From the NCBI GenBank assembly GCA_007859835.1, contig SJPJ01000001.1, positions 3,942,623 through 4,006,622 of the forward strand: DNA of 64,000 nucleotides. The letters are read 5' to 3'. Source of the DNA: Novipirellula herctigrandis. GTDB lineage: Bacteria > Planctomycetota > Planctomycetia > Pirellulales > Pirellulaceae. Position 1 is the first letter of the stretch; every line of letters begins with the position of its first letter. Under the pieces are notes generated by a model. That model was not told the DNA's origin and did not search any database. It worked only from the letters and a program-made list of their open reading frames with translations. Below, piece by piece: positions 1 to 64,000 of the stretch. The translations under genes were made by a program, and so were the position numbers.

Positions 1-8
1 AGACACAA

Positions 9-422
9 GTGAAGCGTTGGGCAACACGAATCATCGAACCTTTGGTCGTCGTCACAATCTTGGCCGTGCTGGTTGTGGGCGGTGGGTTCGTTTCGTTCAC
101 CTACGACAACGTGATTGACAACGACCCTCTAATCGCGCCGCTGGATGTCGTCGCAGTTGACGCCGATCGCATAACGCTTAGCGACGGTCGAACCTTGATC
201 GCGAAATTCGATTCTGAATATCTGCAGTCAGATATGGAACAGTACGGTAATCGTGTTGACCTCGATCCCGCTGATGATGGTTCGGTGGTCGTCAACGTCT
301 CGTACCGGCGTTGGACGTGTGGCAATGGCGGCCCATGGTTGCGGTTGCGTTGGATTCCCGTCGACTACCCACTGTACCGGCGCGCGGAGCTCGGCCTCGC
401 CCAGATTGAGAATCAACCGTAG
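9..422 (+). CDS. Cassette 1: single-pass membrane protein of unknown function
   Basis: 137 residues from a GTG start. Residues about 10 to 32 are hydrophobic (a run of V, I, L, A and G), so an N-terminal anchor followed by a polar extracytoplasmic domain of about 105 residues is likely. The start lies only eight bases into the window, and the first six bases (AGACAC) pair with 427-432, so the cassette begins just outside the window. The stop precedes the attC box at 432. I do not recognise the family. Confidence 0.7.
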   Translation: MKRWATRIIEPLVVVTILAVLVVGGGFVSFTYDNVIDNDPLIAPLDVVAVDADRITLSDGRTLIAKFDSEYLQSDMEQYGNRVDLDPADDGSVVVNVSYRRWTCGNGGPWLRLRWIPVDYPLYRRAELGLAQIENQP

Positions 423-431
423 TTCAGTGTC

Positions 432-569
432 TGCCAACATGGTTTTTACGCTGAGGCCTTCGGCACACCTTCGTCGTTTTGCAACGCTCGCTGGCCTTGG
501 TACAATCTCTCGTAGTTCAGGCATCGTTCGCTTCGTTTAGGGCGGTGTCGTAAAAACCTTCCGTTATGC
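432..569 (+). repeat. attC 1 (138 bp)
   Basis: Opens with TGCCAAC (432-438) and closes with GTTATGC (563-569). The inner arms GGTTTTTACG and CGTAAAAACC pair. The apical part holds TTTGCA (478-483), 17 bases, then TACAAT (501-506), a promoter-like pair facing cassette 2. Standard short subtype. Confidence 0.93.
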
Positions 570-847
570 GGCTTGAGAACTCGTTCTTGGACGGGTGCCA
601 CGTCGGGTGAACGCGTGCTGGAATTTGGTGAGCGGGGCGGTTGCTGGGATGCTGTGTCGAGGCTTACTCACGTTTGAGGCTATTTGGTTTTGGATCGGTT
701 TTGCTGCGATCGTCAAGTCGATGTTGCGCGTCTCGTCGGTTCCGGTTTCAAGCGTGTCGACTTGGCGGTAGTCCACCGGCGTCGCGGTTACGGCCGCTGC
801 AGTATTGGCTTGGCGTTGGAGCGTCGAGTTGGCATTTTGACGTTGCC
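570..847. other. Cassette 2: ORF-poor cassette, first of two near-identical copies
   Basis: The cassette body between attC 1 and attC 2 has no convincing gene. The longest frame is on the minus strand (ATG at 851, stop formed by the TTA of the opening box at 564, 95 residues), but it has no recognisable domain and runs out of the attC. Plus-strand frames of 70 and 79 residues overlap it. The same body recurs at 3637-3914 with differences only near its ends. It could carry an RNA or a promoter instead of a protein, or the minus-strand ORF may be real. Confidence 0.6.
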
Positions 848-987
848 GCATAACATGGTTTTGCCGCAAGGGCCCTTCGGGCACGCCTACGTTGGTAATT
901 CACGGGCGGCGGCGTATCATTAGCTGCTCGTAATTCAACGTCGCTCGCTTCGGTCATCACCGGCGTCGGCAAAACCTTCCGTTAGCC
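848..987 (+). repeat. attC 2 (140 bp, variant subtype)
   Basis: Opens GCATAAC (848-854), the exact complement of the GTTATGC that opens cassette 2; closes GTTAGCC (981-987). The inner arms differ from the common type (GGTTTTGCCG / CGGCAAAACC) yet still pair. TTGGTA (892-897), 17 bases, TATCAT (915-920) keeps the promoter-like spacing although the surrounding bases differ. Confidence 0.93.
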
Positions 988-998
988 GCTCGATAAAC

Positions 999-1388
999 AT
1001 GGAGCACAACCCGTACGATGCTCCCGCAGGGACGGCAGTGGATGGTTCAACATCGTTCGACCGGCGATGGTTGGCCGCGATTCCATTTGTCGCTGTCGTC
1101 GCATTGTTCGCAACACTCCCGCTGTTGTTGACGTTACTTGCGCTCTTGGCCTGCAATGCTGTCGCGTTTCTTGCACTGCTTGTCGCCCGTCAAACTACCG
1201 CTGCAAATCTGGCGTTCTTGACCGGTGTCCTTCTGGTTGCCTCCCTAATGTTCACAAACTGGGGATTCTCGATGCCGAACCCTCGGATCACCGTTTCTTG
1301 GGTTTGCCTCATTCCAGCGGTCATTGCACAACTTATACTGATTGCCTGTCCGTTTTGGTTACCACACACCCAGCGCGTCGGCGGCTAA
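999..1388 (+). CDS. Cassette 3: multi-spanning membrane protein, unknown
   Basis: 129 residues. After a polar N-terminus (about 25 residues) come hydrophobic stretches at about 27-45, 46-63, 69-85 and 100-122, suggesting three or four membrane spans. It starts 18 bases after the crossover box, and its TAA stop is supplied by the closing box GGCTAAC of its own attC. No family recognised. Confidence 0.7.
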   Translation: MEHNPYDAPAGTAVDGSTSFDRRWLAAIPFVAVVALFATLPLLLTLLALLACNAVAFLALLVARQTTAANLAFLTGVLLVASLMFTNWGFSMPNPRITVSWVCLIPAVIAQLILIACPFWLPHTQRVGG

Positions 1389-1519
1389 CATGGTTTTTAC
1401 GCTAGGCCTTCGGCACACCTTGGCTCTTTGGCAACGGGCCATGGCCTTGGTACAATCCTTTGTAGTTCAGGCATCGCTCGCTTCGTTTAGGGCGGTGTCG
1501 TAAAAACCTTCCGTTGCAC
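1383..1519 (+). repeat. attC 3
   Basis: GGCTAAC (1383-1389) is the exact complement of GTTAGCC that opens cassette 3; closes GTTGCAC (1513-1519). Promoter-like TTGGCA (1428-1433), 17 bases, TACAAT (1451-1456). Short standard subtype. Confidence 0.94.
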
Positions 1520-1531
1520 GACCACAGGTAG

Positions 1532-1912
1532 ATGGCCATACTCCTAATCCCGCTCGCGATCGTAGCGTTAGGCTGGGCCGCGTTTGCTGCCCATGGCTCG
1601 CTTCAGCGGCGTGGCGCATCGCGCGGGTGGTTCGCGGCGTTCTTCGCCCTCATGGCCGCTGGTGCTTGTACTGGCGTCTACTTCGGCTTTTTCTTTGACT
1701 ACCTCGCCGCTCCAACAGTCCGCGTATACTCGTTCCCGGTTCCGGCAGCATTCCACATACTCGAATCGTACGACGATAGCACACAGCGATGGGTCGATTT
1801 CATAACACCGGCACCAATACTGTTCGCTGGCTCCAATGTGATAATTTTTTCGTGTGCCATGGTTCTTCCCCTTTGGTTGGTCAGCGCGTTCTGGCGATTC
1901 CCCAGCGCATAG
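1532..1912 (+). CDS. Cassette 4: membrane protein, unknown
   Basis: 126 residues with hydrophobic segments at about 1-20, 33-55 and 97-120, so probably three membrane spans. ATG lies 19 bases after the crossover box. The stop is six bases before the closing box GTGCAAC. No family recognised. Confidence 0.7.
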   Translation: MAILLIPLAIVALGWAAFAAHGSLQRRGASRGWFAAFFALMAAGACTGVYFGFFFDYLAAPTVRVYSFPVPAAFHILESYDDSTQRWVDFITPAPILFAGSNVIIFSCAMVLPLWLVSAFWRFPSA

Positions 1913-1917
1913 TGGTC

Positions 1918-2054
1918 GTGCAACATGGTGTTTACGCATGGGCCTTCGGCACACCCTCGCTCTTTGTTCAAGCCGCGATCCGTTGGTACAATGTTTGGCG
2001 ATTCGACATCTTTCGCTTCGTTCAGGGCGGTGTCGTAAAAACCTTCCGTTAGGC
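1918..2054 (+). repeat. attC 4
   Basis: GTGCAAC (1918-1924) matches the opening GTTGCAC of cassette 4, and pairing extends to 13 bases (GTGGTCGTGCAAC). Closes GTTAGGC (2048-2054). TTGTTC (1964-1969), 17 bases, TACAAT (1987-1992). Confidence 0.93.
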
Positions 2055-2086
2055 GGCACAATCTAATGGCCAATGGATACCTACTA

Positions 2087-3116
2087 GAGCATTTTAAAAT
2101 TTTTCATGCGACATACTCTGAGTTGCGAAAGCAGTTCAGGCAATCCTCAGCAGTGACGGCATCAATGGCTTTGGCGATCGCGTTGTAGAGTTTCCGCTCG
2201 GTGCGAACGGCGGCTCTGCGTAGATGGGACTTGATCTTTGAGAAGATCTGTTCGATTGGATTGAGATCCGGCGAGTATGGCGGCAGGAACCAGATTTCCG
2301 CGCCGGTCTGCTCAATCTTTTTGAGTACTGATGCGGTCTTGTGGCTGGAGAGGTTGTCCATCACGAGGATATCGCCAGGTCGCAACGCCGGGGCAAGAAG
2401 CCAATCGACGAATCCCTCAAACACCCACGAGTTGGTCGGGCCGTTTGTGATCATCGATGCTCGGCTGCCATGACAATCAATGGCGTGAATTAGCGTGGTC
2501 GTTTCCCAGTGGCCGTGCGGTACCGCATCCTCGACTCGCTGACACTTCGGCCCCCAACCATACAGCCGCGTCATGTTCGTTTTCGCGCCGGTCTCGTCGA
2601 GAAAGACAAGCTTTTCGATATTCAACCGCTTCTGTTGTCGCTTCCAGCAACCACGCTGCTGGCGAACGTCATCGCGACACTGCTCAGTTGCTCGCAACGT
2701 TTTTTTTGAATGAGTGGCCAAGCCTTCGAGCTTCGTTCCAGACTGTCTGTATTGTACAGTCCATGCGAAGTTTTTGACGCAACTGCTCGAGCGTCCAGGA
2801 TGGATTCTCACGGATCAACTGATCGAGCTTCTTGCTCTGCTTTTCACTGAACGCTCGTTTGCGACCACAGTGATGCGTTTGAGGTTCCAGCGTTCCCAGA
2901 TCCCGCCACTGGTACTTGAGTTTCTGAACGACCTTGTAACTGACCGAAAACCGCTCGGCGATCTTCGGCATGCTCTCCTTCCCTTCAAGAATGGCAGCCA
3001 GGATTCGTTCACGCAAATCCATGTCCAACGCTTTCATCAGTCACACCTCCGTGTTGGCGAAAACGTCAAATTAACCGATCTCCGTCAACGCACCTACATC
3101 AATTTTTCAAGTGCTC
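2087..3116 (-). mobile_element. IS630-family insertion sequence
   Basis: Flanked by TA (2085-2086 and 3117-3118), the target duplicated by IS630/Tc1-type elements. Imperfect terminal inverted repeats begin GAGCA at both ends and continue with an A/T-rich stretch. The element is about 1.03 kb and carries one transposase split over two frames. It lies inside the cassette 5 gene, opposite in orientation to it. Confidence 0.9.
2104..3037 (-). CDS. IS630-family transposase in two overlapping frames
   Basis: Frame A (3037-2684, 117 residues) holds the N-terminal helix-turn-helix half. Frame B carries the DDE catalytic half: VFLDETGAKTN (first Asp), ILVMDNLSSHK (second Asp) and PPYSPDLNPIEQ (Glu). 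The frames meet at a run of eight A (plus-strand T 2700-2707) and joining needs a +1 shift, equivalent to one extra A. Several IS630 elements use frameshifting on such runs, so this may be programmed; a disabling insertion or sequencing error is the alternative. The joined protein is about 340 residues, normal for the family. Confidence 0.88.
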
Positions 3117-3428
3117 TAGCCGCGCCAGACGCTCTGATCGAACACCTTTCGCCGTTACTTGAATCTCACGGCATTTCCTGTGCTCGAACCGATGAGACCA
3201 CGGTCACTCATGGGCGCCGAACCGTCGACTTAGTCACCTTTGAATGTTGCGTTGATTCTGCAAATGTTGAACTCGGCGTCGAAAAACGCCACGGTCGTGA
3301 TGGTGCTGATATCGTCCTGATACCGAACCGCCGAATCTTCTTCCTCAAACACAATCCATCCGACAGTCTCGCGGAACGCATCAATGCAATCCTCTGCGAG
3401 AACGGCGCTGACGACAGCGCGTAGTGCC

Positions 3429-3636
3429 GCCTAACATGGTTTTTACGCAAGGCCGCGGCTTCGTCGGTGGAGCGAATTTTGGTTTGCCATGTCATTCGCT
3501 TCGGTAACATGGAATGGTTTGCCACGCCGCGGACACCGCCTCTTTGGCAACGTGGCTTTCTTTTGGTAAACTGATTGGTGTTACGACGCTTTTTGACTTC
3601 GGAGAGAAGCGGTGTCGTAAAAACCTTCCGTTATGC
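3429..3636 (+). repeat. attC 5 (208 bp, long subtype)
   Basis: GCCTAAC (3429-3435) is the complement of GTTAGGC at 2048, 1.4 kb to the left across the IS630 insertion, which confirms that cassette 5 spans the element. Closes GTTATGC (3630-3636). About 70 bases longer than the common type in the apical part. TTGGCA (3544-3549), 17 bases, TAAACT (3567-3572). Confidence 0.93.
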
Positions 3637-3914
3637 GGCTTGAGAACTGTTTGTTGGACGGGTGCCACGTCGGGTGAACGCGTGCTGGAATTTGGTGAGC
3701 GGGGCGGTTGCTGGGATGCTGTGTCGAGGCTTACTCACGTTTGAGGCTATTTGGTTTTGGATCGGTTTTGCTGCGATCGTCAAGTCGATGTTGCGCGTCT
3801 CGTCGGTTCCGGTTTCAAGCGTGTCGACTTGGCGGTAGTCCACCGGCGTCGCGGTTACGGCCGCTGCAGTATTGGCTTGGCGTTGGAGCGTCGAGTTGGC
3901 ATTTTGACGTTGCC
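3637..3914. other. Cassette 6: second copy of the ORF-poor cassette 2
   Basis: Nearly identical to 570-847. By eye the differences cluster at the start (590-area ACTCGTTCTTGG versus ACTGTTTGTTGG) and in the 3' arm of the attC. The same overlapping frames are present. The near-identity implies recent duplication of this cassette, or capture of the same cassette twice. Confidence 0.65.
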
Positions 3915-4053
3915 GCATAACATGGTTTTGCCGCAAGGGCCCTTCGGGCACGCCTACGTTGGTAATTCACGGGCGGCGGCGTATCATTAGCTGCTCGTAA
4001 TTCAACGTCGCTCGCTTCGTTCAACAAGGCGTCGGCAAAACCTTCCGTTGGTG
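3915..4053 (+). repeat. attC 6 (variant subtype, sister of attC 2)
   Basis: GCATAAC (3915-3921) pairs with GTTATGC (3630). Closes GTTGGTG (4047-4053), whose last base departs from GTTRRRY but is matched by cassette 7's closing CACCAAC. TTGGTA (3959-3964), 17 bases, TATCAT (3982-3987). Confidence 0.93.
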
Positions 4054-4068
4054 GACACTAGCTGATTG

Positions 4069-4482
4069 ATGAACCAAGACGACTGCCTCGAACGCTTGGG
4101 GCTCACGCCGCCTCCGAATTCCGCGACGGAAATTCGCCGCATTCTTGCCGCGCAAACTGATTTGGAATCGAAGTCGCAGGGCGACGGAGACCAAGAGCTC
4201 ATCAAACTCACCTGCGTCCAGCTATTCGCGCTGGGCGATATTGCGGATTCTTTGGTTATCTGGAATGCGAAACAGTGCAGTTTCGACATGTCTTGCTCAA
4301 TTGACGTTCAACTGCTCTGCGGTGCCGGCGTGGACGAAACCTTGGTCTACCTTGACGACTTGGGAACTGATCCTGCATCGGCAGCGGCAACTTACATTCG
4401 CGAATGCATTACAACTGGCGATTTCAACGACTTCACGCCTCCTGACTGGCTCGCTGACTACCGCCGATACTATGGCGTCTAA
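4069..4482 (+). CDS. Cassette 7: soluble protein, unknown
   Basis: 137 residues from ATG 4069; a TTG one codon earlier is a less likely start. Acidic, no signal peptide or membrane segment. The N-terminus has a Pro/Asn-rich turn, and the C-terminus ends in an aromatic tail (DYRRYYGV). Its own attC follows 16 bases after the stop. I do not recognise the family. Confidence 0.7.
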   Translation: MNQDDCLERLGLTPPPNSATEIRRILAAQTDLESKSQGDGDQELIKLTCVQLFALGDIADSLVIWNAKQCSFDMSCSIDVQLLCGAGVDETLVYLDDLGTDPASAAATYIRECITTGDFNDFTPPDWLADYRRYYGV

Positions 4483-4498
4483 ACGAATGGTCCGTGTC

Positions 4499-4634
4499 CA
4501 CCAACATGGTTTTTACGCTAGGCCTTCGGCACATCTTCCTTGGTTGGTCACGCGGGCTGGTATTGGTACAATTTCTCTTAGTTTATAATCGCTCGCTTCG
4601 TTTAGGGCGGTGTCGTAAAAACCTTCCGTTGTGT
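4499..4634 (+). repeat. attC 7
   Basis: CACCAAC (4499-4505) pairs with GTTGGTG, and pairing extends to 12 bases (GTGTCCACCAAC). Closes GTTGTGT (4628-4634). TTGGTC (4544-4549), 17 bases, TACAAT (4567-4572). Confidence 0.94.
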
Positions 4635-4645
4635 ATCGCAGGCTA

Positions 4646-4957
4646 ATGACAGAATCCGGCCGAAACTGGCAACTGCTTCGTGGCGACACCGTGTTGGGCA
4701 CCATCGTTCAGACCGATTCCGACTACCCGTGGCGCAACGGCACATTCACACCCTCGCCTGCCTTCGCCGAATTCGCCCCGCTTTTCGCTGCGGCCCAATC
4801 GTTCACTGATCGCGACGAATACGACACTCCGGAATCAGATGCTGCATTCAATGCGATCTTTGATCTCGGCCTGTCCATCCGCGATGTTGACGGCGATGAA
4901 TTGTTCGGTGAGGTCATGCTCAACCTGACGGATTCGGATGTCTCTTGGCGTTGTTGA
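4646..4957 (+). CDS. Cassette 8: soluble protein, unknown
   Basis: 103 residues from ATG 4646. A GTG inside the crossover box (4631) is in frame, but the ATG is more likely. Acidic, no membrane segment. The start (TESGRNWQLLRGDTVLGTI) resembles a small beta-sheet protein, but no family is recognised. Confidence 0.65.
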   Translation: MTESGRNWQLLRGDTVLGTIVQTDSDYPWRNGTFTPSPAFAEFAPLFAAAQSFTDRDEYDTPESDAAFNAIFDLGLSIRDVDGDELFGEVMLNLTDSDVSWRC

Positions 4958-4978
4958 CCGCATTGGTGCTTCAGCGAC

Positions 4979-5185
4979 ACACAACATGGTTTTTACGCTA
5001 GTCGCGGCTGTCGTCGGTGGAGAGTTTTTCGATGGGCAAAGTCAATCGCTTCGGTCACGTTACCACTGGTGCCAGCCCGCGAACGCCTACGATCTTTGGC
5101 AACGGGCGTTCTGCTGGTACAATGTCTGGTGTGCGACGTTTTCCGCTTCGGTCAGAAACGGCGTCGTAAAAACCTTCCGTTGTGT
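4979..5185 (+). repeat. attC 8 (207 bp, long subtype)
   Basis: ACACAAC (4979-4985) pairs with GTTGTGT (4628); closes GTTGTGT (5179-5185). The apical part contains an extra arm of about 70 bases shared with attC 15 and 18. TTGGCA (5096-5101), 16 bases, TACAAT (5118-5123). Confidence 0.93.
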
Positions 5186-5198
5186 GACCTAGCCGATT

Positions 5199-5507
5199 AT
5201 GAATTCAACACTCTCATTGCTCAGTGTAATATCTGGACTCCTTGGTTCCGCAATTCTCGCCTTTGCTGTCAGTCGCATTCTCTCCATGCTCTCGGCTGCC
5301 GTCGAGATGCACGAACTGACGCTTGAATGCATGAACGACCCTGACCCGGCACGCGAGATTCCCGTCGTCGTCGGCTTCGACAAGCAAATTGCTCGAGCGC
5401 GTAAATTCGATGCTAAGTTCCTGTACGCTGGCTTGTTTCTTCTATTTGCGAGCTTTGCATTTCAACTTGCTGCGTACATGATTCCGGTCGCAAATGCTGC
5501 TGGCTAG
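5199..5507 (+). CDS. Cassette 9: two-span membrane protein, unknown
   Basis: 102 residues. Hydrophobic segments at about 5-30 and 73-96 flank a polar loop (EMHELTLECMNDPDPAREIPV...). ATG is 20 bases after the crossover box. No family recognised. Confidence 0.68.
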   Translation: MNSTLSLLSVISGLLGSAILAFAVSRILSMLSAAVEMHELTLECMNDPDPAREIPVVVGFDKQIARARKFDAKFLYAGLFLLFASFAFQLAAYMIPVANAAG

Positions 5508-5526
5508 TTTTGGTCAGGCTCCGGTC

Positions 5527-5663
5527 ACACAACATGGTTTTTACGCTAGGCCTTCGGCACACCTTCCTTGGTTGGTCACGCGGGCTGGCATTGGTACAAT
5601 CTCTCGTAGTTTAGGCATCGCTCGCTTCGTTTAGGGCGGTGTCGTAAAAACCTTCCGTTAGGC
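5527..5663 (+). repeat. attC 9
   Basis: ACACAAC (5527-5533) pairs with GTTGTGT (5179), extending to 11 bases (GGTCACACAAC). Closes GTTAGGC (5657-5663). TTGGTC (5572-5577), 17 bases, TACAAT (5595-5600). Confidence 0.94.
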
Positions 5664-5673
5664 GACCTATCGA

Positions 5674-6012
5674 ATGATTAAGTATCCGGGTGGCACGATC
5701 GCATTTTGGTCTGTTGTGTACATCCTCGTGGCAACCCCGCTCGCCTATAGTAAATTTGCGGACGGCAAGTTCGGACTCGGTTTCTTGGTCGCAACGTTAC
5801 CAATCGGTTGTGCGTTGATCTGGTTCCGTGTTCGTCCAGTAAAATGGCTGGTTGCCACCTATCTTGGATTGGCGGCGCTCAGGGCCATTGCGCTGCTGTT
5901 TACTGACGGGCTAGATCTCGAACCTGCGCTGGGTGCAGCATTGGGGGCGTATACCGCGTTCCAATTTGCCGTTTGGGATGGTGGACCAAGCTCAGGTTCA
6001 CCGGTCGCCTAA
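5674..6012 (+). CDS. Cassette 10: multi-spanning membrane protein, unknown
   Basis: 112 residues with hydrophobic stretches at about 7-26, 33-50, 57-75 and 83-100, suggesting four spans. The stop TAA (6010-6012) is part of the closing box GCCTAAC of the attC, so the attC completes the reading frame. No family recognised. Confidence 0.7.
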   Translation: MIKYPGGTIAFWSVVYILVATPLAYSKFADGKFGLGFLVATLPIGCALIWFRVRPVKWLVATYLGLAALRAIALLFTDGLDLEPALGAALGAYTAFQFAVWDGGPSSGSPVA

Positions 6013-6142
6013 CATGGTTTTACGCTAGGCCTTCGGCACACCTTCCATGTTTTGCAACGCGGGCTGGCCTTGGTACAATTTCTCGTAGTTCAGACATCGT
6101 TCGCTTCGTTCAGGGCGGTGTCGTAAAAACCTTCCGTTAGGC
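6007..6142 (+). repeat. attC 10
   Basis: GCCTAAC (6007-6013) pairs with GTTAGGC (5657); closes GTTAGGC (6136-6142). TTTGCA (6051-6056), 17 bases, TACAAT (6074-6079). One T fewer in the left inner arm (GGTTTTACG). Confidence 0.94.
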
Positions 6143-6146
6143 GGAC

Positions 6147-6608
6147 ATGACCGAATCCGAATTCATCGCTGAGCTAACCGGTGCCCTCGACGGGCAATCT
6201 GACGCCGCGCGTACTCAGATTCCGCTGCTGCTTGCATCGTTGCCCGACGCTGCAACACGCCTCGACCTGCAAATCTTCCCCGCACAGGACGGCGACGGCT
6301 TTTTCACGGTTCGCGCCTCGGTCGACGGCCCCAACCTGTACGTCATCAACAAATCCATCGACGCACACGCCGACCTTTTCGACGCGAAATACACCGAAGA
6401 TGGCGTCCAGCCCCCAATTCCAATCGTGGACTGCTTTGACGTGGATTATCCCGTCAACGACATCGTGGTCGATTGCGCCGCGAAATGGTTGCAAACCGTC
6501 TGGCACTCCTTTGGCGACATCAAATGTAATATTCCGGTCGTAGTCGTTGGCCACGATGATTATGGGACTGTCACGCCAATCGAACTCCACTCTGGCGCTG
6601 CCGCATAA
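6147..6608 (+). CDS. Cassette 11: soluble acidic protein, unknown
   Basis: 153 residues, acidic, without membrane segments. It starts five bases after the crossover box, and its TAA stop lies in the closing box. The overall look (MTESEFIAELTGAL..., then alternating hydrophobic strands such as DLQIFPAQDGDGFFTVRASV) could fit a small conserved domain seen in other bacteria, possibly DUF6389, but I cannot confirm this from sequence alone. Confidence 0.65.
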   Translation: MTESEFIAELTGALDGQSDAARTQIPLLLASLPDAATRLDLQIFPAQDGDGFFTVRASVDGPNLYVINKSIDAHADLFDAKYTEDGVQPPIPIVDCFDVDYPVNDIVVDCAAKWLQTVWHSFGDIKCNIPVVVVGHDDYGTVTPIELHSGAAA

Positions 6609-6742
6609 CATGGTTTTTACGCTGAGGCCCTTCGGGCACACCTTCCATCTTTGGCAACGCGGGCTGGCCTTGGTACAATCTTCCGTAGTTCAGGCATCGT
6701 TCGCTTCGTTCAGGGCGGTGTCGTAAAAACCTTCCGTTGGGC
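6603..6742 (+). repeat. attC 11
   Basis: Closing box GCATAAC (6603-6609) has one mismatch to the complement of the opening GTTAGGC (6136). Right box GTTGGGC (6736-6742). TTGGCA (6651-6656), 17 bases, TACAAT (6674-6679): the closest match to a sigma-70 promoter in the array. Confidence 0.92.
6651..6679 (+). promoter_or_regulatory. Promoter-like pair inside attC 11 facing a toxin-antitoxin cassette (representative)
   Basis: TTGGCA and TACAAT are separated by 17 bases, matching sigma-70 consensus at four of six (-35, TTGACA would differ at one G) and five of six (-10) key positions. The predicted start would fall near 6686, and the leader would contain only the right arm of the attC, so it could not fold the full attC hairpin. 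The pair recurs in almost every attC. Activity is inferred, not shown. Confidence 0.6.
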
Positions 6743-6751
6743 GACCTAGCC

Positions 6752-6994
6752 ATGTCCCAGTATCAAGACATTCTTACAAACGCCACTCAACTACCAATCG
6801 ACGACCGTCTTCGACTGATCGACGATTTGGCGTCCTCGATTCCAGACGATCACCCGCCGCGACTTTCGCCTGAGTGGCTTGCTGAGATCGACCGCCGCAG
6901 CAATGAAATTGACACTGGCACTGTCGAGACCGAAAGCTGGTCAGCGATCCGCGAACGATTGTTCGCCAAACACGGTGTCCGCGATGCAGGTTGA
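6752..6994 (+). CDS. Cassette 12 antitoxin, addiction-module component type
   Basis: 80 residues from ATG 6752. It has the layout of the addiction-module antitoxin family: helical N-terminus with LPIDDRLRLIDDLASSI, central LSPEWLAEIDRRSNEIDTG, and SWSAIRERLF near the end. Such proteins neutralise a RelE/ParE-like partner and repress their operon. It overlaps the downstream toxin start by 11 bases, the usual coupling. Paralogous layouts occur in cassettes 15 and 18. Confidence 0.85.
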   Translation: MSQYQDILTNATQLPIDDRLRLIDDLASSIPDDHPPRLSPEWLAEIDRRSNEIDTGTVETESWSAIRERLFAKHGVRDAG

Positions 6995-7271
6995 TTTTCA
7001 CCCTGATGCGACAATCGAACTTGCCGAATCTTCCGATTGGTATGCCGAACGAAGTTCGACAGCCGCACGCAACTTTTTGGTGGCGGTCGATGTTGCGATT
7101 GCGTCCATCGTGAACGATCCCAAACGGTTCTTCCACATTGATGATCGGCACCAGTCCTGTAGTGTCATCAAGTTCCCGTTTCAAGTCGTGTATCGGGTTA
7201 TCGACGATCGCATCGTTGTTATTGCAGTTGCCCATGCGAAACGCCGTCCCGGATATTGGCGCGGTCGGTAG
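6984..7271 (+). CDS. Cassette 12 toxin, RelE/ParE superfamily
   Basis: 95 residues from ATG 6984. Family features: FHPDATIELAESSDWYAERS at the start, FPFQVVYRVIDDRIVVIAVAHAKRRPGYW at the end, which is the conserved beta-sheet core and C-terminal basic tail of the plasmid-stabilisation RelE/ParE group. Members inhibit translation or gyrase; which applies here cannot be read from sequence. It is translationally coupled to the antitoxin before it. Confidence 0.88.
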   Translation: MQVDFHPDATIELAESSDWYAERSSTAARNFLVAVDVAIASIVNDPKRFFHIDDRHQSCSVIKFPFQVVYRVIDDRIVVIAVAHAKRRPGYWRGR

Positions 7272-7281
7272 CGCCCCGGTC

Positions 7282-7418
7282 GCCCAACATAGTTTTCACG
7301 CAATGGCCTACGGCACACCTTCACTTTTTGGCGACAGTGGCTGGCCTTGGTAGAATCAACCGTAATTCAGACTCGCTCGCTTCGTTTTGGGCGGTGTCGT
7401 AAAAACCTTCCGTTGTGC
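7282..7418 (+). repeat. attC 12
   Basis: GCCCAAC (7282-7288) pairs with GTTGGGC (6736), extending to 11 bases. Closes GTTGTGC (7412-7418). Left inner arm is slightly altered (AGTTTTCACG). TTGGCG (7328-7333), 17 bases, TAGAAT (7351-7356). Confidence 0.92.
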
Positions 7419-7451
7419 GAACCCAGCGTATCCAAATGGTGTCACTCTCGC

Positions 7452-7901
7452 ATGTTCAGTGACGAACGCAACGCACGCATAGACCACTACGAGACTCTCG
7501 ACTTGGACGGCCTTCTCGACGCCGAACGGGAATCGCCCCGAGATGTTGACCTTCTCGTATTGATTGGTCGCCACTATCTACGACTTCGGCAACTCGACAA
7601 AACGCGGGTTTACTATTCACGGGCGATTGAAATTGACCCCGAGGACGGTTGGACACATCTCTACTTCGGCAATCTTTGTTACGCGCTTTCGTGCTACGAT
7701 GACGCCGAAACGTACTTCATGCGGGCGGCCGAACTTTTACCGGACATCGCATGTCCGCATTGGTGCCTTGGTGATGTATACGACAAAATGGGCTACTTTT
7801 CGCGGACGGAGCATGCATATCGACGCGCGGTTGAAATCGAGCCTGACAACACAGATGCCACGCGTCGATTAGACCAATGGCTGGCGGATAAACCCGGGTA
7901 G
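7452..7901 (+). CDS. Cassette 13: tetratricopeptide-repeat protein
   Basis: 149 residues from ATG 7452. At least two clear TPR motifs: about residues 50-83 (DKTRVYYSRAIEIDPEDGWTHLYFGNLCY) and 84-140 (DDAETYFMRAAELLPDIACPHWCLGDVYDKMGYFSRTEHAYRRAVEIEPDN). No signal peptide, so a cytoplasmic protein-interaction scaffold is likely; partner unknown. The frame is open further upstream into the attC, but an earlier start would lie outside the cassette. Confidence 0.82.
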   Translation: MFSDERNARIDHYETLDLDGLLDAERESPRDVDLLVLIGRHYLRLRQLDKTRVYYSRAIEIDPEDGWTHLYFGNLCYALSCYDDAETYFMRAAELLPDIACPHWCLGDVYDKMGYFSRTEHAYRRAVEIEPDNTDATRRLDQWLADKPG

Positions 7902-7943
7902 GGTTCGCACAACATGGTTTTTACGCTAGGCCTCCGGCACACC

Positions 7944-9192
7944 CAGGGCAACTCACTTTTTGAATCTGGATAAGAGTTTTAGTAGATCGGTTGGCTTGGT
8001 GGCGAAGGTTCGAAGGGCGGTGGCGATCCCACTGTGTCCCGCGTCGCGAAGAAACGTCAGGCTGGCGTTGCGAAGGCATGCCAGATTTACCGGACCATGC
8101 CCAGTGCGGGCACGACACTTGTCCTCGCCCATTGTCACATCACGCACCCAGTGCAATCGATTCTCGATGCCCCAGTGGCCGCGATTCAAATCCAGAAGAT
8201 GCTTCGCATTGGCTCGATCGGGTCCCAGGCTGGTGATCGCGTGAGAAACTTCCGTTACCCGTTCGTCGCCGGTGATCCGCGTTCGCTCGATGCGAATCGC
8301 TTGGGCAAAGCCTGGCCAGTCAAGAAAGCCACCGAGTCGGCTGCTGGACTGAAGATGGCGAATCTCAATTCGCCCATGCCCTTTGTCGACATCGCGAACC
8401 TCGTCAAGCTGCTGACGGCGAAGACGTTCGCTGTAGGGGGGAAAGGCCGGGATTGAAGTCCGACTTGACAGTCTTGTTCAACTCCGGCTGGTTGTCTTTG
8501 ACAGTAATGAGATAGTCGCCGCCAGAATCAATGATCTGCTGACAGAGTTTCCTCTGGCAGAACATGGCGTCACCAGTAATCACCATGCCATCGACAATCA
8601 ACGACTTAAGCAACAGCATGGCGGTTCGATGCTCGTTTGTTTTGGGATTCATTTTCAATTGAGCCAGCACACCGCCGGAGGCGTGTTCGAGCAAGGAAAG
8701 CAGGTGAATGCTCTGTCCATGTGGTTGCAGCGTAGCACACAGCGTTTTGCCGTCGATCGCGACTCCACGGTGCTTCTCTGCTGTCGGTTTTTCACCGAGT
8801 CGATGCTGAGCCCACTGAGAGATGGCGTTCTCTAGCGTTTCCGGTGGAAGGTCGATCAGCAACGACCGATAGCAATTGGCCGTCGGAGGCTTGCGGCCAA
8901 AACCGATCGCGTGCCAAAAGCTGGGTTCTTGATTGCGAATCCACTGCGCAATGGCGGTGCAACCGGTAGCGCCGGTGAGCAGGCCACAGATAGTCGCCGC
9001 CAGCATGGCAGCTAAAGAATGGCGTCGTCCCTTCCGCCCGCGAGGATCTGGAATCGCCGCCAAAATGGCGAGCAATTCCCCGTCTGCGGGATTGGTCACT
9101 GAGATATCTCCGTAAGGTTAAATGCACTCCGTTAATGCAACGAACCAATACTACGCATCAGATAACCTAAAATCAAACACTGAGTTGCCCTG
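7944..9192 (-). mobile_element. ISAs1-family insertion sequence inside attC 13
   Basis: Perfect 12-base terminal inverted repeats CAGGGCAACTCA (7944-7955 and, inverted, 9181-9192), with weaker matching inward. The element is flanked by a perfect 10-base target duplication CCGGCACACC (7934-7943 and 9193-9202), the length reported for this family. Length about 1.25 kb, normal for ISAs1. Confidence 0.93.
7953..9099 (-). pseudogene. ISAs1-family transposase, frameshifted
   Basis: N-terminal frame 9099-8404 (ends FNPGLSPLQRTSSPSAA) contains the family landmarks IPDPRGRKGRRHSL, VAIDGKTL and ITGDAMFCQ. The remainder continues without stops in another frame from about 8440 to 7953 (PYSERLRRQQLDEVRDVDKGHGRIE... 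through NRGHWGIENRLHWVRDVTMGED). The break lies at a run of six G on the plus strand (8436-8441); one base fewer restores a full protein. The element is probably dead, unless the base is a sequencing error. Confidence 0.88.
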
Positions 9193-9326
9193 CCGGCACA
9201 CCGCTGTCGTTTGTTCGATCCTCCCTCTGCTGGTAGAATCACTCGTTGTTCAAACTTGAATGGCATCGCAACGGCGGTGTCGTAAAAACCTTCCGTTGGG
9301 CGGCACCGCTCGAAAGGCAATCCGCT

Positions 9327-9524
9327 ATGTCACTTCAAGAGCTCGAAAACACGATCGAAAAACTACCTCCGGATGAACTCGCGAAGTTTCGCGAGTGGTT
9401 TCTGGATTTTGATTCCGCGCAGTTTGACAAACGCATCGAAACTGACGCACACGACGGGCGTTTGGATTCGCTTGCTGACGCAGCGCTACGTGACCACGCC
9501 GCTGGCAAATCGACGCCGCTATGA
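9327..9524 (+). CDS. Cassette 14 antitoxin (small acidic, partner of the following toxin)
   Basis: 65 residues from ATG 9327, MSLQELENTIEKLPPDELAKFREWF... with an acidic, helical body. Such short proteins commonly precede RelE/ParE-type toxins. Its stop overlaps the toxin start (ATGA at 9521-9524). The role is inferred from position and size. Confidence 0.78.
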   Translation: MSLQELENTIEKLPPDELAKFREWFLDFDSAQFDKRIETDAHDGRLDSLADAALRDHAAGKSTPL

Positions 9525-9778
9525 ATCATTCAGCAAGCCCGGCATTCTGGGATTGCTACAAGCAACTCCCGGATGCGATCCGAACGCTGGCCGACAAGAA
9601 CTTTACACTCCTCAAGGCTGACCCGCATCATCCGTCCCTTCACTTCAAGAAGGTCGGCCGTTACCGATCTGCTCGCGTTGGGCGAGATTTCCGTGCACTC
9701 GCTGTCGAGACTGACGACGGTCTTCTTTGGTTTTGGATCGGCAATCACGCAGAGTACGATCGCTTGATTGGCACGTAG
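9521..9778 (+). CDS. Cassette 14 toxin, RelE/ParE superfamily
   Basis: 85 residues. The order is helix pair (FWDCYKQLPDAIRTLADKNFTLLKADP), then LHFKKVGRYRSARVGRDFRALAVETDDGLLWFWIGNHAEYDRLI, typical of short RelE/HigB-like mRNA interferases with HxxYD near the end. Coupled to the antitoxin by a 4-base overlap. Confidence 0.85.
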   Translation: MNHSASPAFWDCYKQLPDAIRTLADKNFTLLKADPHHPSLHFKKVGRYRSARVGRDFRALAVETDDGLLWFWIGNHAEYDRLIGT

Positions 9779-9783
9779 GTGCC

Positions 9784-9920
9784 GCCCAACATGGTTTTTA
9801 CGCTAGGCCTTCGGCACACCTTCCTTGGTTAGTCACGCGGGCTGGCACTGGTACAATCTCTCGTAGTTCAAGCATCGCTCGCTTCGTTCAGGGCGGTGTC
9901 GTAAAAACCTTCCGTTAGCG
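9784..9920 (+). repeat. attC 14
   Basis: GCCCAAC (9784-9790) pairs with GTTGGGC (9295) across the whole cassette, extending to 13 bases (GGTGCCGCCCAAC). Closes GTTAGCG (9914-9920). TTAGTC (9829-9834), 17 bases, TACAAT (9852-9857). Confidence 0.93.
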
Positions 9921-9964
9921 GTCACAAGCATGGATTAGCGTCTTTGATACGCTACAATGGAGAT

Positions 9965-10198
9965 ATGAACACACAACCACAACAACTGCTGGCTACCGCA
10001 CTTGGCATGCCAGAGTCTGATCGCGCGACTCTGGCCGCATCACTCCTGAGGAGCCTTGACCCTGCTGATGATCCGCAGGCTGACGCCGCTTGGGCGGCTG
10101 AAATCCAGCGCCGCGTTGAGTCGATTGACAACGGCACGGCGCAATTGCGGCCATGGGATGACGTGATTTCGGAAATGCGGCAGCGCCGAAATGGATGA
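9965..10198 (+). CDS. Cassette 15 antitoxin, addiction-module component type
   Basis: 77 residues from ATG 9965: LGMPESDRATLAASLLRSLD, then AAWAAEIQRRVESIDNGTAQLRPWDDVISEMRQR, the same architecture as the cassette 12 and 18 antitoxins. The start is 45 bases after the crossover box. Overlaps the toxin by eight bases. Confidence 0.85.
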   Translation: MNTQPQQLLATALGMPESDRATLAASLLRSLDPADDPQADAAWAAEIQRRVESIDNGTAQLRPWDDVISEMRQRRNG

Positions 10199-10499
10199 TC
10201 TTCCGTTCTGGTTTCACCTCGATGCTGACGCTGAGGTGCTTGCTGCTCATGATCGATATTTCGAGGTGCGTCCAGAACTAGCCGAAGATTTCGAGGCTGA
10301 ACTTGAGCGATCACGCGACGTCATTGCACGTCGTCCACAGACTTGGCCCGCTTATCTGTTTGGTACGCAGAGATACTTGATGAAAAGGTTTCCGTTCTTC
10401 ATCGTCTTCCGCGTGACCAATGTCCGCATTGAAATTATCGCGGTTGCACACGAACGTCAGCGACCGGGATATTGGGCAGACCGTTCGGCAGCACAGTGA
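10191..10499 (+). CDS. Cassette 15 toxin, RelE/ParE superfamily
   Basis: 102 residues. AEVLAAHDRYFEVRPELAEDFEAELERSRDVI at the start and FPFFIVFRVTNVRIEIIAVAHERQRPGYW at the end match the same toxin group as cassette 12. Coupled to its antitoxin by overlap. Confidence 0.87.
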   Translation: MDDLPFWFHLDADAEVLAAHDRYFEVRPELAEDFEAELERSRDVIARRPQTWPAYLFGTQRYLMKRFPFFIVFRVTNVRIEIIAVAHERQRPGYWADRSAAQ

Positions 10500-10500
10500 C

Positions 10501-10709
10501 CGCCAACATGGTTTTTACGCACAGTCGCGGATGTCGACGTTGGAGAATCTTTCGGTGGGAGAAGTTAAGTCGCTTCGGTCGCGTTCCCACTGGTGCCAGC
10601 CCGCGAACGCCTACGATCTTTGGCAACGAGCGTTCTGTTGGTACAATGTTTGGTGTGCGACGCTTTCCGCTTCGATCAGAAACGGGGTCGTAAAAACCTT
10701 CCGTTGGAC
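10501..10709 (+). repeat. attC 15 (209 bp, long subtype)
   Basis: CGCCAAC (10501-10507) has one transition against the complement of GTTAGCG (9914), but flanking pairing extends to 12 bases with that single mismatch. Closes GTTGGAC (10703-10709). TTGGCA (10620-10625), 16 bases, TACAAT (10642-10647). Confidence 0.92.
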
Positions 10710-10717
10710 GTCGCAGC

Positions 10718-11005
10718 CTAAATGTTGTCCAGATCGCGTTCGCCCCTGACGATGCGGATAATCTCGACCTCATCGCCCAGCCCTCGAAAGAAAATCACGT
10801 AGTTACCGCAACTGAAGCTGCGACACGCTCCGTGATTCTTGGAAATCCGCCGCTGGCCCGTCTCTGGATTCACCGCCAACGTCTGACACGCTGCTTCGAT
10901 TTTCTCTACCCAGCGGTAAGCAGCTTCCGGCTTGTCACGTGCAATGAACTCTGAGTTCTCGTACAAATCAGACGACGCCAGCTTGGAGTATCTGACTTTT
11001 CCCAT
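10718..11005 (-). CDS. Cassette 16 toxin, ParE-like
   Basis: 95 residues: MGKVRYSKLASSDLYENSEFIARDKPEAAYRWVEKIEAACQTLAVNPETGQRR then SFSCGNYVIFFRGLGDEVEIIRIVRGERDL. The IARDKPEAA and GNYVIFFR motifs place it in the ParE family, whose members poison DNA gyrase. Antiparallel to the array, downstream of its antitoxin, and one base overlaps. Confidence 0.9.
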   Translation of the reverse strand: MGKVRYSKLASSDLYENSEFIARDKPEAAYRWVEKIEAACQTLAVNPETGQRRISKNHGACRSFSCGNYVIFFRGLGDEVEIIRIVRGERDLDNI

Positions 11006-11247
11006 TATGACTGCCGTTCTTCGATGGCTTTGATACGCCGACGGGCTTCAGCGTATACCTCATCTGCATCAATTCCTTCACCACGATCTAGCTCGTCGAT
11101 TCCGGCTTGAATATCTGCATGCAGCGTTTCGCGAGCAATCACTAACCGAATGCCCTCATTGACAACTGCTTGCTCGTCTTGAAACTTTCCTTGTGCAATC
11201 AACTGCTGCACTTGGTTTCCGTAGTCGTTCGGGATATCTGTGCTCAT
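11005..11247 (-). CDS. Cassette 16 antitoxin, ParD-like
   Basis: 80 residues: MSTDIPNDYGNQVQQLIAQGKFQDEQAVVNEGIRLVIARE, a ribbon-helix-helix DNA-binding N-terminus, then an acidic tail (GIDELDRGEGIDADEVYAEARRR) that wraps the toxin. Transcribed right to left from the attC 16 side. Confidence 0.9.
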   Translation of the reverse strand: MSTDIPNDYGNQVQQLIAQGKFQDEQAVVNEGIRLVIARETLHADIQAGIDELDRGEGIDADEVYAEARRRIKAIEERQS

Positions 11248-11269
11248 ACCGTCCTCCGGAGTTGGCGAC

Positions 11270-11405
11270 GTCCAACATGGTTTTTACGCTAGGCCTGCGG
11301 CACACCTTCGATGTGGTGCAGACCTCGCTTCCATTATACAATGCATCCTAATTCAATCCACCTTCGCTTCGGTTGCGTCGGCGACGTAAAAACCTTCCGT
11401 TAGAC
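11270..11405 (+). repeat. attC 16 (subtype tied to reversed ParDE cassettes)
   Basis: GTCCAAC (11270-11276) pairs with GTTGGAC (10703), extending to 12 bases. Closes GTTAGAC (11399-11405). The forward -10-like TACAAT (11337-11342) has no TTG box 17 bases upstream. On the minus strand TATAAT (11338 to 11333) faces the cassette 16 antitoxin. Confidence 0.93.
11333..11338 (-). promoter_or_regulatory. Minus-strand -10-like TATAAT in attC 16, facing the reversed toxin-antitoxin operon
   Basis: The plus-strand ATTATA reads TATAAT on the minus strand, about 86 bases before the antitoxin start at 11247. There is no good -35 (GTGGAT at 17-base spacing). The equivalent hexamer occurs in attC 17 (TACAAT), 19 (TATAAT), 20 (TATAAT) and 21 (TATGAT). 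Function is inferred from position. Confidence 0.5.
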
Positions 11406-11409
11406 GACC

Positions 11410-11694
11410 TCAGAGTTTGGTGACGTTGCGGTCACCGGTGATCACTCGCAGAATTTCCACCGTGTCGTCGTGTTTGCGATGAAAAATGACATAACGCCCA
11501 ACGAAGTTGCAACGCACCTCCCTTCCCAACTGCGGACGACGTTCTCCCATCTCTGGCTGCGACGCAATTAGAAGGCACTTTTCTTCAATCATTTCGACCC
11601 ATGCCACGGCTGCTTCCGGCTTGTCCTGGGAAATATGCCGCAGGATGCCCACTAAATCCTGCTGCGCCGCCGTGGTGTATAGCGGCTTCTTCAT
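11410..11694 (-). CDS. Cassette 17 toxin, ParE-like
   Basis: 94 residues: MKKPLYTTAAQQDLVGILRHISQDKPEAAVAWVEMIEEKCLLIASQPEMGERRPQL then NFVGRYVIFHRKHDDTVEILRVITGDRNVTKL. ParE family by the ISQDKPEAA and GRYVIFHR motifs. Overlaps the antitoxin stop by four bases. Confidence 0.9.
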   Translation of the reverse strand: MKKPLYTTAAQQDLVGILRHISQDKPEAAVAWVEMIEEKCLLIASQPEMGERRPQLGREVRCNFVGRYVIFHRKHDDTVEILRVITGDRNVTKL

Positions 11695-11936
11695 TCACCT
11701 GCCGCTTTTGCAGCCATCGCCTTCAATTGTCCGAACACTGTGTCATGATCGTGCAGTTCGCCGTTATCGGCTTGGTCAATTCCAATCTGAACGGCTTCGC
11801 GCAGCTTCTCGTTGGACACCAGCAAACGTACGCCCTCGGAGACGGCCTCTTGCACTGAACCAAACCTGCCAGTGCTGACCAATGCCTCAATAGCTGATCG
11901 TTGATCTTGCGGTAATTGGATGTCCATCTTGCTCAC
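11691..11936 (-). CDS. Cassette 17 antitoxin, ParD-like
   Basis: 81 residues: MSKMDIQLPQDQRSAIEALVSTGRFGSVQEAVSEGVRLLVSNEK (ribbon-helix-helix) and an acidic C-terminus. Start may be the M at residue 4. Same family and arrangement as cassettes 16, 19, 20 and 21. Confidence 0.9.
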   Translation of the reverse strand: MSKMDIQLPQDQRSAIEALVSTGRFGSVQEAVSEGVRLLVSNEKLREAVQIGIDQADNGELHDHDTVFGQLKAMAAKAAGE

Positions 11937-11964
11937 TCGATTGGATACCTGAAACGCGACGGTC

Positions 11965-12102
11965 GTCCAACATGGTTTTTATGCAAAGGCCTGCGGGCAC
12001 ACCTGCGATGTGGTGTTCGCCTCGCTCCTATTGTACAATGAAATCTAATTCGATCCACCTTCGCTTCGGTTGCGTCGGTGTCGTAAAAACCTTCCGTTGT
12101 GC
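11965..12102 (+). repeat. attC 17 (reversed-ParDE subtype)
   Basis: GTCCAAC (11965-11971) has one transition against the complement of GTTAGAC (11399). Closes GTTGTGC (12096-12102). The centre is a perfect palindrome ATTGTACAAT (12030-12039), giving TACAAT on both strands. Confidence 0.92.
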
Positions 12103-12125
12103 GGACTAGATGGTATAATTGAACC

Positions 12126-12362
12126 ATGACCACAATGAATGAAATCCTGACCGCTGCACAGTCGCTCCCATCTTCGCAGCGTGCTCAGTTGATTGCTGCC
12201 CTTTGGGATGACGTTTCGCCTACCGATTGGGTACCGCCCGATGCTCAGTGGGTTACCGAGGCCAATCGCCGAAGCGATTTGTACGATTCTAATGAAATGA
12301 CCGGTGCCCCTTGGGCTGAGGTTCGCGAGCGCGCCCGACGGAAGGCTGGGCTTGATGGCTAA
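12126..12362 (+). CDS. Cassette 18 antitoxin, addiction-module component type
   Basis: 78 residues; M4 is an alternative start. LTAAQSLPSSQRAQLIAALWDDV, then PPDAQWVTEANRRSDLYDSNEMTGAPWAEVRERARRK, as in cassettes 12 and 15. Its end overlaps the toxin start by eight bases. Confidence 0.85.
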   Translation: MTTMNEILTAAQSLPSSQRAQLIAALWDDVSPTDWVPPDAQWVTEANRRSDLYDSNEMTGAPWAEVRERARRKAGLDG

Positions 12363-12645
12363 CGTCATCATTTGCTCAGCTGCTGAGGTCGATTACATCG
12401 AATCGTTAACTTGGTACGCGGCGCGTAGCGTTGATGCCGCTAACGATTTCGACGCGGAGTTTGATCGGGCACTGGCTCAAATCGCCAATGATCCAGAACG
12501 CTTTCCGTTGTGCGATGTTCGACATCGGTATTTCCTTTTGCGCCGTTTTCCGTTTCGTGTCATCTATCGCATAGTTCACGACGATGTTGTTGTGATCGCC
12601 GTCGCCCATGGGTCGCGATCGCCGATCTATTGGACTGATCGGTAG
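12355..12645 (+). CDS. Cassette 18 toxin, RelE/ParE superfamily
   Basis: 96 residues from ATG 12355: IICSAAEVDYIESLTWYAARSVDAANDFDAEFDRALAQIANDPERFPL then LRRFPFRVIYRIVHDDVVVIAVAHGSRSPIYW. Same toxin group as cassette 12. Confidence 0.88.
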   Translation: MANVIICSAAEVDYIESLTWYAARSVDAANDFDAEFDRALAQIANDPERFPLCDVRHRYFLLRRFPFRVIYRIVHDDVVVIAVAHGSRSPIYWTDR

Positions 12646-12652
12646 CGCAGCC

Positions 12653-12861
12653 GCACAACATGGTTTTTACGCAAGGTCGCGGCTGTCGTCGTTGGAGAGT
12701 CTTTCGGTTGGCAAACATCAATCGCTTCGGTCGTGTTCCCTCTGGTGTAATCCCGCGAACGCCTACGATCTTTGGCAATGTGCGTTCTGTTGGTACAATG
12801 TTTGGTGTGCGACGTTTTCAGCTTCGTTGAGAAACGGTGTCGTAAAAACCTTCCGTTAGGT
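12653..12861 (+). repeat. attC 18 (209 bp, long subtype)
   Basis: GCACAAC (12653-12659) pairs with GTTGTGC (12096). Closes GTTAGGT (12855-12861). TTGGCA (12772-12777), 16 bases, TACAAT (12794-12799). Shares the extra apical arm with attC 8 and 15. Confidence 0.93.
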
Positions 12862-12865
12862 GCCA

Positions 12866-13149
12866 CTAGATTCTTGGATTGTCAACGTCGCCTCGGATGA
12901 TGCGCACAATTTCCACAAACCCATCACGGCGTCGGAAGAATATCACATAGTTGCCAAAATAGGTGGACCGGATTCCTTCGCCCAATTCTGGACGCTCATC
13001 TCCGATCTCTGGGTGCTGTGACGCGAGACGGCATTTCTCGCGAAGCTTGGAAACCCATTGCCGTGCAGCGTCAGGCTTATCGTTGGCAATGAATCGAGCG
13101 ATTGTTTCAAATCGTCTTTCGATTGTGCGGAATACCGAAGCCTCGGCAT
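12866..13149 (-). pseudogene. Cassette 19 toxin, ParE-like, frameshifted
   Basis: Begins MPRLRYSAQSKDDLKQ in frame, then shifts. The rest of a ParE toxin is intact in the next frame: ARFIANDKPDAARQWVSKLREKCRLASQHPEIGDERPELGEGIRSTYFGNYVIFFRRRDGFVEIVRIIRGDVDNPRI, stop at 12866. One missing A near 13101-13109 (CAATC where CAAATC would read QIA) explains it. The toxin is therefore inactive while its antitoxin is intact. Confidence 0.88.
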
Positions 13150-13150
13150 A

Positions 13151-13399
13151 TCAGCTTCCCTGCTGTGTGGATTCCACCCTGTCGATTTCCGCGATCACTT
13201 CGGCGAACACCGATTCTTCATCGAAATGCTGACCTTTATCCAACTGGTTAATGCCACGCTGGACTTCGGCTTTCAATTGTTCACGTCCCATTAGCATCCG
13301 GATGCCTTCAATAATCGCCGCTTCTTCTGAATCGAATCGACCGTCAGAAACTAACGATTTGACAAAAGCATTGATGTCACTTGGCAAATTGAGATTCAT
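13151..13399 (-). CDS. Cassette 19 antitoxin, ParD-like
   Basis: 82 residues from ATG at 13399: MNLNLPSDINAFVKSLVSDGRFDSEEAAIIEGIRMLMGREQLKAEVQRGINQLDKGQHFDEESVFAEVIAEIDRVES. Ribbon-helix-helix ParD form. It now accompanies a broken toxin, so it might act as an orphan antidote to related ParE toxins nearby (inference). Confidence 0.9.
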   Translation of the reverse strand: MNLNLPSDINAFVKSLVSDGRFDSEEAAIIEGIRMLMGREQLKAEVQRGINQLDKGQHFDEESVFAEVIAEIDRVESTQQGS

Positions 13400-13423
13400 C
13401 TCTTCACTCCAATGGGCCGGGGC

Positions 13424-13563
13424 ACATAACATGGTTTTACGCAAGGCCCGTTCGGGGACATCTTCGGCGTGGTTTCGACCGCGTTTCCATTATACAATCA
13501 AATCCCTATTCAGACCATCTTCGCTTCGGTGGCGAAGATGTCGTAAAAACCTTCCGTTCTACG
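13424..13563 (+). repeat. attC 19 (reversed-ParDE subtype)
   Basis: ACATAAC (13424-13430), one mismatch to the complement of GTTAGGT (12855). Closes GTTCTAC (13557-13563), which departs from GTTRRRY. Forward TACAAT (13493-13498); minus-strand TATAAT (13494 to 13489) facing the antitoxin. Confidence 0.91.
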
Positions 13564-13565
13564 AC

Positions 13566-13853
13566 CTAGATGTTTCGCATGTCACGATTGCCGTGAATGA
13601 CGCGAGCCACCTCTATGCCGCCTTCGATCGCGCGGTAGAAGATCACGTAGTTGCCAACGCTGAATGAGCGGGCTCCTAGCACACCAAATCTTGGCCGCAG
13701 CTCGCCCATCGCAGGCTGGGTCGCAATTGTTTCGCACGTCTCCTGAATCTTGCGCAACCAATTGCGTGCTGCCTCTGGCTTATCCCTCGCGATATACTGA
13801 ACAATGCCGAATAGATCGTCGTCCGCCTCCGGTGCGTAGATGACACTTGCCAT
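13566..13853 (-). CDS. Cassette 20 toxin, ParE-like
   Basis: 95 residues: MASVIYAPEADDDLFGIVQYIARDKPEAARNWLRKIQETCETIATQPAMGELRP then SFSVGNYVIFYRAIEGGIEVARVIHGNRDMRNI. Intact ParE. Start overlaps the antitoxin stop by one base. Confidence 0.9.
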   Translation of the reverse strand: MASVIYAPEADDDLFGIVQYIARDKPEAARNWLRKIQETCETIATQPAMGELRPRFGVLGARSFSVGNYVIFYRAIEGGIEVARVIHGNRDMRNI

Positions 13854-14095
13854 TAGTCTTTGCCATTCTCAATTTCTCGAATTCGGGCTTCCGCGCGGCG
13901 GTAGACATCTTCGGCTGGAACACCCTTTCCGGCGTCCAATTGATCAAATCCCTTTTGTACTTCAGCGTGAAGCGTTTCCCTTGCCTGCAACAGACGCAAC
14001 CCTTCGGCAAGCACATCGGACTCGTTCAGGAACCTCTTTTCGGAGACCATTCGTTGTACGAATGGGACTAAATCGCTTGGGATTTCTGTTGTCAT
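13853..14095 (-). CDS. Cassette 20 antitoxin, ParD-like
   Basis: 80 residues: MTTEIPSDLVPFVQRMVSEKRFLNESDVLAEGLRLLQARETLHAEVQKGFDQLDAGKGVPAEDVYRRAEARI. ParD ribbon-helix-helix plus acidic tail, close in form to the cassette 16 antitoxin. Confidence 0.9.
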   Translation of the reverse strand: MTTEIPSDLVPFVQRMVSEKRFLNESDVLAEGLRLLQARETLHAEVQKGFDQLDAGKGVPAEDVYRRAEARIREIENGKD

Positions 14096-14135
14096 GACTA
14101 TCTCGATTTTGACCGGCTTGGCAGCGTTGCCGGTC

Positions 14136-14274
14136 GTAGAACATGGTTTTTACGCAAGGCCCCTTCGGGTACATCTTCGGCGTAGATTCGGCCGCGTCTC
14201 CATTATACAATCAAATCAAATTCAGAACATCTTCGCTTCGGTTGCGACGGTGTCGTAAAAACCTTCCGTGTGTG
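14136..14274 (+). repeat. attC 20 (reversed-ParDE subtype, defective crossover box)
   Basis: GTAGAAC (14136-14142) is the exact complement of the unusual opening GTTCTAC, a covarying pair extending to 11 bases. The right box reads GTGTGT (14268-14273) where GTTGTGT is expected from cassette 21's closing ACACAAC: one T of the crossover GTT is missing. Forward TACAAT (14206-14211); minus-strand TATAAT (14207 to 14202). Confidence 0.9.
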
Positions 14275-14277
14275 ACC

Positions 14278-14562
14278 CTAGAGTGAACGGATGTCTCGAT
14301 CACCTGCGATGACGCGTGCGACTTCGATACCGTTCTCGATTGGCCTAAAGAAAATCACGTAACGACCAACAACGCTGCTGCGAATCTCTGCACCGTATTC
14401 CGGACGTCGCTCTCCAAACTTTGGAGTCTCCGCGATGAGCTTGCACTTCTCTTCAATCTTCTCAACCCAATTCGCCGCTGCAATCGGTTTGTCACGTGCG
14501 ATGTAATCGTAGATATCCGACAAATCCTGTTGTGCGGCCGGTGCAATGATCAGCGTTGCCAT
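14278..14562 (-). CDS. Cassette 21 toxin, ParE-like
   Basis: 94 residues: MATLIIAPAAQQDLSDIYDYIARDKPIAAANWVEKIEEKCKLIAETPKFGERRPEYGAEIRSSVVGRYVIFFRPIENGIEVARVIAGDRDIRSL. Intact ParE. One-base overlap with the antitoxin. Confidence 0.9.
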   Translation of the reverse strand: MATLIIAPAAQQDLSDIYDYIARDKPIAAANWVEKIEEKCKLIAETPKFGERRPEYGAEIRSSVVGRYVIFFRPIENGIEVARVIAGDRDIRSL

Positions 14563-14804
14563 TATTCAGCTGACTCCAATCCCTTCTTCGCCCGGGCCCG
14601 CAATTCGCTGAATACGACTTCCCCGTCGATCCCCTTACCTGCGTCCAACTCATCAATTCCTTTTTGAATTTCCGCGGCCAACTGTTGCTGACTCTTTAAC
14701 AGCTGGACTCCAGCAGCAACTGCCGCTTCTGGCGAGTCAAACTTCCCAGATGCTACCAAACCTTCTACGAACTGCATTGAATCCGGGCTAAGCTGTACAT
14801 TCAT
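14562..14804 (-). CDS. Cassette 21 antitoxin, ParD-like
   Basis: 80 residues: MNVQLSPDSMQFVEGLVASGKFDSPEAAVAAGVQLLKSQQQLAAEIQKGIDELDAGKGIDGEVVFSELRAR. ParD family; transcribed from the attC 21 side. Confidence 0.9.
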   Translation of the reverse strand: MNVQLSPDSMQFVEGLVASGKFDSPEAAVAAGVQLLKSQQQLAAEIQKGIDELDAGKGIDGEVVFSELRARAKKGLESAE

Positions 14805-14833
14805 GGCTAACCTCCATCCGGCGCTGCCGGGTC

Positions 14834-14970
14834 ACACAACATGGTTTTTACGCAATGGCCTTCGGCACACCTACGACGTGGTGCTGGCCTCGCTCTCATC
14901 ATACAATGAAATCTTTATCAAGCCACCTTCGCTTCGGTTGCGTCGGTGTCGTAAAAACCTTCCGTTGGCC
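14834..14970 (+). repeat. attC 21 (reversed-ParDE subtype)
   Basis: ACACAAC (14834-14840), extended to GGGTCACACAAC, pairs with the damaged box at 14268. Closes GTTGGCC (14964-14970). Forward TACAAT (14902-14907); minus-strand TATGAT (14903 to 14898). Confidence 0.91.
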
Positions 14971-14986
14971 GGTCGAAGTCTTCTCC

Positions 14987-15577
14987 ATGAACCAGCGAGA
15001 TCGCGTCACAAAACTCGCGAAAACGGACTTCGCTTCTGCGTTCAAACTCGCCTGCAGCATCACTGACGTTCGCGAGAAAATTCAATCGCTCGGCTGGGTT
15101 GCCCGATATGCCCCTGCCGCCGACGTCCGCCGTGTGGTCGCGACCGCTGACAAGACTGCTGGAACTTCAACTAACTTCTACGCAGACACGATGGCGTTGG
15201 CATGGCCGCTACGCGCGTTACATGAAACGGAACATGGGAACCTGATACCGCCGTTGCTAAAAACCGCCGTACAGCTCGCCGCCGATGTTCACCCGGCTGC
15301 CAGCCATGCTGAGGCGCTCGTACTTCTAATAAACGCGGTGCTTCCACACAGCTTGCAAACGGCAGAACCCGCAATTGCTGCACTCAAATCCATCGCAACT
15401 GATTCGCATTGGCGCGTTGTTCGTGCGCTGACCGATGTCGCGTTGCTCGTAAACGCGTTTGATCGGCAATCCGCGACAGACCTAGCGTCAGCGATTTCCG
15501 TGGAGAATAAACGCAGGTCAACACTTGATCGGATTTCTGCGGGTGAAACAATGCAACCCCGGCCGTTCTTCTGGTAG
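14987..15577 (+). CDS. Cassette 22: helical soluble protein, unknown
   Basis: 196 residues from ATG 14987, 17 bases after the crossover box. Ala/Leu-rich amphipathic helices throughout (for example ALAWPLRALHETEH, HAEALVLLINAVLPHSL, HWRVVRALTDVALLVNAF) could form a HEAT-like alpha solenoid, but no repeat is clean. No signal peptide. Family not recognised. Confidence 0.7.
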   Translation: MNQRDRVTKLAKTDFASAFKLACSITDVREKIQSLGWVARYAPAADVRRVVATADKTAGTSTNFYADTMALAWPLRALHETEHGNLIPPLLKTAVQLAADVHPAASHAEALVLLINAVLPHSLQTAEPAIAALKSIATDSHWRVVRALTDVALLVNAFDRQSATDLASAISVENKRRSTLDRISAGETMQPRPFFW

Positions 15578-15594
15578 TCCCAGCCGCAATCGCC

Positions 15595-15730
15595 GGACAA
15601 CACGGTTTTTACGTTAGGCCTTCGGCACGCCGCCCGTTTGTTGTTCGGCGCTCGCTGGGGTGGTAAACTTGTTCGCAATTCAAGCCGTTCACCAATGGAG
15701 TGGCGGTGGCGTCAAAACCTTCCGTTGTGT
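15595..15730 (+). repeat. attC 22 (variant subtype)
   Basis: GGACAAC (15595-15601), one mismatch to the complement of GTTGGCC (14964). Closes GTTGTGT (15724-15730). Divergent centre, but TTGTTC (15641-15646), 17 bases, TAAACT (15664-15669) is kept. Confidence 0.9.
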
Positions 15731-15804
15731 GACCCTCGATAAACAATGTTCAAAATCAAAACCTGCGCGATCGTGAACAGTCGATCTGGAGTATTGGTAG
15801 CGAA

Positions 15805-17283
15805 GTGAATAGAAGATTGTTGACAGTGATGTTATTTGCACTAGCGTCGTGCCTGCTCACGACTCCTGCATTGGCAAGTGGCCAGGGGAGACCCAACATC
15901 GTGGTTATCATGGCCGACGACCTCGGCTATGCCGACGTTGGTTTCCAGGGGTGCAAGGATATTCCAACACCGAACATAGACGAACTTGCGACCAGTGGCG
16001 CTCGGTTCTCGCAGGGCTATGTGACTGGATGCATGTGCGGTCCATCTCGCGCTGGCTTTATTACCGGTCGTGTGCAGTCAACGTTTGGCTATTACGTGAA
16101 TGCCAGTCAACCTCTCAATCCGAAAGAGGGCTTGCCGGCCGGGATCAAAACGGTTGCACATGACATGCAGGTTCAGGGGTACGTCACCGGCGGTGTCGGC
16201 AAGTGGCACATGGGAACTGCGAATCATCAACTCCCTCGCGTAATGGGATACTCTGATTGGTTTGGCTTCTATGGCGGCGGGCTGATGTACTTCCCGCTTG
16301 ATCATTCATCATATAACGGCCGCTATTTCGAAAAGAAAAAGCCTTGGGGTGTACGTGACATGCATCACACGCTGCCGCTGCTTCACAATGGCACGCAAGT
16401 CGAGTGGGATCAGTACCTGACGCGCGAGCTGACCGATGGTGCCATTCGATTCATCGAAAAGAACCGCGAGAAACCTTTTTTTCTATTCATGTCGTACAAC
16501 GCACCCCATGAATATCTCGAAGCACCGGAGGAAACGATCGCTAAGTATCCAGCGGAATTGATGACAAAGGTCCCCGGCGTACTTCCGAAGAGCCGGTCGG
16601 TCTACGGCGCCATGGTTGACGAGATGGATCAGGGCATCGGGCGTTTGACAAAAACTCTCGACAAGCTGGACCTTACCGACAACACGGTGGTCTGGTTCTT
16701 GAGCGACCACGGGGGACTAAAACGAACCAGTGACAATCGACCGCTGCGTGGCGCGAAGGGCAATGCCTACGAAGGCGGATTGCGAGTGCCCTTTGTGGTC
16801 CGCTGGCCGTCGCAAGTGCAGCCGGGAACGGTGCTGGATCATCCAGTGACTTCCCTCGACATCGGGGCAACGGCGATGGCTCTTGCAGGTGGCAGCGTCA
16901 AACAATCCGGTCTGCACGGGGTCGACATCACCGATTATATGAAAGGGAATACAACCAAACCTCCCCACGAAGCACTCTACTGGCACACCGGCCGCCGTCC
17001 CCAGGACATCACTGGAGTGTTGCGTGAAGGCGACTATAAGATGATTGTGACTCGCGGCGATGTCGAATTGTTCCACATCAAAGACGATCCGACAGAGTCC
17101 CATGATCTTGCCGGCGCTCAACCGCAACGCGCCGAGCGGATGTTGGCACTTTGGAAAACTTGGAACGAATCCAACAGTCCACCGTTGTGGAAAAAGGGGA
17201 CGGGCGGCGGCGAAGATGATTATCAGTATGCCGACTACGAATGGCTCAAAGGCACACCACATTACCGGATTAAGAACGAGTAG
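15805..17283 (+). CDS. Secreted formylglycine-dependent sulfatase (cassette position 23)
   Basis: 492 residues from GTG 15805. Signal peptide about 1-25 (MNRRLLTVMLFALASCLLTTPALASG). Metal ligands D38-D39 in IMADDLGYAD. The CGPSR motif (C78-R82) is the sulfatase C-x-P-S-R signature, where Cys is oxidised to formylglycine. Other landmarks are KWHMG and FLSDHGG. It would cleave sulfate esters, probably from a sulfated polysaccharide, in the periplasm or outside; the substrate is not readable. The flanking boxes do not match each other (GTTGTGT versus GCCTAAA), so it may not be a simple cassette gene. At 1.5 kb it is by far the largest gene in the array. Confidence 0.93.
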   Translation: MNRRLLTVMLFALASCLLTTPALASGQGRPNIVVIMADDLGYADVGFQGCKDIPTPNIDELATSGARFSQGYVTGCMCGPSRAGFITGRVQSTFGYYVNASQPLNPKEGLPAGIKTVAHDMQVQGYVTGGVGKWHMGTANHQLPRVMGYSDWFGFYGGGLMYFPLDHSSYNGRYFEKKKPWGVRDMHHTLPLLHNGTQVEWDQYLTRELTDGAIRFIEKNREKPFFLFMSYNAPHEYLEAPEETIAKYPAELMTKVPGVLPKSRSVYGAMVDEMDQGIGRLTKTLDKLDLTDNTVVWFLSDHGGLKRTSDNRPLRGAKGNAYEGGLRVPFVVRWPSQVQPGTVLDHPVTSLDIGATAMALAGGSVKQSGLHGVDITDYMKGNTTKPPHEALYWHTGRRPQDITGVLREGDYKMIVTRGDVELFHIKDDPTESHDLAGAQPQRAERMLALWKTWNESNSPPLWKKGTGGGEDDYQYADYEWLKGTPHYRIKNE

Positions 17284-17367
17284 AACCGATCGCACGCCAC
17301 GCAAATGAGTGTCAACGAAGTTCGAGGCAATTTCGCAATTCTTCACCTGTCTCTGGTGTTCCGTGCC

Positions 17368-17509
17368 GCCTAAAATGGTTTTTACGCTAGGCCTTTGGCA
17401 CACCTTTCCTGTTTGGCGACGCGGGCTGGCATTGGTACAATTCCTGTTAGTCTAGACTCGCTCGCTTCGTTCAGGGCGGTGACGCAAAACCTTCCGTTAG
17501 CCGTTAGCC
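17368..17509 (+). repeat. attC 23 (damaged left box, duplicated right box)
   Basis: Left box GCCTAAA (17368-17374) lacks the final C and would pair with GTTAGGC, not with the GTTGTGT at 15724. The right end has GTTAGCC twice in tandem (17496-17502 and 17503-17509). TTGGCG (17413-17418), 17 bases, TACAAT (17436-17441). Confidence 0.88.
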
Positions 17510-17513
17510 GCCA

Positions 17514-17936
17514 ATGTCCGTTGTAACAACTCTCAACCTCATGGGGCATACCGAAGCAGCGCTGCGTCACTACCAAGACGCCCTTGGTGCTGAAACTCTC
17601 TTCTTGATGCGGTTTCGTGAATCTCCAGATCAGTCACACACACGCGCTGGCATGGAAGACCTGATTTTCCACGCAACGTTTCGCGTATTGGACACAGTCA
17701 TCATGGCAAGCGACGTCGGATACGAAGACTCCGACTCTAAACCAACGTTCGCGGGCTTCTCTCTTGCGTTGCAGATGGATTCGCCGGTCGTTGCCAAACG
17801 CGCCTTCGACGCACTGGCCGATCAAGGGCAGGTTGTGGTTCCGTTCGCCGAATCAAAATTCACTTCGTGGTATGGAATTGTGATTGATCGTTTTGGTGTC
17901 TCGTGGAAACTGAATGTCAACGCGACTGGCGGTTAA
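17514..17936 (+). CDS. Cassette 24: VOC-fold protein, PhnB-like
   Basis: 140 residues. Glyalase/VOC superfamily of the PhnB type: NLMGHTEAALRHYQDALGAETLFLMRF, then the second paired beta-alpha-beta-beta-beta module around VVAKRAFDALADQGQVVVPFAESKFTSWYGIVIDRFGVSWKLN. Typical metal-binding positions are not clear, so it may bind a ligand or catalyse an unknown reaction. Its TAA stop lies in the closing attC box. Confidence 0.85.
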   Translation: MSVVTTLNLMGHTEAALRHYQDALGAETLFLMRFRESPDQSHTRAGMEDLIFHATFRVLDTVIMASDVGYEDSDSKPTFAGFSLALQMDSPVVAKRAFDALADQGQVVVPFAESKFTSWYGIVIDRFGVSWKLNVNATGG

Positions 17937-18067
17937 CATGGTTTTTACGCTAGGCCTGCGGCACACTTTCCAAGTTTGGCAACGCGGGCTGACATTGATA
18001 CACTTTCCGGTAATTCAGACTCGCTCGCTTCGTGCAGGGCGGTGTCGAAAAAAACCTTCCATTGTGC
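17931..18067 (+). repeat. attC 24 (right box mutated)
   Basis: GGTTAAC (17931-17937), one mismatch to the complement of GTTAGCC. The right box ATTGTGC (18061-18067) has lost the crossover G. TTGGCA (17976-17981), 17 bases, TACACT (17999-18004). Confidence 0.89.
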
Positions 18068-18097
18068 GACGCAGGTTTCTCCGATTGCAGGCCCGTC

Positions 18098-18484
18098 ATG
18101 TCCGAACCCTCATTTGAATCCGCATCACCTTACAAAAATGACGTTCTCGCATTGCCCGTTTCTGATCTTGATGCTGCCTCAGAATGGTACTGCAAACACT
18201 TTGGCATGACCGAAATCGAACGCCCAGACGCGCCGAAGCCCGCTGTCATCCTTGAACGCGATGGCGTCCAGATCGGTTTCGCCATCATTGGTGGTGATCC
18301 ATCTGAAGCGGGTGCTGCAATTCGTGTCAATGACATTGACGGCATCAAGGCACAACTCGAATCCAATGGCGTTGGTGTTGCAAACATCCGCGTCGACGAA
18401 CGCGACGGTGAGAAGTTCAACGTATTCTTTGTTGTCGCCCCGGACGGGCTTTGCTACTACTTCAACGAACCAATTGCTGGTTGA
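18098..18484 (+). CDS. Cassette 25: VOC-fold protein, glyoxalase/bleomycin-resistance type
   Basis: 128 residues from ATG 18098. LALPVSDLDAASEWYCKHFGMTEIERPDAPKPAVILERDGVQIGFAI and AAIRVNDIDGIKAQLESNGVGVANIRVDERDGEKFNVFFVVAPDGLCYYFNEP show the two-module VOC fold, with a late Glu in the FNEP position often used as metal ligand. A role in detoxification or resistance is possible but not shown. Confidence 0.87.
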   Translation: MSEPSFESASPYKNDVLALPVSDLDAASEWYCKHFGMTEIERPDAPKPAVILERDGVQIGFAIIGGDPSEAGAAIRVNDIDGIKAQLESNGVGVANIRVDERDGEKFNVFFVVAPDGLCYYFNEPIAG

Positions 18485-18546
18485 CCGAATGCTCCCTGTC
18501 GCTTGCGGTCGATCTCTGATGGATGCCTAAAAGGCGGTTCCGCGTC

Positions 18547-18682
18547 CCACAACATGTTTTTACGCAGAGGCCTTCAGGCACAACTTCACCGTTTGTTGTT
18601 CCAGCTTCCTTGGGGTGGTAAACTTGCCTATGGTGCAAACCGTTTTCCAATGTTGGGACGATGTCGTAAAGCCCCGTTGGCT
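18547..18682 (+). repeat. attC 25 (decaying)
   Basis: CCACAAC (18547-18553), one mismatch to the complement expected from TTGTGC. Arms shortened (ATGTTTTTACG and GTCGTAAAGCCCC). Closes GTTGGCT (18676-18682). TTGTTC (18596-18601), 17 bases, TAAACT (18619-18624). Confidence 0.87.
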
Positions 18683-18783
18683 GTCGGGCCGATGAACAAA
18701 CGACGAGTTTGTTGCTGCAACTACGTATCCGGCAAGCGAATTTGCCAAGTTAGGCGAGAGTCTGAAAGGATCTACCCGTAGAC

Positions 18784-19542
18784 ATGGACATGGACATGGA
18801 CATGTGGAAATACTTTGGCATCACCCACACCGACCATACGGTTATGAACCCGATGAGCCTAGCCAAGACGAGGGAGCTCATCGACCTCCTGCACCTTCCT
18901 GACGGTGCGCGGGTGCTAGACGTGGGCTGCGGTAAGGCCGAGTTTCTCTGCCTCGTGGCGGAGCGGTACAAGGTGACCGGCATGGGGCTCGACCTGTCTG
19001 CAATCACCTTCAAGGAGGCTCGAAAGAACGTTGCCGCTCGGGAACTGACCGATCGCATCGAACTGCTGAACATGGACGGTGGCAAGTATGAGCCAGATCA
19101 AGAGGAGAGTTTGGATATGGCCTCATGCATCGGCGCCTCCTGGGTCTACCAGGGCCACCAGAGAACGCTCAAGGCCTTGAGCAAAATGGTGAAACCCGGC
19201 GGTCTCGTACTCGTGGGCGAACCATTCTGGAAGATCGCCCCCGACCCCGAGTACCTAAGACTTACCGAACAAGAGGCGGATGCATACGAACCTCACCCTA
19301 ACAACGTTCAAATCGGTGTGGACCTAGGTCTTACGTTTTTGTACTCCGTCGTATCCAGTGATGACGATTGGGACCGCTACGAGGGACTCCAGTGGCAAGC
19401 GGCCGAACGGTACGCGACCGCCCATCCCGATGACCCAGACGTGGAGGTGCTTCTCAGGACCATGCGCAAGAACCGGGACGCCTACCTGCGATGGGGACGT
19501 GACTGCCTGGGCTGGGCCATGTACCTGTTCCGTAAGCCGTGA
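18784..19542 (+). CDS. Cassette 26: SAM-dependent class I methyltransferase
   Basis: 252 residues. The SAM-binding motif VLDVGCGKAEFL is at about 39-50, followed by GMGLDLSAI (acidic end of strand 2), DMASCIGASWVY (motif IV region) and MVKPGGLVLVGEPFW. Methyl acceptor unknown. The start is ambiguous because ATGGAC is repeated in tandem, giving in-frame ATGs at 18784, 18790, 18796 and 18802. The gene looks more G+C-rich and Arg/Gly-codon biased than neighbouring cassettes, which suggests a separate source. Confidence 0.88.
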   Translation: MDMDMDMWKYFGITHTDHTVMNPMSLAKTRELIDLLHLPDGARVLDVGCGKAEFLCLVAERYKVTGMGLDLSAITFKEARKNVAARELTDRIELLNMDGGKYEPDQEESLDMASCIGASWVYQGHQRTLKALSKMVKPGGLVLVGEPFWKIAPDPEYLRLTEQEADAYEPHPNNVQIGVDLGLTFLYSVVSSDDDWDRYEGLQWQAAERYATAHPDDPDVEVLLRTMRKNRDAYLRWGRDCLGWAMYLFRKP

Positions 19543-19586
19543 AGGCCTCGCTACAACTCGATGTAAAGTCACGCGGAGGCCCCCTC

Positions 19587-19625
19587 AGCCAACATGGCGT
19601 TGCCGCACAGTACCGTCACCGCTTC
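19587..19625 (+). repeat. attC 26, left part only
   Basis: AGCCAAC (19587-19593) is the exact complement of GTTGGCT (18676) that opens cassette 26, followed by an altered arm (ATGGCGTTGCCGC). I find no matching right arm, so the site is truncated. Confidence 0.75.
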
Positions 19626-19960
19626 ACTGTTCAAACTCATTAGATTTCGGCCACGCTGAATTGCCCTTTCCACCGTTTTCTTGTTGCGAGGCGTGGCGAA
19701 GGCCACGCTTCCCTTTGAGAGACTTAACCCATGAATTCGTAAACTTCACGATCCTCAAAGGGGATGCTCCTGAGAGCAAATCGAATTCATGGATAGTCGC
19801 AATATTTTTACCACCAATCATCCAACGGATCCCGGCTGCGTACCCTCCAAGAATAACGCCCGTTGGGTTCGTCGTTTTGGCCCAATGATGATCTAGTGAT
19901 TACGGAACATTACGGCAAGACCTGTGAACGATTGACGACAGTAGCCTAGTGCGAGTGACG
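19626..19960. other. Stretch between decayed attC sites with no confident gene
   Basis: The only frame of note is on the minus strand (about 19888 to 19624), reading TGVILGGYAAGIRWMIGGKNIATIHEFDLLSGASPLRIVKFTNSW..., with an internal ATG at 19821. It has no domain I recognise and may be a remnant of an old cassette. A small hairpin GCGTGG-CGAAGG-CCACGC lies near 19690. Confidence 0.4.
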
Positions 19961-20093
19961 CCCAGCATGTTTCTTGAACATAGTCGCAGTGCGATCACCT
20001 TCCTTGTTTCACAACCGGAGGTATTGTTGGTAAACTACCGCGTGAATCTGAGTCGCTTCGCTTACGGTTCGGACGCAAAGCCCCTCCGATAAC
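19961..20093 (+). repeat. attC 27, strongly decayed
   Basis: It retains the order of attC landmarks: a CAGCATGTTTC left arm, TTCACA (20008-20013), 17 bases, TAAACT (20031-20036), GTCGCTTCGCTTACGG, then GACGCAAAGCCCCTCCG before a damaged box. Resembles attC 25. Confidence 0.65.
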
Positions 20094-20125
20094 AGCTCAT
20101 TCGACTCACACTTCCAAAGAACGCC

Positions 20126-20578
20126 ATGCATAGCATCGCCAGCATTGAGACCGACCGCCCTATCGACGAAGTCTTCGTTTATACCAACGATAAGGTCGCC
20201 GATTGGAGCCTGACCGTCGTCGAGAACGAGATCATCGAGGACAAGCATGGCGTCGGATCGACTTTTCGCTGTGTCACCGAGGAGAAGGGTCGCCGCATGG
20301 AATTCCAAGGCGTCACCTCGCTCTGGGAACCACCCACCAAGTCCGCGATTAGCTTGACCGGAGAGCTATTCGACATCGAGGCGGAATACCGCTTCGAAGA
20401 TTTGGGAGGCCGTACCCGTGTGACCCAGGAGTCCACCGTGCGTGGCAAGGGCTTTGCAAAGATCATGTTCTTCCTATTCGGATGGTTAATGAAAAAACAG
20501 GGCTGCGACGCCGTCACGAAAGAGCTCGAGAGTCTGAAGGAGAAACTCGAAGGCGGCGCCGGCCAAGCCGATCGCTGA
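20126..20578 (+). CDS. SRPBCC (START/polyketide-cyclase fold) protein, last gene of the array
   Basis: 150 residues. MHSIASIETDRPIDEVFVYTNDKVADWSLTVVENEIIEDKHGVGSTFRCVTEEKGRRMEFQGVTSLWEPPTKSAISLTGELFDIEAEYRFEDLGGRTRVTQESTV is typical of the SRPBCC ligand-binding fold, with a final helix (GFAKIMFFLFGWLMKKQGCDAVTKELESLKEKLE). Ligand unknown. It sits between two decayed attC sites, so it was probably a cassette that is now immobile. Confidence 0.83.
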   Translation: MHSIASIETDRPIDEVFVYTNDKVADWSLTVVENEIIEDKHGVGSTFRCVTEEKGRRMEFQGVTSLWEPPTKSAISLTGELFDIEAEYRFEDLGGRTRVTQESTVRGKGFAKIMFFLFGWLMKKQGCDAVTKELESLKEKLEGGAGQADR

Positions 20579-20617
20579 TTCAAATACAACCGTTCCATCC
20601 ATAGGACAAGCATTGCC

Positions 20618-20660
20618 TACCAACTTGGTTCTTATGCAAGGGACGTTCGGGCGTGGATGT
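20618..20660 (+). repeat. attC 28, left-arm relic at the array end
   Basis: TACCAAC then TTGGTTCTTATGCAAGGGACGTTCGGGCG resembles the left half of attC 19 (ATGGTTTTACGCAAGGCCCGTTCGGGGA). No right arm follows; the AraC-type gene ends at 20683. This marks the distal limit of the array. Confidence 0.6.
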
Positions 20661-20682
20661 GGGGGATCGCCCTGGACGATAG

Positions 20683-21417
20683 CTACCGCGATCGGTACTG
20701 CGTTGGCGTTGCATTCATGATGCGACGAAAACTGCGGCTAAAGTGGGCGTGATCATAGAAACCGCAAGTGTGAGCGATCTCCGAAACGGTTTGGTCGGTC
20801 TCAATCAATAATCGAGCAGCGTTTTCCACCCTCACGCGCATAATGTATTGATGCGGCGAAGAACCGAACGCCGCTCGAAAGCGTCGGTCGAACTGACTGA
20901 CCGATAAACCCGCCTTCTTGGCGAGTTCCTTCGTTGTCAGGTGTTGTTCGTAATGAGCGTGCAAATATTCGATGACATCCGCAAATGCGGTTGCCGTTCG
21001 AGGCTGCTCGCGAAGCTGTTCCACTTGTCGTGAAAGTCCGGCGACACCAATCACGCGCCCCCGACTGTCTCGCAATGGGATCTTTGTGGTTACCACCAAA
21101 CGCGGTGACCCCTCCGCCTCGGGTGCGCTCTCCATACGATTTAGGATCGCCTCGCCAGATTGCATCACAGCCAAGTCGTCCGCTCGATATTCATCAGCAC
21201 GCTGTTTTGGGAAAAAGTCATAATCCGTTTTCCCAATCGCATCGTCCTCTGATCCAATACCACAATATTCACAACCGCGCCGATTCAAGGCAACAAATCG
21301 GCCTTGGCGATCTTTGACAAAAAACGAAAGACCGGGCAAATGGTCAAGCAGCCCAAACACTTGCTCATAGGATCCAAGACGCTCGAAAAAGCGACGTCGA
21401 AGGCTGGCATTTTTCAT
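20683..21417 (-). CDS. AraC-family regulator with PAS sensor domain
   Basis: 244 residues. PAS-like domain at about 20-125 (LPGLSFFVKDRQGRFVALNRRGCEYCGIGSEDDAIGKTDYDFFP...RDSRGRVIGVAGLSRQVEQLRE), then a C-terminal double helix-turn-helix of the AraC type at about 145-244 (LTTKELAKKAGLSVSQFDRRFRAAFGSSPHQYIMRVRVENAARLL...SEIAHTCGFYDHAHFSRSFRRIMNATPTQYR). It is divergent from the DUF1549/DUF1553 operon across a 189-base gap, so it probably controls that operon. The planctomycete PAS-AraC arrangement is common beside such operons. Confidence 0.9.
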   Translation of the reverse strand: MKNASLRRRFFERLGSYEQVFGLLDHLPGLSFFVKDRQGRFVALNRRGCEYCGIGSEDDAIGKTDYDFFPKQRADEYRADDLAVMQSGEAILNRMESAPEAEGSPRLVVTTKIPLRDSRGRVIGVAGLSRQVEQLREQPRTATAFADVIEYLHAHYEQHLTTKELAKKAGLSVSQFDRRFRAAFGSSPHQYIMRVRVENAARLLIETDQTVSEIAHTCGFYDHAHFSRSFRRIMNATPTQYRSR

Positions 21418-21606
21418 GCGTTAATTTTACACAACTATGATGCTCACGTGCAAGACTCACTCAATCGTCTAGGCCATAATTGCGAGTCATCATCGAAGAC
21501 AGGGACGGCGGACGAGGTATCGATTGATTCCCGATTGTCCGCTAGTTCCCACCGAGCGTGATGCCGTTTTTCGGGTCAACCAGAACCATCGAGTACAGAC
21601 AACACT

Positions 21607-24600
21607 ATGAAAACATGTTTTCATCTATTTGCATTCTTTGTGATTGCATTTGGCTTTACTGGCGGGGTCACAACGGCGGAGGAAATTGAATTCAATCGCG
21701 ACATCCGGCCAATTCTTTCGGACAAATGCTATTTCTGTCATGGCCCGGATTCCAACACACAAGAAGCAGGACTGCGACTCGACTCTCATGATGGTGCCGT
21801 TGATGTCATCGAGTCTGGCGAATTGATCGACCGTGTTACGAGCGATGATCCAGACGTTTTGATGCCGCCGCCCGATTCAAAATTATCACTCACCGGGAAA
21901 GACAAAGCGATGCTCCGGGAATGGATCGACCAAGGTGCGCAGTACAAAAGCCATTGGTCGTTTGAGTCAATTCCTGAGGCGGTAGCGCTACCGATGGTTG
22001 GTGACCCTAGGTGGTGCCGTCAGACGCTTGATCGATTTGTTTTCGCTAAATTCAGCGAAGCGGGATTTGAACCAAATCGTGCGACCGCCCCGCTTCGTTG
22101 GCTACGTCGCGCTGCGTTCGACTTAACTGGTTTGCCGCCGAGTCCAAGTCAGATCGCCATATTTGAAAAAGCAATTGCCAACGAAAGCACAGCGAGCGAA
22201 TCGGAACTTGATTCCCTTTACAACGCAGCAGCCCAACGCATGCTTGATTCGCCAGCCTTCGGTGAACACATGGCCGTCGCATGGCTGGATTCTGCGCGGT
22301 ATGCCGACTCGTACGGATATCAATCCGACAAACTCAACACGCAGTGGCCCTATCGCGACTGGGTCGTCAAAGCATTCAACGACAATCTACCGTACAACCA
22401 ATTCCTTACCTGGCAGCTAGCGGGTGACTTGTTAGACGAACCTACTCGAGATCAGCGTCTTGCCACGGCCTTCAATCGAATCCACCGCCTTAACAATGAA
22501 GGCGGAGCCGTTTATGAAGAATGGCGAATCGAGAATGTGGCTGATCGCGTTCACACATTTGGAACCGCTGTGCTGGGGTTAACGCTAGAGTGTTGTCGTT
22601 GTCACGACCATAAGTACGACCCGATTCCGTCGCGAGACTACTATTCGCTTTCCGCTTTCTTCAATTCCATCGATGAAAGTGGCGTGTACGACCGTACCGA
22701 AAAAGTCCCTTGTCCATCGATGCTGCTGCCAACCGAGGCGCAATCAAGAAACTTGGATGAGGCAAAGCGGAAACTTGCCGAAGCCGAACATGCTTATCAA
22801 CGTGAACTCACTGAATCACGAAAACGATGGGACGCTTGGAAGTCGGATTCCCCCGAAGATTTCGAAATCCCTGATCTTCGCATCGCGTTGGGTTTTGATC
22901 GCGGATTTGACAATTCGTTAAAAGAAATCTATCACCCGTCGCAGTCCGATCGTTCGTGGACAGAAATGCCTGAGTTGGTTGATGTGACGGATTCACCGAT
23001 CGCTCGACTCGATATGCAATTGGCTGCTGACAAAGGCGAGTCGACGCAACCACGACAAGCATTGCAATTGGACGGCGAGCGTGGGGTAACCACAAAAGGC
23101 ATTGAACCACTGGATCGATGGACACCGTTCACCGTGGTTATCAGCATGCGAGAAACAAAACGCTCGCCGCTTCGCAGCCTGATCGCCCACCATACACGCG
23201 GCACCGATTGCGGATACAACGGTTGGGACCTGACGATGGTAGACGGGCACATTGAGTCACGGATGTATCGCGTTTGGCCAGGCAATGCGATCGGCGTTCG
23301 CACCGTTGATCCGATTCCTGTTGATGTTTGGCACCAAGTCTCGGCGACCTATGATGGTTCCTCCAAAGCGGAGGGGCTGAAAATCTTCGTGGGAGGTAAG
23401 TTGCTCGAAACGACCATTTTGCGAGATGAGCTCAAGAAAAGCTGCAATGTGAAAGTCGATCATGGTGGCGAGTTTGTGATTGGGCAACGGTTTCGTAGTC
23501 GGGGATTCGCTGGCGGATTGATCGACGACGTGCGTCTCTATACTCGCGAACTAACCGTGCCCGAATTGCAATCTCTTGCGACAGGCACCTCAGGTGAGCG
23601 AACACAAGAATACTATTGGTCTGCTATCGATAAACCAACTCGTTCTGCGCTCGACGCATTGACTTCCGCTCGCAAGGAACTCGTAATGGCCGAAGAGGCC
23701 ATGAATGAGATTCCTATCATGAGAGAAACCTACCAACCGCGAGCGGCGCATCTGTTGGCCCGAGGGCAATACGACGCGCCAAAGAACGACGAGACTCGCG
23801 TTGAACGCAACACGCCGAGCGGAATTTCCTTTCCATTTCCCGCAGGGGCGCCACGTGATCGCCGAGGACTTGCCCAATGGGTGACCGACCCTCAACATCC
23901 ACTGACGGCACGCGTTGCCGTAAATCGACTGTGGGGCAACTTCTTCTCATCCCCATTGGTTCGAACCCCTGAAAACTTTGGGCTACAGGGCGAATTGCCT
24001 ACTCATCCCGCACTTCTCGATTGGCTGGCGCGGGACTTTATCGACGGGGGATGGAATGTGAAACGTTTTTGCAAAAACGTGGTATTGTCAGCAACTTACC
24101 GCCAAGACTCAGCTGCGACGGAAGAACAATTGAAGCTAGATCCTACGAACCGCTTGCTTGCTCGCGGTCCCGCGCACCGACTCGCCGCTGAGCAAATCCG
24201 CGACTTGGCGTTATCCGCATCCGGACTATTGAACTCGGAGATCGGAGGTCCCCCGGTGTCGCCCTACCAACCTGGTGAAGACTTGTGGAAAGAATCCAAC
24301 AGTATGTCGCCGCCATACAAGCAATCCGTTGGCATTTCGCTTTATCGACGCTCGCTATATTCGGTGTGGAAGCGAACCTCTCCGCTGCCGAACATGTCGG
24401 CATTCGACACGACATCCAGAGAAGTTTGCACGGTAAAACGTTCACGAACCAACACGCCGCTTCAAGCACTCGTTTTGCTCAATGACGTACAGTTCGTCGA
24501 AGCAGCACGCGTCATGGCGCAAGGGTTGATGTCGATCCAAGACGACGATGGTCGAATCAACGAAGCCTTTCTAAGGCTGACGGGGCGCCGCTGTGATCAC

Positions 24601-24795
24601 CAAGAAACGGAGATACTTCGGACACTCTTTGCCGACGAATTGGAATACTACAGCGAGCATAAGCAGGACGCCCAGAATTTTGTCACGTTCGGCGACGAAA
24701 AAGTTGACCCTGGAACGGATGTCGCATCACTCGCAGCATTCACTACGGTTTGCCAAACAATCTTGAATCTCGATGCCACCATTTGGAAACGATAA
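21607..24795 (+). CDS. Planctomycete cytochrome c-type protein with DUF1549, LamG-like and DUF1553 domains
   Basis: 1062 residues with a signal peptide (about 1-24). A haem-binding CYFCH motif (C41, C44, H45) lies in the PSCyt1 domain. DUF1549 follows at about 135-350 ([16 protein letters not shown]...[16 protein letters not shown]...[13 protein letters not shown]), a LamG-like beta-sandwich at about 470-670, and DUF1553 at about 750-1020 ([27 protein letters not shown]). Enzymatic role unknown; the family is expanded in planctomycetes and is thought to act in extracytoplasmic carbohydrate or redox processes. Stop and next start overlap (TAATG). Confidence 0.92.
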
Positions 24796-26234
24796 TGATG
24801 AGCTATTCACGCCCCAACGATCCACTTTCCGTCAATCGACGACTTTTTTTCAAAAACAGTTGCACCGGCGTCGGCGTAGCCGCATTGGCCAGCATGCTCG
24901 GCAGCGAATCCGCAGCCGCTACAGCAACGGCAAATCCAGGCACCCACTTTGCTCCGAAGGCAAAACGGATCATCTATCTGTTTCAATCCGGAGGGCCGGC
25001 CCAGCAAGACCTATTCGACTATAAACCGCTGCTCAATGATATGAATGGCAAAGAATTGCCTGCGACGGTGCGTGGCGAGCAACGGTTAACGGGCATGTCC
25101 GTCAATCAATCCTCATTGCCATTGGCGGGTTCGCAATTCAAGTTTTCTCAACATGGTCAATCGGGAGCTTGGCTAAGCGAATTGTTGCCGCACCATCGTG
25201 AGATCGTCGATGACGTTTGCTTCGTCAAGTCGATGTATACCGAGGCGATCAATCATGATCCCGCTATTACGATGTTCCAAACAGGGTCACAAATTGCCGG
25301 CCGACCCTCGATGGGCGCTTGGTTGTCGTACGGCCTCGGAAGCGACAACGAAGAGTTGCCTGCATTCATCGTGTTGGTTTCAGCGGGACAAGGAGGACAA
25401 CCGCTATACTCTCGTCTTTGGGGTAACGGGTTCCTCGATTCCAAGTACCAGGGCGTGCAATTTCGTGGTGGCCAGGATCCGGTGCTCTATCTTTCCAATC
25501 CCGAAGGAGTGTCCTCGGCCCGTCGCCGTGCCCAACTTGATGCCATCAGCTCACTCAACCAACATCAATTCCAAAAGGAACTCGACCCCGAGATTGAATC
25601 GCGGATTGCCCAGTACGAGATGGCCTATCGAATGCAAACCAGCGTACCGGAGGCGACTAATTTCTCGGACGAACCAGAGTCCACGTTTGAGCTATACGGT
25701 GAAGATGCTCGCACTCCGGGAACCTTTGCCGCTAATTGCTTACTTGCCCGACGGTTGGCGGAACGTGACGTGCGATTCATTCAATTGTACCACCAGGGCT
25801 GGGATCAACACTCAAATCTACCAAAGCAAATCAAAGGACAAGCAAAGGAAACCGATCAATCGTCGGCGGCTTTGGTGAAAGACCTGAAGCAGCGTGGTTT
25901 ACTCGATGACACACTTGTGATTTGGGGCGGTGAGTTCGGCCGCACATCGTATACGCAAGGCGTGCTGACCAATAACAACTACGGTCGTGACCATCATCCG
26001 CGATGTTTTACAACATGGATGGCTGGCGGTGGCATCAAACCGGGAATCACGCATGGCGTGACGGACGAGTTTGGTTACAACGTCGTTGAAGATGGAGTGC
26101 ACGTGCATGATTTCAACGCAACCATCTTGCACTTGATGGGAATTGACCACGAACGTTTGACGTTCAAGTATCAAGGTCGCCGCTTTCGACTAACCGACGT
26201 CCATGGCGATGTGTTGCACAACATTATTACCTGA
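24795..26234 (+). CDS. DUF1501 protein with twin-arginine signal
   Basis: 479 residues from ATG 24795, which overlaps the previous stop. A further in-frame ATG 45 bases upstream is less likely. Tat-type signal [23 protein letters not shown] at about 14-36. Body is the sulfatase-like alkaline phosphatase fold of DUF1501 ([87 protein letters not shown]). Partner of the upstream DUF1549/DUF1553 protein, as in most planctomycete genomes. Confidence 0.92.
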
Positions 26235-26377
26235 AAACGCCATTTTAGATGACCTGAAATACGGAGCCGCAATTCACGACGGTTTGGAAACGATGCGATT
26301 CAAGAGGTTCACGAACCTACAGGTGCGCTAACCTGCAGGTGTATGGAGGGGCGAACCCACAGATAGCGAGGCTATCG

Positions 26378-27394
26378 TCATGACAACTGCCCCCAACCGA
26401 TCAACCAACCGTCGATGCGAAAGCCCGCTTGTTGCCAACGACGAAAGAACCACAGGCTTGCCCCATAGATTGTAGCAAGCTCGAAGAGGTGCCGAACGAC
26501 CATCGGGCGAAATGTGGCGGACCACCAAAAATATTCGTCTAACCCTGTTCCTGTAAAAACCAGGCGCCCCAATTCGACACCGACCGCTACGACGACGGCT
26601 AACGAGAGTATCGTGGCAACGAGTATCTTGCGAGGACGTTTCGTTTTGGCACAGGATGCCTGAACATTCATCGTGAACCATGCCGCAGCCGCCATGACGA
26701 AAAACATGATCGCCAACGATATCGGCTTCATGATCAACAACAAAAAGTCGTTGCCGGATTCAAAGTTGACTGTGGTATTCAAAAAGTGAGATTCCAAGAT
26801 CCGACTGGAAGCTTGCCGCAACACAATGCCAACAGCGATCAAGAATGTCACCAACAACAAACCCTTGATCGTCCAAGCACTGGGGCTGGCAGAGGCATCA
26901 TCCGATGCTTGTCGGTCAATCAAGCGAAAATGCAAAAGCGGCGAAAAGAGCGAGAGTGTCACCAGACACCATGGGACGATTAGTGCAGAGTCAATCAACC
27001 AAATGGCCCACATTAACTTGGGCAAAGGACCGACGGGAAAATGGGGATTAGGGGCAACCCAAAGGGCAAGTAGTGATGAAGTAAGAATTTGAAGCAAAAC
27101 GGGAATGGCAAATAGAAAGCAGAGACAAGCCAGTGTTAATGGCCGAGACTCATTCGGTTCTCGCCAAAGCCACCAAATGGCGACTTGCAGTGCGATGGCC
27201 AATTCGAGCCCCGCCGATGCAGCATCGAAACCGCCAAGCAAGTCCGTGAGGAAGCTCGTGTGCGAGAAGGTCACTCCTTGAATCGCAAAATACAACAGAC
27301 GCAGCATTACCCAATAGGCAACCCAAATCGCGACCGTGATCCATACGGTATTGATGAAACTGCGGCGTCGATGTTCTGCTTGCGTTGGTTCCAT
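26378..27394 (-). CDS. Multi-spanning membrane protein, unknown
   Basis: 338 residues with about seven to eight hydrophobic segments (about 14-33, 58-75, 85-110, 128-152, 174-192, 220-245, 258-282, 300-320). No transporter signature recognised. It stands alone between the DUF1501 gene (143 bases, convergent) and recQ (79 bases, same strand). Confidence 0.8.
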   Translation of the reverse strand: MEPTQAEHRRRSFINTVWITVAIWVAYWVMLRLLYFAIQGVTFSHTSFLTDLLGGFDAASAGLELAIALQVAIWWLWREPNESRPLTLACLCFLFAIPVLLQILTSSLLALWVAPNPHFPVGPLPKLMWAIWLIDSALIVPWCLVTLSLFSPLLHFRLIDRQASDDASASPSAWTIKGLLLVTFLIAVGIVLRQASSRILESHFLNTTVNFESGNDFLLLIMKPISLAIMFFVMAAAAWFTMNVQASCAKTKRPRKILVATILSLAVVVAVGVELGRLVFTGTGLDEYFWWSATFRPMVVRHLFELATIYGASLWFFRRWQQAGFRIDGWLIGWGQLS

Positions 27395-27472
27395 GACGTT
27401 TGCTTACGCGATGATGGAAAAACCTGTCTCACGAATCGCCCGTTAGTATAACGGCACAAGGCATGCATAACT

Positions 27473-29386
27473 TCAATCGGCTTCGCCGCCGACTTCTTTG
27501 ATCACATCAGCAAAGGGCATTTGGTTACAAACGCCGAAGTGAGGTTCGCGTGTCATGCGTGCTCGAACCATCGCAGGCGACGACAAGCCACATAGAAACC
27601 GGGCACGATCGCGGGCAGTAGCAAGTGGCTCGGGGTACTTTTCAGCCATTTCGTCGATCGCGATCTTGGCGGATCGACCAATCGATCGATGCGTTGTCTC
27701 GGGAAGCGAAAAGGGACCATTACCAAGACAAAAACTACAACTCCCGCATGCTTGGCTTGTTTCACCGAAGTGTAATGACAGTCGAGCGGCCAAACATGAA
27801 TGAGCCTCGGCAAGCTCAAATACTTGATCCAAACGTCCAACGTCTGTTTCTTCGCGTTTGAGCATTCGCTTGGCGAACTCCTCGGCCAGCGACTCAGCAC
27901 ACTGCGGACGTTTGACCCACCGATAGCCGTGAGTCAAATCGCTTACCTTCACCTCCAACCATCCCTTTTCGGCCATGTATTCGATTGCCTTGATAATTCG
28001 ATCTCGATCGGTGTCGAGTCGTTTTGTCGCCAAGGTAACGTTAAGCGTAAACCATGTCCGACCTTTCGTTAGCATCGACAACAACGACGCAGCAAACTCA
28101 CGTGATGAGCCGCTAAGTTTGCCGAGAATATGCTTCGACGTGACTTGCGGTTGGATTTTGTAACTTTCATAGCGTGGCGATGTCGCCTGCAAAAAACCGT
28201 CAAGTTCCATGTAGGTGAGTAGTGTCCGAACCACCAAAATTCGAATATCGGACTCCGAAGAAAGTCGGTAATGTGAAATATGAAACGAGTCGCTATGGCC
28301 GCTGAGAATTTCGATCATTCGCCGAATGTTGCGGCGTGAGGGCGTATCGCCGTAGGAAAAATTGTCGAGCACGATTCGGTCTTCGGGAACAACTAGCATT
28401 TCGCAAATTGCATCTTTGCCATCGCGACCGGCGCGGCCTGTTTCTTGAGCGTAGGCTTCAAGCGATTTCGGCGGATTAAAATGGTAGACATAGCGAATAT
28501 TTGACTTATCGATGCCCATTCCAAACGCGATCGTAGCAACGACAATGCCTGATTTGCTTTGAATGAATTCGTTTTGTATCTTGATTCGCTCATCGGGATC
28601 GAATCCCGCATGGTATGCGGTGGCCACGATCCCATCTTCGGTTAGTTGTTCCGCGATCTCTTCTGCTGCTCGTTGCGTGGTGACGTAGATTAACGTGGAA
28701 CCCGCTTTGCGAGTTCGGAGTTGTTTCAACAAATGAGCGTATTGATTGCTTTGATCAAGCACGATGCTGCGAAGATGCAAATTGGATCGAAAGAACGTCG
28801 TACGAATCGCATCTTCATCCGCAATTGCAAACGCGGCTTGAATGTCCTGCAAAACCGATGGGGTTGCAGTTGCGGTGAGCGCCAAAACACGCTGGGCTGA
28901 AAAACCTTCCGCAACTTTGGCGAGTTTCAAGTAGTCGGGACGAAAATTGTGCCCCCACTGGCTGATGCAATGGGCTTCGTCGATCGCGAACAGCGATATC
29001 TTCAATTCGCTTAGCGATGCAATGAAGCGTTCATTGAAAAAACGCTCTGGTGCAACGTACATCAACTTGATACTGCCGTCGCGAATCCCTTTCATTGCAC
29101 TCCGAAATTCGGATGGCGGCATCGAGGAATCGAGTCGCGCCGCAGCGATGCCTCGTTCTTGCAATGCATCGCATTGATCTTTCATCAGCGCGATCAATGG
29201 CGAAACGACGACCGTCGTCCCCGAAAAAATCTGGCTCGGCAATTGGTAACACAAGCTTTTGCCACCGCCGGTTGGAAACACAGCCGCGACGTTTTTGCCC
29301 TCGAGCAATCGCGTGATAACCGCTTCTTGGCCCTCGCGGAACTCATCAAGTCCAAATTGGTCTTTTAGTAGTCTTTGATATTCCAT
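27473..29386 (-). CDS. recQ: RecQ-family ATP-dependent DNA helicase
   Basis: 637 residues. Walker A VFPTGGGKSLCYQLP, DEAH box (FAIDEAHCISQWGH), motif VI HFNPPKSLEAYAQETGRAGRDG, and a zinc-binding region (SQACGSCSFCLGN). The C-terminal 80 residues are not a clear HRDC domain. It unwinds DNA 3' to 5' in recombination and repair. The stop lies 79 bases from the membrane-protein start, and mnmA lies three bases upstream on the same strand, so these may be cotranscribed. Confidence 0.93.
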   Translation of the reverse strand: MEYQRLLKDQFGLDEFREGQEAVITRLLEGKNVAAVFPTGGGKSLCYQLPSQIFSGTTVVVSPLIALMKDQCDALQERGIAAARLDSSMPPSEFRSAMKGIRDGSIKLMYVAPERFFNERFIASLSELKISLFAIDEAHCISQWGHNFRPDYLKLAKVAEGFSAQRVLALTATATPSVLQDIQAAFAIADEDAIRTTFFRSNLHLRSIVLDQSNQYAHLLKQLRTRKAGSTLIYVTTQRAAEEIAEQLTEDGIVATAYHAGFDPDERIKIQNEFIQSKSGIVVATIAFGMGIDKSNIRYVYHFNPPKSLEAYAQETGRAGRDGKDAICEMLVVPEDRIVLDNFSYGDTPSRRNIRRMIEILSGHSDSFHISHYRLSSESDIRILVVRTLLTYMELDGFLQATSPRYESYKIQPQVTSKHILGKLSGSSREFAASLLSMLTKGRTWFTLNVTLATKRLDTDRDRIIKAIEYMAEKGWLEVKVSDLTHGYRWVKRPQCAESLAEEFAKRMLKREETDVGRLDQVFELAEAHSCLAARLSLHFGETSQACGSCSFCLGNGPFSLPETTHRSIGRSAKIAIDEMAEKYPEPLATARDRARFLCGLSSPAMVRARMTREPHFGVCNQMPFADVIKEVGGEAD

Positions 29387-29389
29387 TGG

Positions 29390-30547
29390 TCACTGAATCC
29401 ATCCGCCGCCGAGCACTCGTTCGTCATCGTAGACCACAGCGGCTTGTCCCGGCGCGACTGCTTTTTGTGGTGAATCGAACTGAACGCTAAATCTCTTTGG
29501 GTCGTCTTCGGCCAAAGTGACTCGGCCCGGTAGCGGTGACCCGTTGTAGCGAATTTGGATTGCCACCGAAGAGGGTATCGACTGGGGATCGACGAGCCAA
29601 TTCGCTTCCGATGCGGCAAAGTGATCACGCAGAAGTGATTCGGGTGGCCCAATCACGACGCGATTGGTGTCGGTTTCAATGCGAATGACAAAATGAGGGG
29701 TGCCCATTGCGACGCCCAACCCTTTGCGTTGCCCGACGGTGAACGCTTCGTAGCCCTGGTGATCACCGACGACTTTCCCGTCGACTGTCACGACCTGGCC
29801 CGCCGTCGCTCCGACCATCTCGGGGCGGCGTGCTTTCACAAAGTCGCTGTGGTGTCCTTGTGTGACAAAGCAAATCTCTTGGCTGTCCTTTTTACCCGCG
29901 ACGCCCATGCCCAAACTTGAAGCGATTTCACGAATGGTTGGTTTATCAAACCCACCGACTGGTAGCATCATCCGTTTCAGTCGTTCGGCACCAATTCCGA
30001 ACAGGGCGTATGACTGATCTTTGTTGCCATCGAGTCCGCGATGCAGTTGGGGGCCATCCTCGCCGTGAAGAAGCCTTGCATAGTGACCGGTCGCGACGAA
30101 ATCGGCATCCACACCATCGGCATAATCAAACAAACGACCAAACTTGATCCAGTGGTTGCATTTCACACAAGGATTGGGGGTTCGGCCGCTAAGGTAGTCG
30201 TCGACGAAATAATCGACGATCCGGCGGAAGTCTTCTTGCAGATCGAGTGCATAGAACGGAATCCCCATTTTCGAGGCGACTCGCCGGGCATCGGCGGCAT
30301 CCGAAGCGGTGCAACACCCCTGTTTATGGTCGGCCCGAGCTTGCTGCAATCCACCCAAAACCGGTAAAGAGCTCTGATTTCTTGCCTCGCCGGCACCTTC
30401 GCTGCGGGGGTCCACCGTGCAAACCCGGGCTGATTCCTCGCCATGTCGCATAAACACGCCGATACATTCGTGGCCCGCTTTGAGCAGGAGGTGAGCCGCG
30501 ACACTCGAGTCGACGCCGCCGCTCATTGCCAGTACCACGCGTGCCAT
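29390..30547 (-). CDS. mnmA: tRNA-specific 2-thiouridylase MnmA
   Basis: 385 residues. PP-loop AMSGGVDSSVAAHLL at about 6-20, catalytic Cys in NPCVKCNHWIKF and second Cys in KKDSQEICFV. It thiolates U34 of Lys, Glu and Gln tRNAs. An insertion of about 30 residues after GVFMRHGEE (residues about 38-70) lengthens the N-terminal domain slightly relative to E. coli. Divergent from prfB with only 23 bases between starts. Confidence 0.95.
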   Translation of the reverse strand: MARVVLAMSGGVDSSVAAHLLLKAGHECIGVFMRHGEESARVCTVDPRSEGAGEARNQSSLPVLGGLQQARADHKQGCCTASDAADARRVASKMGIPFYALDLQEDFRRIVDYFVDDYLSGRTPNPCVKCNHWIKFGRLFDYADGVDADFVATGHYARLLHGEDGPQLHRGLDGNKDQSYALFGIGAERLKRMMLPVGGFDKPTIREIASSLGMGVAGKKDSQEICFVTQGHHSDFVKARRPEMVGATAGQVVTVDGKVVGDHQGYEAFTVGQRKGLGVAMGTPHFVIRIETDTNRVVIGPPESLLRDHFAASEANWLVDPQSIPSSVAIQIRYNGSPLPGRVTLAEDDPKRFSVQFDSPQKAVAPGQAAVVYDDERVLGGGWIQ

Positions 30548-30570
30548 GTTTTTTTTCTCTCGTCGTCGAT

Positions 30571-31737
30571 ATGATGAATGAACTAAGCGATTACCCCTTC
30601 ACCCTTGATCATATCCTGGAGTCGAACCAAAGAATGGATGCGGAACTAGTTCAACGCAGCAAGAAGATCCGCGATCGTCTGGTCCAACTCGGAGACTCTC
30701 TTGACTACGCTGGCAAACAGGATGAAATCAAGGCCATCGAAGGTCAAATGGGCCAACCGACATTCTGGGACGATAACGAATCGGCCCAGAAAACGGTCGC
30801 TCAGTTGAAGGGGCTAAAGGTCATTGTCGGGCCAATGCAAGAATTGTCTACCTCGGTTGACGATTTGGCCGCCTTAATCGAGATGGCCGAAGAGGACCAA
30901 TCGATCGCCGACGAGGTGGCTGCCGAGGTCGATCGGCTCGAGGGAATCCTTGACGAATTAGAGCTCAAAGCACTGTTGAACGGCACCAACGACGGAGCCG
31001 GTGCGATCGTTACGATCAACGCTCGGGACGGCGGAACCGACGCGAACGATTGGGCCGATATGATGCTACGAATGTACTCGGCATGGGCGGTCGCCAGCGA
31101 CTACAAAATCGAACTGCTCGACCGGCAAGAGAACGAAGAAGCGGGAATCAATCACGCATCCATCGCCGTTCGCGGCCCGATGGCCTACGGCTATTTGAAG
31201 GGCGAAGAAGGGATGCACCGGTTAGTACGAATCAGTCCATTCAACAGTGAGGGCAAACGGCAAACCAGTTTTGCGGCCGTCAGCGTCTCGCCCGAGATTG
31301 ATGATTCCATCGAGATTGACATTGAAAAGAAAGACGTCCGCGAAGACACTTACCGCGCCGGTGGTGCGGGCGGACAACATGTCAACAAGACCGACAGCGC
31401 AGTTCGCTTGACACACGTCCCGACCAATACGGTCGTGCAATGCCAAAACGAACGGAGCCAACACCAAAACCGTGATACGGCCTGGAAAATGCTGCGTGCA
31501 AAAATGGCACGCGTTGAAGAAGAGAAACGGGAAGCCGAAGAAGCGTCAAAGTATGCGACGCAGGCAAGAACCGGGTTTGGAAGCCAAATACGCAACTACT
31601 TCTTGCACCCGGACCAACGCGTCAAAGATGCTCGCACAGGCCATTACGTTGGCAATTTCAACAGCGTCATGGACGGAAGTGAGTTACAAGGTTTTTTGGA
31701 TGCGTTCTTACGTTTACGAGCGGGGAAACAACAGTAG
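30571..31737 (+). CDS. prfB: Peptide chain release factor 2
   Basis: 388 residues from ATG 30571 (or 387 from 30574). GGQ motif in RAGGAGGQHVNKTDSAVRLTH, SPF recognition tripeptide in RISPFNSEGKRQTSF, specific for UGA and UAA. The reading frame is continuous: the in-frame UGA and programmed +1 shift that autoregulates prfB in many bacteria is absent. An in-frame upstream GTG within mnmA is unlikely to be used. Confidence 0.95.
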   Translation: MMNELSDYPFTLDHILESNQRMDAELVQRSKKIRDRLVQLGDSLDYAGKQDEIKAIEGQMGQPTFWDDNESAQKTVAQLKGLKVIVGPMQELSTSVDDLAALIEMAEEDQSIADEVAAEVDRLEGILDELELKALLNGTNDGAGAIVTINARDGGTDANDWADMMLRMYSAWAVASDYKIELLDRQENEEAGINHASIAVRGPMAYGYLKGEEGMHRLVRISPFNSEGKRQTSFAAVSVSPEIDDSIEIDIEKKDVREDTYRAGGAGGQHVNKTDSAVRLTHVPTNTVVQCQNERSQHQNRDTAWKMLRAKMARVEEEKREAEEASKYATQARTGFGSQIRNYFLHPDQRVKDARTGHYVGNFNSVMDGSELQGFLDAFLRLRAGKQQ

Positions 31738-31748
31738 AGGACTTAACC

Positions 31749-32087
31749 ATGCCTTCGATCTTTACAAAAATTATCGATCGCGAAATTCCAGCGGACATTG
31801 TTTACGAAGATGATGAATGTTTGGCATTTCGCGATATCACCCCCAAAGCACCAACACACATTTTGGTCATCCCAAAGCGAGAAATTGTTTCGCTCGCCGA
31901 TTTGACCGACGAAGATGAAAAAATCGTCGGGCACTGTATTTTGGTCGCCGCCAAGGTGGCCCACAGCGAAGGGCTGGCCGCTGGATACCGAGTTGTCGTG
32001 AATTGTGGTAGCGACGGAGGCCAAGAAGTGCCGCACCTGCATTTCCACATTTTGGGTGGACGCCAAATGACGTGGCCACCCGGTTAA
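31749..32087 (+). CDS. HIT-family (HinT-like) nucleotide-binding protein
   Basis: 112 residues. MPSIFTKIIDREIPADIVYEDDECLAFRDITPKAPTHILVIPKREI and the histidine triad HLHFHILGGRQMTWPPG. HinT proteins hydrolyse purine nucleoside phosphoramidates. Starts 11 bases after prfB. Its last codons and stop lie in the first unit of a 22-base tandem repeat. Confidence 0.94.
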   Translation: MPSIFTKIIDREIPADIVYEDDECLAFRDITPKAPTHILVIPKREIVSLADLTDEDEKIVGHCILVAAKVAHSEGLAAGYRVVVNCGSDGGQEVPHLHFHILGGRQMTWPPG

Positions 32088-32137
32088 GGCAAAGTGGCCA
32101 CCCGGTTAAGGCAAAGTGGCCACCCGGTTAAGGCAAA
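32072..32137. repeat. Three perfect 22-bp tandem units across two convergent stops
   Basis: Unit GTGGCCACCCGGTTAAGGCAAA repeats exactly three times in 20-plus-base phase (starts 32072, 32094, 32116). The TTAA in each unit gives a stop on both strands: the HIT gene stops in the first unit and the minus-strand gene in the last. Confidence 0.95.
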
Positions 32138-33036
32138 TCGGGATGCGGATGGGGCGGCGTGATTTCGAGTGACAACTGTAACCGTTTCGCAGCCTCCGAT
32201 TCACCGGCCGAATCGAGCCGTTCGATTAGCGATACCGTCGGTCCGACTTGCACCACCATTGGCAAAGCATCGACTCTTTCTTCGAGCCGAGTCATCAGCG
32301 AAGCAACATCCGGTGGCGGAATCGTTCGCCACAATACTGCTTCGGCTAACCTCGCGATCGCGGGCCGTTCATTGTCACGGCTAAGTCCTTTGAGTGCCTG
32401 TGTCGCTTCCGCTCGACTTCCCGATGACAACAACCAACTGGCGGCTACCAAGCGGACGGCTGGTGATGGATCTTCAAGCCTGGCAAGTGCTGACTTGATC
32501 GTTTCCGCTGGTACTTGGCGACTTTTCCATGCCACCGGCAACAACGCTAGAACCATCGCGGGCAAGGGCCGACGATCGAGTTGTCCGACCAACTCCAACG
32601 CGATCGCACTTCGACCGCTTCGCCATGCTGATTGAGCCGCCATCATCGACAACCATTGCTGTCGCCATATCGGCGGACGTTCCTTCAGCGAATCAAGCAA
32701 AGCAAGCAGCGCTTTGTCGAATTCACGCTGCTCAAATTGAGCCATCGCCGCAGCTTGCTTTTCACTGACGTTGCCAGGTTCAATCCAAAGCACTCGAGCA
32801 GCGGAAAACGAATTTTCTTTGCCATCTTTGGCGAACCGAATGGTGATCCGTTTGGCGTCAAACTCGGTAATTTCGCCCTCCAGAACTTCGATTGCTTGCG
32901 GGTACCAACTGTTTTGAACCGACGCTGACCGCTGCGACTGCAGCCAAATTTTGTCAACTTGCTGTTGTTCTTGCGCGGCCGATGAATGCGAGGCGAATGC
33001 GAAAACAGTGCAACCGACGACGACAAATGGCTTCAT
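32128..33036 (-). CDS. Secreted protein with helical repeats, unknown
   Basis: 302 residues, signal peptide about 1-20 (MKPFVVVGCTVFAFASHSSA). A small beta domain (EVLEGEITEFDAKRITIRFAKDGKENSFSAARVLWIEPG) is followed by Ala/Leu-rich helices resembling HEAT or TPR-like repeats. Stops in the tandem repeat shared with the HIT gene and overlaps the upstream VWA gene by four bases, so the two form an operon. Confidence 0.8.
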   Translation of the reverse strand: MKPFVVVGCTVFAFASHSSAAQEQQQVDKIWLQSQRSASVQNSWYPQAIEVLEGEITEFDAKRITIRFAKDGKENSFSAARVLWIEPGNVSEKQAAAMAQFEQREFDKALLALLDSLKERPPIWRQQWLSMMAAQSAWRSGRSAIALELVGQLDRRPLPAMVLALLPVAWKSRQVPAETIKSALARLEDPSPAVRLVAASWLLSSGSRAEATQALKGLSRDNERPAIARLAEAVLWRTIPPPDVASLMTRLEERVDALPMVVQVGPTVSLIERLDSAGESEAAKRLQLSLEITPPHPHPDLP

Positions 33037-34088
33037 GGCGCCGACTCCTGGAGGAGTTCACTTGCTTTCCCTAACGATCGAATATCGACGTAGTGATATT
33101 GGCCGTTATTCTGCGAGGCCAAGTCAATCAGAAAACTGTTGTTTGGTGCGACCGGGTCGGTACCAAATTCGATTGCATGGATCGTTGCTCCCACTTGCTG
33201 AGCACGACGCCGAATCTCGGCTAGCTGGGACCCCGACAATCGTGGAATTCTCGCATCGGTCAGAAAGAAGATCACGTCAGGTCCCATTTTTAACGCCATT
33301 TTCAATGCACTTTCGTGCTCGGTGCTGCCGAACGCCTTGACGGATTCAACATACCGGATCGCTCGACGGATGATCGCTTCCTCACCGACCATCAACCCAA
33401 GCCCAGCATGTTCGGTTTGAAATGGCCTTGGTTGTTGGTTGTAGAAGATCAACTGAAAACGTTGGCGTTCGGAAAGAGATTTCAAACTCTTGATCATCTC
33501 TCGCTTCGCCGCTCGCAGTGGCAAGCCACCGTTGCCATTCATGCTGTCGCTGCGATCAAAAACGTAAACGAACCGAGAACCGCTTCCCGACACGCCGAAA
33601 ACGGTCGTTGTGGTGTTGTTCGAATCTCCCTCCGTGCCGGGCGGACGTTTGGAATCGAATGCGTCGCCATCGAGCGAGGTTTTGCCGGCCAACCCTGTGC
33701 CGGAAATGGGTGAGGGAGCCCGTTTCATTTCGCTAAGAATTCCGGCCAAATCAATCGGTGGCGACAAATCCGCGGGTGGCGCCGCAGAAGAGGCGGAGTC
33801 AGAGGAGGTCGCCGAAGTGCTATCGCTGGTCATTTCGGGCTTAATCGGTTCCGCTGTATCGACGTAACGGTCTCGATTCGGCATGCGATGAACCATGGCG
33901 ATCCCCACCGGACGGTCGACCTCGGAACCGGTTCCGGATGGGGCTTGGTACCAAATTAGCCCGATCACGGTCAACAAGACGACATGAAAAACAACCGAAA
34001 GCAACATCGCCGGCAAGGTTCGCTCGGGCAACTCTAACTCCACCGCATCTGACGACGGGGGAATCGATTGAATCGGGGAAGCGGGCAT
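33033..34088 (-). CDS. Membrane-anchored von Willebrand A-like protein
   Basis: 351 residues from ATG at 34088; an in-frame ATG at 34187 would add 33 residues. One membrane span near 29-48 (AMLLSVVFHVVLLTVIGLIWY), a Ser/Pro-rich linker, then a VWA domain with the MIDAS start FVYVFDRSDSM (DxSxS) and VIFFLTDARIP. The C-terminus is periplasmic. Related to planctomycete proteins of unknown role; operon with the downstream secreted protein. Confidence 0.85.
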   Translation of the reverse strand: MPASPIQSIPPSSDAVELELPERTLPAMLLSVVFHVVLLTVIGLIWYQAPSGTGSEVDRPVGIAMVHRMPNRDRYVDTAEPIKPEMTSDSTSATSSDSASSAAPPADLSPPIDLAGILSEMKRAPSPISGTGLAGKTSLDGDAFDSKRPPGTEGDSNNTTTTVFGVSGSGSRFVYVFDRSDSMNGNGGLPLRAAKREMIKSLKSLSERQRFQLIFYNQQPRPFQTEHAGLGLMVGEEAIIRRAIRYVESVKAFGSTEHESALKMALKMGPDVIFFLTDARIPRLSGSQLAEIRRRAQQVGATIHAIEFGTDPVAPNNSFLIDLASQNNGQYHYVDIRSLGKASELLQESAP

Positions 34089-34342
34089 GCGGGTCAGTTG
34101 GCTGAAAAAAGGGGGAAAAGCGGGAATTTTCGCTCGGATCTGAGCCTTGCACCCGAATGCGTCACTTTTCAGATTCGGCTTGGGCAATTAGGTTAATGGG
34201 CCTTCCTATTCTAACGCTATCACGCCACTTGAGTGCAGTCCGCCAGCATGAATCATGCCGGTGAGCCGACTTGGTCGTCATTTAAGACATTTGGCTACAT
34301 TGGAAGATAACTGAATCGCTTTACCCTGCGGAGAAAAACCTC

Positions 34343-35524
34343 GTGAGCAACGCTCGATACCTATTTACTAGTGAATCTGTCAGCATGGGCCATCCCGACA
34401 AGCTGGCCGACCGTATTTCCGACGGCATCCTTGACGCATTGCTTGCGAAAGACCCCAACAGCCGCGTGGCATGCGAGACGATGGTGACAACCGGCATGGC
34501 GATTGTTGCTGGTGAGATTTCGACCAAGGCCGTCGTTCAATACTCCGACGTGATCCGTGAAGTGATCAACGAAGTCGGCTATACCGATGACGAAATGGGA
34601 ATTTGTGGCAACACCTGTGCCGTCTTGGTCTCGCTCGACACGCAAAGCCCCGACATCGCACAAGGCGTCAACGAAGATGGTGCTTCGGGCAAAGACGTCG
34701 GCGCTGGCGACCAAGGTTTGATGTTTGGCTACGCTTGCAAAGACACGCCCGAACTGATGCCGCTACCAATCGCGCTTTCGCATCGGATCATCAACCGTAT
34801 TACCGAAGCTCGCTTTGCCAAGGAAGTCGATTGGTTGCGTCCCGACAACAAGTCACAAGTGACGGTGGAATACGAAGGATCGACTCCGGTTCGTATCGAT
34901 ACGGTCGTCGTCAGCGCTCAACACAGCCCCGATGTGTCGAACGAAGACATTCGCGAGTTCATTATCGAAAACGTGATTAAGCCTTCGATCCCTGCGGAAT
35001 TGGACAAGGGCGACATCAAGTACCACATCAACCCAACGGGCCGATTTGTGGTCGGCGGACCTCACGGCGACTGCGGTTTGACGGGACGCAAGATTATCGT
35101 GGATACCTACGGTGGATGGGGTCGTCACGGTGGTGGTGCGTTTAGCGGCAAGGATTCGACCAAGGTTGACCGCAGTGCCGCATACATGGCCCGCTATGTT
35201 GCCAAGAACATCGTTGCATCCGGCTTGGCCGAGCGATGCGAGGTTCAACTAGCGTACGCAATCGGCGTAACCGAGCCTGTTAGCGTTCACGTTGACACCG
35301 AAGGAACGGGCAAAATCGGTGACGACAAGCTTTGTGCACTCGTTCGTGAAAATTTCCCACTGACACCATCAGGCATCATCGAGCATTTGCAACTTCGTCG
35401 TCCGATCTTCCGGCAAACCAGTGCAGGCGGACACTTTGGTCGCGAAGGCGATGCATTTACTTGGGAAAAAACGGACAAAGCCGAAGCGTTGGCCCAAGCG
35501 GCCAGCACCGTGGCAACCGCGTAG
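34343..35524 (+). CDS. metK: S-adenosylmethionine synthase
   Basis: 393 residues from GTG. Family motifs [29 protein letters not shown] and [16 protein letters not shown]. It makes SAM from methionine and ATP. Length is normal. No SAM-riboswitch fold was recognised in the 155-base leader. Confidence 0.96.
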
Positions 35525-35747
35525 TGCGGTGCGACGCAAGCGAAGCGAGCAGCCGCTCGGATTGCGCTGGCCCGCTCCCGTTGGTCGCTAGAATCGTGTC
35601 ATGACAACATCAATTCCAGCAATAACGGATGTAGGTTTAACGCACGTTTGACGTTGGAGTCTCCACTCTTGGAGTGTGTCGAAGCACTCGAAAGCGTGAA
35701 CTCCAACTCGCTGCGTTTATGCCGCCTTAACGACCAAGGAAATCCCT

Positions 35748-36569
35748 GTGCAACTTGTGTGGACCACCGATCCGCATTTCGACCATGTCGATGCGGATGA
35801 ATTTGATCGGTGGTTCGCCGACGTTGCCTCGCGGTCACCCGATGGCATTATCATTACGGGGGATCTCTCCGAAGGCGATGACGTGTTCGTGCAACTCCGG
35901 CGACTCGCCTCGTCGTTCACGATCCCCATCTATTTTGTCCTGGGTAACCACGACTTCTACAAGAGTTCGATTGGCAAAACGCGGCAACGCGCCGTGTCGC
36001 TCACTCGCGACCAAACACACCTTCACTATCTCACGGACATTGGCCCCATCCAACTCAGCGAAGGCGTTTACCTGGTCGGCGAAGATGGGTGGGGCGATGC
36101 GACGATCGGCAACTACGAAGCGTCACCGATTCGGCTTGGCGACTTTGAGCAAATCGATGATTTTCGCATGGCCACATCCAACCAGCGAAAAAGTTTGCTG
36201 CAACAACAAGGTGCTGACTCTGCGGAACGGCTTCGAACAAAGCTCCTTTCCGTACCTCAAAATGCGAAGGAAGTATTGATCGCCACTCACATTCCACCGT
36301 TCGCTGAAGCGTGTTGGTACGAGGGACGAACAACCGACGAATACTGGGCACCGTTTTTTGTTTGCGGAAGCATTGGCCAAATGCTCATGGATGCCTGCCT
36401 CGCTCGTCCCGAATGCAATTGGACGGTGCTATGTGGCCATACTCATCACGATGGCGTCGCCAAACTCGCGGAGAACTTAACCGTTTACACAGGAGCGGCC
36501 CAATACGGACATCCCGCGATTGAGGCAATCATCGAAGTCGAGCCAAACCGGGCAGCACTTGTTCGTTGA
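35748..36569 (+). CDS. Metallophosphoesterase (calcineurin-like)
   Basis: 273 residues from GTG. All five metal motifs: TTDPHFD, TGDLSEG, GNHDFY, THIPP and GHTHHDG. A phosphodiesterase or phosphatase of unknown substrate, probably cytoplasmic (no signal peptide). The C-terminus overlaps the converging hypothetical by 41 bases. Confidence 0.9.
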   Translation: MQLVWTTDPHFDHVDADEFDRWFADVASRSPDGIIITGDLSEGDDVFVQLRRLASSFTIPIYFVLGNHDFYKSSIGKTRQRAVSLTRDQTHLHYLTDIGPIQLSEGVYLVGEDGWGDATIGNYEASPIRLGDFEQIDDFRMATSNQRKSLLQQQGADSAERLRTKLLSVPQNAKEVLIATHIPPFAEACWYEGRTTDEYWAPFFVCGSIGQMLMDACLARPECNWTVLCGHTHHDGVAKLAENLTVYTGAAQYGHPAIEAIIEVEPNRAALVR

Positions 36570-36990
36570 GCCTGAGCGCGATTGCCTGCATCTCTTCGGG
36601 CTGCCGAATTTGTAGCGTCGCACCGAATTCGGACAAAATCGATCGGTATCGCATCGGAATCGCCGTCACTGCAGCGATTTGAAGGATTTGCGGCGCCGTC
36701 AACGCTAACGTCGTGATCGCCCGGCATTTTACGGCCAAGGTCTTAGGCGTCATTTCCCAAACAACAAACACCGTTCGTTTAGGTCGCCGCAACAGGCTAT
36801 TAACCAAACCTAGGACTTCATCCTCATCGGCGATTCGAACCGATACCCGAACCGAATTCGTAGCACCGCCCAGGCAAAAACATCGAACCGTCTCTACCCA
36901 ACGGCTACCGTCTTCGCAAACAATCCAGACCACCTCAGGTGATACGATTTCGGGTGAAATGTCGAGCGAAGTTGAAGCCCGTTCACTCAT
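36529..36990 (-). CDS. Planctomycete protein of unknown function
   Basis: 153 residues, alpha/beta, no signal peptide. Overlaps the upstream regulator stop by four bases (ATGA), so it is translationally coupled to it. Role unknown; partner of the regulator by position. Confidence 0.75.
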   Translation of the reverse strand: MSERASTSLDISPEIVSPEVVWIVCEDGSRWVETVRCFCLGGATNSVRVSVRIADEDEVLGLVNSLLRRPKRTVFVVWEMTPKTLAVKCRAITTLALTAPQILQIAAVTAIPMRYRSILSEFGATLQIRQPEEMQAIALRLNEQVLPGLARLR

Positions 36991-38429
36991 GACGACTTCT
37001 CATCCTTGCTTTTCAGCTCCGCTTCGATGCGACGGATTAACCGCGACCGAGTGATTCCTAGTGCGCGAGCTGCGGCGGCTCGATTTCCGTCAGTCGCCTC
37101 CAACGCACTTTCGATCATCTTCATCTCGTAGGCTTCGAGCTTCTTATCGAGCGAGATCGTTGTGACCTTTTCTGACTGGGGCTTCGCATGGGGGTGGTAA
37201 GATCGAATCGCAAGAGGCAGATGCTCGGGCCCAATGGAATCGCCAGGCGCGATTCGAATCGCATGTCGAATCGCGGCGTCAAGCTCGTCAAAGTTGCTCG
37301 GCCAAGGATACACAACCAAAGAATCCATCGCCGCGCGGCCAATCCGTTCCGCACGCCCCTCACCGGCCGCTCGACGGGCATCGAGTATCGCGGAGGCTAA
37401 CAGCGGAATATCTTTAACACGCGACGCTAATGGCTCAAGCGTAATCGTCAACGCGCCGACCATTTCCACCAAATCAGAGATAAGTTGACGTGGCACTGCG
37501 TCTGTTTCAATCGAAAGTTTGTGCGGTAGTTCACGCTCTTCAATAAGAGCCTCGTTGAGGATCGTTGGTTTATCGCAACACAATCCAATCACACGAAAAC
37601 GGTCGTCGAACAGATCAACCAAATGCACCAAATGACGCTGGGCGTCGATCGGCATGTCATCCAATTCGCGGACGATCACCGTCGCCAATGCGTCGGGTGA
37701 ATCAGTCAATTGATTGATCGCCGAGACAATCGACGCATCGAGCAACTCGGGGTCCATCAACGGCCCGTCGACCATCACGAGCGGCTCGCGGTCAGCATTG
37801 GCATGGTGAATGTGGCGAGCGATTGATTCAGAAGCAGACCCCGTTGGCCCAAAAAATCCAAGATGGGAACGCACCGATGCAGCAACTTGCAATCTTGATC
37901 GAGTGCGACGTGAGGCTAGCGAAGTGCCGACGGTGGCGATCGTTGCTATCGACGAGTGTCGTTTTCGCCAAGTATCAAGCTGTTGCCGAATCAACGCAGC
38001 GTCGGTGAGGTCTTCGTTGGTGGTGCGATCGTCGAAGTCACCACCGATCGCAAACACAATGGTCGATTCGTTTTGCCCGATGCGAACAAAGCGAACATCC
38101 AACGACTCGATTCGATGGACCGCTGGTGAACCTGATTTCGAGGGCAAATGAGGTTGCACTCGCAGCGATGCGGTTCCTCGTGCCAATAACCCAGGCGGAG
38201 CCGAGAGCGTTGCGGCAAGTTGATCCATTGGATCATCCGAGACGGGACTGCCGGCGACCGCGCGACGGTCGAGCAGCGTTTCCACATCGATGCCGAGCCA
38301 TACCGCCGTGGCAGCCGACAAATAAACGAGTTTCCCGTCGGGACCAATCGCCCAAACGGGTGCGTCGGATGCATCAAACAGACGCATCAAATTTCGGATT
38401 TTCGTTCCAGCGGTCATGGAGCGTGTCAA
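36987..38429 (-). CDS. Enhancer-binding-protein-like regulator with degenerate ATPase core
   Basis: 480 residues. N-terminal PAS-like domain (about 12-60, FDASDAPVWAIGPDGKLVYLSAATAVWLGI), a central region laid out like a sigma-54 activator (LGFFGPTGSASESIARHIHHANADREPLVMVDGP in place of GESGTGKE) and a Fis-type helix-turn-helix at the end (MIESALEATDGNRAAAARALGITRSRLIRRIE). The Walker A is altered and no GAFTGA loop is present, so it probably cannot drive sigma-54 open-complex formation and may instead act as a DNA-binding sensor. Confidence 0.8.
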   Translation of the reverse strand: MTRSMTAGTKIRNLMRLFDASDAPVWAIGPDGKLVYLSAATAVWLGIDVETLLDRRAVAGSPVSDDPMDQLAATLSAPPGLLARGTASLRVQPHLPSKSGSPAVHRIESLDVRFVRIGQNESTIVFAIGGDFDDRTTNEDLTDAALIRQQLDTWRKRHSSIATIATVGTSLASRRTRSRLQVAASVRSHLGFFGPTGSASESIARHIHHANADREPLVMVDGPLMDPELLDASIVSAINQLTDSPDALATVIVRELDDMPIDAQRHLVHLVDLFDDRFRVIGLCCDKPTILNEALIEERELPHKLSIETDAVPRQLISDLVEMVGALTITLEPLASRVKDIPLLASAILDARRAAGEGRAERIGRAAMDSLVVYPWPSNFDELDAAIRHAIRIAPGDSIGPEHLPLAIRSYHPHAKPQSEKVTTISLDKKLEAYEMKMIESALEATDGNRAAAARALGITRSRLIRRIEAELKSKDEKSS

Positions 38430-38454
38430 TCGGAAGTCGTGATCGTTTTGGTTG

Positions 38455-38544
38455 CCAAACAGTGCCTGTCACGCAAACAGTGCCTGCCACGCAAACAGTG
38501 CCTGCGGTGCAAACAGTGTCGGCTACGCATGCAGTGGCGGCAAC
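38455..38544. repeat. Five imperfect 18-bp tandem units
   Basis: Unit GCAAACAGTGCCTGCCAC repeats from 38455; units 1 to 3 are near-perfect and 4 and 5 drift. It lies upstream of the regulator gene start (38429) and downstream of the small secreted protein, so it is noncoding on both sides. Confidence 0.85.
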
Positions 38545-38565
38545 CAAAGAGACTTCCGCCAGCCC

Positions 38566-38889
38566 CTAAAAGACGTCCAAGATGAAATGGTGGCCTTGGT
38601 GGAAACGACGGCTACTTGGATAGTAGTTGTGCCACTTCTTGTTATAGACCGGAATCTGCATTTCTGGGGGATAGCGGTTGTACATGCTATCGCTGCTCTG
38701 AAAATACTGCTGGCTATAAAAGTTTTGTGGATAGTATACGTAGGGATAGTGGTAAAAGCGATTCCAGTCGCGGGTGCTGGCTTGGCCGCCCCAGTTCTGG
38801 CCGTAGGCACGTTGCTCAGCAGACGCGGATTCTGCAAGGGCGAGGCAACTGCAAGAAACCACAGCAGCAATTAGTAAATGGCGGATCAT
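38566..38889 (-). CDS. Small secreted planctomycete protein ('calmodulin-binding' annotation group)
   Basis: 107 residues from ATG at 38889 (an ATG five codons upstream is also in frame). Signal peptide MIRHLLIAAVVSCSCLALAESASA, then a mature part rich in Tyr, Asn, Gln and Trp (RDWNRFYHYPYVYYPQNFYSQQYFQ...YNKKWHNYYPSSRRFHQGHHFILDVF). Paralogues are frequent in planctomycetes and usually named calmodulin-binding proteins without functional proof. Confidence 0.82.
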   Translation of the reverse strand: MIRHLLIAAVVSCSCLALAESASAEQRAYGQNWGGQASTRDWNRFYHYPYVYYPQNFYSQQYFQSSDSMYNRYPPEMQIPVYNKKWHNYYPSSRRFHQGHHFILDVF

Positions 38890-39197
38890 CCGGTATTCTC
38901 CCACTCGGGGTTTCAGTCACGGGTTTTCTGGTGCTGCGGAAAAGGCCATTGGCCAGCGCCGATTCGCACGCCCGCAGCGTTGGTCGTAAAGGAACGTACC
39001 AGGACTATCGGCACATTCAGCACCATCGGTTGAGTCGTTCATGACACGAATTGTGAGTGAAAATTCAGTCCATCCGGCAAGTGGGGCAAAGAAGTGACTT
39101 CTCACAAACCACCTTTGCCACCTATGATGCATAAGTCGAGATTGCGGAGGAATCCGCGCTTTCACCCCAAATGTCCCCTATTTTGTTGGTTCAACGC

Positions 39198-40616
39198 ATG
39201 TCGATTCGCCAGTTCTTCGGAAGCGTGCTGCTCATTTTTACAGTCCTCACCGCAACATTTACGGTGTTTTTTTTCCAAAGCCACGCCGTCGCCTGCCCGT
39301 TTTGTAGTGCGGTAGGCCAGACGCTGAGACAGGAAATGTCGGTCATGGACGCGGTCGTGATCGCAACTTCGGTCGCGGGTGACGCGGCGCGGGACCCCGA
39401 TACCGGCGAAGTCCGCATGCGAATCGAGCAGGTCCTCAAAGGAGGGGAGTTTGTCAAAAAAGGGCAGGAGGTTAACGCCATCTACTATGGTGATGTCCTA
39501 CCGGGGCGGAGATTCATGCTTTCCGGTGTCGACCCCGAGGAAATGCAATGGTCGTGCCTTCCGCTGAGTGAACGGGCCGAAGCGTACGTCGCCAAGCTGA
39601 CTTCACTACCCGATTCCGAATCAGAACGATTGCGTTTTTACTACGACTATCTTCAAGATGAAGAAACAATGCTTTCGCGAGACGCCTACGACGAGTTTGC
39701 GATCGCTCCCTATGCGTCACTGAAAGAACTAAAACCAGCGATCGATCATGCCAAATTGATGGAGTGGCTGACCGATCCTGAATGCAGCGTCGACCGCAAA
39801 CGGTTGTATTTGACGATGCTAGGTGTCGTTGGTGACCATTCTGACTTACCCATTCTCGAGCAAATGCTACGGAGTTCACAAAAGAGCTCGCGCAGTGGAT
39901 TGGATGCCTTGGTTGGATGCTATTTGACGCTGGCTGGTGAAGAAGGGCTGCCGGTCGTGAACGAGCTCTTTCTGAATAACAAAAAGGCCTCCTATGCCGA
40001 TACCTATGCGGCAATCATGGCAATTCGGTTTCATGGGACCGAAGGGGATGTGATCCCACGAAGCGCCTTGGTCGAATCGCTCCATCATGTACTGGACCGA
40101 CGGGACTTGGCCGATTTGGTGATTCCTGATCTGGCACGTTGGGCCGACTGGAGCCAGGTTGAGAGGATGAAGGAATTGTTCCTCAAAGCGGATCCCGATA
40201 ACAACTGGGTCCGAGTTCCCGTGGTCAACTACTTACGAGCATGTCCGCTTCTCGAGGCCAAAATGGCCCTAGAGGAGCTCAAAAAAGTGGATCCAGATAG
40301 CGTGAAACGGGCGAATTCGTTCTTTTCGATTCCCGTACCTGCGCAAGACACGGGCAGTTCGAGCTCGTCGATCAAGCAGAAAAACGAGGCAAAAATCGCG
40401 GCTGCGACGGATTTCGACTCCAATCGCAAGCCGAGCGTGGGTGGCCCCACGGCATCCGCCGAACCCTTCATTGCTAGTCCGCTGGCCTCCTCATCCCCTG
40501 CGGTCGAGGCAGCGAACCCTTGGCGGTTGGTTTACGTAGTTTCCTTAGCACTGTCCACGATCATGATTGGACAATTCTTGCTTTTGTCAGGCGGGCCGGA
40601 AACCGACCGCCTGTAG
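39198..40616 (+). CDS. Planctomycete secreted/membrane protein, unknown
   Basis: 472 residues from ATG 39198; an ATG nine codons upstream is also possible. N-terminal signal or anchor (FGSVLLIFTVLTATFTVFFF), then a CPFC pair, a beta domain (VVIATSVAGDAARD...GGEFVKKGQEVNAIYYGDVLPGRRFML) and helical repeats. A Ser/Pro-rich linker precedes a C-terminal membrane span (WRLVYVVSLALSTIMIGQFLLL). Starts a cluster with two CCFG-motif proteins. Confidence 0.78.
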   Translation: MSIRQFFGSVLLIFTVLTATFTVFFFQSHAVACPFCSAVGQTLRQEMSVMDAVVIATSVAGDAARDPDTGEVRMRIEQVLKGGEFVKKGQEVNAIYYGDVLPGRRFMLSGVDPEEMQWSCLPLSERAEAYVAKLTSLPDSESERLRFYYDYLQDEETMLSRDAYDEFAIAPYASLKELKPAIDHAKLMEWLTDPECSVDRKRLYLTMLGVVGDHSDLPILEQMLRSSQKSSRSGLDALVGCYLTLAGEEGLPVVNELFLNNKKASYADTYAAIMAIRFHGTEGDVIPRSALVESLHHVLDRRDLADLVIPDLARWADWSQVERMKELFLKADPDNNWVRVPVVNYLRACPLLEAKMALEELKKVDPDSVKRANSFFSIPVPAQDTGSSSSSIKQKNEAKIAAATDFDSNRKPSVGGPTASAEPFIASPLASSSPAVEAANPWRLVYVVSLALSTIMIGQFLLLSGGPETDRL

Positions 40617-40653
40617 CCGACAATCCTCGTTGCATTAGGTCACCAAGAAAGAA

Positions 40654-41331
40654 ATGTCTGCGGAACTACAGATGTCGACAGCGGCGGATGCGGTAGAATT
40701 TCCGTATCGAGCGGTCAGTCGTGCGGCGATTGCGTCGCTCTTTTTTTTCGTCCTCGCCCTTCCTGGTCTCATTCCGACCTTTGCCCCCATGCTGTTCCTC
40801 GCAGTAGTCGGCCTCGGAGCGGCAATCGTGGGAGTGCGGGCAATCCGGAACTATCCCGAAGAATACAGTGGTCGAGGCTTGGCGACGTTCGGCATGGCCG
40901 CCAACGCATTACTGTTAGTTGGCGGACTTTGTCTGCACACCTACATTTACTTGACCGAAGTCCCCGACGGCTACACAAGGATTCCGTTCTACGAACTCCA
41001 GCAACCCGAAAATGGGCCTGATATGCCGACCGCTTTCGCAGCCGACATCGATGGAGAGAACATTTTCATCAAAGGTTATATCCATCCGTCGTCCGGCAGC
41101 GGGCTACTGCGTCAATTCATTCTCGTTCCCGATCTTGGCACATGCTGTTTCGGCGGCCAGCCCAAGAGTAGCGACATGATCGAAGTTACCTTAACGGGAG
41201 GCAAGAGTGCCGAAGGAAGTATGATGAAACGTAAATTGGCAGGCAAATTTATATTGAACCGGATTCCACAGAAAAAGACTGATTTTGACAACATCGTCTA
41301 TTATCGGTTAAAAGCAAACTTCGTGAAGTAA
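40654..41331 (+). CDS. Membrane protein with DUF3299-like domain
   Basis: 225 residues. Two or three N-terminal spans (about 22-60 and 75-105, DUF4190-like layout), then a DUF3299-like domain (ENIFIKGYIHPSSGSGLLRQFILVPDLGTCCFGGQPKSSDMIEVTL...KRKLAGKFILNR). The Cys-Cys-Phe-Gly motif also occurs in the next gene. Role unknown; may bind metal or act in envelope metal export. Confidence 0.8.
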   Translation: MSAELQMSTAADAVEFPYRAVSRAAIASLFFFVLALPGLIPTFAPMLFLAVVGLGAAIVGVRAIRNYPEEYSGRGLATFGMAANALLLVGGLCLHTYIYLTEVPDGYTRIPFYELQQPENGPDMPTAFAADIDGENIFIKGYIHPSSGSGLLRQFILVPDLGTCCFGGQPKSSDMIEVTLTGGKSAEGSMMKRKLAGKFILNRIPQKKTDFDNIVYYRLKANFVK

Positions 41332-41453
41332 GCGAACGCCATTTTTCGCTCTGCGGAACGACTGATTGAGACGCACTTTTTCGGAATAACATTTCGGAAC
41401 AAAAGGGCAACTCGATCAAGTTCACACCCTATCCACGCGTCAAACGGAACCGC

Positions 41454-42083
41454 ATGACTCTACGTCAACCGCTTCAATCGACAAAGACTTGTGTTGATGT
41501 CGGTAGGCATCTCTTCACTGGGTTTTCCTTCACTGGGCTGCTCGCTGGATTGCTACTAACGGCATCGATATCTAGTTCCTTGATAGCAGCCCCGCCCGAA
41601 TCACGAACTCAAACCGGAACCAGTGAGCAAGTGGAAACTCGCAAACCGGTTGAAGTCCGCAAGAGCAGTGAAGCATCACTTGCGAAAGGCGACATCACGT
41701 TCGACGATTTGAAATTCGACATCGAAAAGAATGCGGTGTTTGAAAAGTCGCTGTTGACCAAAGACGTCAAAAAGCTAAACGGGATGAAAGTCAAACTGCG
41801 CGGTTACATTCTGCCGAGCACGTTGTTTAAAGAGACTGACATCGAGCAGTTCGTGCTTGTGCGAGACAACCAAGAATGCTGCTTTGGTCCCGGGGCGGCC
41901 CTGTTTGATTGTGTCATCATTGAAATGGTTCCCGGCAAAACGACGGACTTTGTCACGAGGCCCGTTACCGTCGAAGGCAAGTTCAAGATTGACACCGAAA
42001 AATACAAATACCCAGGCGGTATCGGCCCGGGTGGCGCAAGCCATTTTTCCATCTTCAAAATCGCGGGCGAATCAGTCCGGTGA
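41454..42083 (+). CDS. Exported DUF3299-like protein
   Basis: 209 residues. Signal-type hydrophobic segment about 22-45, a Thr/Glu/Arg linker, then the DUF3299-like core (MKVKLRGYILPSTLFKETDIEQFVLVRDNQECCFGPGAALFDCVIIEM...TRPVTVEGKF). Paralogue of the preceding gene's C-terminal half; 122 bases separate them. Confidence 0.82.
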   Translation: MTLRQPLQSTKTCVDVGRHLFTGFSFTGLLAGLLLTASISSSLIAAPPESRTQTGTSEQVETRKPVEVRKSSEASLAKGDITFDDLKFDIEKNAVFEKSLLTKDVKKLNGMKVKLRGYILPSTLFKETDIEQFVLVRDNQECCFGPGAALFDCVIIEMVPGKTTDFVTRPVTVEGKFKIDTEKYKYPGGIGPGGASHFSIFKIAGESVR

Positions 42084-42112
42084 GGACCGACGTTCAGGGA
42101 ACTCGGATAACC

Positions 42113-43288
42113 CTACAAACCTTCGGTCCATCCTTGTCGTGGTTGTTCGTGGATGACCACTGAAGCATGCTCGGATAATTCCTTGATTCGTTGGCTTGTT
42201 TTTTCAACCGCTTTTTCGTTGATCAGCGGCAACAGGGAGAGCCGAAACGAGGCTGTTTCCCCTGGCTCGATCGTGACAACGCGATCCTGTTCCGATTCGA
42301 ACGAACGCCGATTGGGAAAGTTCGTCGCGGGCTCCATCCCGATCACATAGCCATCACTTTCTGCAGCCGTATTCTTCCATAGAATGAAATGCGGCAACTT
42401 GCTAACGTTGTACGTGACCGCCATGCCTCTCGCACGATCCTTCGACCGTATCATCGTGGTCGTCTCATTCGAATCGTCGTGACAGAGCTTGGCAAAATAG
42501 ACTCGTTCCTGGTACCCAACCTCCGGTTCACCAAATTGATTCCAGCTTCCGATCTCGCCTGCCGACAGATCGTTCTTCGGTGCAAGTTCCTCTATCGGAG
42601 CTTCCAATACGGCACCATTTTCCAGTACAGGCAAACCGATATTGATGTGGTAAAGCAATTGCATCGTCGATGGTGTCGACAATTCGTTAGTGACATCATC
42701 CATCACGTAGACACGGTGGCTACCCGCATGAACCCGCAATCGGCTCTTTAACCTCAATCGCTTGAAAAACAATCGAGCCTCGATCACTTCGCCGATCAAT
42801 TCCAGTCGCCCCGACGCTTCATCATATTCAATCGACAACGAATCTGCGGCCAAGTTGCCAATCCGTCCATGTAGCGGGTAGACCAATTGGCCCTGCTCAT
42901 TGTGCTCTGGAGCACCGTTGCTTTCCAATCCACATCGCACGACAAGTTCGTCGAATCCTTCAAGCCAACCCAATCCGCTCGGTTCGAAAGTGGGAACCAA
43001 GGATGGATGAACGGGGCCCGAAATGGGGGAATCCCAACCGAATCGGACGCCTTCGGATTCCAATTTCCAAATCGCCATACCACGCGTCGGCAATACCATC
43101 ACTCGCATTACCCCGGTATCCAACTCGACGACTTCGACACCGTCCGCAGCGCCCCCCACGAATCGACCATGGCGTGTTTCGATAACTCCTTCGCGAGTTT
43201 CCACGGATATCGTCAGCGGCGATTTATCATCCCACTTGATTTCCGCTTCGCGTCGATTCCAACTTCGATGCGTCGTTGTTTCGGTCAT
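42113..43288 (-). CDS. DUF4432 aldose-1-epimerase-like protein
   Basis: 391 residues from ATG at 43288 (seven further residues possible). Beta-supersandwich pattern with VMVLPTRGMAIWKLESEGVRFGWDSPISGPVHPS, GFDELVVRCGLESNGAP, LHGRIGNLAA and LLYHINIGLPVL. Related to galactose mutarotases; substrate unknown. Divergent from the cupin-isomerase-oxidoreductase operon, so the four genes probably serve one sugar pathway. Confidence 0.88.
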   Translation of the reverse strand: MTETTTHRSWNRREAEIKWDDKSPLTISVETREGVIETRHGRFVGGAADGVEVVELDTGVMRVMVLPTRGMAIWKLESEGVRFGWDSPISGPVHPSLVPTFEPSGLGWLEGFDELVVRCGLESNGAPEHNEQGQLVYPLHGRIGNLAADSLSIEYDEASGRLELIGEVIEARLFFKRLRLKSRLRVHAGSHRVYVMDDVTNELSTPSTMQLLYHINIGLPVLENGAVLEAPIEELAPKNDLSAGEIGSWNQFGEPEVGYQERVYFAKLCHDDSNETTTMIRSKDRARGMAVTYNVSKLPHFILWKNTAAESDGYVIGMEPATNFPNRRSFESEQDRVVTIEPGETASFRLSLLPLINEKAVEKTSQRIKELSEHASVVIHEQPRQGWTEGL

Positions 43289-43562
43289 GTATCTTGATTC
43301 CTTGTTCACTTTCGTTTTTCAACCACGAAGATCGTGAGTTTCGCGTCCTGACAAAGGACCCGTCTTTTCTGCAATTCGTCCCCGGCACTGTTGCCGCGCG
43401 GTGCCGTAGCAAATACAACATAGTTGCTGCGACGACCATTAAACGCAGTAATTTTCATCTCACCAGACGTCTTCCCACCTGACGCACAACCCGAAAAAAC
43501 GAACTTCAGCGTGTCAGCCTGGCCACGTCCTATATCTGCAAGAACAAAGGGTACATCGAATC

Positions 43563-44813
43563 ATGAGTAGCGTGAAGTTGGACAGTGGTCTAATTAGAGG
43601 CGACAGCGTCAAGGGAATTTTGGATTCGGCGTTCGACTCAAACGGTGGCTTGTTACGATTGACCCCAACTTGGGTCCCTCGGTCTTTTCTTCATCCAGGG
43701 CGACGTATCAAGTTGCATCCATCGGACTATTATCGTTTCGGTGCTGACCGCGGGGGGATCGACGAACGGTGGTTCGGCAGTACCACCGAAGCCGCTAATG
43801 AAGGCCGCGTTTGGCACGAAGGTCTGAGTTTCTGCTTGTTCGAAGGCAAGAAGTTTCTGCTTCGCGACGCGGTGGATGAACGAGGCAACGACTTGGTCGG
43901 CGAAGCGACTTTTTCAAAATACAATCGCTGGCCAGTCTACTCAAAATTCTTTGATAACATGGGGCCCATTCCCCATCACATGCACCAAACTTTTGATGAC
44001 GCGGCACTCGTCGGCCAAGAAGGGAAGCCGGAGAGCTACTATTTCCCGCCGCAACTCAACAATGTTGACAATAACTTTGCCTACACGTTCATGGGGCTCG
44101 AACCGGGAACGACCAAGGAACAGGCTCGCCGATGTTTGGAAAATTGGAACGAAGGCGACAATGGGATGCTCGATCTTAGCCGAGCTTACCGACTCAAACG
44201 GGGCACCGGATGGTTGATCCCACCAGGCGTATTACATGCCCCCGGCTCGCTTTGCACGTACGAACCTCAGTGGGGTAGCGACGTGTTCGGGATGTATCAA
44301 TCGATCGTCGAAGGACGCTATGTTCCTTGGTCACTTCTGGTCAAAGACATGCCCGAGGACAAGCATCAAGACCTCGACTTCATCATCGGCCAACTCGATT
44401 GGGAAAAGAACGTCGATACCCATTTCAAACAAAGCAACTACCTCGAACCGATCCGCGATGAAACGCGCAGCGGTGATGGATACGAGGACCTCTGGATTGT
44501 CTACGGAACCGTCGATGGTGAGCAGCTTTTCAGTGCCAAAGAATTAACCATCCAACCAGGTGCGAAATGTACGCTTCAAGACCCTGGTGCGAGCAGTTGG
44601 ATCACGGTTCAAGGACGTGGCCGAATCGGATCACTTGACCTGCAAACACCTGCAATGATTCGCTTTGGTGAAAACACAACCGATGAAGTATTCATCTCTC
44701 ATGTCGCTGCAACCGGTGGTGTCGAAATCGAAAACCTTGGAACTGAACCTTTGGTTGGCCTACGATACTTTGGACCAGCCACTCACGACAACTTGCCCAA
44801 AGCTGGCAATTAA
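43563..44813 (+). CDS. Cupin-fold sugar-pathway protein
   Basis: 416 residues. Bi-cupin layout with likely metal ligands in MGPIPHHMHQTFDD (about 135-150) and the matching WLIPPGVLHAPGS strand; a second domain from about 310. Resembles phosphomannose-isomerase-type cupins, but a specific reaction is not assigned. First gene of an operon of three with 25- and 35-base gaps. Confidence 0.8.
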   Translation: MSSVKLDSGLIRGDSVKGILDSAFDSNGGLLRLTPTWVPRSFLHPGRRIKLHPSDYYRFGADRGGIDERWFGSTTEAANEGRVWHEGLSFCLFEGKKFLLRDAVDERGNDLVGEATFSKYNRWPVYSKFFDNMGPIPHHMHQTFDDAALVGQEGKPESYYFPPQLNNVDNNFAYTFMGLEPGTTKEQARRCLENWNEGDNGMLDLSRAYRLKRGTGWLIPPGVLHAPGSLCTYEPQWGSDVFGMYQSIVEGRYVPWSLLVKDMPEDKHQDLDFIIGQLDWEKNVDTHFKQSNYLEPIRDETRSGDGYEDLWIVYGTVDGEQLFSAKELTIQPGAKCTLQDPGASSWITVQGRGRIGSLDLQTPAMIRFGENTTDEVFISHVAATGGVEIENLGTEPLVGLRYFGPATHDNLPKAGN

Positions 44814-44838
44814 CCGTTTCGAATAAGGAAATCTCTCG

Positions 44839-45870
44839 ATGAAACTACATAACGCAATGTGGCCTGGTTTGGTCGGCAAGGGTACCGATGAAGGACAAGA
44901 ACCGCCGATCAGCTTGGAAAAGATGCTCGATTTAACCGCTGCTGCGGAAGTCGACGGGCAAAGGTTTGACGGCATCGATTATTTCCTGTTCCTGCCGCAT
45001 ACCGATCCCAACGCAAGCGATGACGAACTTCGCAAAATTGCCGACAGTATCGCCGATCGGGGCCTTGCCGTCGGTTCGCTTGTAGCTCCGATTTGGCCTG
45101 GAACCGTGGGCGATTCTGCGATGGGCAATGCCGAGCAGCGAGAGTTGTTTTTAGCGGCGGTGAAAGTCGCTTGCCGAATCGCAGGCATCTTCAATGAACA
45201 TGGCGTTCGAAACTATGGTGTCATCCGAATTGACAGCGCCGAATTTGGCGTGGATGAATGGAGAAAAGACCCCAAGACGAACACAAAAAAGATCGCAGCG
45301 ACGTTTAAAGAAGCTGCAAAAATCGCAGCCGATCATGGCGAACGGCTCGCCGCCGAAGGAGAAATTTGTTGGGCCGGCATGCATAGTTGGAAAGACATGC
45401 TTGACCTTTTAGATGCGGTCGACATGCCCGAAACACTTGGGTTTCAAGCCGATTTAGCTCACACCTATTTGTACCTCATGGGCTACAACGCCCCCGAGCA
45501 CGCTTTGCTTCACGCAGGCTATAGCGAGGATGAATTTTATGCCGCCTACGCAACCATGACCGACAAACTTCGTCCCTGGACGATTGATTTCCATGTTGCG
45601 CAAAATGACGGCGAAGTCCACGGTGCTGGAGCACATGACAAGACCGGAAAGCATTGCCCCGCAGATGATCCAAACGGGAAATTAGACATTGTAAAATGCT
45701 CGGAACATTGGCTCAAGGACGCCGAAACACGTGGAATTAAGCACATTTGCTGGGACGGATGCATGTTCCCCAATGCGACGCTCGAAAATCCGAATACCTG
45801 GAACACGATCCTCAAAACCATGATCGACGTGCGTGATTCCCACATCCAAGACGGCAACCACGCCACCTAA
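44839..45870 (+). CDS. Sugar phosphate isomerase/epimerase (TIM barrel)
   Basis: 343 residues. AP-endonuclease-2 fold: [98 protein letters not shown] and CWDGCMFPN, with metal-binding Glu/Asp/His typical of the family. Probably interconverts a keto-sugar in the same pathway as its neighbours. Confidence 0.88.
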
Positions 45871-45905
45871 TCTCAACTTGCTCAACACGAAGGAAACCAC
45901 TAACA

Positions 45906-47036
45906 ATGAAACCGCTCAATATTGGAATGGTTGGATATGGGTTTATGGGACGAACCCATTCCAATGGTTACTGCCAAGCACCCCACTTTTTCGAATCTGA
46001 ATACAAGCCGGTATTGAAAGCGGTTTGTGCTCGCAACAAAGAAAAGGCCGAACAATTCGCTAGCGTGTGGGGTTATGACTCGGTCGAAACCGATTGGCGA
46101 GAGATGCTCAAGCGAGACGACATCGACGCAGTCGATATCTGCACGCCGAACAACTTGCACAAAGAGATTGCGATTGCCGCCGCCGAGGCTGGCAAGATGG
46201 TTTTGTGCGAAAAGCCGCTGGCCCTGAATCAAACCGAAGGCGAAGCAATGTGCCAAGCGGTTGAAAAAGCGGGCGTAAAGAACATGGTTTGGTACAACTA
46301 TCGACGCGTACCTGCGGTGACACTGGCGAAGCAATTAATCGACGAAGGACGGCTAGGCAAGATCTTTCATTACCGAGCGAACTTTCTGCAAGATTGGACG
46401 ATCAACGCCGACGTGCCTCAAGGTGGCGCGGCGACATGGCGACTCGATGCCGAGGCCGCTGGCAGTGGTGTGACGGGCGACTTGTTGGCCCACTGTATCG
46501 ATACCGCGATTTGGCTCAACGGTGGCATCAAGGATGTTTCCGCGATGACGGAAACCTTCGTGAAAGAACGCGTCCACGCCGACACGGGCGAGAAGAAACC
46601 CGTCAAAATCGATGACGCATGCAGTTGCTTCTGCCACTTCGACAACGGATCGCTTGGACTGTTCGAATCCACTCGATACGCGCGTGGCCACAAGGCGCTT
46701 TACACATTCGAAATCAATGGCGAGAATGCATCGATCCGCTGGGATTTACACGACCTGCATCGACTTGAGTATTTTGACCATCGCGATGATTCAATCGTTC
46801 GTGGTTGGCGAAGTGTTCATATCAGTGACGGCGACATGCCCTATATGGGCAATTGGTGGGTACCAGGATTGAACATTGGCTACGAGCATACGTTCATCCA
46901 CCAAGTCGCTGACTTTCTGAAATCACTCGAAACAGGCGAAGCGTTTCACCCCAGTTTCCGCGACGCACTGGAAACTCAAAAGGTTTGCGATGCCATATTA
47001 TCGAGTGCCAACGAACGAGTCTGGAAGAATGTTTAG
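45906..47036 (+). CDS. Gfo/Idh/MocA-family NAD(P)-dependent oxidoreductase
   Basis: 376 residues. Rossmann start [22 protein letters not shown], the EKP motif [18 protein letters not shown], and [35 protein letters not shown] with [14 protein letters not shown] (catalytic Lys and His-Asp region). Oxidises a sugar or inositol derivative. Third gene of the operon; substrate unknown. Confidence 0.93.
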
Positions 47037-47086
47037 GCATTCCGCGTCGCTTTCGTAAACCCGTCTCATCAACAGGAAACCATTTG

Positions 47087-47347
47087 ATGCCAAAAGATGA
47101 TTTGATCAAGGCACTGCACATAGTCCATCAAGAGTTGGAAGAGGCAGAGAACCTCGACACATCCGATGTCGAGCGGCTTCGGGCGACGATGAAAGAAATT
47201 CAGTCCGTGATCGACGAGCAAGCCGATGGGCCCACAACGCTAAGTAAACAGGTGACCGATTCGGCTCGCAGTTTTGAAGAGTCACATCCGGTGCTTACCA
47301 ACACGCTCGGACGCATCGCGGACATGCTCCAACAAATGGGGATTTGA
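47087..47347 (+). CDS. DUF4404 family protein
   Basis: 86 residues from ATG 47087. MPKDDLIKALHIVHQELEEAENLDTSDVERLRATMKEIQSVIDEQ...ARSFEESHPVLTNTLGRIADMLQQMGI matches the DUF4404 pattern (two helices, then ESHP...L). Function unknown. Starts 50 bases after the oxidoreductase. Confidence 0.87.
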   Translation: MPKDDLIKALHIVHQELEEAENLDTSDVERLRATMKEIQSVIDEQADGPTTLSKQVTDSARSFEESHPVLTNTLGRIADMLQQMGI

Positions 47348-47490
47348 CTCCTCGTCAAAGCTTACTTTTTTAGCAGCCGATCTCGCTCGCGAGCGGATCG
47401 CAATAGTGGAACGAGTCACGCTGCCGAAACGGATCCAAAGTCATTCGACTTTGGCAATCCGTTATTCTTACTAAGCGATGCCCGATTTTT

Positions 47491-50400
47491 CTAAGAGGCG
47501 GTCTTTGGTTGTTCGTTTCGTTGAATCAGCCAAAGCAGAATGGGGCTGGCGACAAAGATCGAACTGTAGGTACCAACCATCACACCTACCACCAACGAGA
47601 ACGCAAACGCGTGGATCCCCTCGCCACCAAAAGCGTAGAGCAGCACTACAACCAACAACGTGGTCAACGACGTCAGTAAGGTTCGGCTTAGCGTTTGATT
47701 GATACTGCTGTTAACCATTTCGCTGGTTAATTTAGGTGCCTTACCCTTGGTTTCGCGAATCCGGTCAAACACCACGATCGTATCGTTTAGCGAGTAACCG
47801 ATGATCGTCAATAGTGCCGCCACCACCGTTAGGCTGATTTTGAAAGGGTCAATCAACAGGAAGCCTAACGCGTCGGCACACCAATAACTCACTGCAATGG
47901 CACCGAGCGTGATCACCACGTCATGAACCAAAGCTGCAACCGCAGCAAGACCATACATAACGCGTTGGAAGCGGAACCAAATGTACCCGATGATGCAAAG
48001 CAAGCTAGCGAACAAAGCACCGAACGCACGCCCGATCATGTCACCGGCGACTTGACCACCAACGCTACTGCTACTGATCCACACCGGATCGCTGCCGAGC
48101 GTCTTTTTGACCTCTGCCATAATTTTGTCAGCCTGTTCGTGCTCAAGCGGTATGCGAACTTTCCATTTGCTAAACCCAAGTGAGGACTCTGGATTCCAAT
48201 CTTCGACACCTTCGCCATAGGGAGTCAATTCAACCGACCGGGCATTGAGCGACGCGCCCGTGGCGTCAGCCGCTTTCACCAACGCTTCGGTGAGTGTAGG
48301 TGCATTGACGTTCGCCCCCGAATCCTGGCCTTCGATTCCGAGTTCGACCATTGCGGTGCTGAAGATGAGCGTTCCAGGAACGGTTTCGTTATCGGTGGTT
48401 GCTTCGGGCAATGCTTGAGGATACATCACGGCCAACATGACACCATTGTCATCGGCCACCGATCGACGTCGATGCCGCATACTCGATGACTCATTCACGT
48501 CGGCAGGAGTGATGTCAATCTTGTAAGTCACCAAGTGGACCGAGTCCTCCGCTTTGAACGCTTCTGCAACCGCCGTTTTCAACAATTCAACAGTGGGGAA
48601 AGAAGAATCCACCTTATAGACCGTGTTGTCAGGGATCTCGTCCATGCTGACGCCGTTGACGGTGTATTGAACGGGCTTACCGTCTTCGCCAATCATCGTT
48701 GTTTTAACAATTTCCCGAACGGTATCGGTCTCGGTCGGTTTGTCCAATCGAAATTGGACCGAAGAACCACCGGCAAAGTCGATATCGAACATGCTTTCGC
48801 CGCGAGCATAAATCGACGCAATTCCGATGGCCATCAAAGTGCCTGAAATCGCCAAGGCGATTTTGCCCTTACTCATAAAATCAAGAGTTTCCTTACTCGA
48901 AACCATCGACCGAAGCGCGTTGACTCCGTCGGACATACTCAGCGTCAAGAAGCCATGACGTTCCGCAAGGTCAAAGAAGGTTCGCGACATGAAGATCGCT
49001 GTAAACATCGAGTAGACGATACCAAGAATCAAAGTCACCGCGAATCCACGAATTTGGTCCGTCCCGATCGCGTACAACACGATCGCGGTAATCAATGTTG
49101 TCAAGTTCGCATCGACAATCGTGACGGTCGCCTTGGCGAAACCGTTGCGAATCGCCATGCGGGCTGCGGCCCCCTTTTTCAACTCTTCACGAATGCGTTC
49201 AAAAATCAGTACGTTCGCGTCAACCGACATACCAACGGTCAGAACCAAACCGGCCAAACCTGGCAGAGTCAGTGGTTGGTTAATCAGAACCATTGTGCCC
49301 AAAATCATCGCCAAGTTTAGTACCAATGCGATACAAGCGACCACGCCTGCAAATCGGTAGTAGAACAAGATGAATATCAACACGATTAGGAGCGACGTTC
49401 CGATTGCGAACACGCCCTTGTGGATCGTATCGGCACCAAGCGTTGCGTCGATTTGGTTTTCCGCAATCGGCTGTGGAGTCAATGCTGCAGGCAATTGACC
49501 GGCTTTGAGAATTTGCACCAATTGGTCGACTTCCTCGCGAGTGAAGTTACCAGTAATGCGGCCTTCTTTACGAATTGGTTGAAGGATGTTCGGAGCGGAA
49601 AGCAACGCATCGTCCAAGATAATCCCAAGCTGACGTTGACGCGTTCCGATCGGTGCATTGTTTGTCGTCAGTGCAAAAAACTTGCCTGACCCCGCGTCCG
49701 TCAAATTAAATGCGACTGCAGGCGAACCGTTTTGGTCGAATGTGCTCGACGCAAATGCAAGGTCTTCCCCTTTGATATCCAACAGCGGGTCGATGATCAT
49801 CAATGTTTCGATGCTCTTCAGCCCTTGCTGGGCGAGCCAGCCGACGATTTTGAATTCGCCGTTGTCGCCACGAACATCCATCGGCAAATCGATCAATTGT
49901 CCGGTTCGAGGGTTTCGGACGATCGCATCGCCGACGTTGACTCGTAATGGACGAACTCCGTTGACGGCGTTTTCTTCCTGGTCCACACGAGCCCAAATGC
50001 CAACCGTTTCTCCGTCGACATCTTTGACATATTGCCGAGTTCGTTCGGCTTGCGATTGCGATTCGGATTGTTCAACAGCGAGGTCAATTTTCCGCTGATG
50101 GTCAGCCCGGTTGGCCAGAATCGCAAAACGCAAAATCCCCGCTGTATCGATGACTTCCTTGATTCGGTCAACTTCGCGTTGGTCGACTTCGGGAACGATG
50201 ATTTCAATCTGACTTTCGCCGTAGGGGCGAATCACGATTTCTTGGGTACCACTCGGGTTAATTCGGCGAGACAGCGGTTCGATCAAGTCTTCGGAAATGA
50301 TCTTTTGTTGGCCACCCCGTTCGGCTTCAATTTTGCTTTGGTCAATTTCGTAGACCAAAATCGTTCCACCACGAAGGTCGACGCCTAAACCGGGTCGGCG

Positions 50401-50718
50401 AGCCGCCAAGACGACCGCAGAAGCGGTAATTGCCAACAAAATCGCACCGAAACGAGTGCTATAATTGGGCATTTTAAGGGTCTTGGCCAAAAATCCGCCG
50501 ACGACAAACGGCAGAATCAACACGGCAAAGGCGATCGCCATTGCACCGTATTGTTCCCACGAAATGCCTTGAGTGACACTCGATGCCACCTCTTGAGTTT
50601 GTGCGAAAAAGAGCATCGAATTCATAGCATTACCAAGCGAACTGGCCACCGATGCGGGCGACGATTCGCCCAAAGGTGCCAAGCCAAAGAGACTTTGAGA
50701 AATATTGAAGCAGTCCAT
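47491..50718 (-). CDS. secDF: SecD-SecF fusion, protein translocase accessory subunit
   Basis: 1075 residues. SecD part about 50-620 (DLRGGTILVYEID, GLAGLVLTVGMSVDANVLIFERIREELKKG) and SecF part about 640-1060 (DIDFAGGSSVQFRL, SLNDTIVVFDRIRETKG), about 12 membrane spans in two sets of six. Uses the proton gradient to pull proteins out of the Sec channel. Fused SecDF is normal in planctomycetes. yajC lies upstream on the same strand with 33 bases between them. Confidence 0.95.
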   Translation of the reverse strand: MDCFNISQSLFGLAPLGESSPASVASSLGNAMNSMLFFAQTQEVASSVTQGISWEQYGAMAIAFAVLILPFVVGGFLAKTLKMPNYSTRFGAILLAITASAVVLAARRPGLGVDLRGGTILVYEIDQSKIEAERGGQQKIISEDLIEPLSRRINPSGTQEIVIRPYGESQIEIIVPEVDQREVDRIKEVIDTAGILRFAILANRADHQRKIDLAVEQSESQSQAERTRQYVKDVDGETVGIWARVDQEENAVNGVRPLRVNVGDAIVRNPRTGQLIDLPMDVRGDNGEFKIVGWLAQQGLKSIETLMIIDPLLDIKGEDLAFASSTFDQNGSPAVAFNLTDAGSGKFFALTTNNAPIGTRQRQLGIILDDALLSAPNILQPIRKEGRITGNFTREEVDQLVQILKAGQLPAALTPQPIAENQIDATLGADTIHKGVFAIGTSLLIVLIFILFYYRFAGVVACIALVLNLAMILGTMVLINQPLTLPGLAGLVLTVGMSVDANVLIFERIREELKKGAAARMAIRNGFAKATVTIVDANLTTLITAIVLYAIGTDQIRGFAVTLILGIVYSMFTAIFMSRTFFDLAERHGFLTLSMSDGVNALRSMVSSKETLDFMSKGKIALAISGTLMAIGIASIYARGESMFDIDFAGGSSVQFRLDKPTETDTVREIVKTTMIGEDGKPVQYTVNGVSMDEIPDNTVYKVDSSFPTVELLKTAVAEAFKAEDSVHLVTYKIDITPADVNESSSMRHRRRSVADDNGVMLAVMYPQALPEATTDNETVPGTLIFSTAMVELGIEGQDSGANVNAPTLTEALVKAADATGASLNARSVELTPYGEGVEDWNPESSLGFSKWKVRIPLEHEQADKIMAEVKKTLGSDPVWISSSSVGGQVAGDMIGRAFGALFASLLCIIGYIWFRFQRVMYGLAAVAALVHDVVITLGAIAVSYWCADALGFLLIDPFKISLTVVAALLTIIGYSLNDTIVVFDRIRETKGKAPKLTSEMVNSSINQTLSRTLLTSLTTLLVVVLLYAFGGEGIHAFAFSLVVGVMVGTYSSIFVASPILLWLIQRNEQPKTAS

Positions 50719-50751
50719 CGTTCGTTTCTGCGTTTTGTCTGGAGGGGTATA

Positions 50752-51189
50752 TTAGGTCTTCGTGGAGGAATCCGCATCCTTGCGGCCAGATTCCTTACTT
50801 TCTTTGTTCGGATTGACGATCGTGGTGACCGCCGAACGGTTAATTTTCAGTCGAGTGTTGCCACCTTCGTCACAGCGGATCGTCACCACGTCGCTATCGG
50901 GCGATACCGAAACCACAGTCCCGTGGATCCCGCCAACAGTGACAATTCGGTCATTTTTCTTCAGCGAGCTAAGCAGCTTGGCTTCTTCCGCTTTACGGCG
51001 TTTTTCCGGTGCCAACAACATCGTGTAGAAGAAAAAGATGATCACAATGATCGGAAGCAGCGGATTGCTGAATAGCTTTTCCACAAACGTCGGCTCAGGC
51101 GCAGCGGCGTCTTGGGCCAACACGTTGGTCACAATGAACCCCAGTACATCAATGGGGACAACGATCCGAGAGAATATTTCGAGAATCAA
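50752..51189 (-). CDS. yajC: Preprotein translocase subunit YajC
   Basis: 145 residues. Hydrophobic segment FSNPLLPIIVIIFFFYTMLLAPEKRRKAEEAKLLSSLKKNDRIVTVGGIHGTVVSV is the YajC signature. The C-terminal Lys/Ser-rich tail (NKESKESGRKDADSSTKT) is longer than in E. coli. Partner of SecDF in the same operon. Confidence 0.94.
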   Translation of the reverse strand: MILEIFSRIVVPIDVLGFIVTNVLAQDAAAPEPTFVEKLFSNPLLPIIVIIFFFYTMLLAPEKRRKAEEAKLLSSLKKNDRIVTVGGIHGTVVSVSPDSDVVTIRCDEGGNTRLKINRSAVTTIVNPNKESKESGRKDADSSTKT

Positions 51190-51732
51190 GAATTCATAGC
51201 CTTCCAGTTCGGCCTTTTGATCGACAGGTCGAGCTTTTGATCGACCGGGCCCGCTTCAAAACGCAGCAGCGAATGGGGCATGATATGGAAGCGAAAAAAA
51301 GGTCACAAGCCCAGCATCGTGGGTTCAAGGGGGTTATCGTCGTTTATTACGAGGAAAACCGCTGCTGGGACCGCCATCAATGCCCTTAAGGGCGGCCCCA
51401 CGGCCACCCTGGCCGTGGATGCTGGGATTGCCGCCTAGCTCCGTCGCCCAATCCACCGCAGCAGGAGTCGCCATTTGAGATCGCCTCTCCAGACCACACC
51501 TAGTTCATTCGGGGGGAACCCGACTGTCCATCCCCCCCGATCTGCCCAACATCCCGCATCTCCTAAGAACCCGCATTTCCCACGAATCCACTGGCAACAA
51601 GACCGCGCTGCCAAGAGGCCGCGTGGCGGGCGGTATATATTGTATTGCGATTCACGATGGTTTGGTTCGAAGGATCAAAAGACAAGCGATCTTTAAAGAG
51701 AACGCTTCCACTTCAAGCTTAGGAGACTCGAC
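51190..51732. other. 543-base intergenic stretch, no gene seen
   Basis: No convincing frame. It contains several short palindromes: CCCAGCATCGTGGG near 51313, a GGGCGGCCCC...GGCCACCCTGGCC run near 51390-51420, and repeated GCTGGGA(C/T)(C/T)GCC. A structured RNA or promoter region for yajC is possible; I recognise no known RNA family. A GTG-start frame follows at 51733. Confidence 0.5.
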
Positions 51733-52218
51733 GTGCGTCCTCAGTTGCCTGATTACGGATGCTTTCCTCGGTGGCCCGAGAACGGCCATGATTTTATTCA
51801 TCCTGAAGATTTGAAGATCGTTTCACGACGTATTCCAAGCGAAAGAGTATTCCGTCGCGATTCGTTCGACGGCACCTATTACCTTTACCGCTATGGCAGT
51901 ACGCAGTTTCGGATGAAGCCCTGCATGTGGCTAAAAGTCCAACCGGATGGCATTGATGTCGGAGACACGGTTGAAACGATCGGCGTTGCAATGGAACGAG
52001 ACCTTTTCGTCGCGGAGGTCTATGGGATGTATTACGTTCGGCGAAAAGGTTGTATTTTGTATCGGCTTCGTCGCGGCGAAATCGTCGTTCCGAATCTGTT
52101 CACCGCCAACAGCATGAAATTGTTGACGGACAAAAGCCACGTTCGCCCTAGTGAGATTCCCCATCCCACGCCGAAAGCACTTGATCGCGGCGAACGAATC
52201 AAAGGGTTCGGGATGTAA
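51733..52218 (+). CDS. Conserved planctomycete protein, unknown
   Basis: 161 residues from GTG 51733. Beta-rich (GTYYLYRYGSTQFRMKPCMWLKVQPDGIDVGDTVETIGVAMERDLFVAEVYGMYYVRRKGCILYRLRRGE), no signal peptide. The initiator is a GTG after a purine-rich AGGAGA, which looks like a ribosome site. Function unknown. Confidence 0.8.
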   Translation: MRPQLPDYGCFPRWPENGHDFIHPEDLKIVSRRIPSERVFRRDSFDGTYYLYRYGSTQFRMKPCMWLKVQPDGIDVGDTVETIGVAMERDLFVAEVYGMYYVRRKGCILYRLRRGEIVVPNLFTANSMKLLTDKSHVRPSEIPHPTPKALDRGERIKGFGM

Positions 52219-52351
52219 GCATTTCCATGGCAAGATATAATTAGTCTGTATTTGCGATGGGCGCCAAAATCCAAAAGTAGTTTCCTGCATTTGGCGACCA
52301 TCGCCCACGTCCCACCTTCATCGCATCCGATTCAATTTTGAGTGCTTTCTT

Positions 52352-52624
52352 ATGAACCAGCGACATGCCAGCACCGTTCTCGACGAATCCTTTTTGAGTG
52401 TACGCGCAAAGATCCTTGAAATCGGTGCAGCACTCGATCGCGTCGACCGGGCATTAGAAGACGGCCCACCACTCGATGAAGACCTCAGGATCCGACGCGA
52501 CAAAATCGACGACGCGATTCGACTTCTGTTAAGTGAACGCCCCGACCGAGCCGAGCGAATTCAATTGCTGTTCTCGCGAAAGTATGCACCTGGTTGGCGC
52601 ACCGACATGGCAATCGATTCTTAA
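52352..52624 (+). CDS. Small helical protein, unknown
   Basis: 90 residues, charged and helical (ILEIGAALDRVDRALEDGPPLDEDLRIRRDKIDDAIRLLLSERPDRAERIQLLFSRKYAPGW). Precedes the TatD gene by 47 bases on the same strand, so may be cotranscribed. Function unknown. Confidence 0.72.
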   Translation: MNQRHASTVLDESFLSVRAKILEIGAALDRVDRALEDGPPLDEDLRIRRDKIDDAIRLLLSERPDRAERIQLLFSRKYAPGWRTDMAIDS

Positions 52625-52671
52625 TAGCAGCGTTGCTCCGATCCAACACCAAAACCTAAGGATCTCTTTTG

Positions 52672-53535
52672 ATGGACTACATTGACCCCCACATTCACAT
52701 GGTTTCTCGAATCACCGATGATTACGAGACATTGGCACGGATGGGCTGTGTCGCGGTAAGCGAACCGGCATTCTGGGCTGGCTTTGATCGCGGCAGTGTC
52801 GATGGTTTTCGAGATTACTTTCGGCAACTGACCGAAGTCGAACCGCGACGCGCGGCAACCTATGGAATCCAACTTTACTGTTGGCTTTGCATCAACGCGA
52901 AAGAGGCAGAGAATGTCTCGCTCTCGCGAGATGTGATCGCCATGATCCCCGAATTCTTAGACCATCCCAATGTGCTTGGCATTGGTGAAATTGGGCTGAA
53001 CAAGAACACGAGGAACGAATCGATCATCTTTCTCGAACATCTTGAGCTTGCCATTAAATACAACCAATCGATACTGATTCATACACCTCACTTGGAAGAC
53101 AAATTCCAAGGCACGCAAATGACGCTTGATATGCTCTGTGACGATTCGCGAATCAATCGATCACGTGTGCTTGTCGATCATGTCGAAGAGCACACGATTG
53201 GCGCGGTGCTTGACCGAGGCTTTTGGGCCGGCATGACATTGTATCCGGTCTCCAAATGCACGCCCGAGCGAGCGGCGGACATGGTGGAAATCTACGGTGC
53301 CGAGCGTTTAATGGCCAATTCTGCGGGCGATTGGGGGCCGAGTAAACCGACAGCCGTGCCCGATTTAATTTTCGAACTACGTCGCCGCGGGCACAACGAG
53401 TCACTGATCCGAAAACTCGTTTACGACAATCCGATCGAATTTTTCTCGCAGAGTGACAACTTTCGTTTCCAACCTCGCAATGTCGACCACACCGTCGACC
53501 ACACCGTCGAAGCACCGAAGGCCTTGCCATCATGA
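52672..53535 (+). CDS. TatD-family metal-dependent hydrolase
   Basis: 287 residues from ATG 52672. Metal motifs YIDPHIHM (HxH), GIGEIGLN (Glu), ILIHTPH, DHVEEH. A tandem DHTVDHTV near the C-terminus comes from a 12-base duplication. TatD proteins are nucleases or amidohydrolases; the actual substrate is unknown. Overlaps the next gene by four bases. Confidence 0.9.
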   Translation: MDYIDPHIHMVSRITDDYETLARMGCVAVSEPAFWAGFDRGSVDGFRDYFRQLTEVEPRRAATYGIQLYCWLCINAKEAENVSLSRDVIAMIPEFLDHPNVLGIGEIGLNKNTRNESIIFLEHLELAIKYNQSILIHTPHLEDKFQGTQMTLDMLCDDSRINRSRVLVDHVEEHTIGAVLDRGFWAGMTLYPVSKCTPERAADMVEIYGAERLMANSAGDWGPSKPTAVPDLIFELRRRGHNESLIRKLVYDNPIEFFSQSDNFRFQPRNVDHTVDHTVEAPKALPS

Positions 53536-54587
53536 CATTGACTTCCCGTGAAAGAATTCTCTGCAGCATCCGGCACGAACCAACCGATTGCATCGGTGTT
53601 GCACCTTACATGTACGATGTCGCCGTCGAAATTTCTGGCGGATCATTGTTGGACTTCTACACCAAGCCCGAAGCCATGGTGAAAGCTCAATTGGCGTTGC
53701 ACGATAAGCTTGGCCAAGATGTGATCGCGATTGGATCGGATAACTTTTACATTGCCGAAGGTTTCGGATGCGAAACGACTCGCGACCCTGATGAGCTTCC
53801 CGCATTGACGAAACCAGCCGTCGAATCACTTGCGGATGTCTTTAAGATTGAACCGGTCGATCCGGCGACGGATGGGCGGATGTATGTGATGACCGAAGCA
53901 ATCCGGCAAACTCGCAAAGCAGTGGGCAATGCAGTGGCGATACGCTCGCCTGGGACGGGGCCATTCGCACTGGCGTCCTACTTGATTGGTTCCCAACAAT
54001 GGCTTTACGAAGTTGGTATGTTCGAAGCGGGGATGAACGACGAAGCCGAAGCGGGAATCCATCACGCGATGGAAGTCGCTACTGAATCGCTGATCCGATT
54101 CGGAAAAGCGTGCTGGGATGCGGGAGCCGACGTGATCCATTGCGGTGATTCGTTATCATCGTGCGACATGATCTCGCCGAAAACCTACGAGCGAATTGCG
54201 TTGCCCTATCAGAAGAGAGTTTTCAAAGCATGGAAAGATCACGGTATCACGGGCGGACTACTCCACATTTGCGGTAACAGCACCAAGGTACTTGAACTTT
54301 ATGCGGACACCGGTGCAGCAATCGTTGAGATTGACAACGTGGTCGACTTGGCTGTTGCCAAAGAAAAAATTGGCGACCGCGTCACGTTGCAAGGCAATAT
54401 TCATACCGTGAATGATTTATTGCAAGGAACGCCTGAATCAGTCCGCGAAGCATCCCAGAAATGCATTGCCGATGCATCCAAAGGAGGCGGGTATATCCTT
54501 GGCTCTGGCTGCATTGTGCCTCGCAGTACACCGTTAAAAAACCTTCAGGCGATGGTCAAAGTGGCTCGCGAAACAGAGTTTGAGTAG
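53532..54587 (+). CDS. Uroporphyrinogen-decarboxylase/MtaA-type methyltransferase family protein
   Basis: 351 residues. TIM barrel of the URO-D superfamily: RIRHEPTDCIGVAPYMYDVAVEISGG-like start, SPGTGPFALASYLIGSQQWLYE, IHCGDSLSS, and a LLHICGNS zinc-binding His/Cys as in MtaA/CmuA corrinoid methyltransferases. True haem-pathway HemE lacks this HxC. Probably a methyl-transfer role, partner of the overlapping TatD gene. Confidence 0.85.
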   Translation: MTLTSRERILCSIRHEPTDCIGVAPYMYDVAVEISGGSLLDFYTKPEAMVKAQLALHDKLGQDVIAIGSDNFYIAEGFGCETTRDPDELPALTKPAVESLADVFKIEPVDPATDGRMYVMTEAIRQTRKAVGNAVAIRSPGTGPFALASYLIGSQQWLYEVGMFEAGMNDEAEAGIHHAMEVATESLIRFGKACWDAGADVIHCGDSLSSCDMISPKTYERIALPYQKRVFKAWKDHGITGGLLHICGNSTKVLELYADTGAAIVEIDNVVDLAVAKEKIGDRVTLQGNIHTVNDLLQGTPESVREASQKCIADASKGGGYILGSGCIVPRSTPLKNLQAMVKVARETEFE

Positions 54588-54655
54588 CAACCAACGTGAA
54601 ATAGTGACATTGGCTTCGAGCAACCGCGAATGGTCCATACCATTGCGATTCTGTC

Positions 54656-55102
54656 TTACGCGGCAGCGGGATGCGTGAACGCGTCAGGGCTTGGCTCGAA
54701 TTTTTGCATCAGCGTTGCCCCCGTTTCGAAACAGGAATCGGCTACGCGGCGAACGCGGACAATCTGAACTCGCACCCAAAAACTGGGTAACACAATCCGC
54801 ACCTGCTCTTCAGGAAAGAACTCGATCGAGGAAATGAACCCCGCACCGGATCTAGAAAAATCTCGCGTATAGATTCCGACTGGTTCATTGACACGTTTGC
54901 AAAAGGGCAGCGTATCTTCGGGCCAAAGCAGTGCCTTGGTACGAATCCCAACTCGTTGGTTGCTTCGTTCGTCCGACGCGACGAGGGCTGCTTTTTCACC
55001 ATTGCCTGCGAAGTAGGTATCCCACTGCTGCGGCAGCTGGATGTCCCAAACCACTTTGTCGCACCATTCGGCTAGGCACCTAGAATAATCGATTTCCAAC
55101 AT
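54656..55102 (-). CDS. PilZ-domain protein
   Basis: 148 residues. NQRVGIRTKALLW and DFSRSGAGFISSIEFFPEEQVRIVLP fit the PilZ RxxxR...D/NxSxxG pattern for cyclic di-GMP binding; the first arginines are partly altered. Overlaps the HD-GYP gene by 31 bases, which suggests a paired signalling role. Confidence 0.75.
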   Translation of the reverse strand: MLEIDYSRCLAEWCDKVVWDIQLPQQWDTYFAGNGEKAALVASDERSNQRVGIRTKALLWPEDTLPFCKRVNEPVGIYTRDFSRSGAGFISSIEFFPEEQVRIVLPSFWVRVQIVRVRRVADSCFETGATLMQKFEPSPDAFTHPAAA

Positions 55103-56022
55103 TCCAATATCTCGGGGTCGAATGATTTTCCACTGTCGCGTTCCTGGATCTCGATTGCTTTCTTTCGAGTTAGGGGTTGGCGATAAGGACGTTGACTGGT
55201 CAAGGCTTCAAACACATCGGCGACGGAACAAATTTTTGCCCAGGGATGTAGATTCTCTCCAACATTTCCAACGGGATACCCACCTCCGTCGAGTCGTTCG
55301 TGGTGCTGGTAGACCATCATCAACTGGCCTTCGCACAAATCGGTTCGCTCAGCAAGCTTTCGAAAACCGAGGGATGGATGACGTTTAACTTGGCGATATT
55401 CGAGTTCATCAAGCTTGCCTGGCTTGGCCAAAATTCGCTCATCGATATCAAGTTTGCCAAGGTCATGCAGCAGCCCCCCAGTCGTAATGCGTTCAATCTC
55501 TTCATGAGAATAGCCGAGTCCCGCAGCGAGGATGCCACAGTAGAACGCCACATTGGTTGAATGAGTGAAGGTTGCGTAGTCGTGATGCAAAACTCGGAAA
55601 AGGTCACTTACCGCAAATTCGTCACGAGTGATGATGTCAGCCGTCAGAGTCCCCAACGCGGCAATCGAAGTAACGGCATCGAGAACATCGCGACTGCCGA
55701 ACGAAGTTCGAAGAACATCGAGCACGACCTCGTTAAGTGCGCCAACTTTTAACTGAGGCGTCACGCTTGGCGAATCTGGGGACGAATTGAGCAACCGTCG
55801 CAGGTAAGATTGGTACCGGGCACCTGAATCCTTAGCGATATAAAGCAGATGCACCCCACGATCACGAAGCCGATCCAGATCTTCCATATGAAGTGGATAG
55901 TCCGCACCGCGATAAAGCATCAATCGATCGGTTTCCTGTTCCTTTTGAAACAGGTTCAACCCGACTGCCTTCGCAGGCAGCAACGTCGCAACGCTGATCG
56001 GTAGGTAATCCCCAGTTAACAT
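55072..56022 (-). CDS. HD-GYP cyclic di-GMP phosphodiesterase
   Basis: 316 residues from ATG at 56022; an in-frame ATG at 56136 exists, but that extension covers a 22-base tandem repeat and is probably leader. Motifs: GGLLHDLGKLDID (HD), QHHERLDGGGYPVG and KICSVADVFEALTSQRPYR with the DVF-ALTS-RPYR signature. N-terminus is a DUF3391-like helical part. Degrades cyclic di-GMP. Confidence 0.9.
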   Translation of the reverse strand: MLTGDYLPISVATLLPAKAVGLNLFQKEQETDRLMLYRGADYPLHMEDLDRLRDRGVHLLYIAKDSGARYQSYLRRLLNSSPDSPSVTPQLKVGALNEVVLDVLRTSFGSRDVLDAVTSIAALGTLTADIITRDEFAVSDLFRVLHHDYATFTHSTNVAFYCGILAAGLGYSHEEIERITTGGLLHDLGKLDIDERILAKPGKLDELEYRQVKRHPSLGFRKLAERTDLCEGQLMMVYQHHERLDGGGYPVGNVGENLHPWAKICSVADVFEALTSQRPYRQPLTRKKAIEIQERDSGKSFDPEILECWKSIILGA

Positions 56023-56058
56023 TTTCCGCTCACGGAACTTCATTTGAAATGATTGCGG

Positions 56059-56102
56059 AGGCGTCTCCTCCAACTTACAGAGGCGTGTCCTCCAACTAAC
56101 AG
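56059..56102. repeat. Two 22-bp tandem units in the leader of the HD-GYP gene
   Basis: GAGGCGTCTCCTCCAACTTACA and GAGGCGTGTCCTCCAACTAACA lie just upstream of the likely start. They encode no conserved protein part and may be a duplicated regulatory element. Confidence 0.7.
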
Positions 56103-56225
56103 TAGGATGCTGATTTACACCACTGAGAAATTCCATGGCAGATTTCCGCCACTTCTTTGCCTGACCACGCCAACTAACTGCTACAACCCAACCAACCCGT
56201 TCATGACTGGAACATTACGCTCTTC

Positions 56226-59200
56226 TTAGGGCGTCACGAATTCCGCGGGCAATTCGTATTTCCCTGCTGCCGCTTGGCGCGTGGTAATGAGAATCTCCTT
56301 ATTTCCAATATTTTCCGCGTCATCGACAACGACCCAAATGAGTGATTGCTTGGGGTCATGTGAACCGGTCGCGGTTTTGTCGGGATTCGCACCGAGAAGT
56401 AAGTCCGTCAGAACTCTCCGAAAAGAAAGATCGATTTTCGAAAAATCGCGTATCTGCTGATTCTGGGTGATCCCCATTTTCTGCAAATCACTACCAACAA
56501 TTCGCACCGGAGGCATTTCCACGGACGCAGGCAACGATTCGACGAATTGATCGACAATGATGTTCACACCGAATTCGAGGGATTCTTGATCGAACGAGAC
56601 GGACATTTTTTGGCTCAGCAATTCTTCGAGCGAAACGGCTTTTGCTGGGCTCTCTGCCACACTCCCTTGCATCGTTTCGGTTGTATGCATGGCGAACAAA
56701 GAGGCGAGCCCGATTTGCGACGCAGCACGATCGGGCAAATACACATTGCAGACTGCAGATTGGTCGGCAATGCCGTAGCGAGTTTGCGCGGCAGCAAAAC
56801 GCATCATCGATGGCAATCGGTTAGCAAGAAGTCGCCATGATGGATCAGGAACTGCGTCGAGAATAAAACCCTCAGCCCATTCGGGAGTGTTCTCGATCGA
56901 TTGTTCAAGCGATTGCTTTAACGACGACTCACTGATTCCACCACTCGGTGCCAGTCGAACTTCGGCATAGAGATTGCCTTGATCAAAAGAGGTTGTGAAC
57001 ATCGCTGCGGCCACATTGGGAATCAATAACTCCTTTAACGATGGCAACCATCGCGGTGCACCATCTTGCAACATTCCTTGAGCATCGCTGAACAAGAAAT
57101 TTGGTGTCACTAACATTGCCAAAAGCGATTCTTGACTCGTGGCATTCCATAGCGATTGCATGTTTCGTGGCAATGGAATATCGGCACCATCCATCTCGGC
57201 AACCTCGCGGACCCTGGCAACTGTACCTAACGTAAACCGAGTGATGTCGGTACCAACGTCTGCGGGGACGTAGAACGCATCGGCGTCAATAGCATCGCCG
57301 GCGTAAATCGTCTTTCCTTCGGGGGTTCGCGATTCGGAAACATCCCACGCTTCGATTAGCGAACCAAGTGACTTGGGCTGCCGGAGCGTGATTGCCAATG
57401 ATACCTCAGGCCAACCCACAGGCAATTTGGCAGCAGTTGATTTATGCAAAGCCACCGTTAATCGTTCGATCTCGTCAACTTGGACCTTAGCACGTGCCGC
57501 TGCTTTTCCAAGCAGATTCGTCAAGTCAGGGGAAAACGCATCAAGCAATTCCCGCGAGGATGAATTGGAATCGAGCGATGCCAAATCAACGGTGATCAGG
57601 ATGCCGGGACCGGGCGGAAGCATCGATAACGGCGCTGCGTCACCGGGTCGATAGGGCGGGGCCCAAAGCAATCGATCGTCATCGACCAAAGTATAGCCCG
57701 ACACTTCGGTCGAGAGCGTTGCAGTTTCGGGTTCGCGGGGTACAGTCCGTTTCGTTGGCGGCGGGACCCAATCGGGGACCGTCGGGCGAGGCCGATTCTT
57801 GGAAGAAGTTGTCGTCGGTTCAGCTGGCCCACGAACAAGCAATGTGATTCCCAACAGAAGCACCGCTGCGCCGAGAAAGCTGAGCACTAACGGTGCTTTG
57901 GTCCGCTTCTTTTTCCGTCGCCGTACAGGCTCTCGAGGTACAGGCTCTCGTTCGCTTGGTGTGACGGGACTTTCGACCACCGGTGGTCGTGGCGGAGGAG
58001 CCGATATTTCTAAGACAGGTGTTGGTTCGGGTCTCCGTTCAGGTGTCGGTAGCGGTTCCGGGGCAACAACAGGAATGTTCTTGGGGGGAACGGGCTGTTT
58101 GTCAGTCTCCACCACTTTTGCTACGGGCTTAGAGGTGGCGGGTTTAGAGGTGGCGGGTTTAGAGGTGGCGGGTTTAGAGGTGGCGGGTTTAGAGGTGGCG
58201 GGTTTAGAGGTGGCGGGTGTTTGGGTAACCGACTCAACCACTCGAAGCGCATCGGCGAATTGTTGGATCGACTCGAAGCGAGCGTTTGGATTCTTAGCCA
58301 TTGCGTAGGCAAGCACTCGCATGAGTGGATCTCCCGACTCCCCTTTCGTCACAGCCTCGGTGATCAGTGTGGGGATCTCGGACGCATGAAGCGATAATCG
58401 TTCCTCGTCGGATGCGGCCTGATGCGGTGGCTTTCCTGTGGCAAGTTCATACAGTAAACCACCGAGACTATAGATGTCGGTCGCGGCATTGCACTGCGTC
58501 GCAACAGTGGCGAACTCAGGCGCGGCGTAATTCAACGGTGATGCCAATGTGTCCAACCAAGCGGCGCGATTGGCCGCGTTTGGCGGGGTCGGGGGCCCCG
58601 AAGGATCACGCAGCAAAAGGGATTGCCCCGACTGCGTGATCCAAACACGGTCACTGCGAATCGCCCCGTGCCACAGCGATACGGCATGCAATGCCGCGAG
58701 AGCATCGCAAATCGCAATCCCGATTCGGCAGACCCGCTGAGTACTGCGTGCTGGTTTGTTCGCGAGTATTTCAAAGAGGTTTTGACCACTTGGCAATTCG
58801 GAGAAAACAATGATTCCCGTTTGGACCTGTTCAAGTTCGATCGATTGCAGGGATTCAGCCTGAACTTTCGCATGGGCCGCCAACCATTGGTCTCGACCGC
58901 CACTAAGGCGTTCGGCAGTGGCTCTGAACAAAACGCCGATTCGTTTTTTGTCTATGGACTTTTGTCTACGTTGCACCCGAATCCATGAGGAAAAAGGTGC
59001 CGGAGCAACAGATTCGGTTTGCAGAAAAGGCCCGATCGAGAGCGATTTCAGCTCGGTCCTCAGCAATGCTTTGGCTTGAAATTCGGTCAATTCCCCTGAA
59101 CGAACGAGGTACTGCGCAAGCGATAATGCGTCTGCGGGTGGCGTACCTGCGGACGCTTGAGCATACTTGGCCGCAAAATGCTTACATCCAGCCGCATCGG

Positions 59201-59252
59201 TAAATCCGCTGCGAACCAACCTCGTCCAGAACTCGCTTAGTGCGACCGCCAT
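56226..59252 (-). CDS. Membrane-anchored pseudokinase with PATSK repeats
   Basis: 1008 residues. Kinase-like N-terminal domain about 60-340 in which HRD reads HGA (LWHGAIRSDRVWITQ) and DFG reads DPS (RDPSGPP), so catalysis is unlikely. Six PATSK repeats at about 345-375 are followed by a Pro-rich linker, a membrane span (PLVLSFLGAAVLLLGITLLV) at about 452-471 and a large extracytoplasmic C-terminal domain. Planctomycetes have many such kinase-fold sensors. Target unknown. Confidence 0.85.
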   Translation of the reverse strand: MAVALSEFWTRLVRSGFTDAAGCKHFAAKYAQASAGTPPADALSLAQYLVRSGELTEFQAKALLRTELKSLSIGPFLQTESVAPAPFSSWIRVQRRQKSIDKKRIGVLFRATAERLSGGRDQWLAAHAKVQAESLQSIELEQVQTGIIVFSELPSGQNLFEILANKPARSTQRVCRIGIAICDALAALHAVSLWHGAIRSDRVWITQSGQSLLLRDPSGPPTPPNAANRAAWLDTLASPLNYAAPEFATVATQCNAATDIYSLGGLLYELATGKPPHQAASDEERLSLHASEIPTLITEAVTKGESGDPLMRVLAYAMAKNPNARFESIQQFADALRVVESVTQTPATSKPATSKPATSKPATSKPATSKPATSKPVAKVVETDKQPVPPKNIPVVAPEPLPTPERRPEPTPVLEISAPPPRPPVVESPVTPSEREPVPREPVRRRKKKRTKAPLVLSFLGAAVLLLGITLLVRGPAEPTTTSSKNRPRPTVPDWVPPPTKRTVPREPETATLSTEVSGYTLVDDDRLLWAPPYRPGDAAPLSMLPPGPGILITVDLASLDSNSSSRELLDAFSPDLTNLLGKAAARAKVQVDEIERLTVALHKSTAAKLPVGWPEVSLAITLRQPKSLGSLIEAWDVSESRTPEGKTIYAGDAIDADAFYVPADVGTDITRFTLGTVARVREVAEMDGADIPLPRNMQSLWNATSQESLLAMLVTPNFLFSDAQGMLQDGAPRWLPSLKELLIPNVAAAMFTTSFDQGNLYAEVRLAPSGGISESSLKQSLEQSIENTPEWAEGFILDAVPDPSWRLLANRLPSMMRFAAAQTRYGIADQSAVCNVYLPDRAASQIGLASLFAMHTTETMQGSVAESPAKAVSLEELLSQKMSVSFDQESLEFGVNIIVDQFVESLPASVEMPPVRIVGSDLQKMGITQNQQIRDFSKIDLSFRRVLTDLLLGANPDKTATGSHDPKQSLIWVVVDDAENIGNKEILITTRQAAAGKYELPAEFVTP
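58129..58218. repeat. Six 15-bp tandem units inside the pseudokinase linker
   Basis: TTAGAGGTGGCGGGT repeats six times, in frame, encoding PATSK on the minus strand. Length polymorphism between strains is expected. Confidence 0.95.
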
Positions 59253-59425
59253 TGATAAACATCATTCATAAAGAGAAACCACGGATTTTGACCTACAGTC
59301 TAACGGAGTCCCAAAGTCATTAGAAGTTATTGCGCCGTGCCGCACAGAAATTCATGTGCCGTGCCGCGTATCAGTGAATCGCTGTAATCCATAATTTCGA
59401 CGTTCCATGCAGACTTTGCATACCT

Positions 59426-60943
59426 TTGACGCACCTTTACCGACCGAGCCAAACTTTGAATATCGTCTATCTATCGACTGAAGCTGTCCCGTTTGCCAAG
59501 ACTGGCGGATTGGCCGATGTATGCGGCACGTTGCCGTCGAAAGTTGCAGCCATGGGGCACAAGACTGCTTTGATCATGCCTGCATTTCGCAGTATCCACC
59601 ACGCCGGTTTACCGATTGAATCGACCGATATCTCATTCGCGGTTCCGATGTCGGACCAAAAGTTAGTGGGCGCTCGACTGCTCAAATCCAAATTGCCTGA
59701 TCAGGATGTGCCGGTTTGGTTCATCGACCAACCTCAATACTTCGACCGCGATGCACTGTACGGTACCGGCGAAGGTGACTACCCCGACAACGCCGAGCGA
59801 TTTGCTTTCTTCTGCCGAGCGGCGATGCAAGCGATCGCCTGCCTCGGATGGGACGTCGATATTGTTCACTGCAACGATTGGCAATCCGCACTGGTTCCCG
59901 GGTTGATGGCTGCTGACCCATCCGCTCACGATTGGATCGCGGGTGCGTCGACGGTGATGTCGATCCATAACCTCGCCTACCAAGGGCAATATTGGTCCGA
60001 AGCGTTTCGCTGGACTGGACTCGATTGGTCACATTTCACGCCTGACAAATTCGAGTTTTACAACCATTTAAACTTTCTCAAGACCGGCATCGTCACTGCG
60101 GACATGATTTGTACCGTGAGCCCTCGATATGCCGAAGAGATTCGCACGATCGAACAAGGCTGTGGCCTTGATGGAATTTTGCGAAGCAAATCTGACCGCT
60201 TGGCGGGGATCATCAACGGTATTGATGAAACGGTTTGGAACCCCGAGCTTGATCCGAAGTTGGTCGCCAACTATGACTCGGGATCCTTTGAGCGAGGAAA
60301 GTATGCGAACAAACAATCATTGCAAAAGCGTTTCGGCTTGGAACAAAGTGATGAAATTCCGATGATTGGACTCGTCGGTCGACTAGCATCGCAAAAGGGA
60401 TGGGACATCATTCTTCCAGTGCTGCAATGGCACTTGAGCGAGGATCGCCCTGTTCAGTGGGTCGTTTTGGGCAGCGGCGAACCACGCTACGAGAACGAGC
60501 TGCGCGCCCTTGCCAAAGCCTTCCCCAATCGATTCGCGTTGTACCTCGGCTTTAGCGATGAATTGGCGCACCAAATCGAAGCCGGCGCGGATGTCTTTGT
60601 GATGCCAAGTCAGTACGAACCCTGCGGCCTGAACCAACTTTACAGCCTTCGCTATGGGACCGTTCCTGTTGTCACCGAAACAGGCGGACTTGCCGACACT
60701 GTGGTTAATTGCACCACAACAACACTTGAAAACGGAACTGCTACTGGTTTCTTCGTACCTACGTCCAATGCAGTGGCTTTGGACCAAAGCATTGGACGAG
60801 CGCTCGAACTTCGTTATCACCACAAAGAAAAATGGAAACAAATTATCCAAACGGGAATGACGCAAGACTTCTCATGGCGGAAGAGCGCCGCCCAGTATAT
60901 TGACCTTTACGCAAAAACAGTGACCCTTAAAACGAATCACTGA
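59426..60943 (+). CDS. glgA: Glycogen synthase (ADP-glucose type)
   Basis: 505 residues from TTG 59426; a TTG at 59456 would give a start of NIVYLSTEAVPFAKTGGL, which aligns better to the family. ADP-binding KTGGLAD and the GT-B GT5 motifs IHNLAYQGQYW, EPCGLNQLYSLRYGTVPVVTETGGLADTV. It polymerises alpha-1,4-glucan. Divergent from the pseudokinase and followed by GalT and a GH57 enzyme. Confidence 0.94.
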   Translation: MTHLYRPSQTLNIVYLSTEAVPFAKTGGLADVCGTLPSKVAAMGHKTALIMPAFRSIHHAGLPIESTDISFAVPMSDQKLVGARLLKSKLPDQDVPVWFIDQPQYFDRDALYGTGEGDYPDNAERFAFFCRAAMQAIACLGWDVDIVHCNDWQSALVPGLMAADPSAHDWIAGASTVMSIHNLAYQGQYWSEAFRWTGLDWSHFTPDKFEFYNHLNFLKTGIVTADMICTVSPRYAEEIRTIEQGCGLDGILRSKSDRLAGIINGIDETVWNPELDPKLVANYDSGSFERGKYANKQSLQKRFGLEQSDEIPMIGLVGRLASQKGWDIILPVLQWHLSEDRPVQWVVLGSGEPRYENELRALAKAFPNRFALYLGFSDELAHQIEAGADVFVMPSQYEPCGLNQLYSLRYGTVPVVTETGGLADTVVNCTTTTLENGTATGFFVPTSNAVALDQSIGRALELRYHHKEKWKQIIQTGMTQDFSWRKSAAQYIDLYAKTVTLKTNH

Positions 60944-61097
60944 TAAAAGCCGCTGACTACGCGCGAAGTATCCGTTGTTTTTCGCTCTTTTTGTTTTGCA
61001 ATCCATGACGAAAATACTGTACGATCAGCGCGGCGGACATGCGTTGGGACTTGCAACGCATTAGCATCGGGTACTGTCAATAACGTGAAAAAAAATC

Positions 61098-62354
61098 GTG
61101 ATCGAAAACGTCAAGCCGCTTAGTCGTAATTCGTACGACACCACTCCGGTTCATCCATCAGCTTCGCATAAACGTCCGCTGTCCGATCATGGATCAACCC
61201 AAACCGACGTTGCTCCCAAATCCTTAGCGGTTCCAGCTAAGAGTGGCGCTCAATCACGACTCGATCCGTTTTCCGGCGATTGGACGATCTTTGCACCGCA
61301 TCGCACTTCGCGTCCTAACCAATTTGGTAAAGTGCTACAGGTCGTCAACAAGACCGCTGTCACGTGCCCATTTTGTGCGGGCGAAGAAGAATTAACGCCT
61401 GCCGCATCATGGGCCGCCAGAATTGATTGCAATGATCGGTTTCTCGTGTTCGGTGACCCGACGGATGTCGATGCCCTTGATTGGTCGGTCCGAGTGGTAC
61501 CGAACAAGTATCCCGTCGTCACCGACTGCTCAAGCAACCGTGACACAGACATCGAACACGCCAAGAAGCAAGCATTTCAGCAGAGAGCAAACCGAGCAGA
61601 ATCGCTATTCCAATCGCGTGAATTGGTCGGCGGCCATGAAGTCATTATTGAATCACCGAATCATGTTCAATCGATCAGCGAACTCGATTTAGCGGAAACC
61701 AAACTGCTGCTGTACGCTTATCAACAACGCCTGCGATATTGGAAAAACCAAAACGGGATTCAGTACATTAGTTTGTTCAAGAATGTCGGTGGCGATGCGG
61801 GGGCGTCACTTCAGCACAGTCATAGCCAATTAATTGCAACCGATCAAATCCCGAGCCACGTCGAGACAGTATCCGAGCGAATGCGGTCTCACCAAGCGAA
61901 GACAGGCTGTTGTTTGCAATGCGATATCGTTCGTGCCGAACTAAAACAAAAGGCTCGCATCGTTGCTCAAACCGATTCGTTGGTTGCCTATTGCCCCTAT
62001 GCTAGCCGTTTGCCGATGCTGGTCCGTGTGACGACCAAGGATCATCAGAATGATTTTGACAACCTCTCGCTCCCCGTTATCGACGAACTGGCTCGGTTGC
62101 TACAGCGGATGACCGGATGGCTTGAGACTATGATTCCGGATGCCGCGTACAATGTCCTGCTGCATACCCGGCCCCCCGGATCATCGGCCAACGAAGAAGC
62201 ATTCCATTGGTCACTGGAATTTTTCCCTCGAATCAGCCGTTTGGCGGGTTTTGAATGGAGTAGCCAGTCCATGATCAACACGGTGCTTCCGGAAGTTGCC
62301 ACGGAAAAGTACCGTGAATGTGCCAAAGCCGAAGACCCACGCCGCGTTCTATAG
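61098..62354 (+). CDS. Galactose-1-phosphate uridylyltransferase-like enzyme
   Basis: 418 residues from GTG. GalT family with the catalytic HSHSQ motif (LQHSHSQLIATD), a zinc pair CPFCAGEEE and FHWSLEFFPR. An N-terminal extension of about 50 residues is not seen in typical GalT. Substrate may be a sugar phosphate other than galactose. Likely part of the glucan cluster. Confidence 0.87.
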   Translation: MIENVKPLSRNSYDTTPVHPSASHKRPLSDHGSTQTDVAPKSLAVPAKSGAQSRLDPFSGDWTIFAPHRTSRPNQFGKVLQVVNKTAVTCPFCAGEEELTPAASWAARIDCNDRFLVFGDPTDVDALDWSVRVVPNKYPVVTDCSSNRDTDIEHAKKQAFQQRANRAESLFQSRELVGGHEVIIESPNHVQSISELDLAETKLLLYAYQQRLRYWKNQNGIQYISLFKNVGGDAGASLQHSHSQLIATDQIPSHVETVSERMRSHQAKTGCCLQCDIVRAELKQKARIVAQTDSLVAYCPYASRLPMLVRVTTKDHQNDFDNLSLPVIDELARLLQRMTGWLETMIPDAAYNVLLHTRPPGSSANEEAFHWSLEFFPRISRLAGFEWSSQSMINTVLPEVATEKYRECAKAEDPRRVL

Positions 62355-62540
62355 CTGATTCCAGCTAGTGGTGCAGAGAATTTTGGCCCGGTGCGAGACT
62401 TTCCGCCTCACCCTAGATGGCTACAATTTGGGTGAACAGTTTGCAGCGATTGGACCGATAGTAACAAAAAAGCGGTCGCCCAAATTGGGTCATCGGTTCA
62501 CGTTCTAAACACAACATTCCACTCCCGCTACTAACAAAAT

Positions 62541-64000
62541 ATGACGCCACACGCATATTTGTGCCTCGTTTTGCACAACCACCAACCTATTGGCAACTTT
62601 GATGGCGTCTTCGAGCAAGCCTACCAGGACAGCTATTTGCCGTTCATGGAAGTGTTTGAGCCGTTTGAAAAGCTGCAAATTTCGCTCCACACTTCTGGCC
62701 CCTTGATGATGTGGTTGGCCGATCGGCATCCCGAATACATTGACCGATTGCGAATGTTGGTTGAATCGGGGCGAGTCGAAATCGTCGGTGGGCCACAATA
62801 TGAACCGATCATGACGATGTTGCCGCGTCGCGACCGGATTGGCCAAATCCAAGCCTACAGCAATTGGCTGCAACGCACGCTCGGGGTAAGACCGCGAGGA
62901 ATGTGGATGCCTGAGCGGGTCTGGGAATCCTCGCTGACAAGTGACGTGGTCGACGCTGGGATTGAATACACCGTTCTCGACGATTTCCATTTCCGGGCCG
63001 CGGGTCTTCGCGACCATGAATTGACCGGTTATTTCTTAACCGAAGACGATGGGCGACTACTGAAAGTCTTCCCCGGTTCGGAACGTCTGCGCTACACAAT
63101 CCCATTTCAACCGGCCAGCGAAACGGTTGCACATTGCCGCCAATTCGCCGAACAATCGCCTGGTGCGGTGTTAACCTTCGGGGACGACGGCGAGAAATTT
63201 GGTACGTGGCCTGATACGAAAGTTCACGTTTACGACAAAGGATGGCTACGTTCGTTTTTCACCGCGCTGAGCGAAAATACGGATTGGCTCAAAACCGTTT
63301 CGCTTGCCGATGCGGTCGCCCAAACCCCCTCGGCGGGCAAGGTGTATTTGCCCGATTGCAGTTACCGCGAAATGACCGAATGGGCACTGCCGGTCGAATC
63401 GCAAAAGAGCTTCGACGACGTCACCCATTCGATGGAAGATCACCCACAATGGGCCGACCTCAAACCTTTCATTCGTGGTGGATATTGGCGGAACTTTAAG
63501 TCAAAATACGACGAAACAAACGAGATGTACGCTCGGATGATGAGCGTCAGCAGCCGATTGGCAAAAGCCGAAACGACGGCGACCGACCAAGGGGTGATCG
63601 CCCAAATTCGCGACGACCTATACCGCGGTCAGTGCAATTGCCCCTATTGGCACGGCGCCTTTGGAGGCATTTACCTGCCTCACCTTCGTAATGCAATCTA
63701 TCAACATTTGATCGCCGCCGACAATCGCCTCAGCGAATTGGAAGGCCAAAACGATCAAACCGTCGCCGCCACAGCGGATGACTACAACTTCGACGGCCTT
63801 CAAGAAGTTCAACTCAGTAACAACCAATTGTGCGCATGGATCGCCCCCGGGCATGGCGGGCGGATGTACGAGCTTGATGTTCGCGAAATCCAGCATAATC
63901 TGCTTGCCACACTGCAACGACGCCCCGAAAACTACCACCGCAAAGTACTTGCAGGGCCCAACACCGGTGGCGATGAAGTCGCCAGCATCCACGACCGCGT
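62541..64000 (+). CDS. GH57 4-alpha-glucanotransferase/alpha-amylase, C-terminus beyond window
   Basis: At least 486 residues; ATG 62541 gives MTPHAYLCLVLHNHQPIGNFDG. GH57 motifs: HNHQP, GRVEIVGGPQYEP, the nucleophile region GMWMPERVWE, and TFGDDGEKFGTWP with the acid/base Asp. Pattern matches the Thermococcus litoralis glucanotransferase type. The reading frame is open to the window end. Processes alpha-glucans together with GlgA. Confidence 0.92.
   Translation, partial: MTPHAYLCLVLHNHQPIGNFDGVFEQAYQDSYLPFMEVFEPFEKLQISLHTSGPLMMWLADRHPEYIDRLRMLVESGRVEIVGGPQYEPIMTMLPRRDRIGQIQAYSNWLQRTLGVRPRGMWMPERVWESSLTSDVVDAGIEYTVLDDFHFRAAGLRDHELTGYFLTEDDGRLLKVFPGSERLRYTIPFQPASETVAHCRQFAEQSPGAVLTFGDDGEKFGTWPDTKVHVYDKGWLRSFFTALSENTDWLKTVSLADAVAQTPSAGKVYLPDCSYREMTEWALPVESQKSFDDVTHSMEDHPQWADLKPFIRGGYWRNFKSKYDETNEMYARMMSVSSRLAKAETTATDQGVIAQIRDDLYRGQCNCPYWHGAFGGIYLPHLRNAIYQHLIAADNRLSELEGQNDQTVAATADDYNFDGLQEVQLSNNQLCAWIAPGHGGRMYELDVREIQHNLLATLQRRPENYHRKVLAGPNTGGDEVASIHDR

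Follow-up and report, generated by a model that had tools for sequence, protein, structure and literature searches.

We found that the attC sites of a cassette array in the window, the 64,000-nucleotide stretch of Novipirellula herctigrandis DNA analysed here, very probably contain sigma70-type promoters oriented towards the abutting gene, which would make the array a chain of separate transcription units. As read from the sequence, the attC centre would be a housekeeping promoter, in which 17 bases separate a TTG −35 from a TAnnnT −10 that carries the TGn extension. In the common subtypes, this promoter would exit the attC on its right side into the next cassette, and the 5' part of the transcript would comprise about 50 nt of attC and a short cassette leader. 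The −10 box would instead face left, into the site's own cassette with its reversed gene, in subtype E as well as in form H, a second type of attC from other genomes. Each attC would thus supply a promoter to the gene that it abuts, with no single operon behind Pc.

We investigated the sites of the window individually. The window holds 24 intact attCs and one that is split by an insertion sequence (433-18678), and TTGNNN-16/17-TANNNT occurred in 18 of the 24. On the forward strand, TTGCAA-16-TACAAT was located at 479..506 in attC 1 (436-565) and at 6052..6079 in attC 10 (6011-6138), TTGGCA-17-TACAAT at 1428..1456 in attC 3 (1387-1515) and at 6651..6679 in attC 11 (6607-6738), TTGTTC-17-TACAAT at 1964..1992 in attC 4 (1922-2050), TTGGTC-17-TACAAT at 4544..4572 in attC 7 (4503-4630) and at 5572..5600 in attC 9 (5531-5659), TTGGCG-17-TAGAAT at 7328..7356 in attC 12 (7286-7414), TTGGCG-17-TACAAT at 17413..17441 in attC 23 (17372-17498), and TTGGCA-17-TACACT at 17976..18004 in attC 24 (17935-18063). 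The examples cited in the earlier note were also found as described, with TTGGTA-17-TATCAT at 892..920 in attC 2 (852-983; subtype D, gene-less cassette) and at 3959..3987 in attC 6 (3919-4049), and TTGTTC-17-TAAACT at 15641..15669 in attC 22 (15599-15726) and at 18596..18624 in attC 25 (18551-18678). The long sites carried TTGGCA-17-TAAACT at 3544..3572 in attC 5 (3433-3632), and TTGGCA-16-TACAAT at 5096..5123 in attC 8 (4983-5181), 10620..10647 in attC 15 (10505-10705) and 12772..12799 in attC 18 (12657-12857). The split attC 13, whose left half starts at about 7911, retains the motif in its right half (9211..9239, forward strand; TTGTTC at 9211, TAGAAT at 9234, read from the sequence), bringing the window total to 19 of 25. 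The note's list of 20 motif-bearing sites therefore stands for 19 and fails for attC 14 (9785-9916, forward strand), in which TACAAT and the TG extension are present, TTA replaces TTG, and the nearest TTGNNN lies 21 bases from TACAAT. The remaining five of the six window exceptions, attC 16, 17, 19, 20 and 21, all belong to subtype E and have TACAAT without TTG. The motif had also been said to occupy the same relative place in each site, which is exact when counted from the attC right end, 61-69 nt from TANNNT across the whole attC set, but not as a fraction of length, since it lies at 0.56-0.67 in the four window attCs of about 200 nt.

We then extended the analysis to the full array and to related genomes. 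The full array has 73 intact attCs, of which 63 contained the motif, as compared with a mean of 4.5 and a maximum of 10 in 40 sets of shuffles. None of the 73 had it on the reverse strand, and only 1.2% of random 132-nt stretches (n=2000) contained it. A chance origin was excluded by these three controls. A de novo attC search based on the pairing of arms returned mainly noise and was set aside. By arm sequence alone, 342 unique attCs were located. A TTG −35 and a TAnnnT −10 with 16-18 bp between them, as in sigma70 promoters, were detected in 269 of the 342 attCs, from 29 genomes of 14 genera, and in one of the 342 on the reverse strand. These counts include related attCs and repeated cassettes, and since the attCs share descent and the repeats were kept, the counts and p-values overstate independence. 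At least 9 of the 12 consensus hexamer positions were matched in 219/342 attCs versus 10/3420 random stretches; subtype B has TTGTTC as its −35, with three of six positions matched. TANNNT was missing from its usual place in 23/342 attCs.

The sites themselves have the features of attCs. All 73 are imperfect inverted repeats with AAC on the left, GTT on the right and a variable centre, and their arms pair in bottom-strand folds. Their outer R''/R' core sites are complementary and cassette-specific, as a cassette's own ends match better than those of other cassettes, with at least nine uninterrupted complementary bases from GTT in 53 of 67 cassettes. In contrast to what an integron calls for, the adjacent 501-aa recombinase lacks the IntI-specific insertion and matched TIGR02249 only in two pieces (98.7 and 92.2 bits; cut-off 265). 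Seven aligned relatives beside other arrays likewise lack the insertion. By its sequence, the recombinase adjoining the array is thus not a canonical IntI. The same genome also encodes a canonical integron (IntI G000:C1:1251272, array L050), which likewise consists of tandem cassettes with AAC...GTT sites, but its attCs are about 90 nt long and of other sequence, none of the nine complete ones has the motif, and its integrase has the IntI-specific insertion. An automatic count near IntIs added 14 canonical attC-like sites at three of the six loci tried, and two of these 14 have a TANNNT without the −35. In total, the motif occurs in 0 of 23 canonical IntI-type attCs from this genome and its relatives.

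We next considered whether shared ancestry, or the fold that recombination requires, could account for the boxes, which would then be a by-product that drives no transcription. The attCs of this family are indeed all homologous, and other blocks of the VTS (e.g. CACACC, GCTTCG and GGCGGTGT) are conserved equally to the boxes. However, in the main attC cluster (216 members, 27 genomes), the box columns diverge by 0.005-0.074, while the spacer between them averages 0.25 and the flanks reach 0.55. The ten most conserved of the 46 central columns in this cluster all belong to the −35, TGn or −10, and its six key box columns show a divergence of 0.028 versus 0.21, with p=9e-5 inside the centre, the limits of which were chosen post hoc from the profile, and p=0.009 over the whole VTS. 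This sharp picture is a property of the main cluster's centre; in a cluster-weighted alignment of all 342 attCs, where a lone divergent member counts equal to a large cluster, the same six columns have ranks of just 14 to 58 among 92. The first logo presupposed TANNNT and is disregarded as support for those three bases. Spacer length is also kept, at 17 in 254 of 266 attCs, despite sequence differences among the subtypes and variable lengths of both flanks. Furthermore, pairing was rejected as the explanation of TTG and TA..T, since in folds of 220 attCs they were the least paired central segments (unpaired fractions on the bottom strand of 0.66 and 0.71, against 0.41 for the spacer); the middle −10 bases are conserved, yet often paired (unpaired 0.38). 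The canonical attCs tested also manage without the motif. We therefore consider a by-product improbable. The earlier claim of a promoter inside the attC and directed into the following cassette is well supported by the constrained −35, extended −10 and −10, the near-constant spacer, the 14 genera and the absence from the 23 canonical attCs.

The five subtype E attCs of the window carry TATAAT-like boxes on the opposite strand, and their cassettes contain reversed toxin-antitoxin genes. On the minus strand, attC 16 (11274-11401) has TATAAT at 11333..11338, facing the reversed genes at 10718-11247, of which 10718-11005 matches ParE_toxin (PF05016), and attC 17 (11969-12098) has TACAAT at 12030..12035, facing those at 11410-11936, which match ParE_toxin (PF05016) at 11410-11694 and, with a score at the cut-off, ParD_antitoxin (PF03693) at 11691-11936. 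Likewise, TATAAT at 13489..13494 in attC 19 (13428-13558) faces the reversed genes at 12943-13444, TATAAT at 14202..14207 in attC 20 (14140-14270) those at 13566-14095, and TATGAT at 14898..14903 in attC 21 (14838-14966) those at 14278-14804, with ParE_toxin (PF05016) matched at 14278-14562. Thus, the statement that each attC drives the next cassette suits the motif-bearing common subtypes, but these five face their own reversed genes. Under a strict orientation rule, which keeps 240 of 294 cassettes and drops 54 (the attC 20 cassette lies outside the 240 clear calls), a minus-strand −10 was found in the cassette's own attC in 21 of 22 reversed versus 4 of 218 forward cassettes, a match that represents few independent events because the reversed genes are mostly ParD/ParE-like. 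The remaining reversed cassette carries TTGACA-16-TACAGT within its 75-nt leader, as read from the sequence. A looser rule called a gene-less D cassette reversed at three places and gave two other, ambiguous TTG-type reversed calls. One E-like site in L152 was classed as TTG by the looser typing. In the 23 E-type attCs, the minus-strand −10 is TATAAT in 18, but the TTG that a sigma70 −35 would call for does not occur 16-18 bp upstream of it; at 17 bp, RTG stands in its place (T 0.91, G 1.0, with a first base other than T).

This orientation match also bears on the possibility that the promoter is real but serves chiefly recombination, by exposing or extruding the single strand, with gene expression secondary. 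Recombination acts on the attC as a folded single strand, and the boxes lie near the hairpin apex in short attCs. However, in the attCs of about 200 nt they are off centre while their distance to the right end is unchanged, and the box direction tracks gene orientation, so that we regard this account as very unlikely. Least probable of all is a promoter-like binding site of another protein. Two boxes at fixed spacing would also suit a dimeric binder, but sigma70 sites have just this profile of a strong TTG with weak last three bases, a 17-base spacing, TGn and TA..T, and such a binder would not account for why the direction changes with gene orientation.

Returning to promoters within the attC, we infer that RNA polymerase initiates at the boxes and that they are kept for that purpose, and expression would then be independent of Pc. 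The earliest possible start codon lies close to the attC, at a median distance of 16 nt, and true leaders may be longer since this codon was the one used. The proposal that the leader contains one attC arm agrees with this, as a leader from the predicted start would hold the right arm only. One sigma factor of the host (L206) contains KFSTYATWWIRQAITR in region 2.4 and RERVRQIESKAVRKLQQPYR in region 4.2, stretches that resemble their E. coli counterparts. It scored 346 bits against the RpoD model, below the curated cut-off of 354, and the 16S upstream region has no such motif, leaving no host promoter as a positive control; the window has no tRNA.

The nearest precedent that we found is a single hybrid promoter in Vibrio sp. 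DAT722, where cassettes 20 and 21 meet, with about 40-fold more transcript downstream (Michael and Labbate 2010, PMC2945992). It resembles the present case as a sigma70-type promoter spanning an attC junction, and its −35 also occurs in a number of that array's attCs, but its −10 is supplied by cassette 21 and was seen in no other cassette, so that the authors call the promoter unique in the array; here, both boxes lie within the attC and recur in 63/73 sites (PMC2945992). The gene-less promoter cassettes of Vibrionaceae also scatter promoters, some antisense, through sedentary arrays, but as far as the available text describes them, these are tied to particular cassettes and not to the recombination site itself (PMC11014356, 2024). 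Similarly, the ORF-less cassettes of oral metagenomes carry promoters, in integrons where integrase and cassettes may share one direction, but in the accessible text the promoters lie outside the attC and are not array-wide (PMC6557892, 2019). Among the titles and abstract openings of a literature set with few subscription journals, none described promoters as a feature of attCs in general, and no planctomycete start-site map was found by title.

How cassettes far from Pc are expressed is an old question on long arrays, and the answer here would sit in the recombination site. The match of box direction to gene orientation suggests that selection acts on the attC for expression, beyond recombination. 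We lean, with some reserve, towards a separate class of cassette arrays in one bacterial family, moved by a tyrosine recombinase without the IntI-specific insertion and with attCs that double as orientation-matched promoters, so that no single Pc is needed. If this is true, a captured gene would be expressed at any landing place, which would remove the position effect of textbook integrons and change the array from a reservoir into a collection of individually expressed genes.

The array begins ~37 kb upstream of the window in the 9.5-Mb host genome and holds 73 intact attCs, 28 and 21 in the two upstream segments (L008 and L009) and 24 in the window, where one further attC is split by an insertion sequence (~7911-9297). 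The attCs carry AACATGGTTTTTACG at one end and CGTAAAAACCTTCCGTT at the other, and occur in a short (~128-132 nt) and a long (~200 nt) form; clustering of the 73 sites at 80% gave 14 groups, between which the spacers differ. The insertion sequence that splits attC 13 (window 7953-9099) is presumably ISAs1-like, and a second one, inside a cassette (window 2104-3037), we take to be IS630-like. The core site of a textbook attC has seven bases; the ends of 53 of the 67 cassettes in L008, L009 and the window were complementary over 9-13 bases, longer than this. One gene-less cassette, whose body measures 286 nt and whose attC is of the D type, occurs repeatedly in the window (566-983 and 3633-4049) and in L008 and L009; six bodies of this length and eight D-type attCs were counted, and the first cassette of the array, as judged by eye, is also of this kind. 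Beyond the last intact attC, at window 19594-20650, there seem to be decayed attC-like remnants, one of them with TTGGTAAACT, among which one left arm was detected.

The promoter-like hexamer pair TTGNNN-(16 or 17 bases)-TANNNT was present in 18 of the 24 intact window attCs. The split attC retains it in its right half, which brings the count to 19 of 25. The earlier note had placed it in 20 of these sites, of which attC 14 was wrongly listed. Over the whole array, the motif occurred in 63 of 73 attCs and in none on the reverse strand. Dinucleotide shuffles (40 sets) averaged 4.5 sites with the motif and reached at most 10, and 1.2% of random stretches (n=2000) carried it.

The right arm was then sought, with at most two mismatches, in 199 genomes of the family Pirellulaceae, which gave places in at least 28 genomes, and the arrays were fetched. 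The extended right arm was found in 37 stretches in named genomes, including Rhodopirellula, Rubripirellula, Neorhodopirellula and other planctomycete records. Since the attCs were gathered by arm sequence alone, with sites bearing other arms excluded by design, the centre had no influence on the choice. After duplicates and N-containing sites were dropped, 342 unique sites from 29 genomes and 14 genera remained. With a spacer of 16-18 bases allowed, the motif was detected in 269 of the 342 attCs, and on the reverse strand in one. In 319 sites, the distance between TANNNT and the right end was 61-69 bases; the other 23 mostly had the box one base off, and three (in L153) had it just beyond the range. 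Among the 266 attCs with TTG 16-18 bases from TANNNT, the spacer was 17 in 254, 16 in nine and 18 in three, and stayed so while the flanks varied (left part 38-47 or 109-115, right part 56-63). Their -10 boxes read TACAAT (154), TAGAAT (57), TAAACT (18), TATCAT (11) and rarer variants, with a TG extension in 243 of the 266. Furthermore, at least 9 of 12 positions matched TTGACA/TATAAT in 219/342 attCs versus 10/3420 random stretches.

In the largest attC cluster (216 sites from 27 genomes), mean divergence was 0.21 over 46 central columns versus 0.028 over the six key promoter columns. These six gave p=9e-5 against random six-column central sets, the central region having been chosen after the profile was seen, and p=0.009 against all columns of the variable terminal structure (VTS). 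The ten most conserved central columns all fell within the -10, TGn or -35, and when a template with this geometry was moved along the attC, the best value was obtained at the promoter position (0.028; runner-up 0.039). In a cluster-weighted alignment of all 342 attCs, the six columns ranked only 14 to 58 of 92, and other attC blocks are conserved to the same degree, probably for folding. Pairing does not account for TTG and TA..T, because both are mostly unpaired: in 220 folded attCs, the unpaired fraction on the bottom strand was 0.66 for TTG, 0.71 for TA..T, 0.41 for the spacer, 0.38 for the middle -10 bases and 0.11-0.16 in the arms.

The direction of the boxes was compared with that of the genes in 294 cassettes, repeats kept, whose ORFs were scored with a codon model built on 21 long window ORFs. 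On the plus strand, E-type attCs (attC 16, 17, 19, 20 and 21 in the window) have TACAAT but no TTG; their minus strand bears a TATAAT-like box, which is exactly TATAAT in 18 of 23 sites (12 genomes); no TTG was found 16-18 bases from this minus-strand box in the 23 sites, and RTG stands at 17. The gene was reversed in 19/20 cassettes with an E-type attC versus 7/230 with the TTG type, and of these seven calls, the gene-less D cassette accounts for three and a further two are ambiguous. Under strict calls (240 cassettes kept, 54 dropped), 21/22 reversed versus 4/218 forward cassettes had in their own attC a TANNNT on the minus strand that matched at 5 or more of 6 positions (Fisher p=4e-25, uncorrected for descent). 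In the one reversed exception (L134), TTGACA-16-TACAGT is readable within the 75 nt that precede its attC, although this was sought after the fact. H-type attCs, in two cassettes of L134 and one of L137 (the latter outside the strict calls), have the minus-strand box at a different place and likewise carry reversed genes, and relatives of the genes in the two L134 cassettes are found elsewhere with E-type attCs; as we read it, the match of box and orientation therefore arose at least twice. The reversed genes are mostly ParD/ParE-like, and independent events are thus few. Separately, at window 12099-12130, a toxin-antitoxin-like cassette in forward orientation, located after an E-type attC, has its own TGGTATAAT right before a possible start codon. 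For these attCs, the promoter-like elements, their constraint, their geometry and their direction are shown.

A canonical integron lies ~2.65 Mb away in the same genome, and its IntI scored 384 bits, above the family cut-off. The motif and an inner TANNNT were both absent from its nine complete attCs, and 14 canonical attC-like sites of three relatives lacked the motif on either strand, with an inner TANNNT in two, giving 0/23 for the motif. Within this small sample of 23, the promoter-like element appears specific to the present attC family and not general to attCs. Adjoining the array in the cassette direction is a gene for a 501-aa tyrosine recombinase (L008:1224-2729) with a Phage_integrase domain, which matched the integron integrase model in two pieces only. 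Its relatives at 38% identity or more (38-58%, overlapping loci merged) stand beside 11 other arrays in 10 genomes, with ~0.75-1.5 kb between them and the right end of the array's first attC, directed with the cassettes in nine and opposite in two (L157 and L156). When eight array-side recombinases (L008:1224-2729, L195, L160, L137, L140, L162, L155 and L157) were aligned with five canonical IntIs, the eight were without an insertion present in all five and had a C-terminal extension of ~100 residues. By this analysis, the array lacks one defining feature of an integron, an adjacent IntI with the family-specific insertion. A canonical IntI with the other attC type sits elsewhere in the same genome as the array-side recombinase.

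Integrons in this bacterial group are already known, as the consulted parts of two papers name Rhodopirellula baltica (PMC3108266) and Planctomycetes (PMC2426708) among integron carriers. Promoters have been described in gene-less cassettes of Vibrionaceae (PMC11014356) and of an oral metagenome (PMC6557892), and cassette-borne promoters are listed in a review (PMC8876359). In Vibrio sp. DAT722, one promoter bridges one attC junction (Michael and Labbate, PMC2945992); its -35 lies in the attC and is common to a number of other attCs, whereas its -10 lies in the next cassette only. The consulted parts of these last four sources do not describe a promoter as a permanent component of the attC, and a literature search of incomplete coverage found no report that attCs generally contain promoters.

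The median distance from GTT to the first possible start codon of forward cassettes is 16 nt (from the -10, quartiles 70-80 nt), and a promoter for a gene with such a short leader would have to sit for the most part in the attC before it. Transcription from the attC centre would yield an RNA with only the right arm, making the full hairpin impossible. In a host sigma factor (L206), the stretches of regions 2.4 and 4.2 resemble their E. coli counterparts. From these sequence features, we infer that the attC boxes probably drive transcription, as the earlier note had proposed for the next cassette, and that this would be of benefit.
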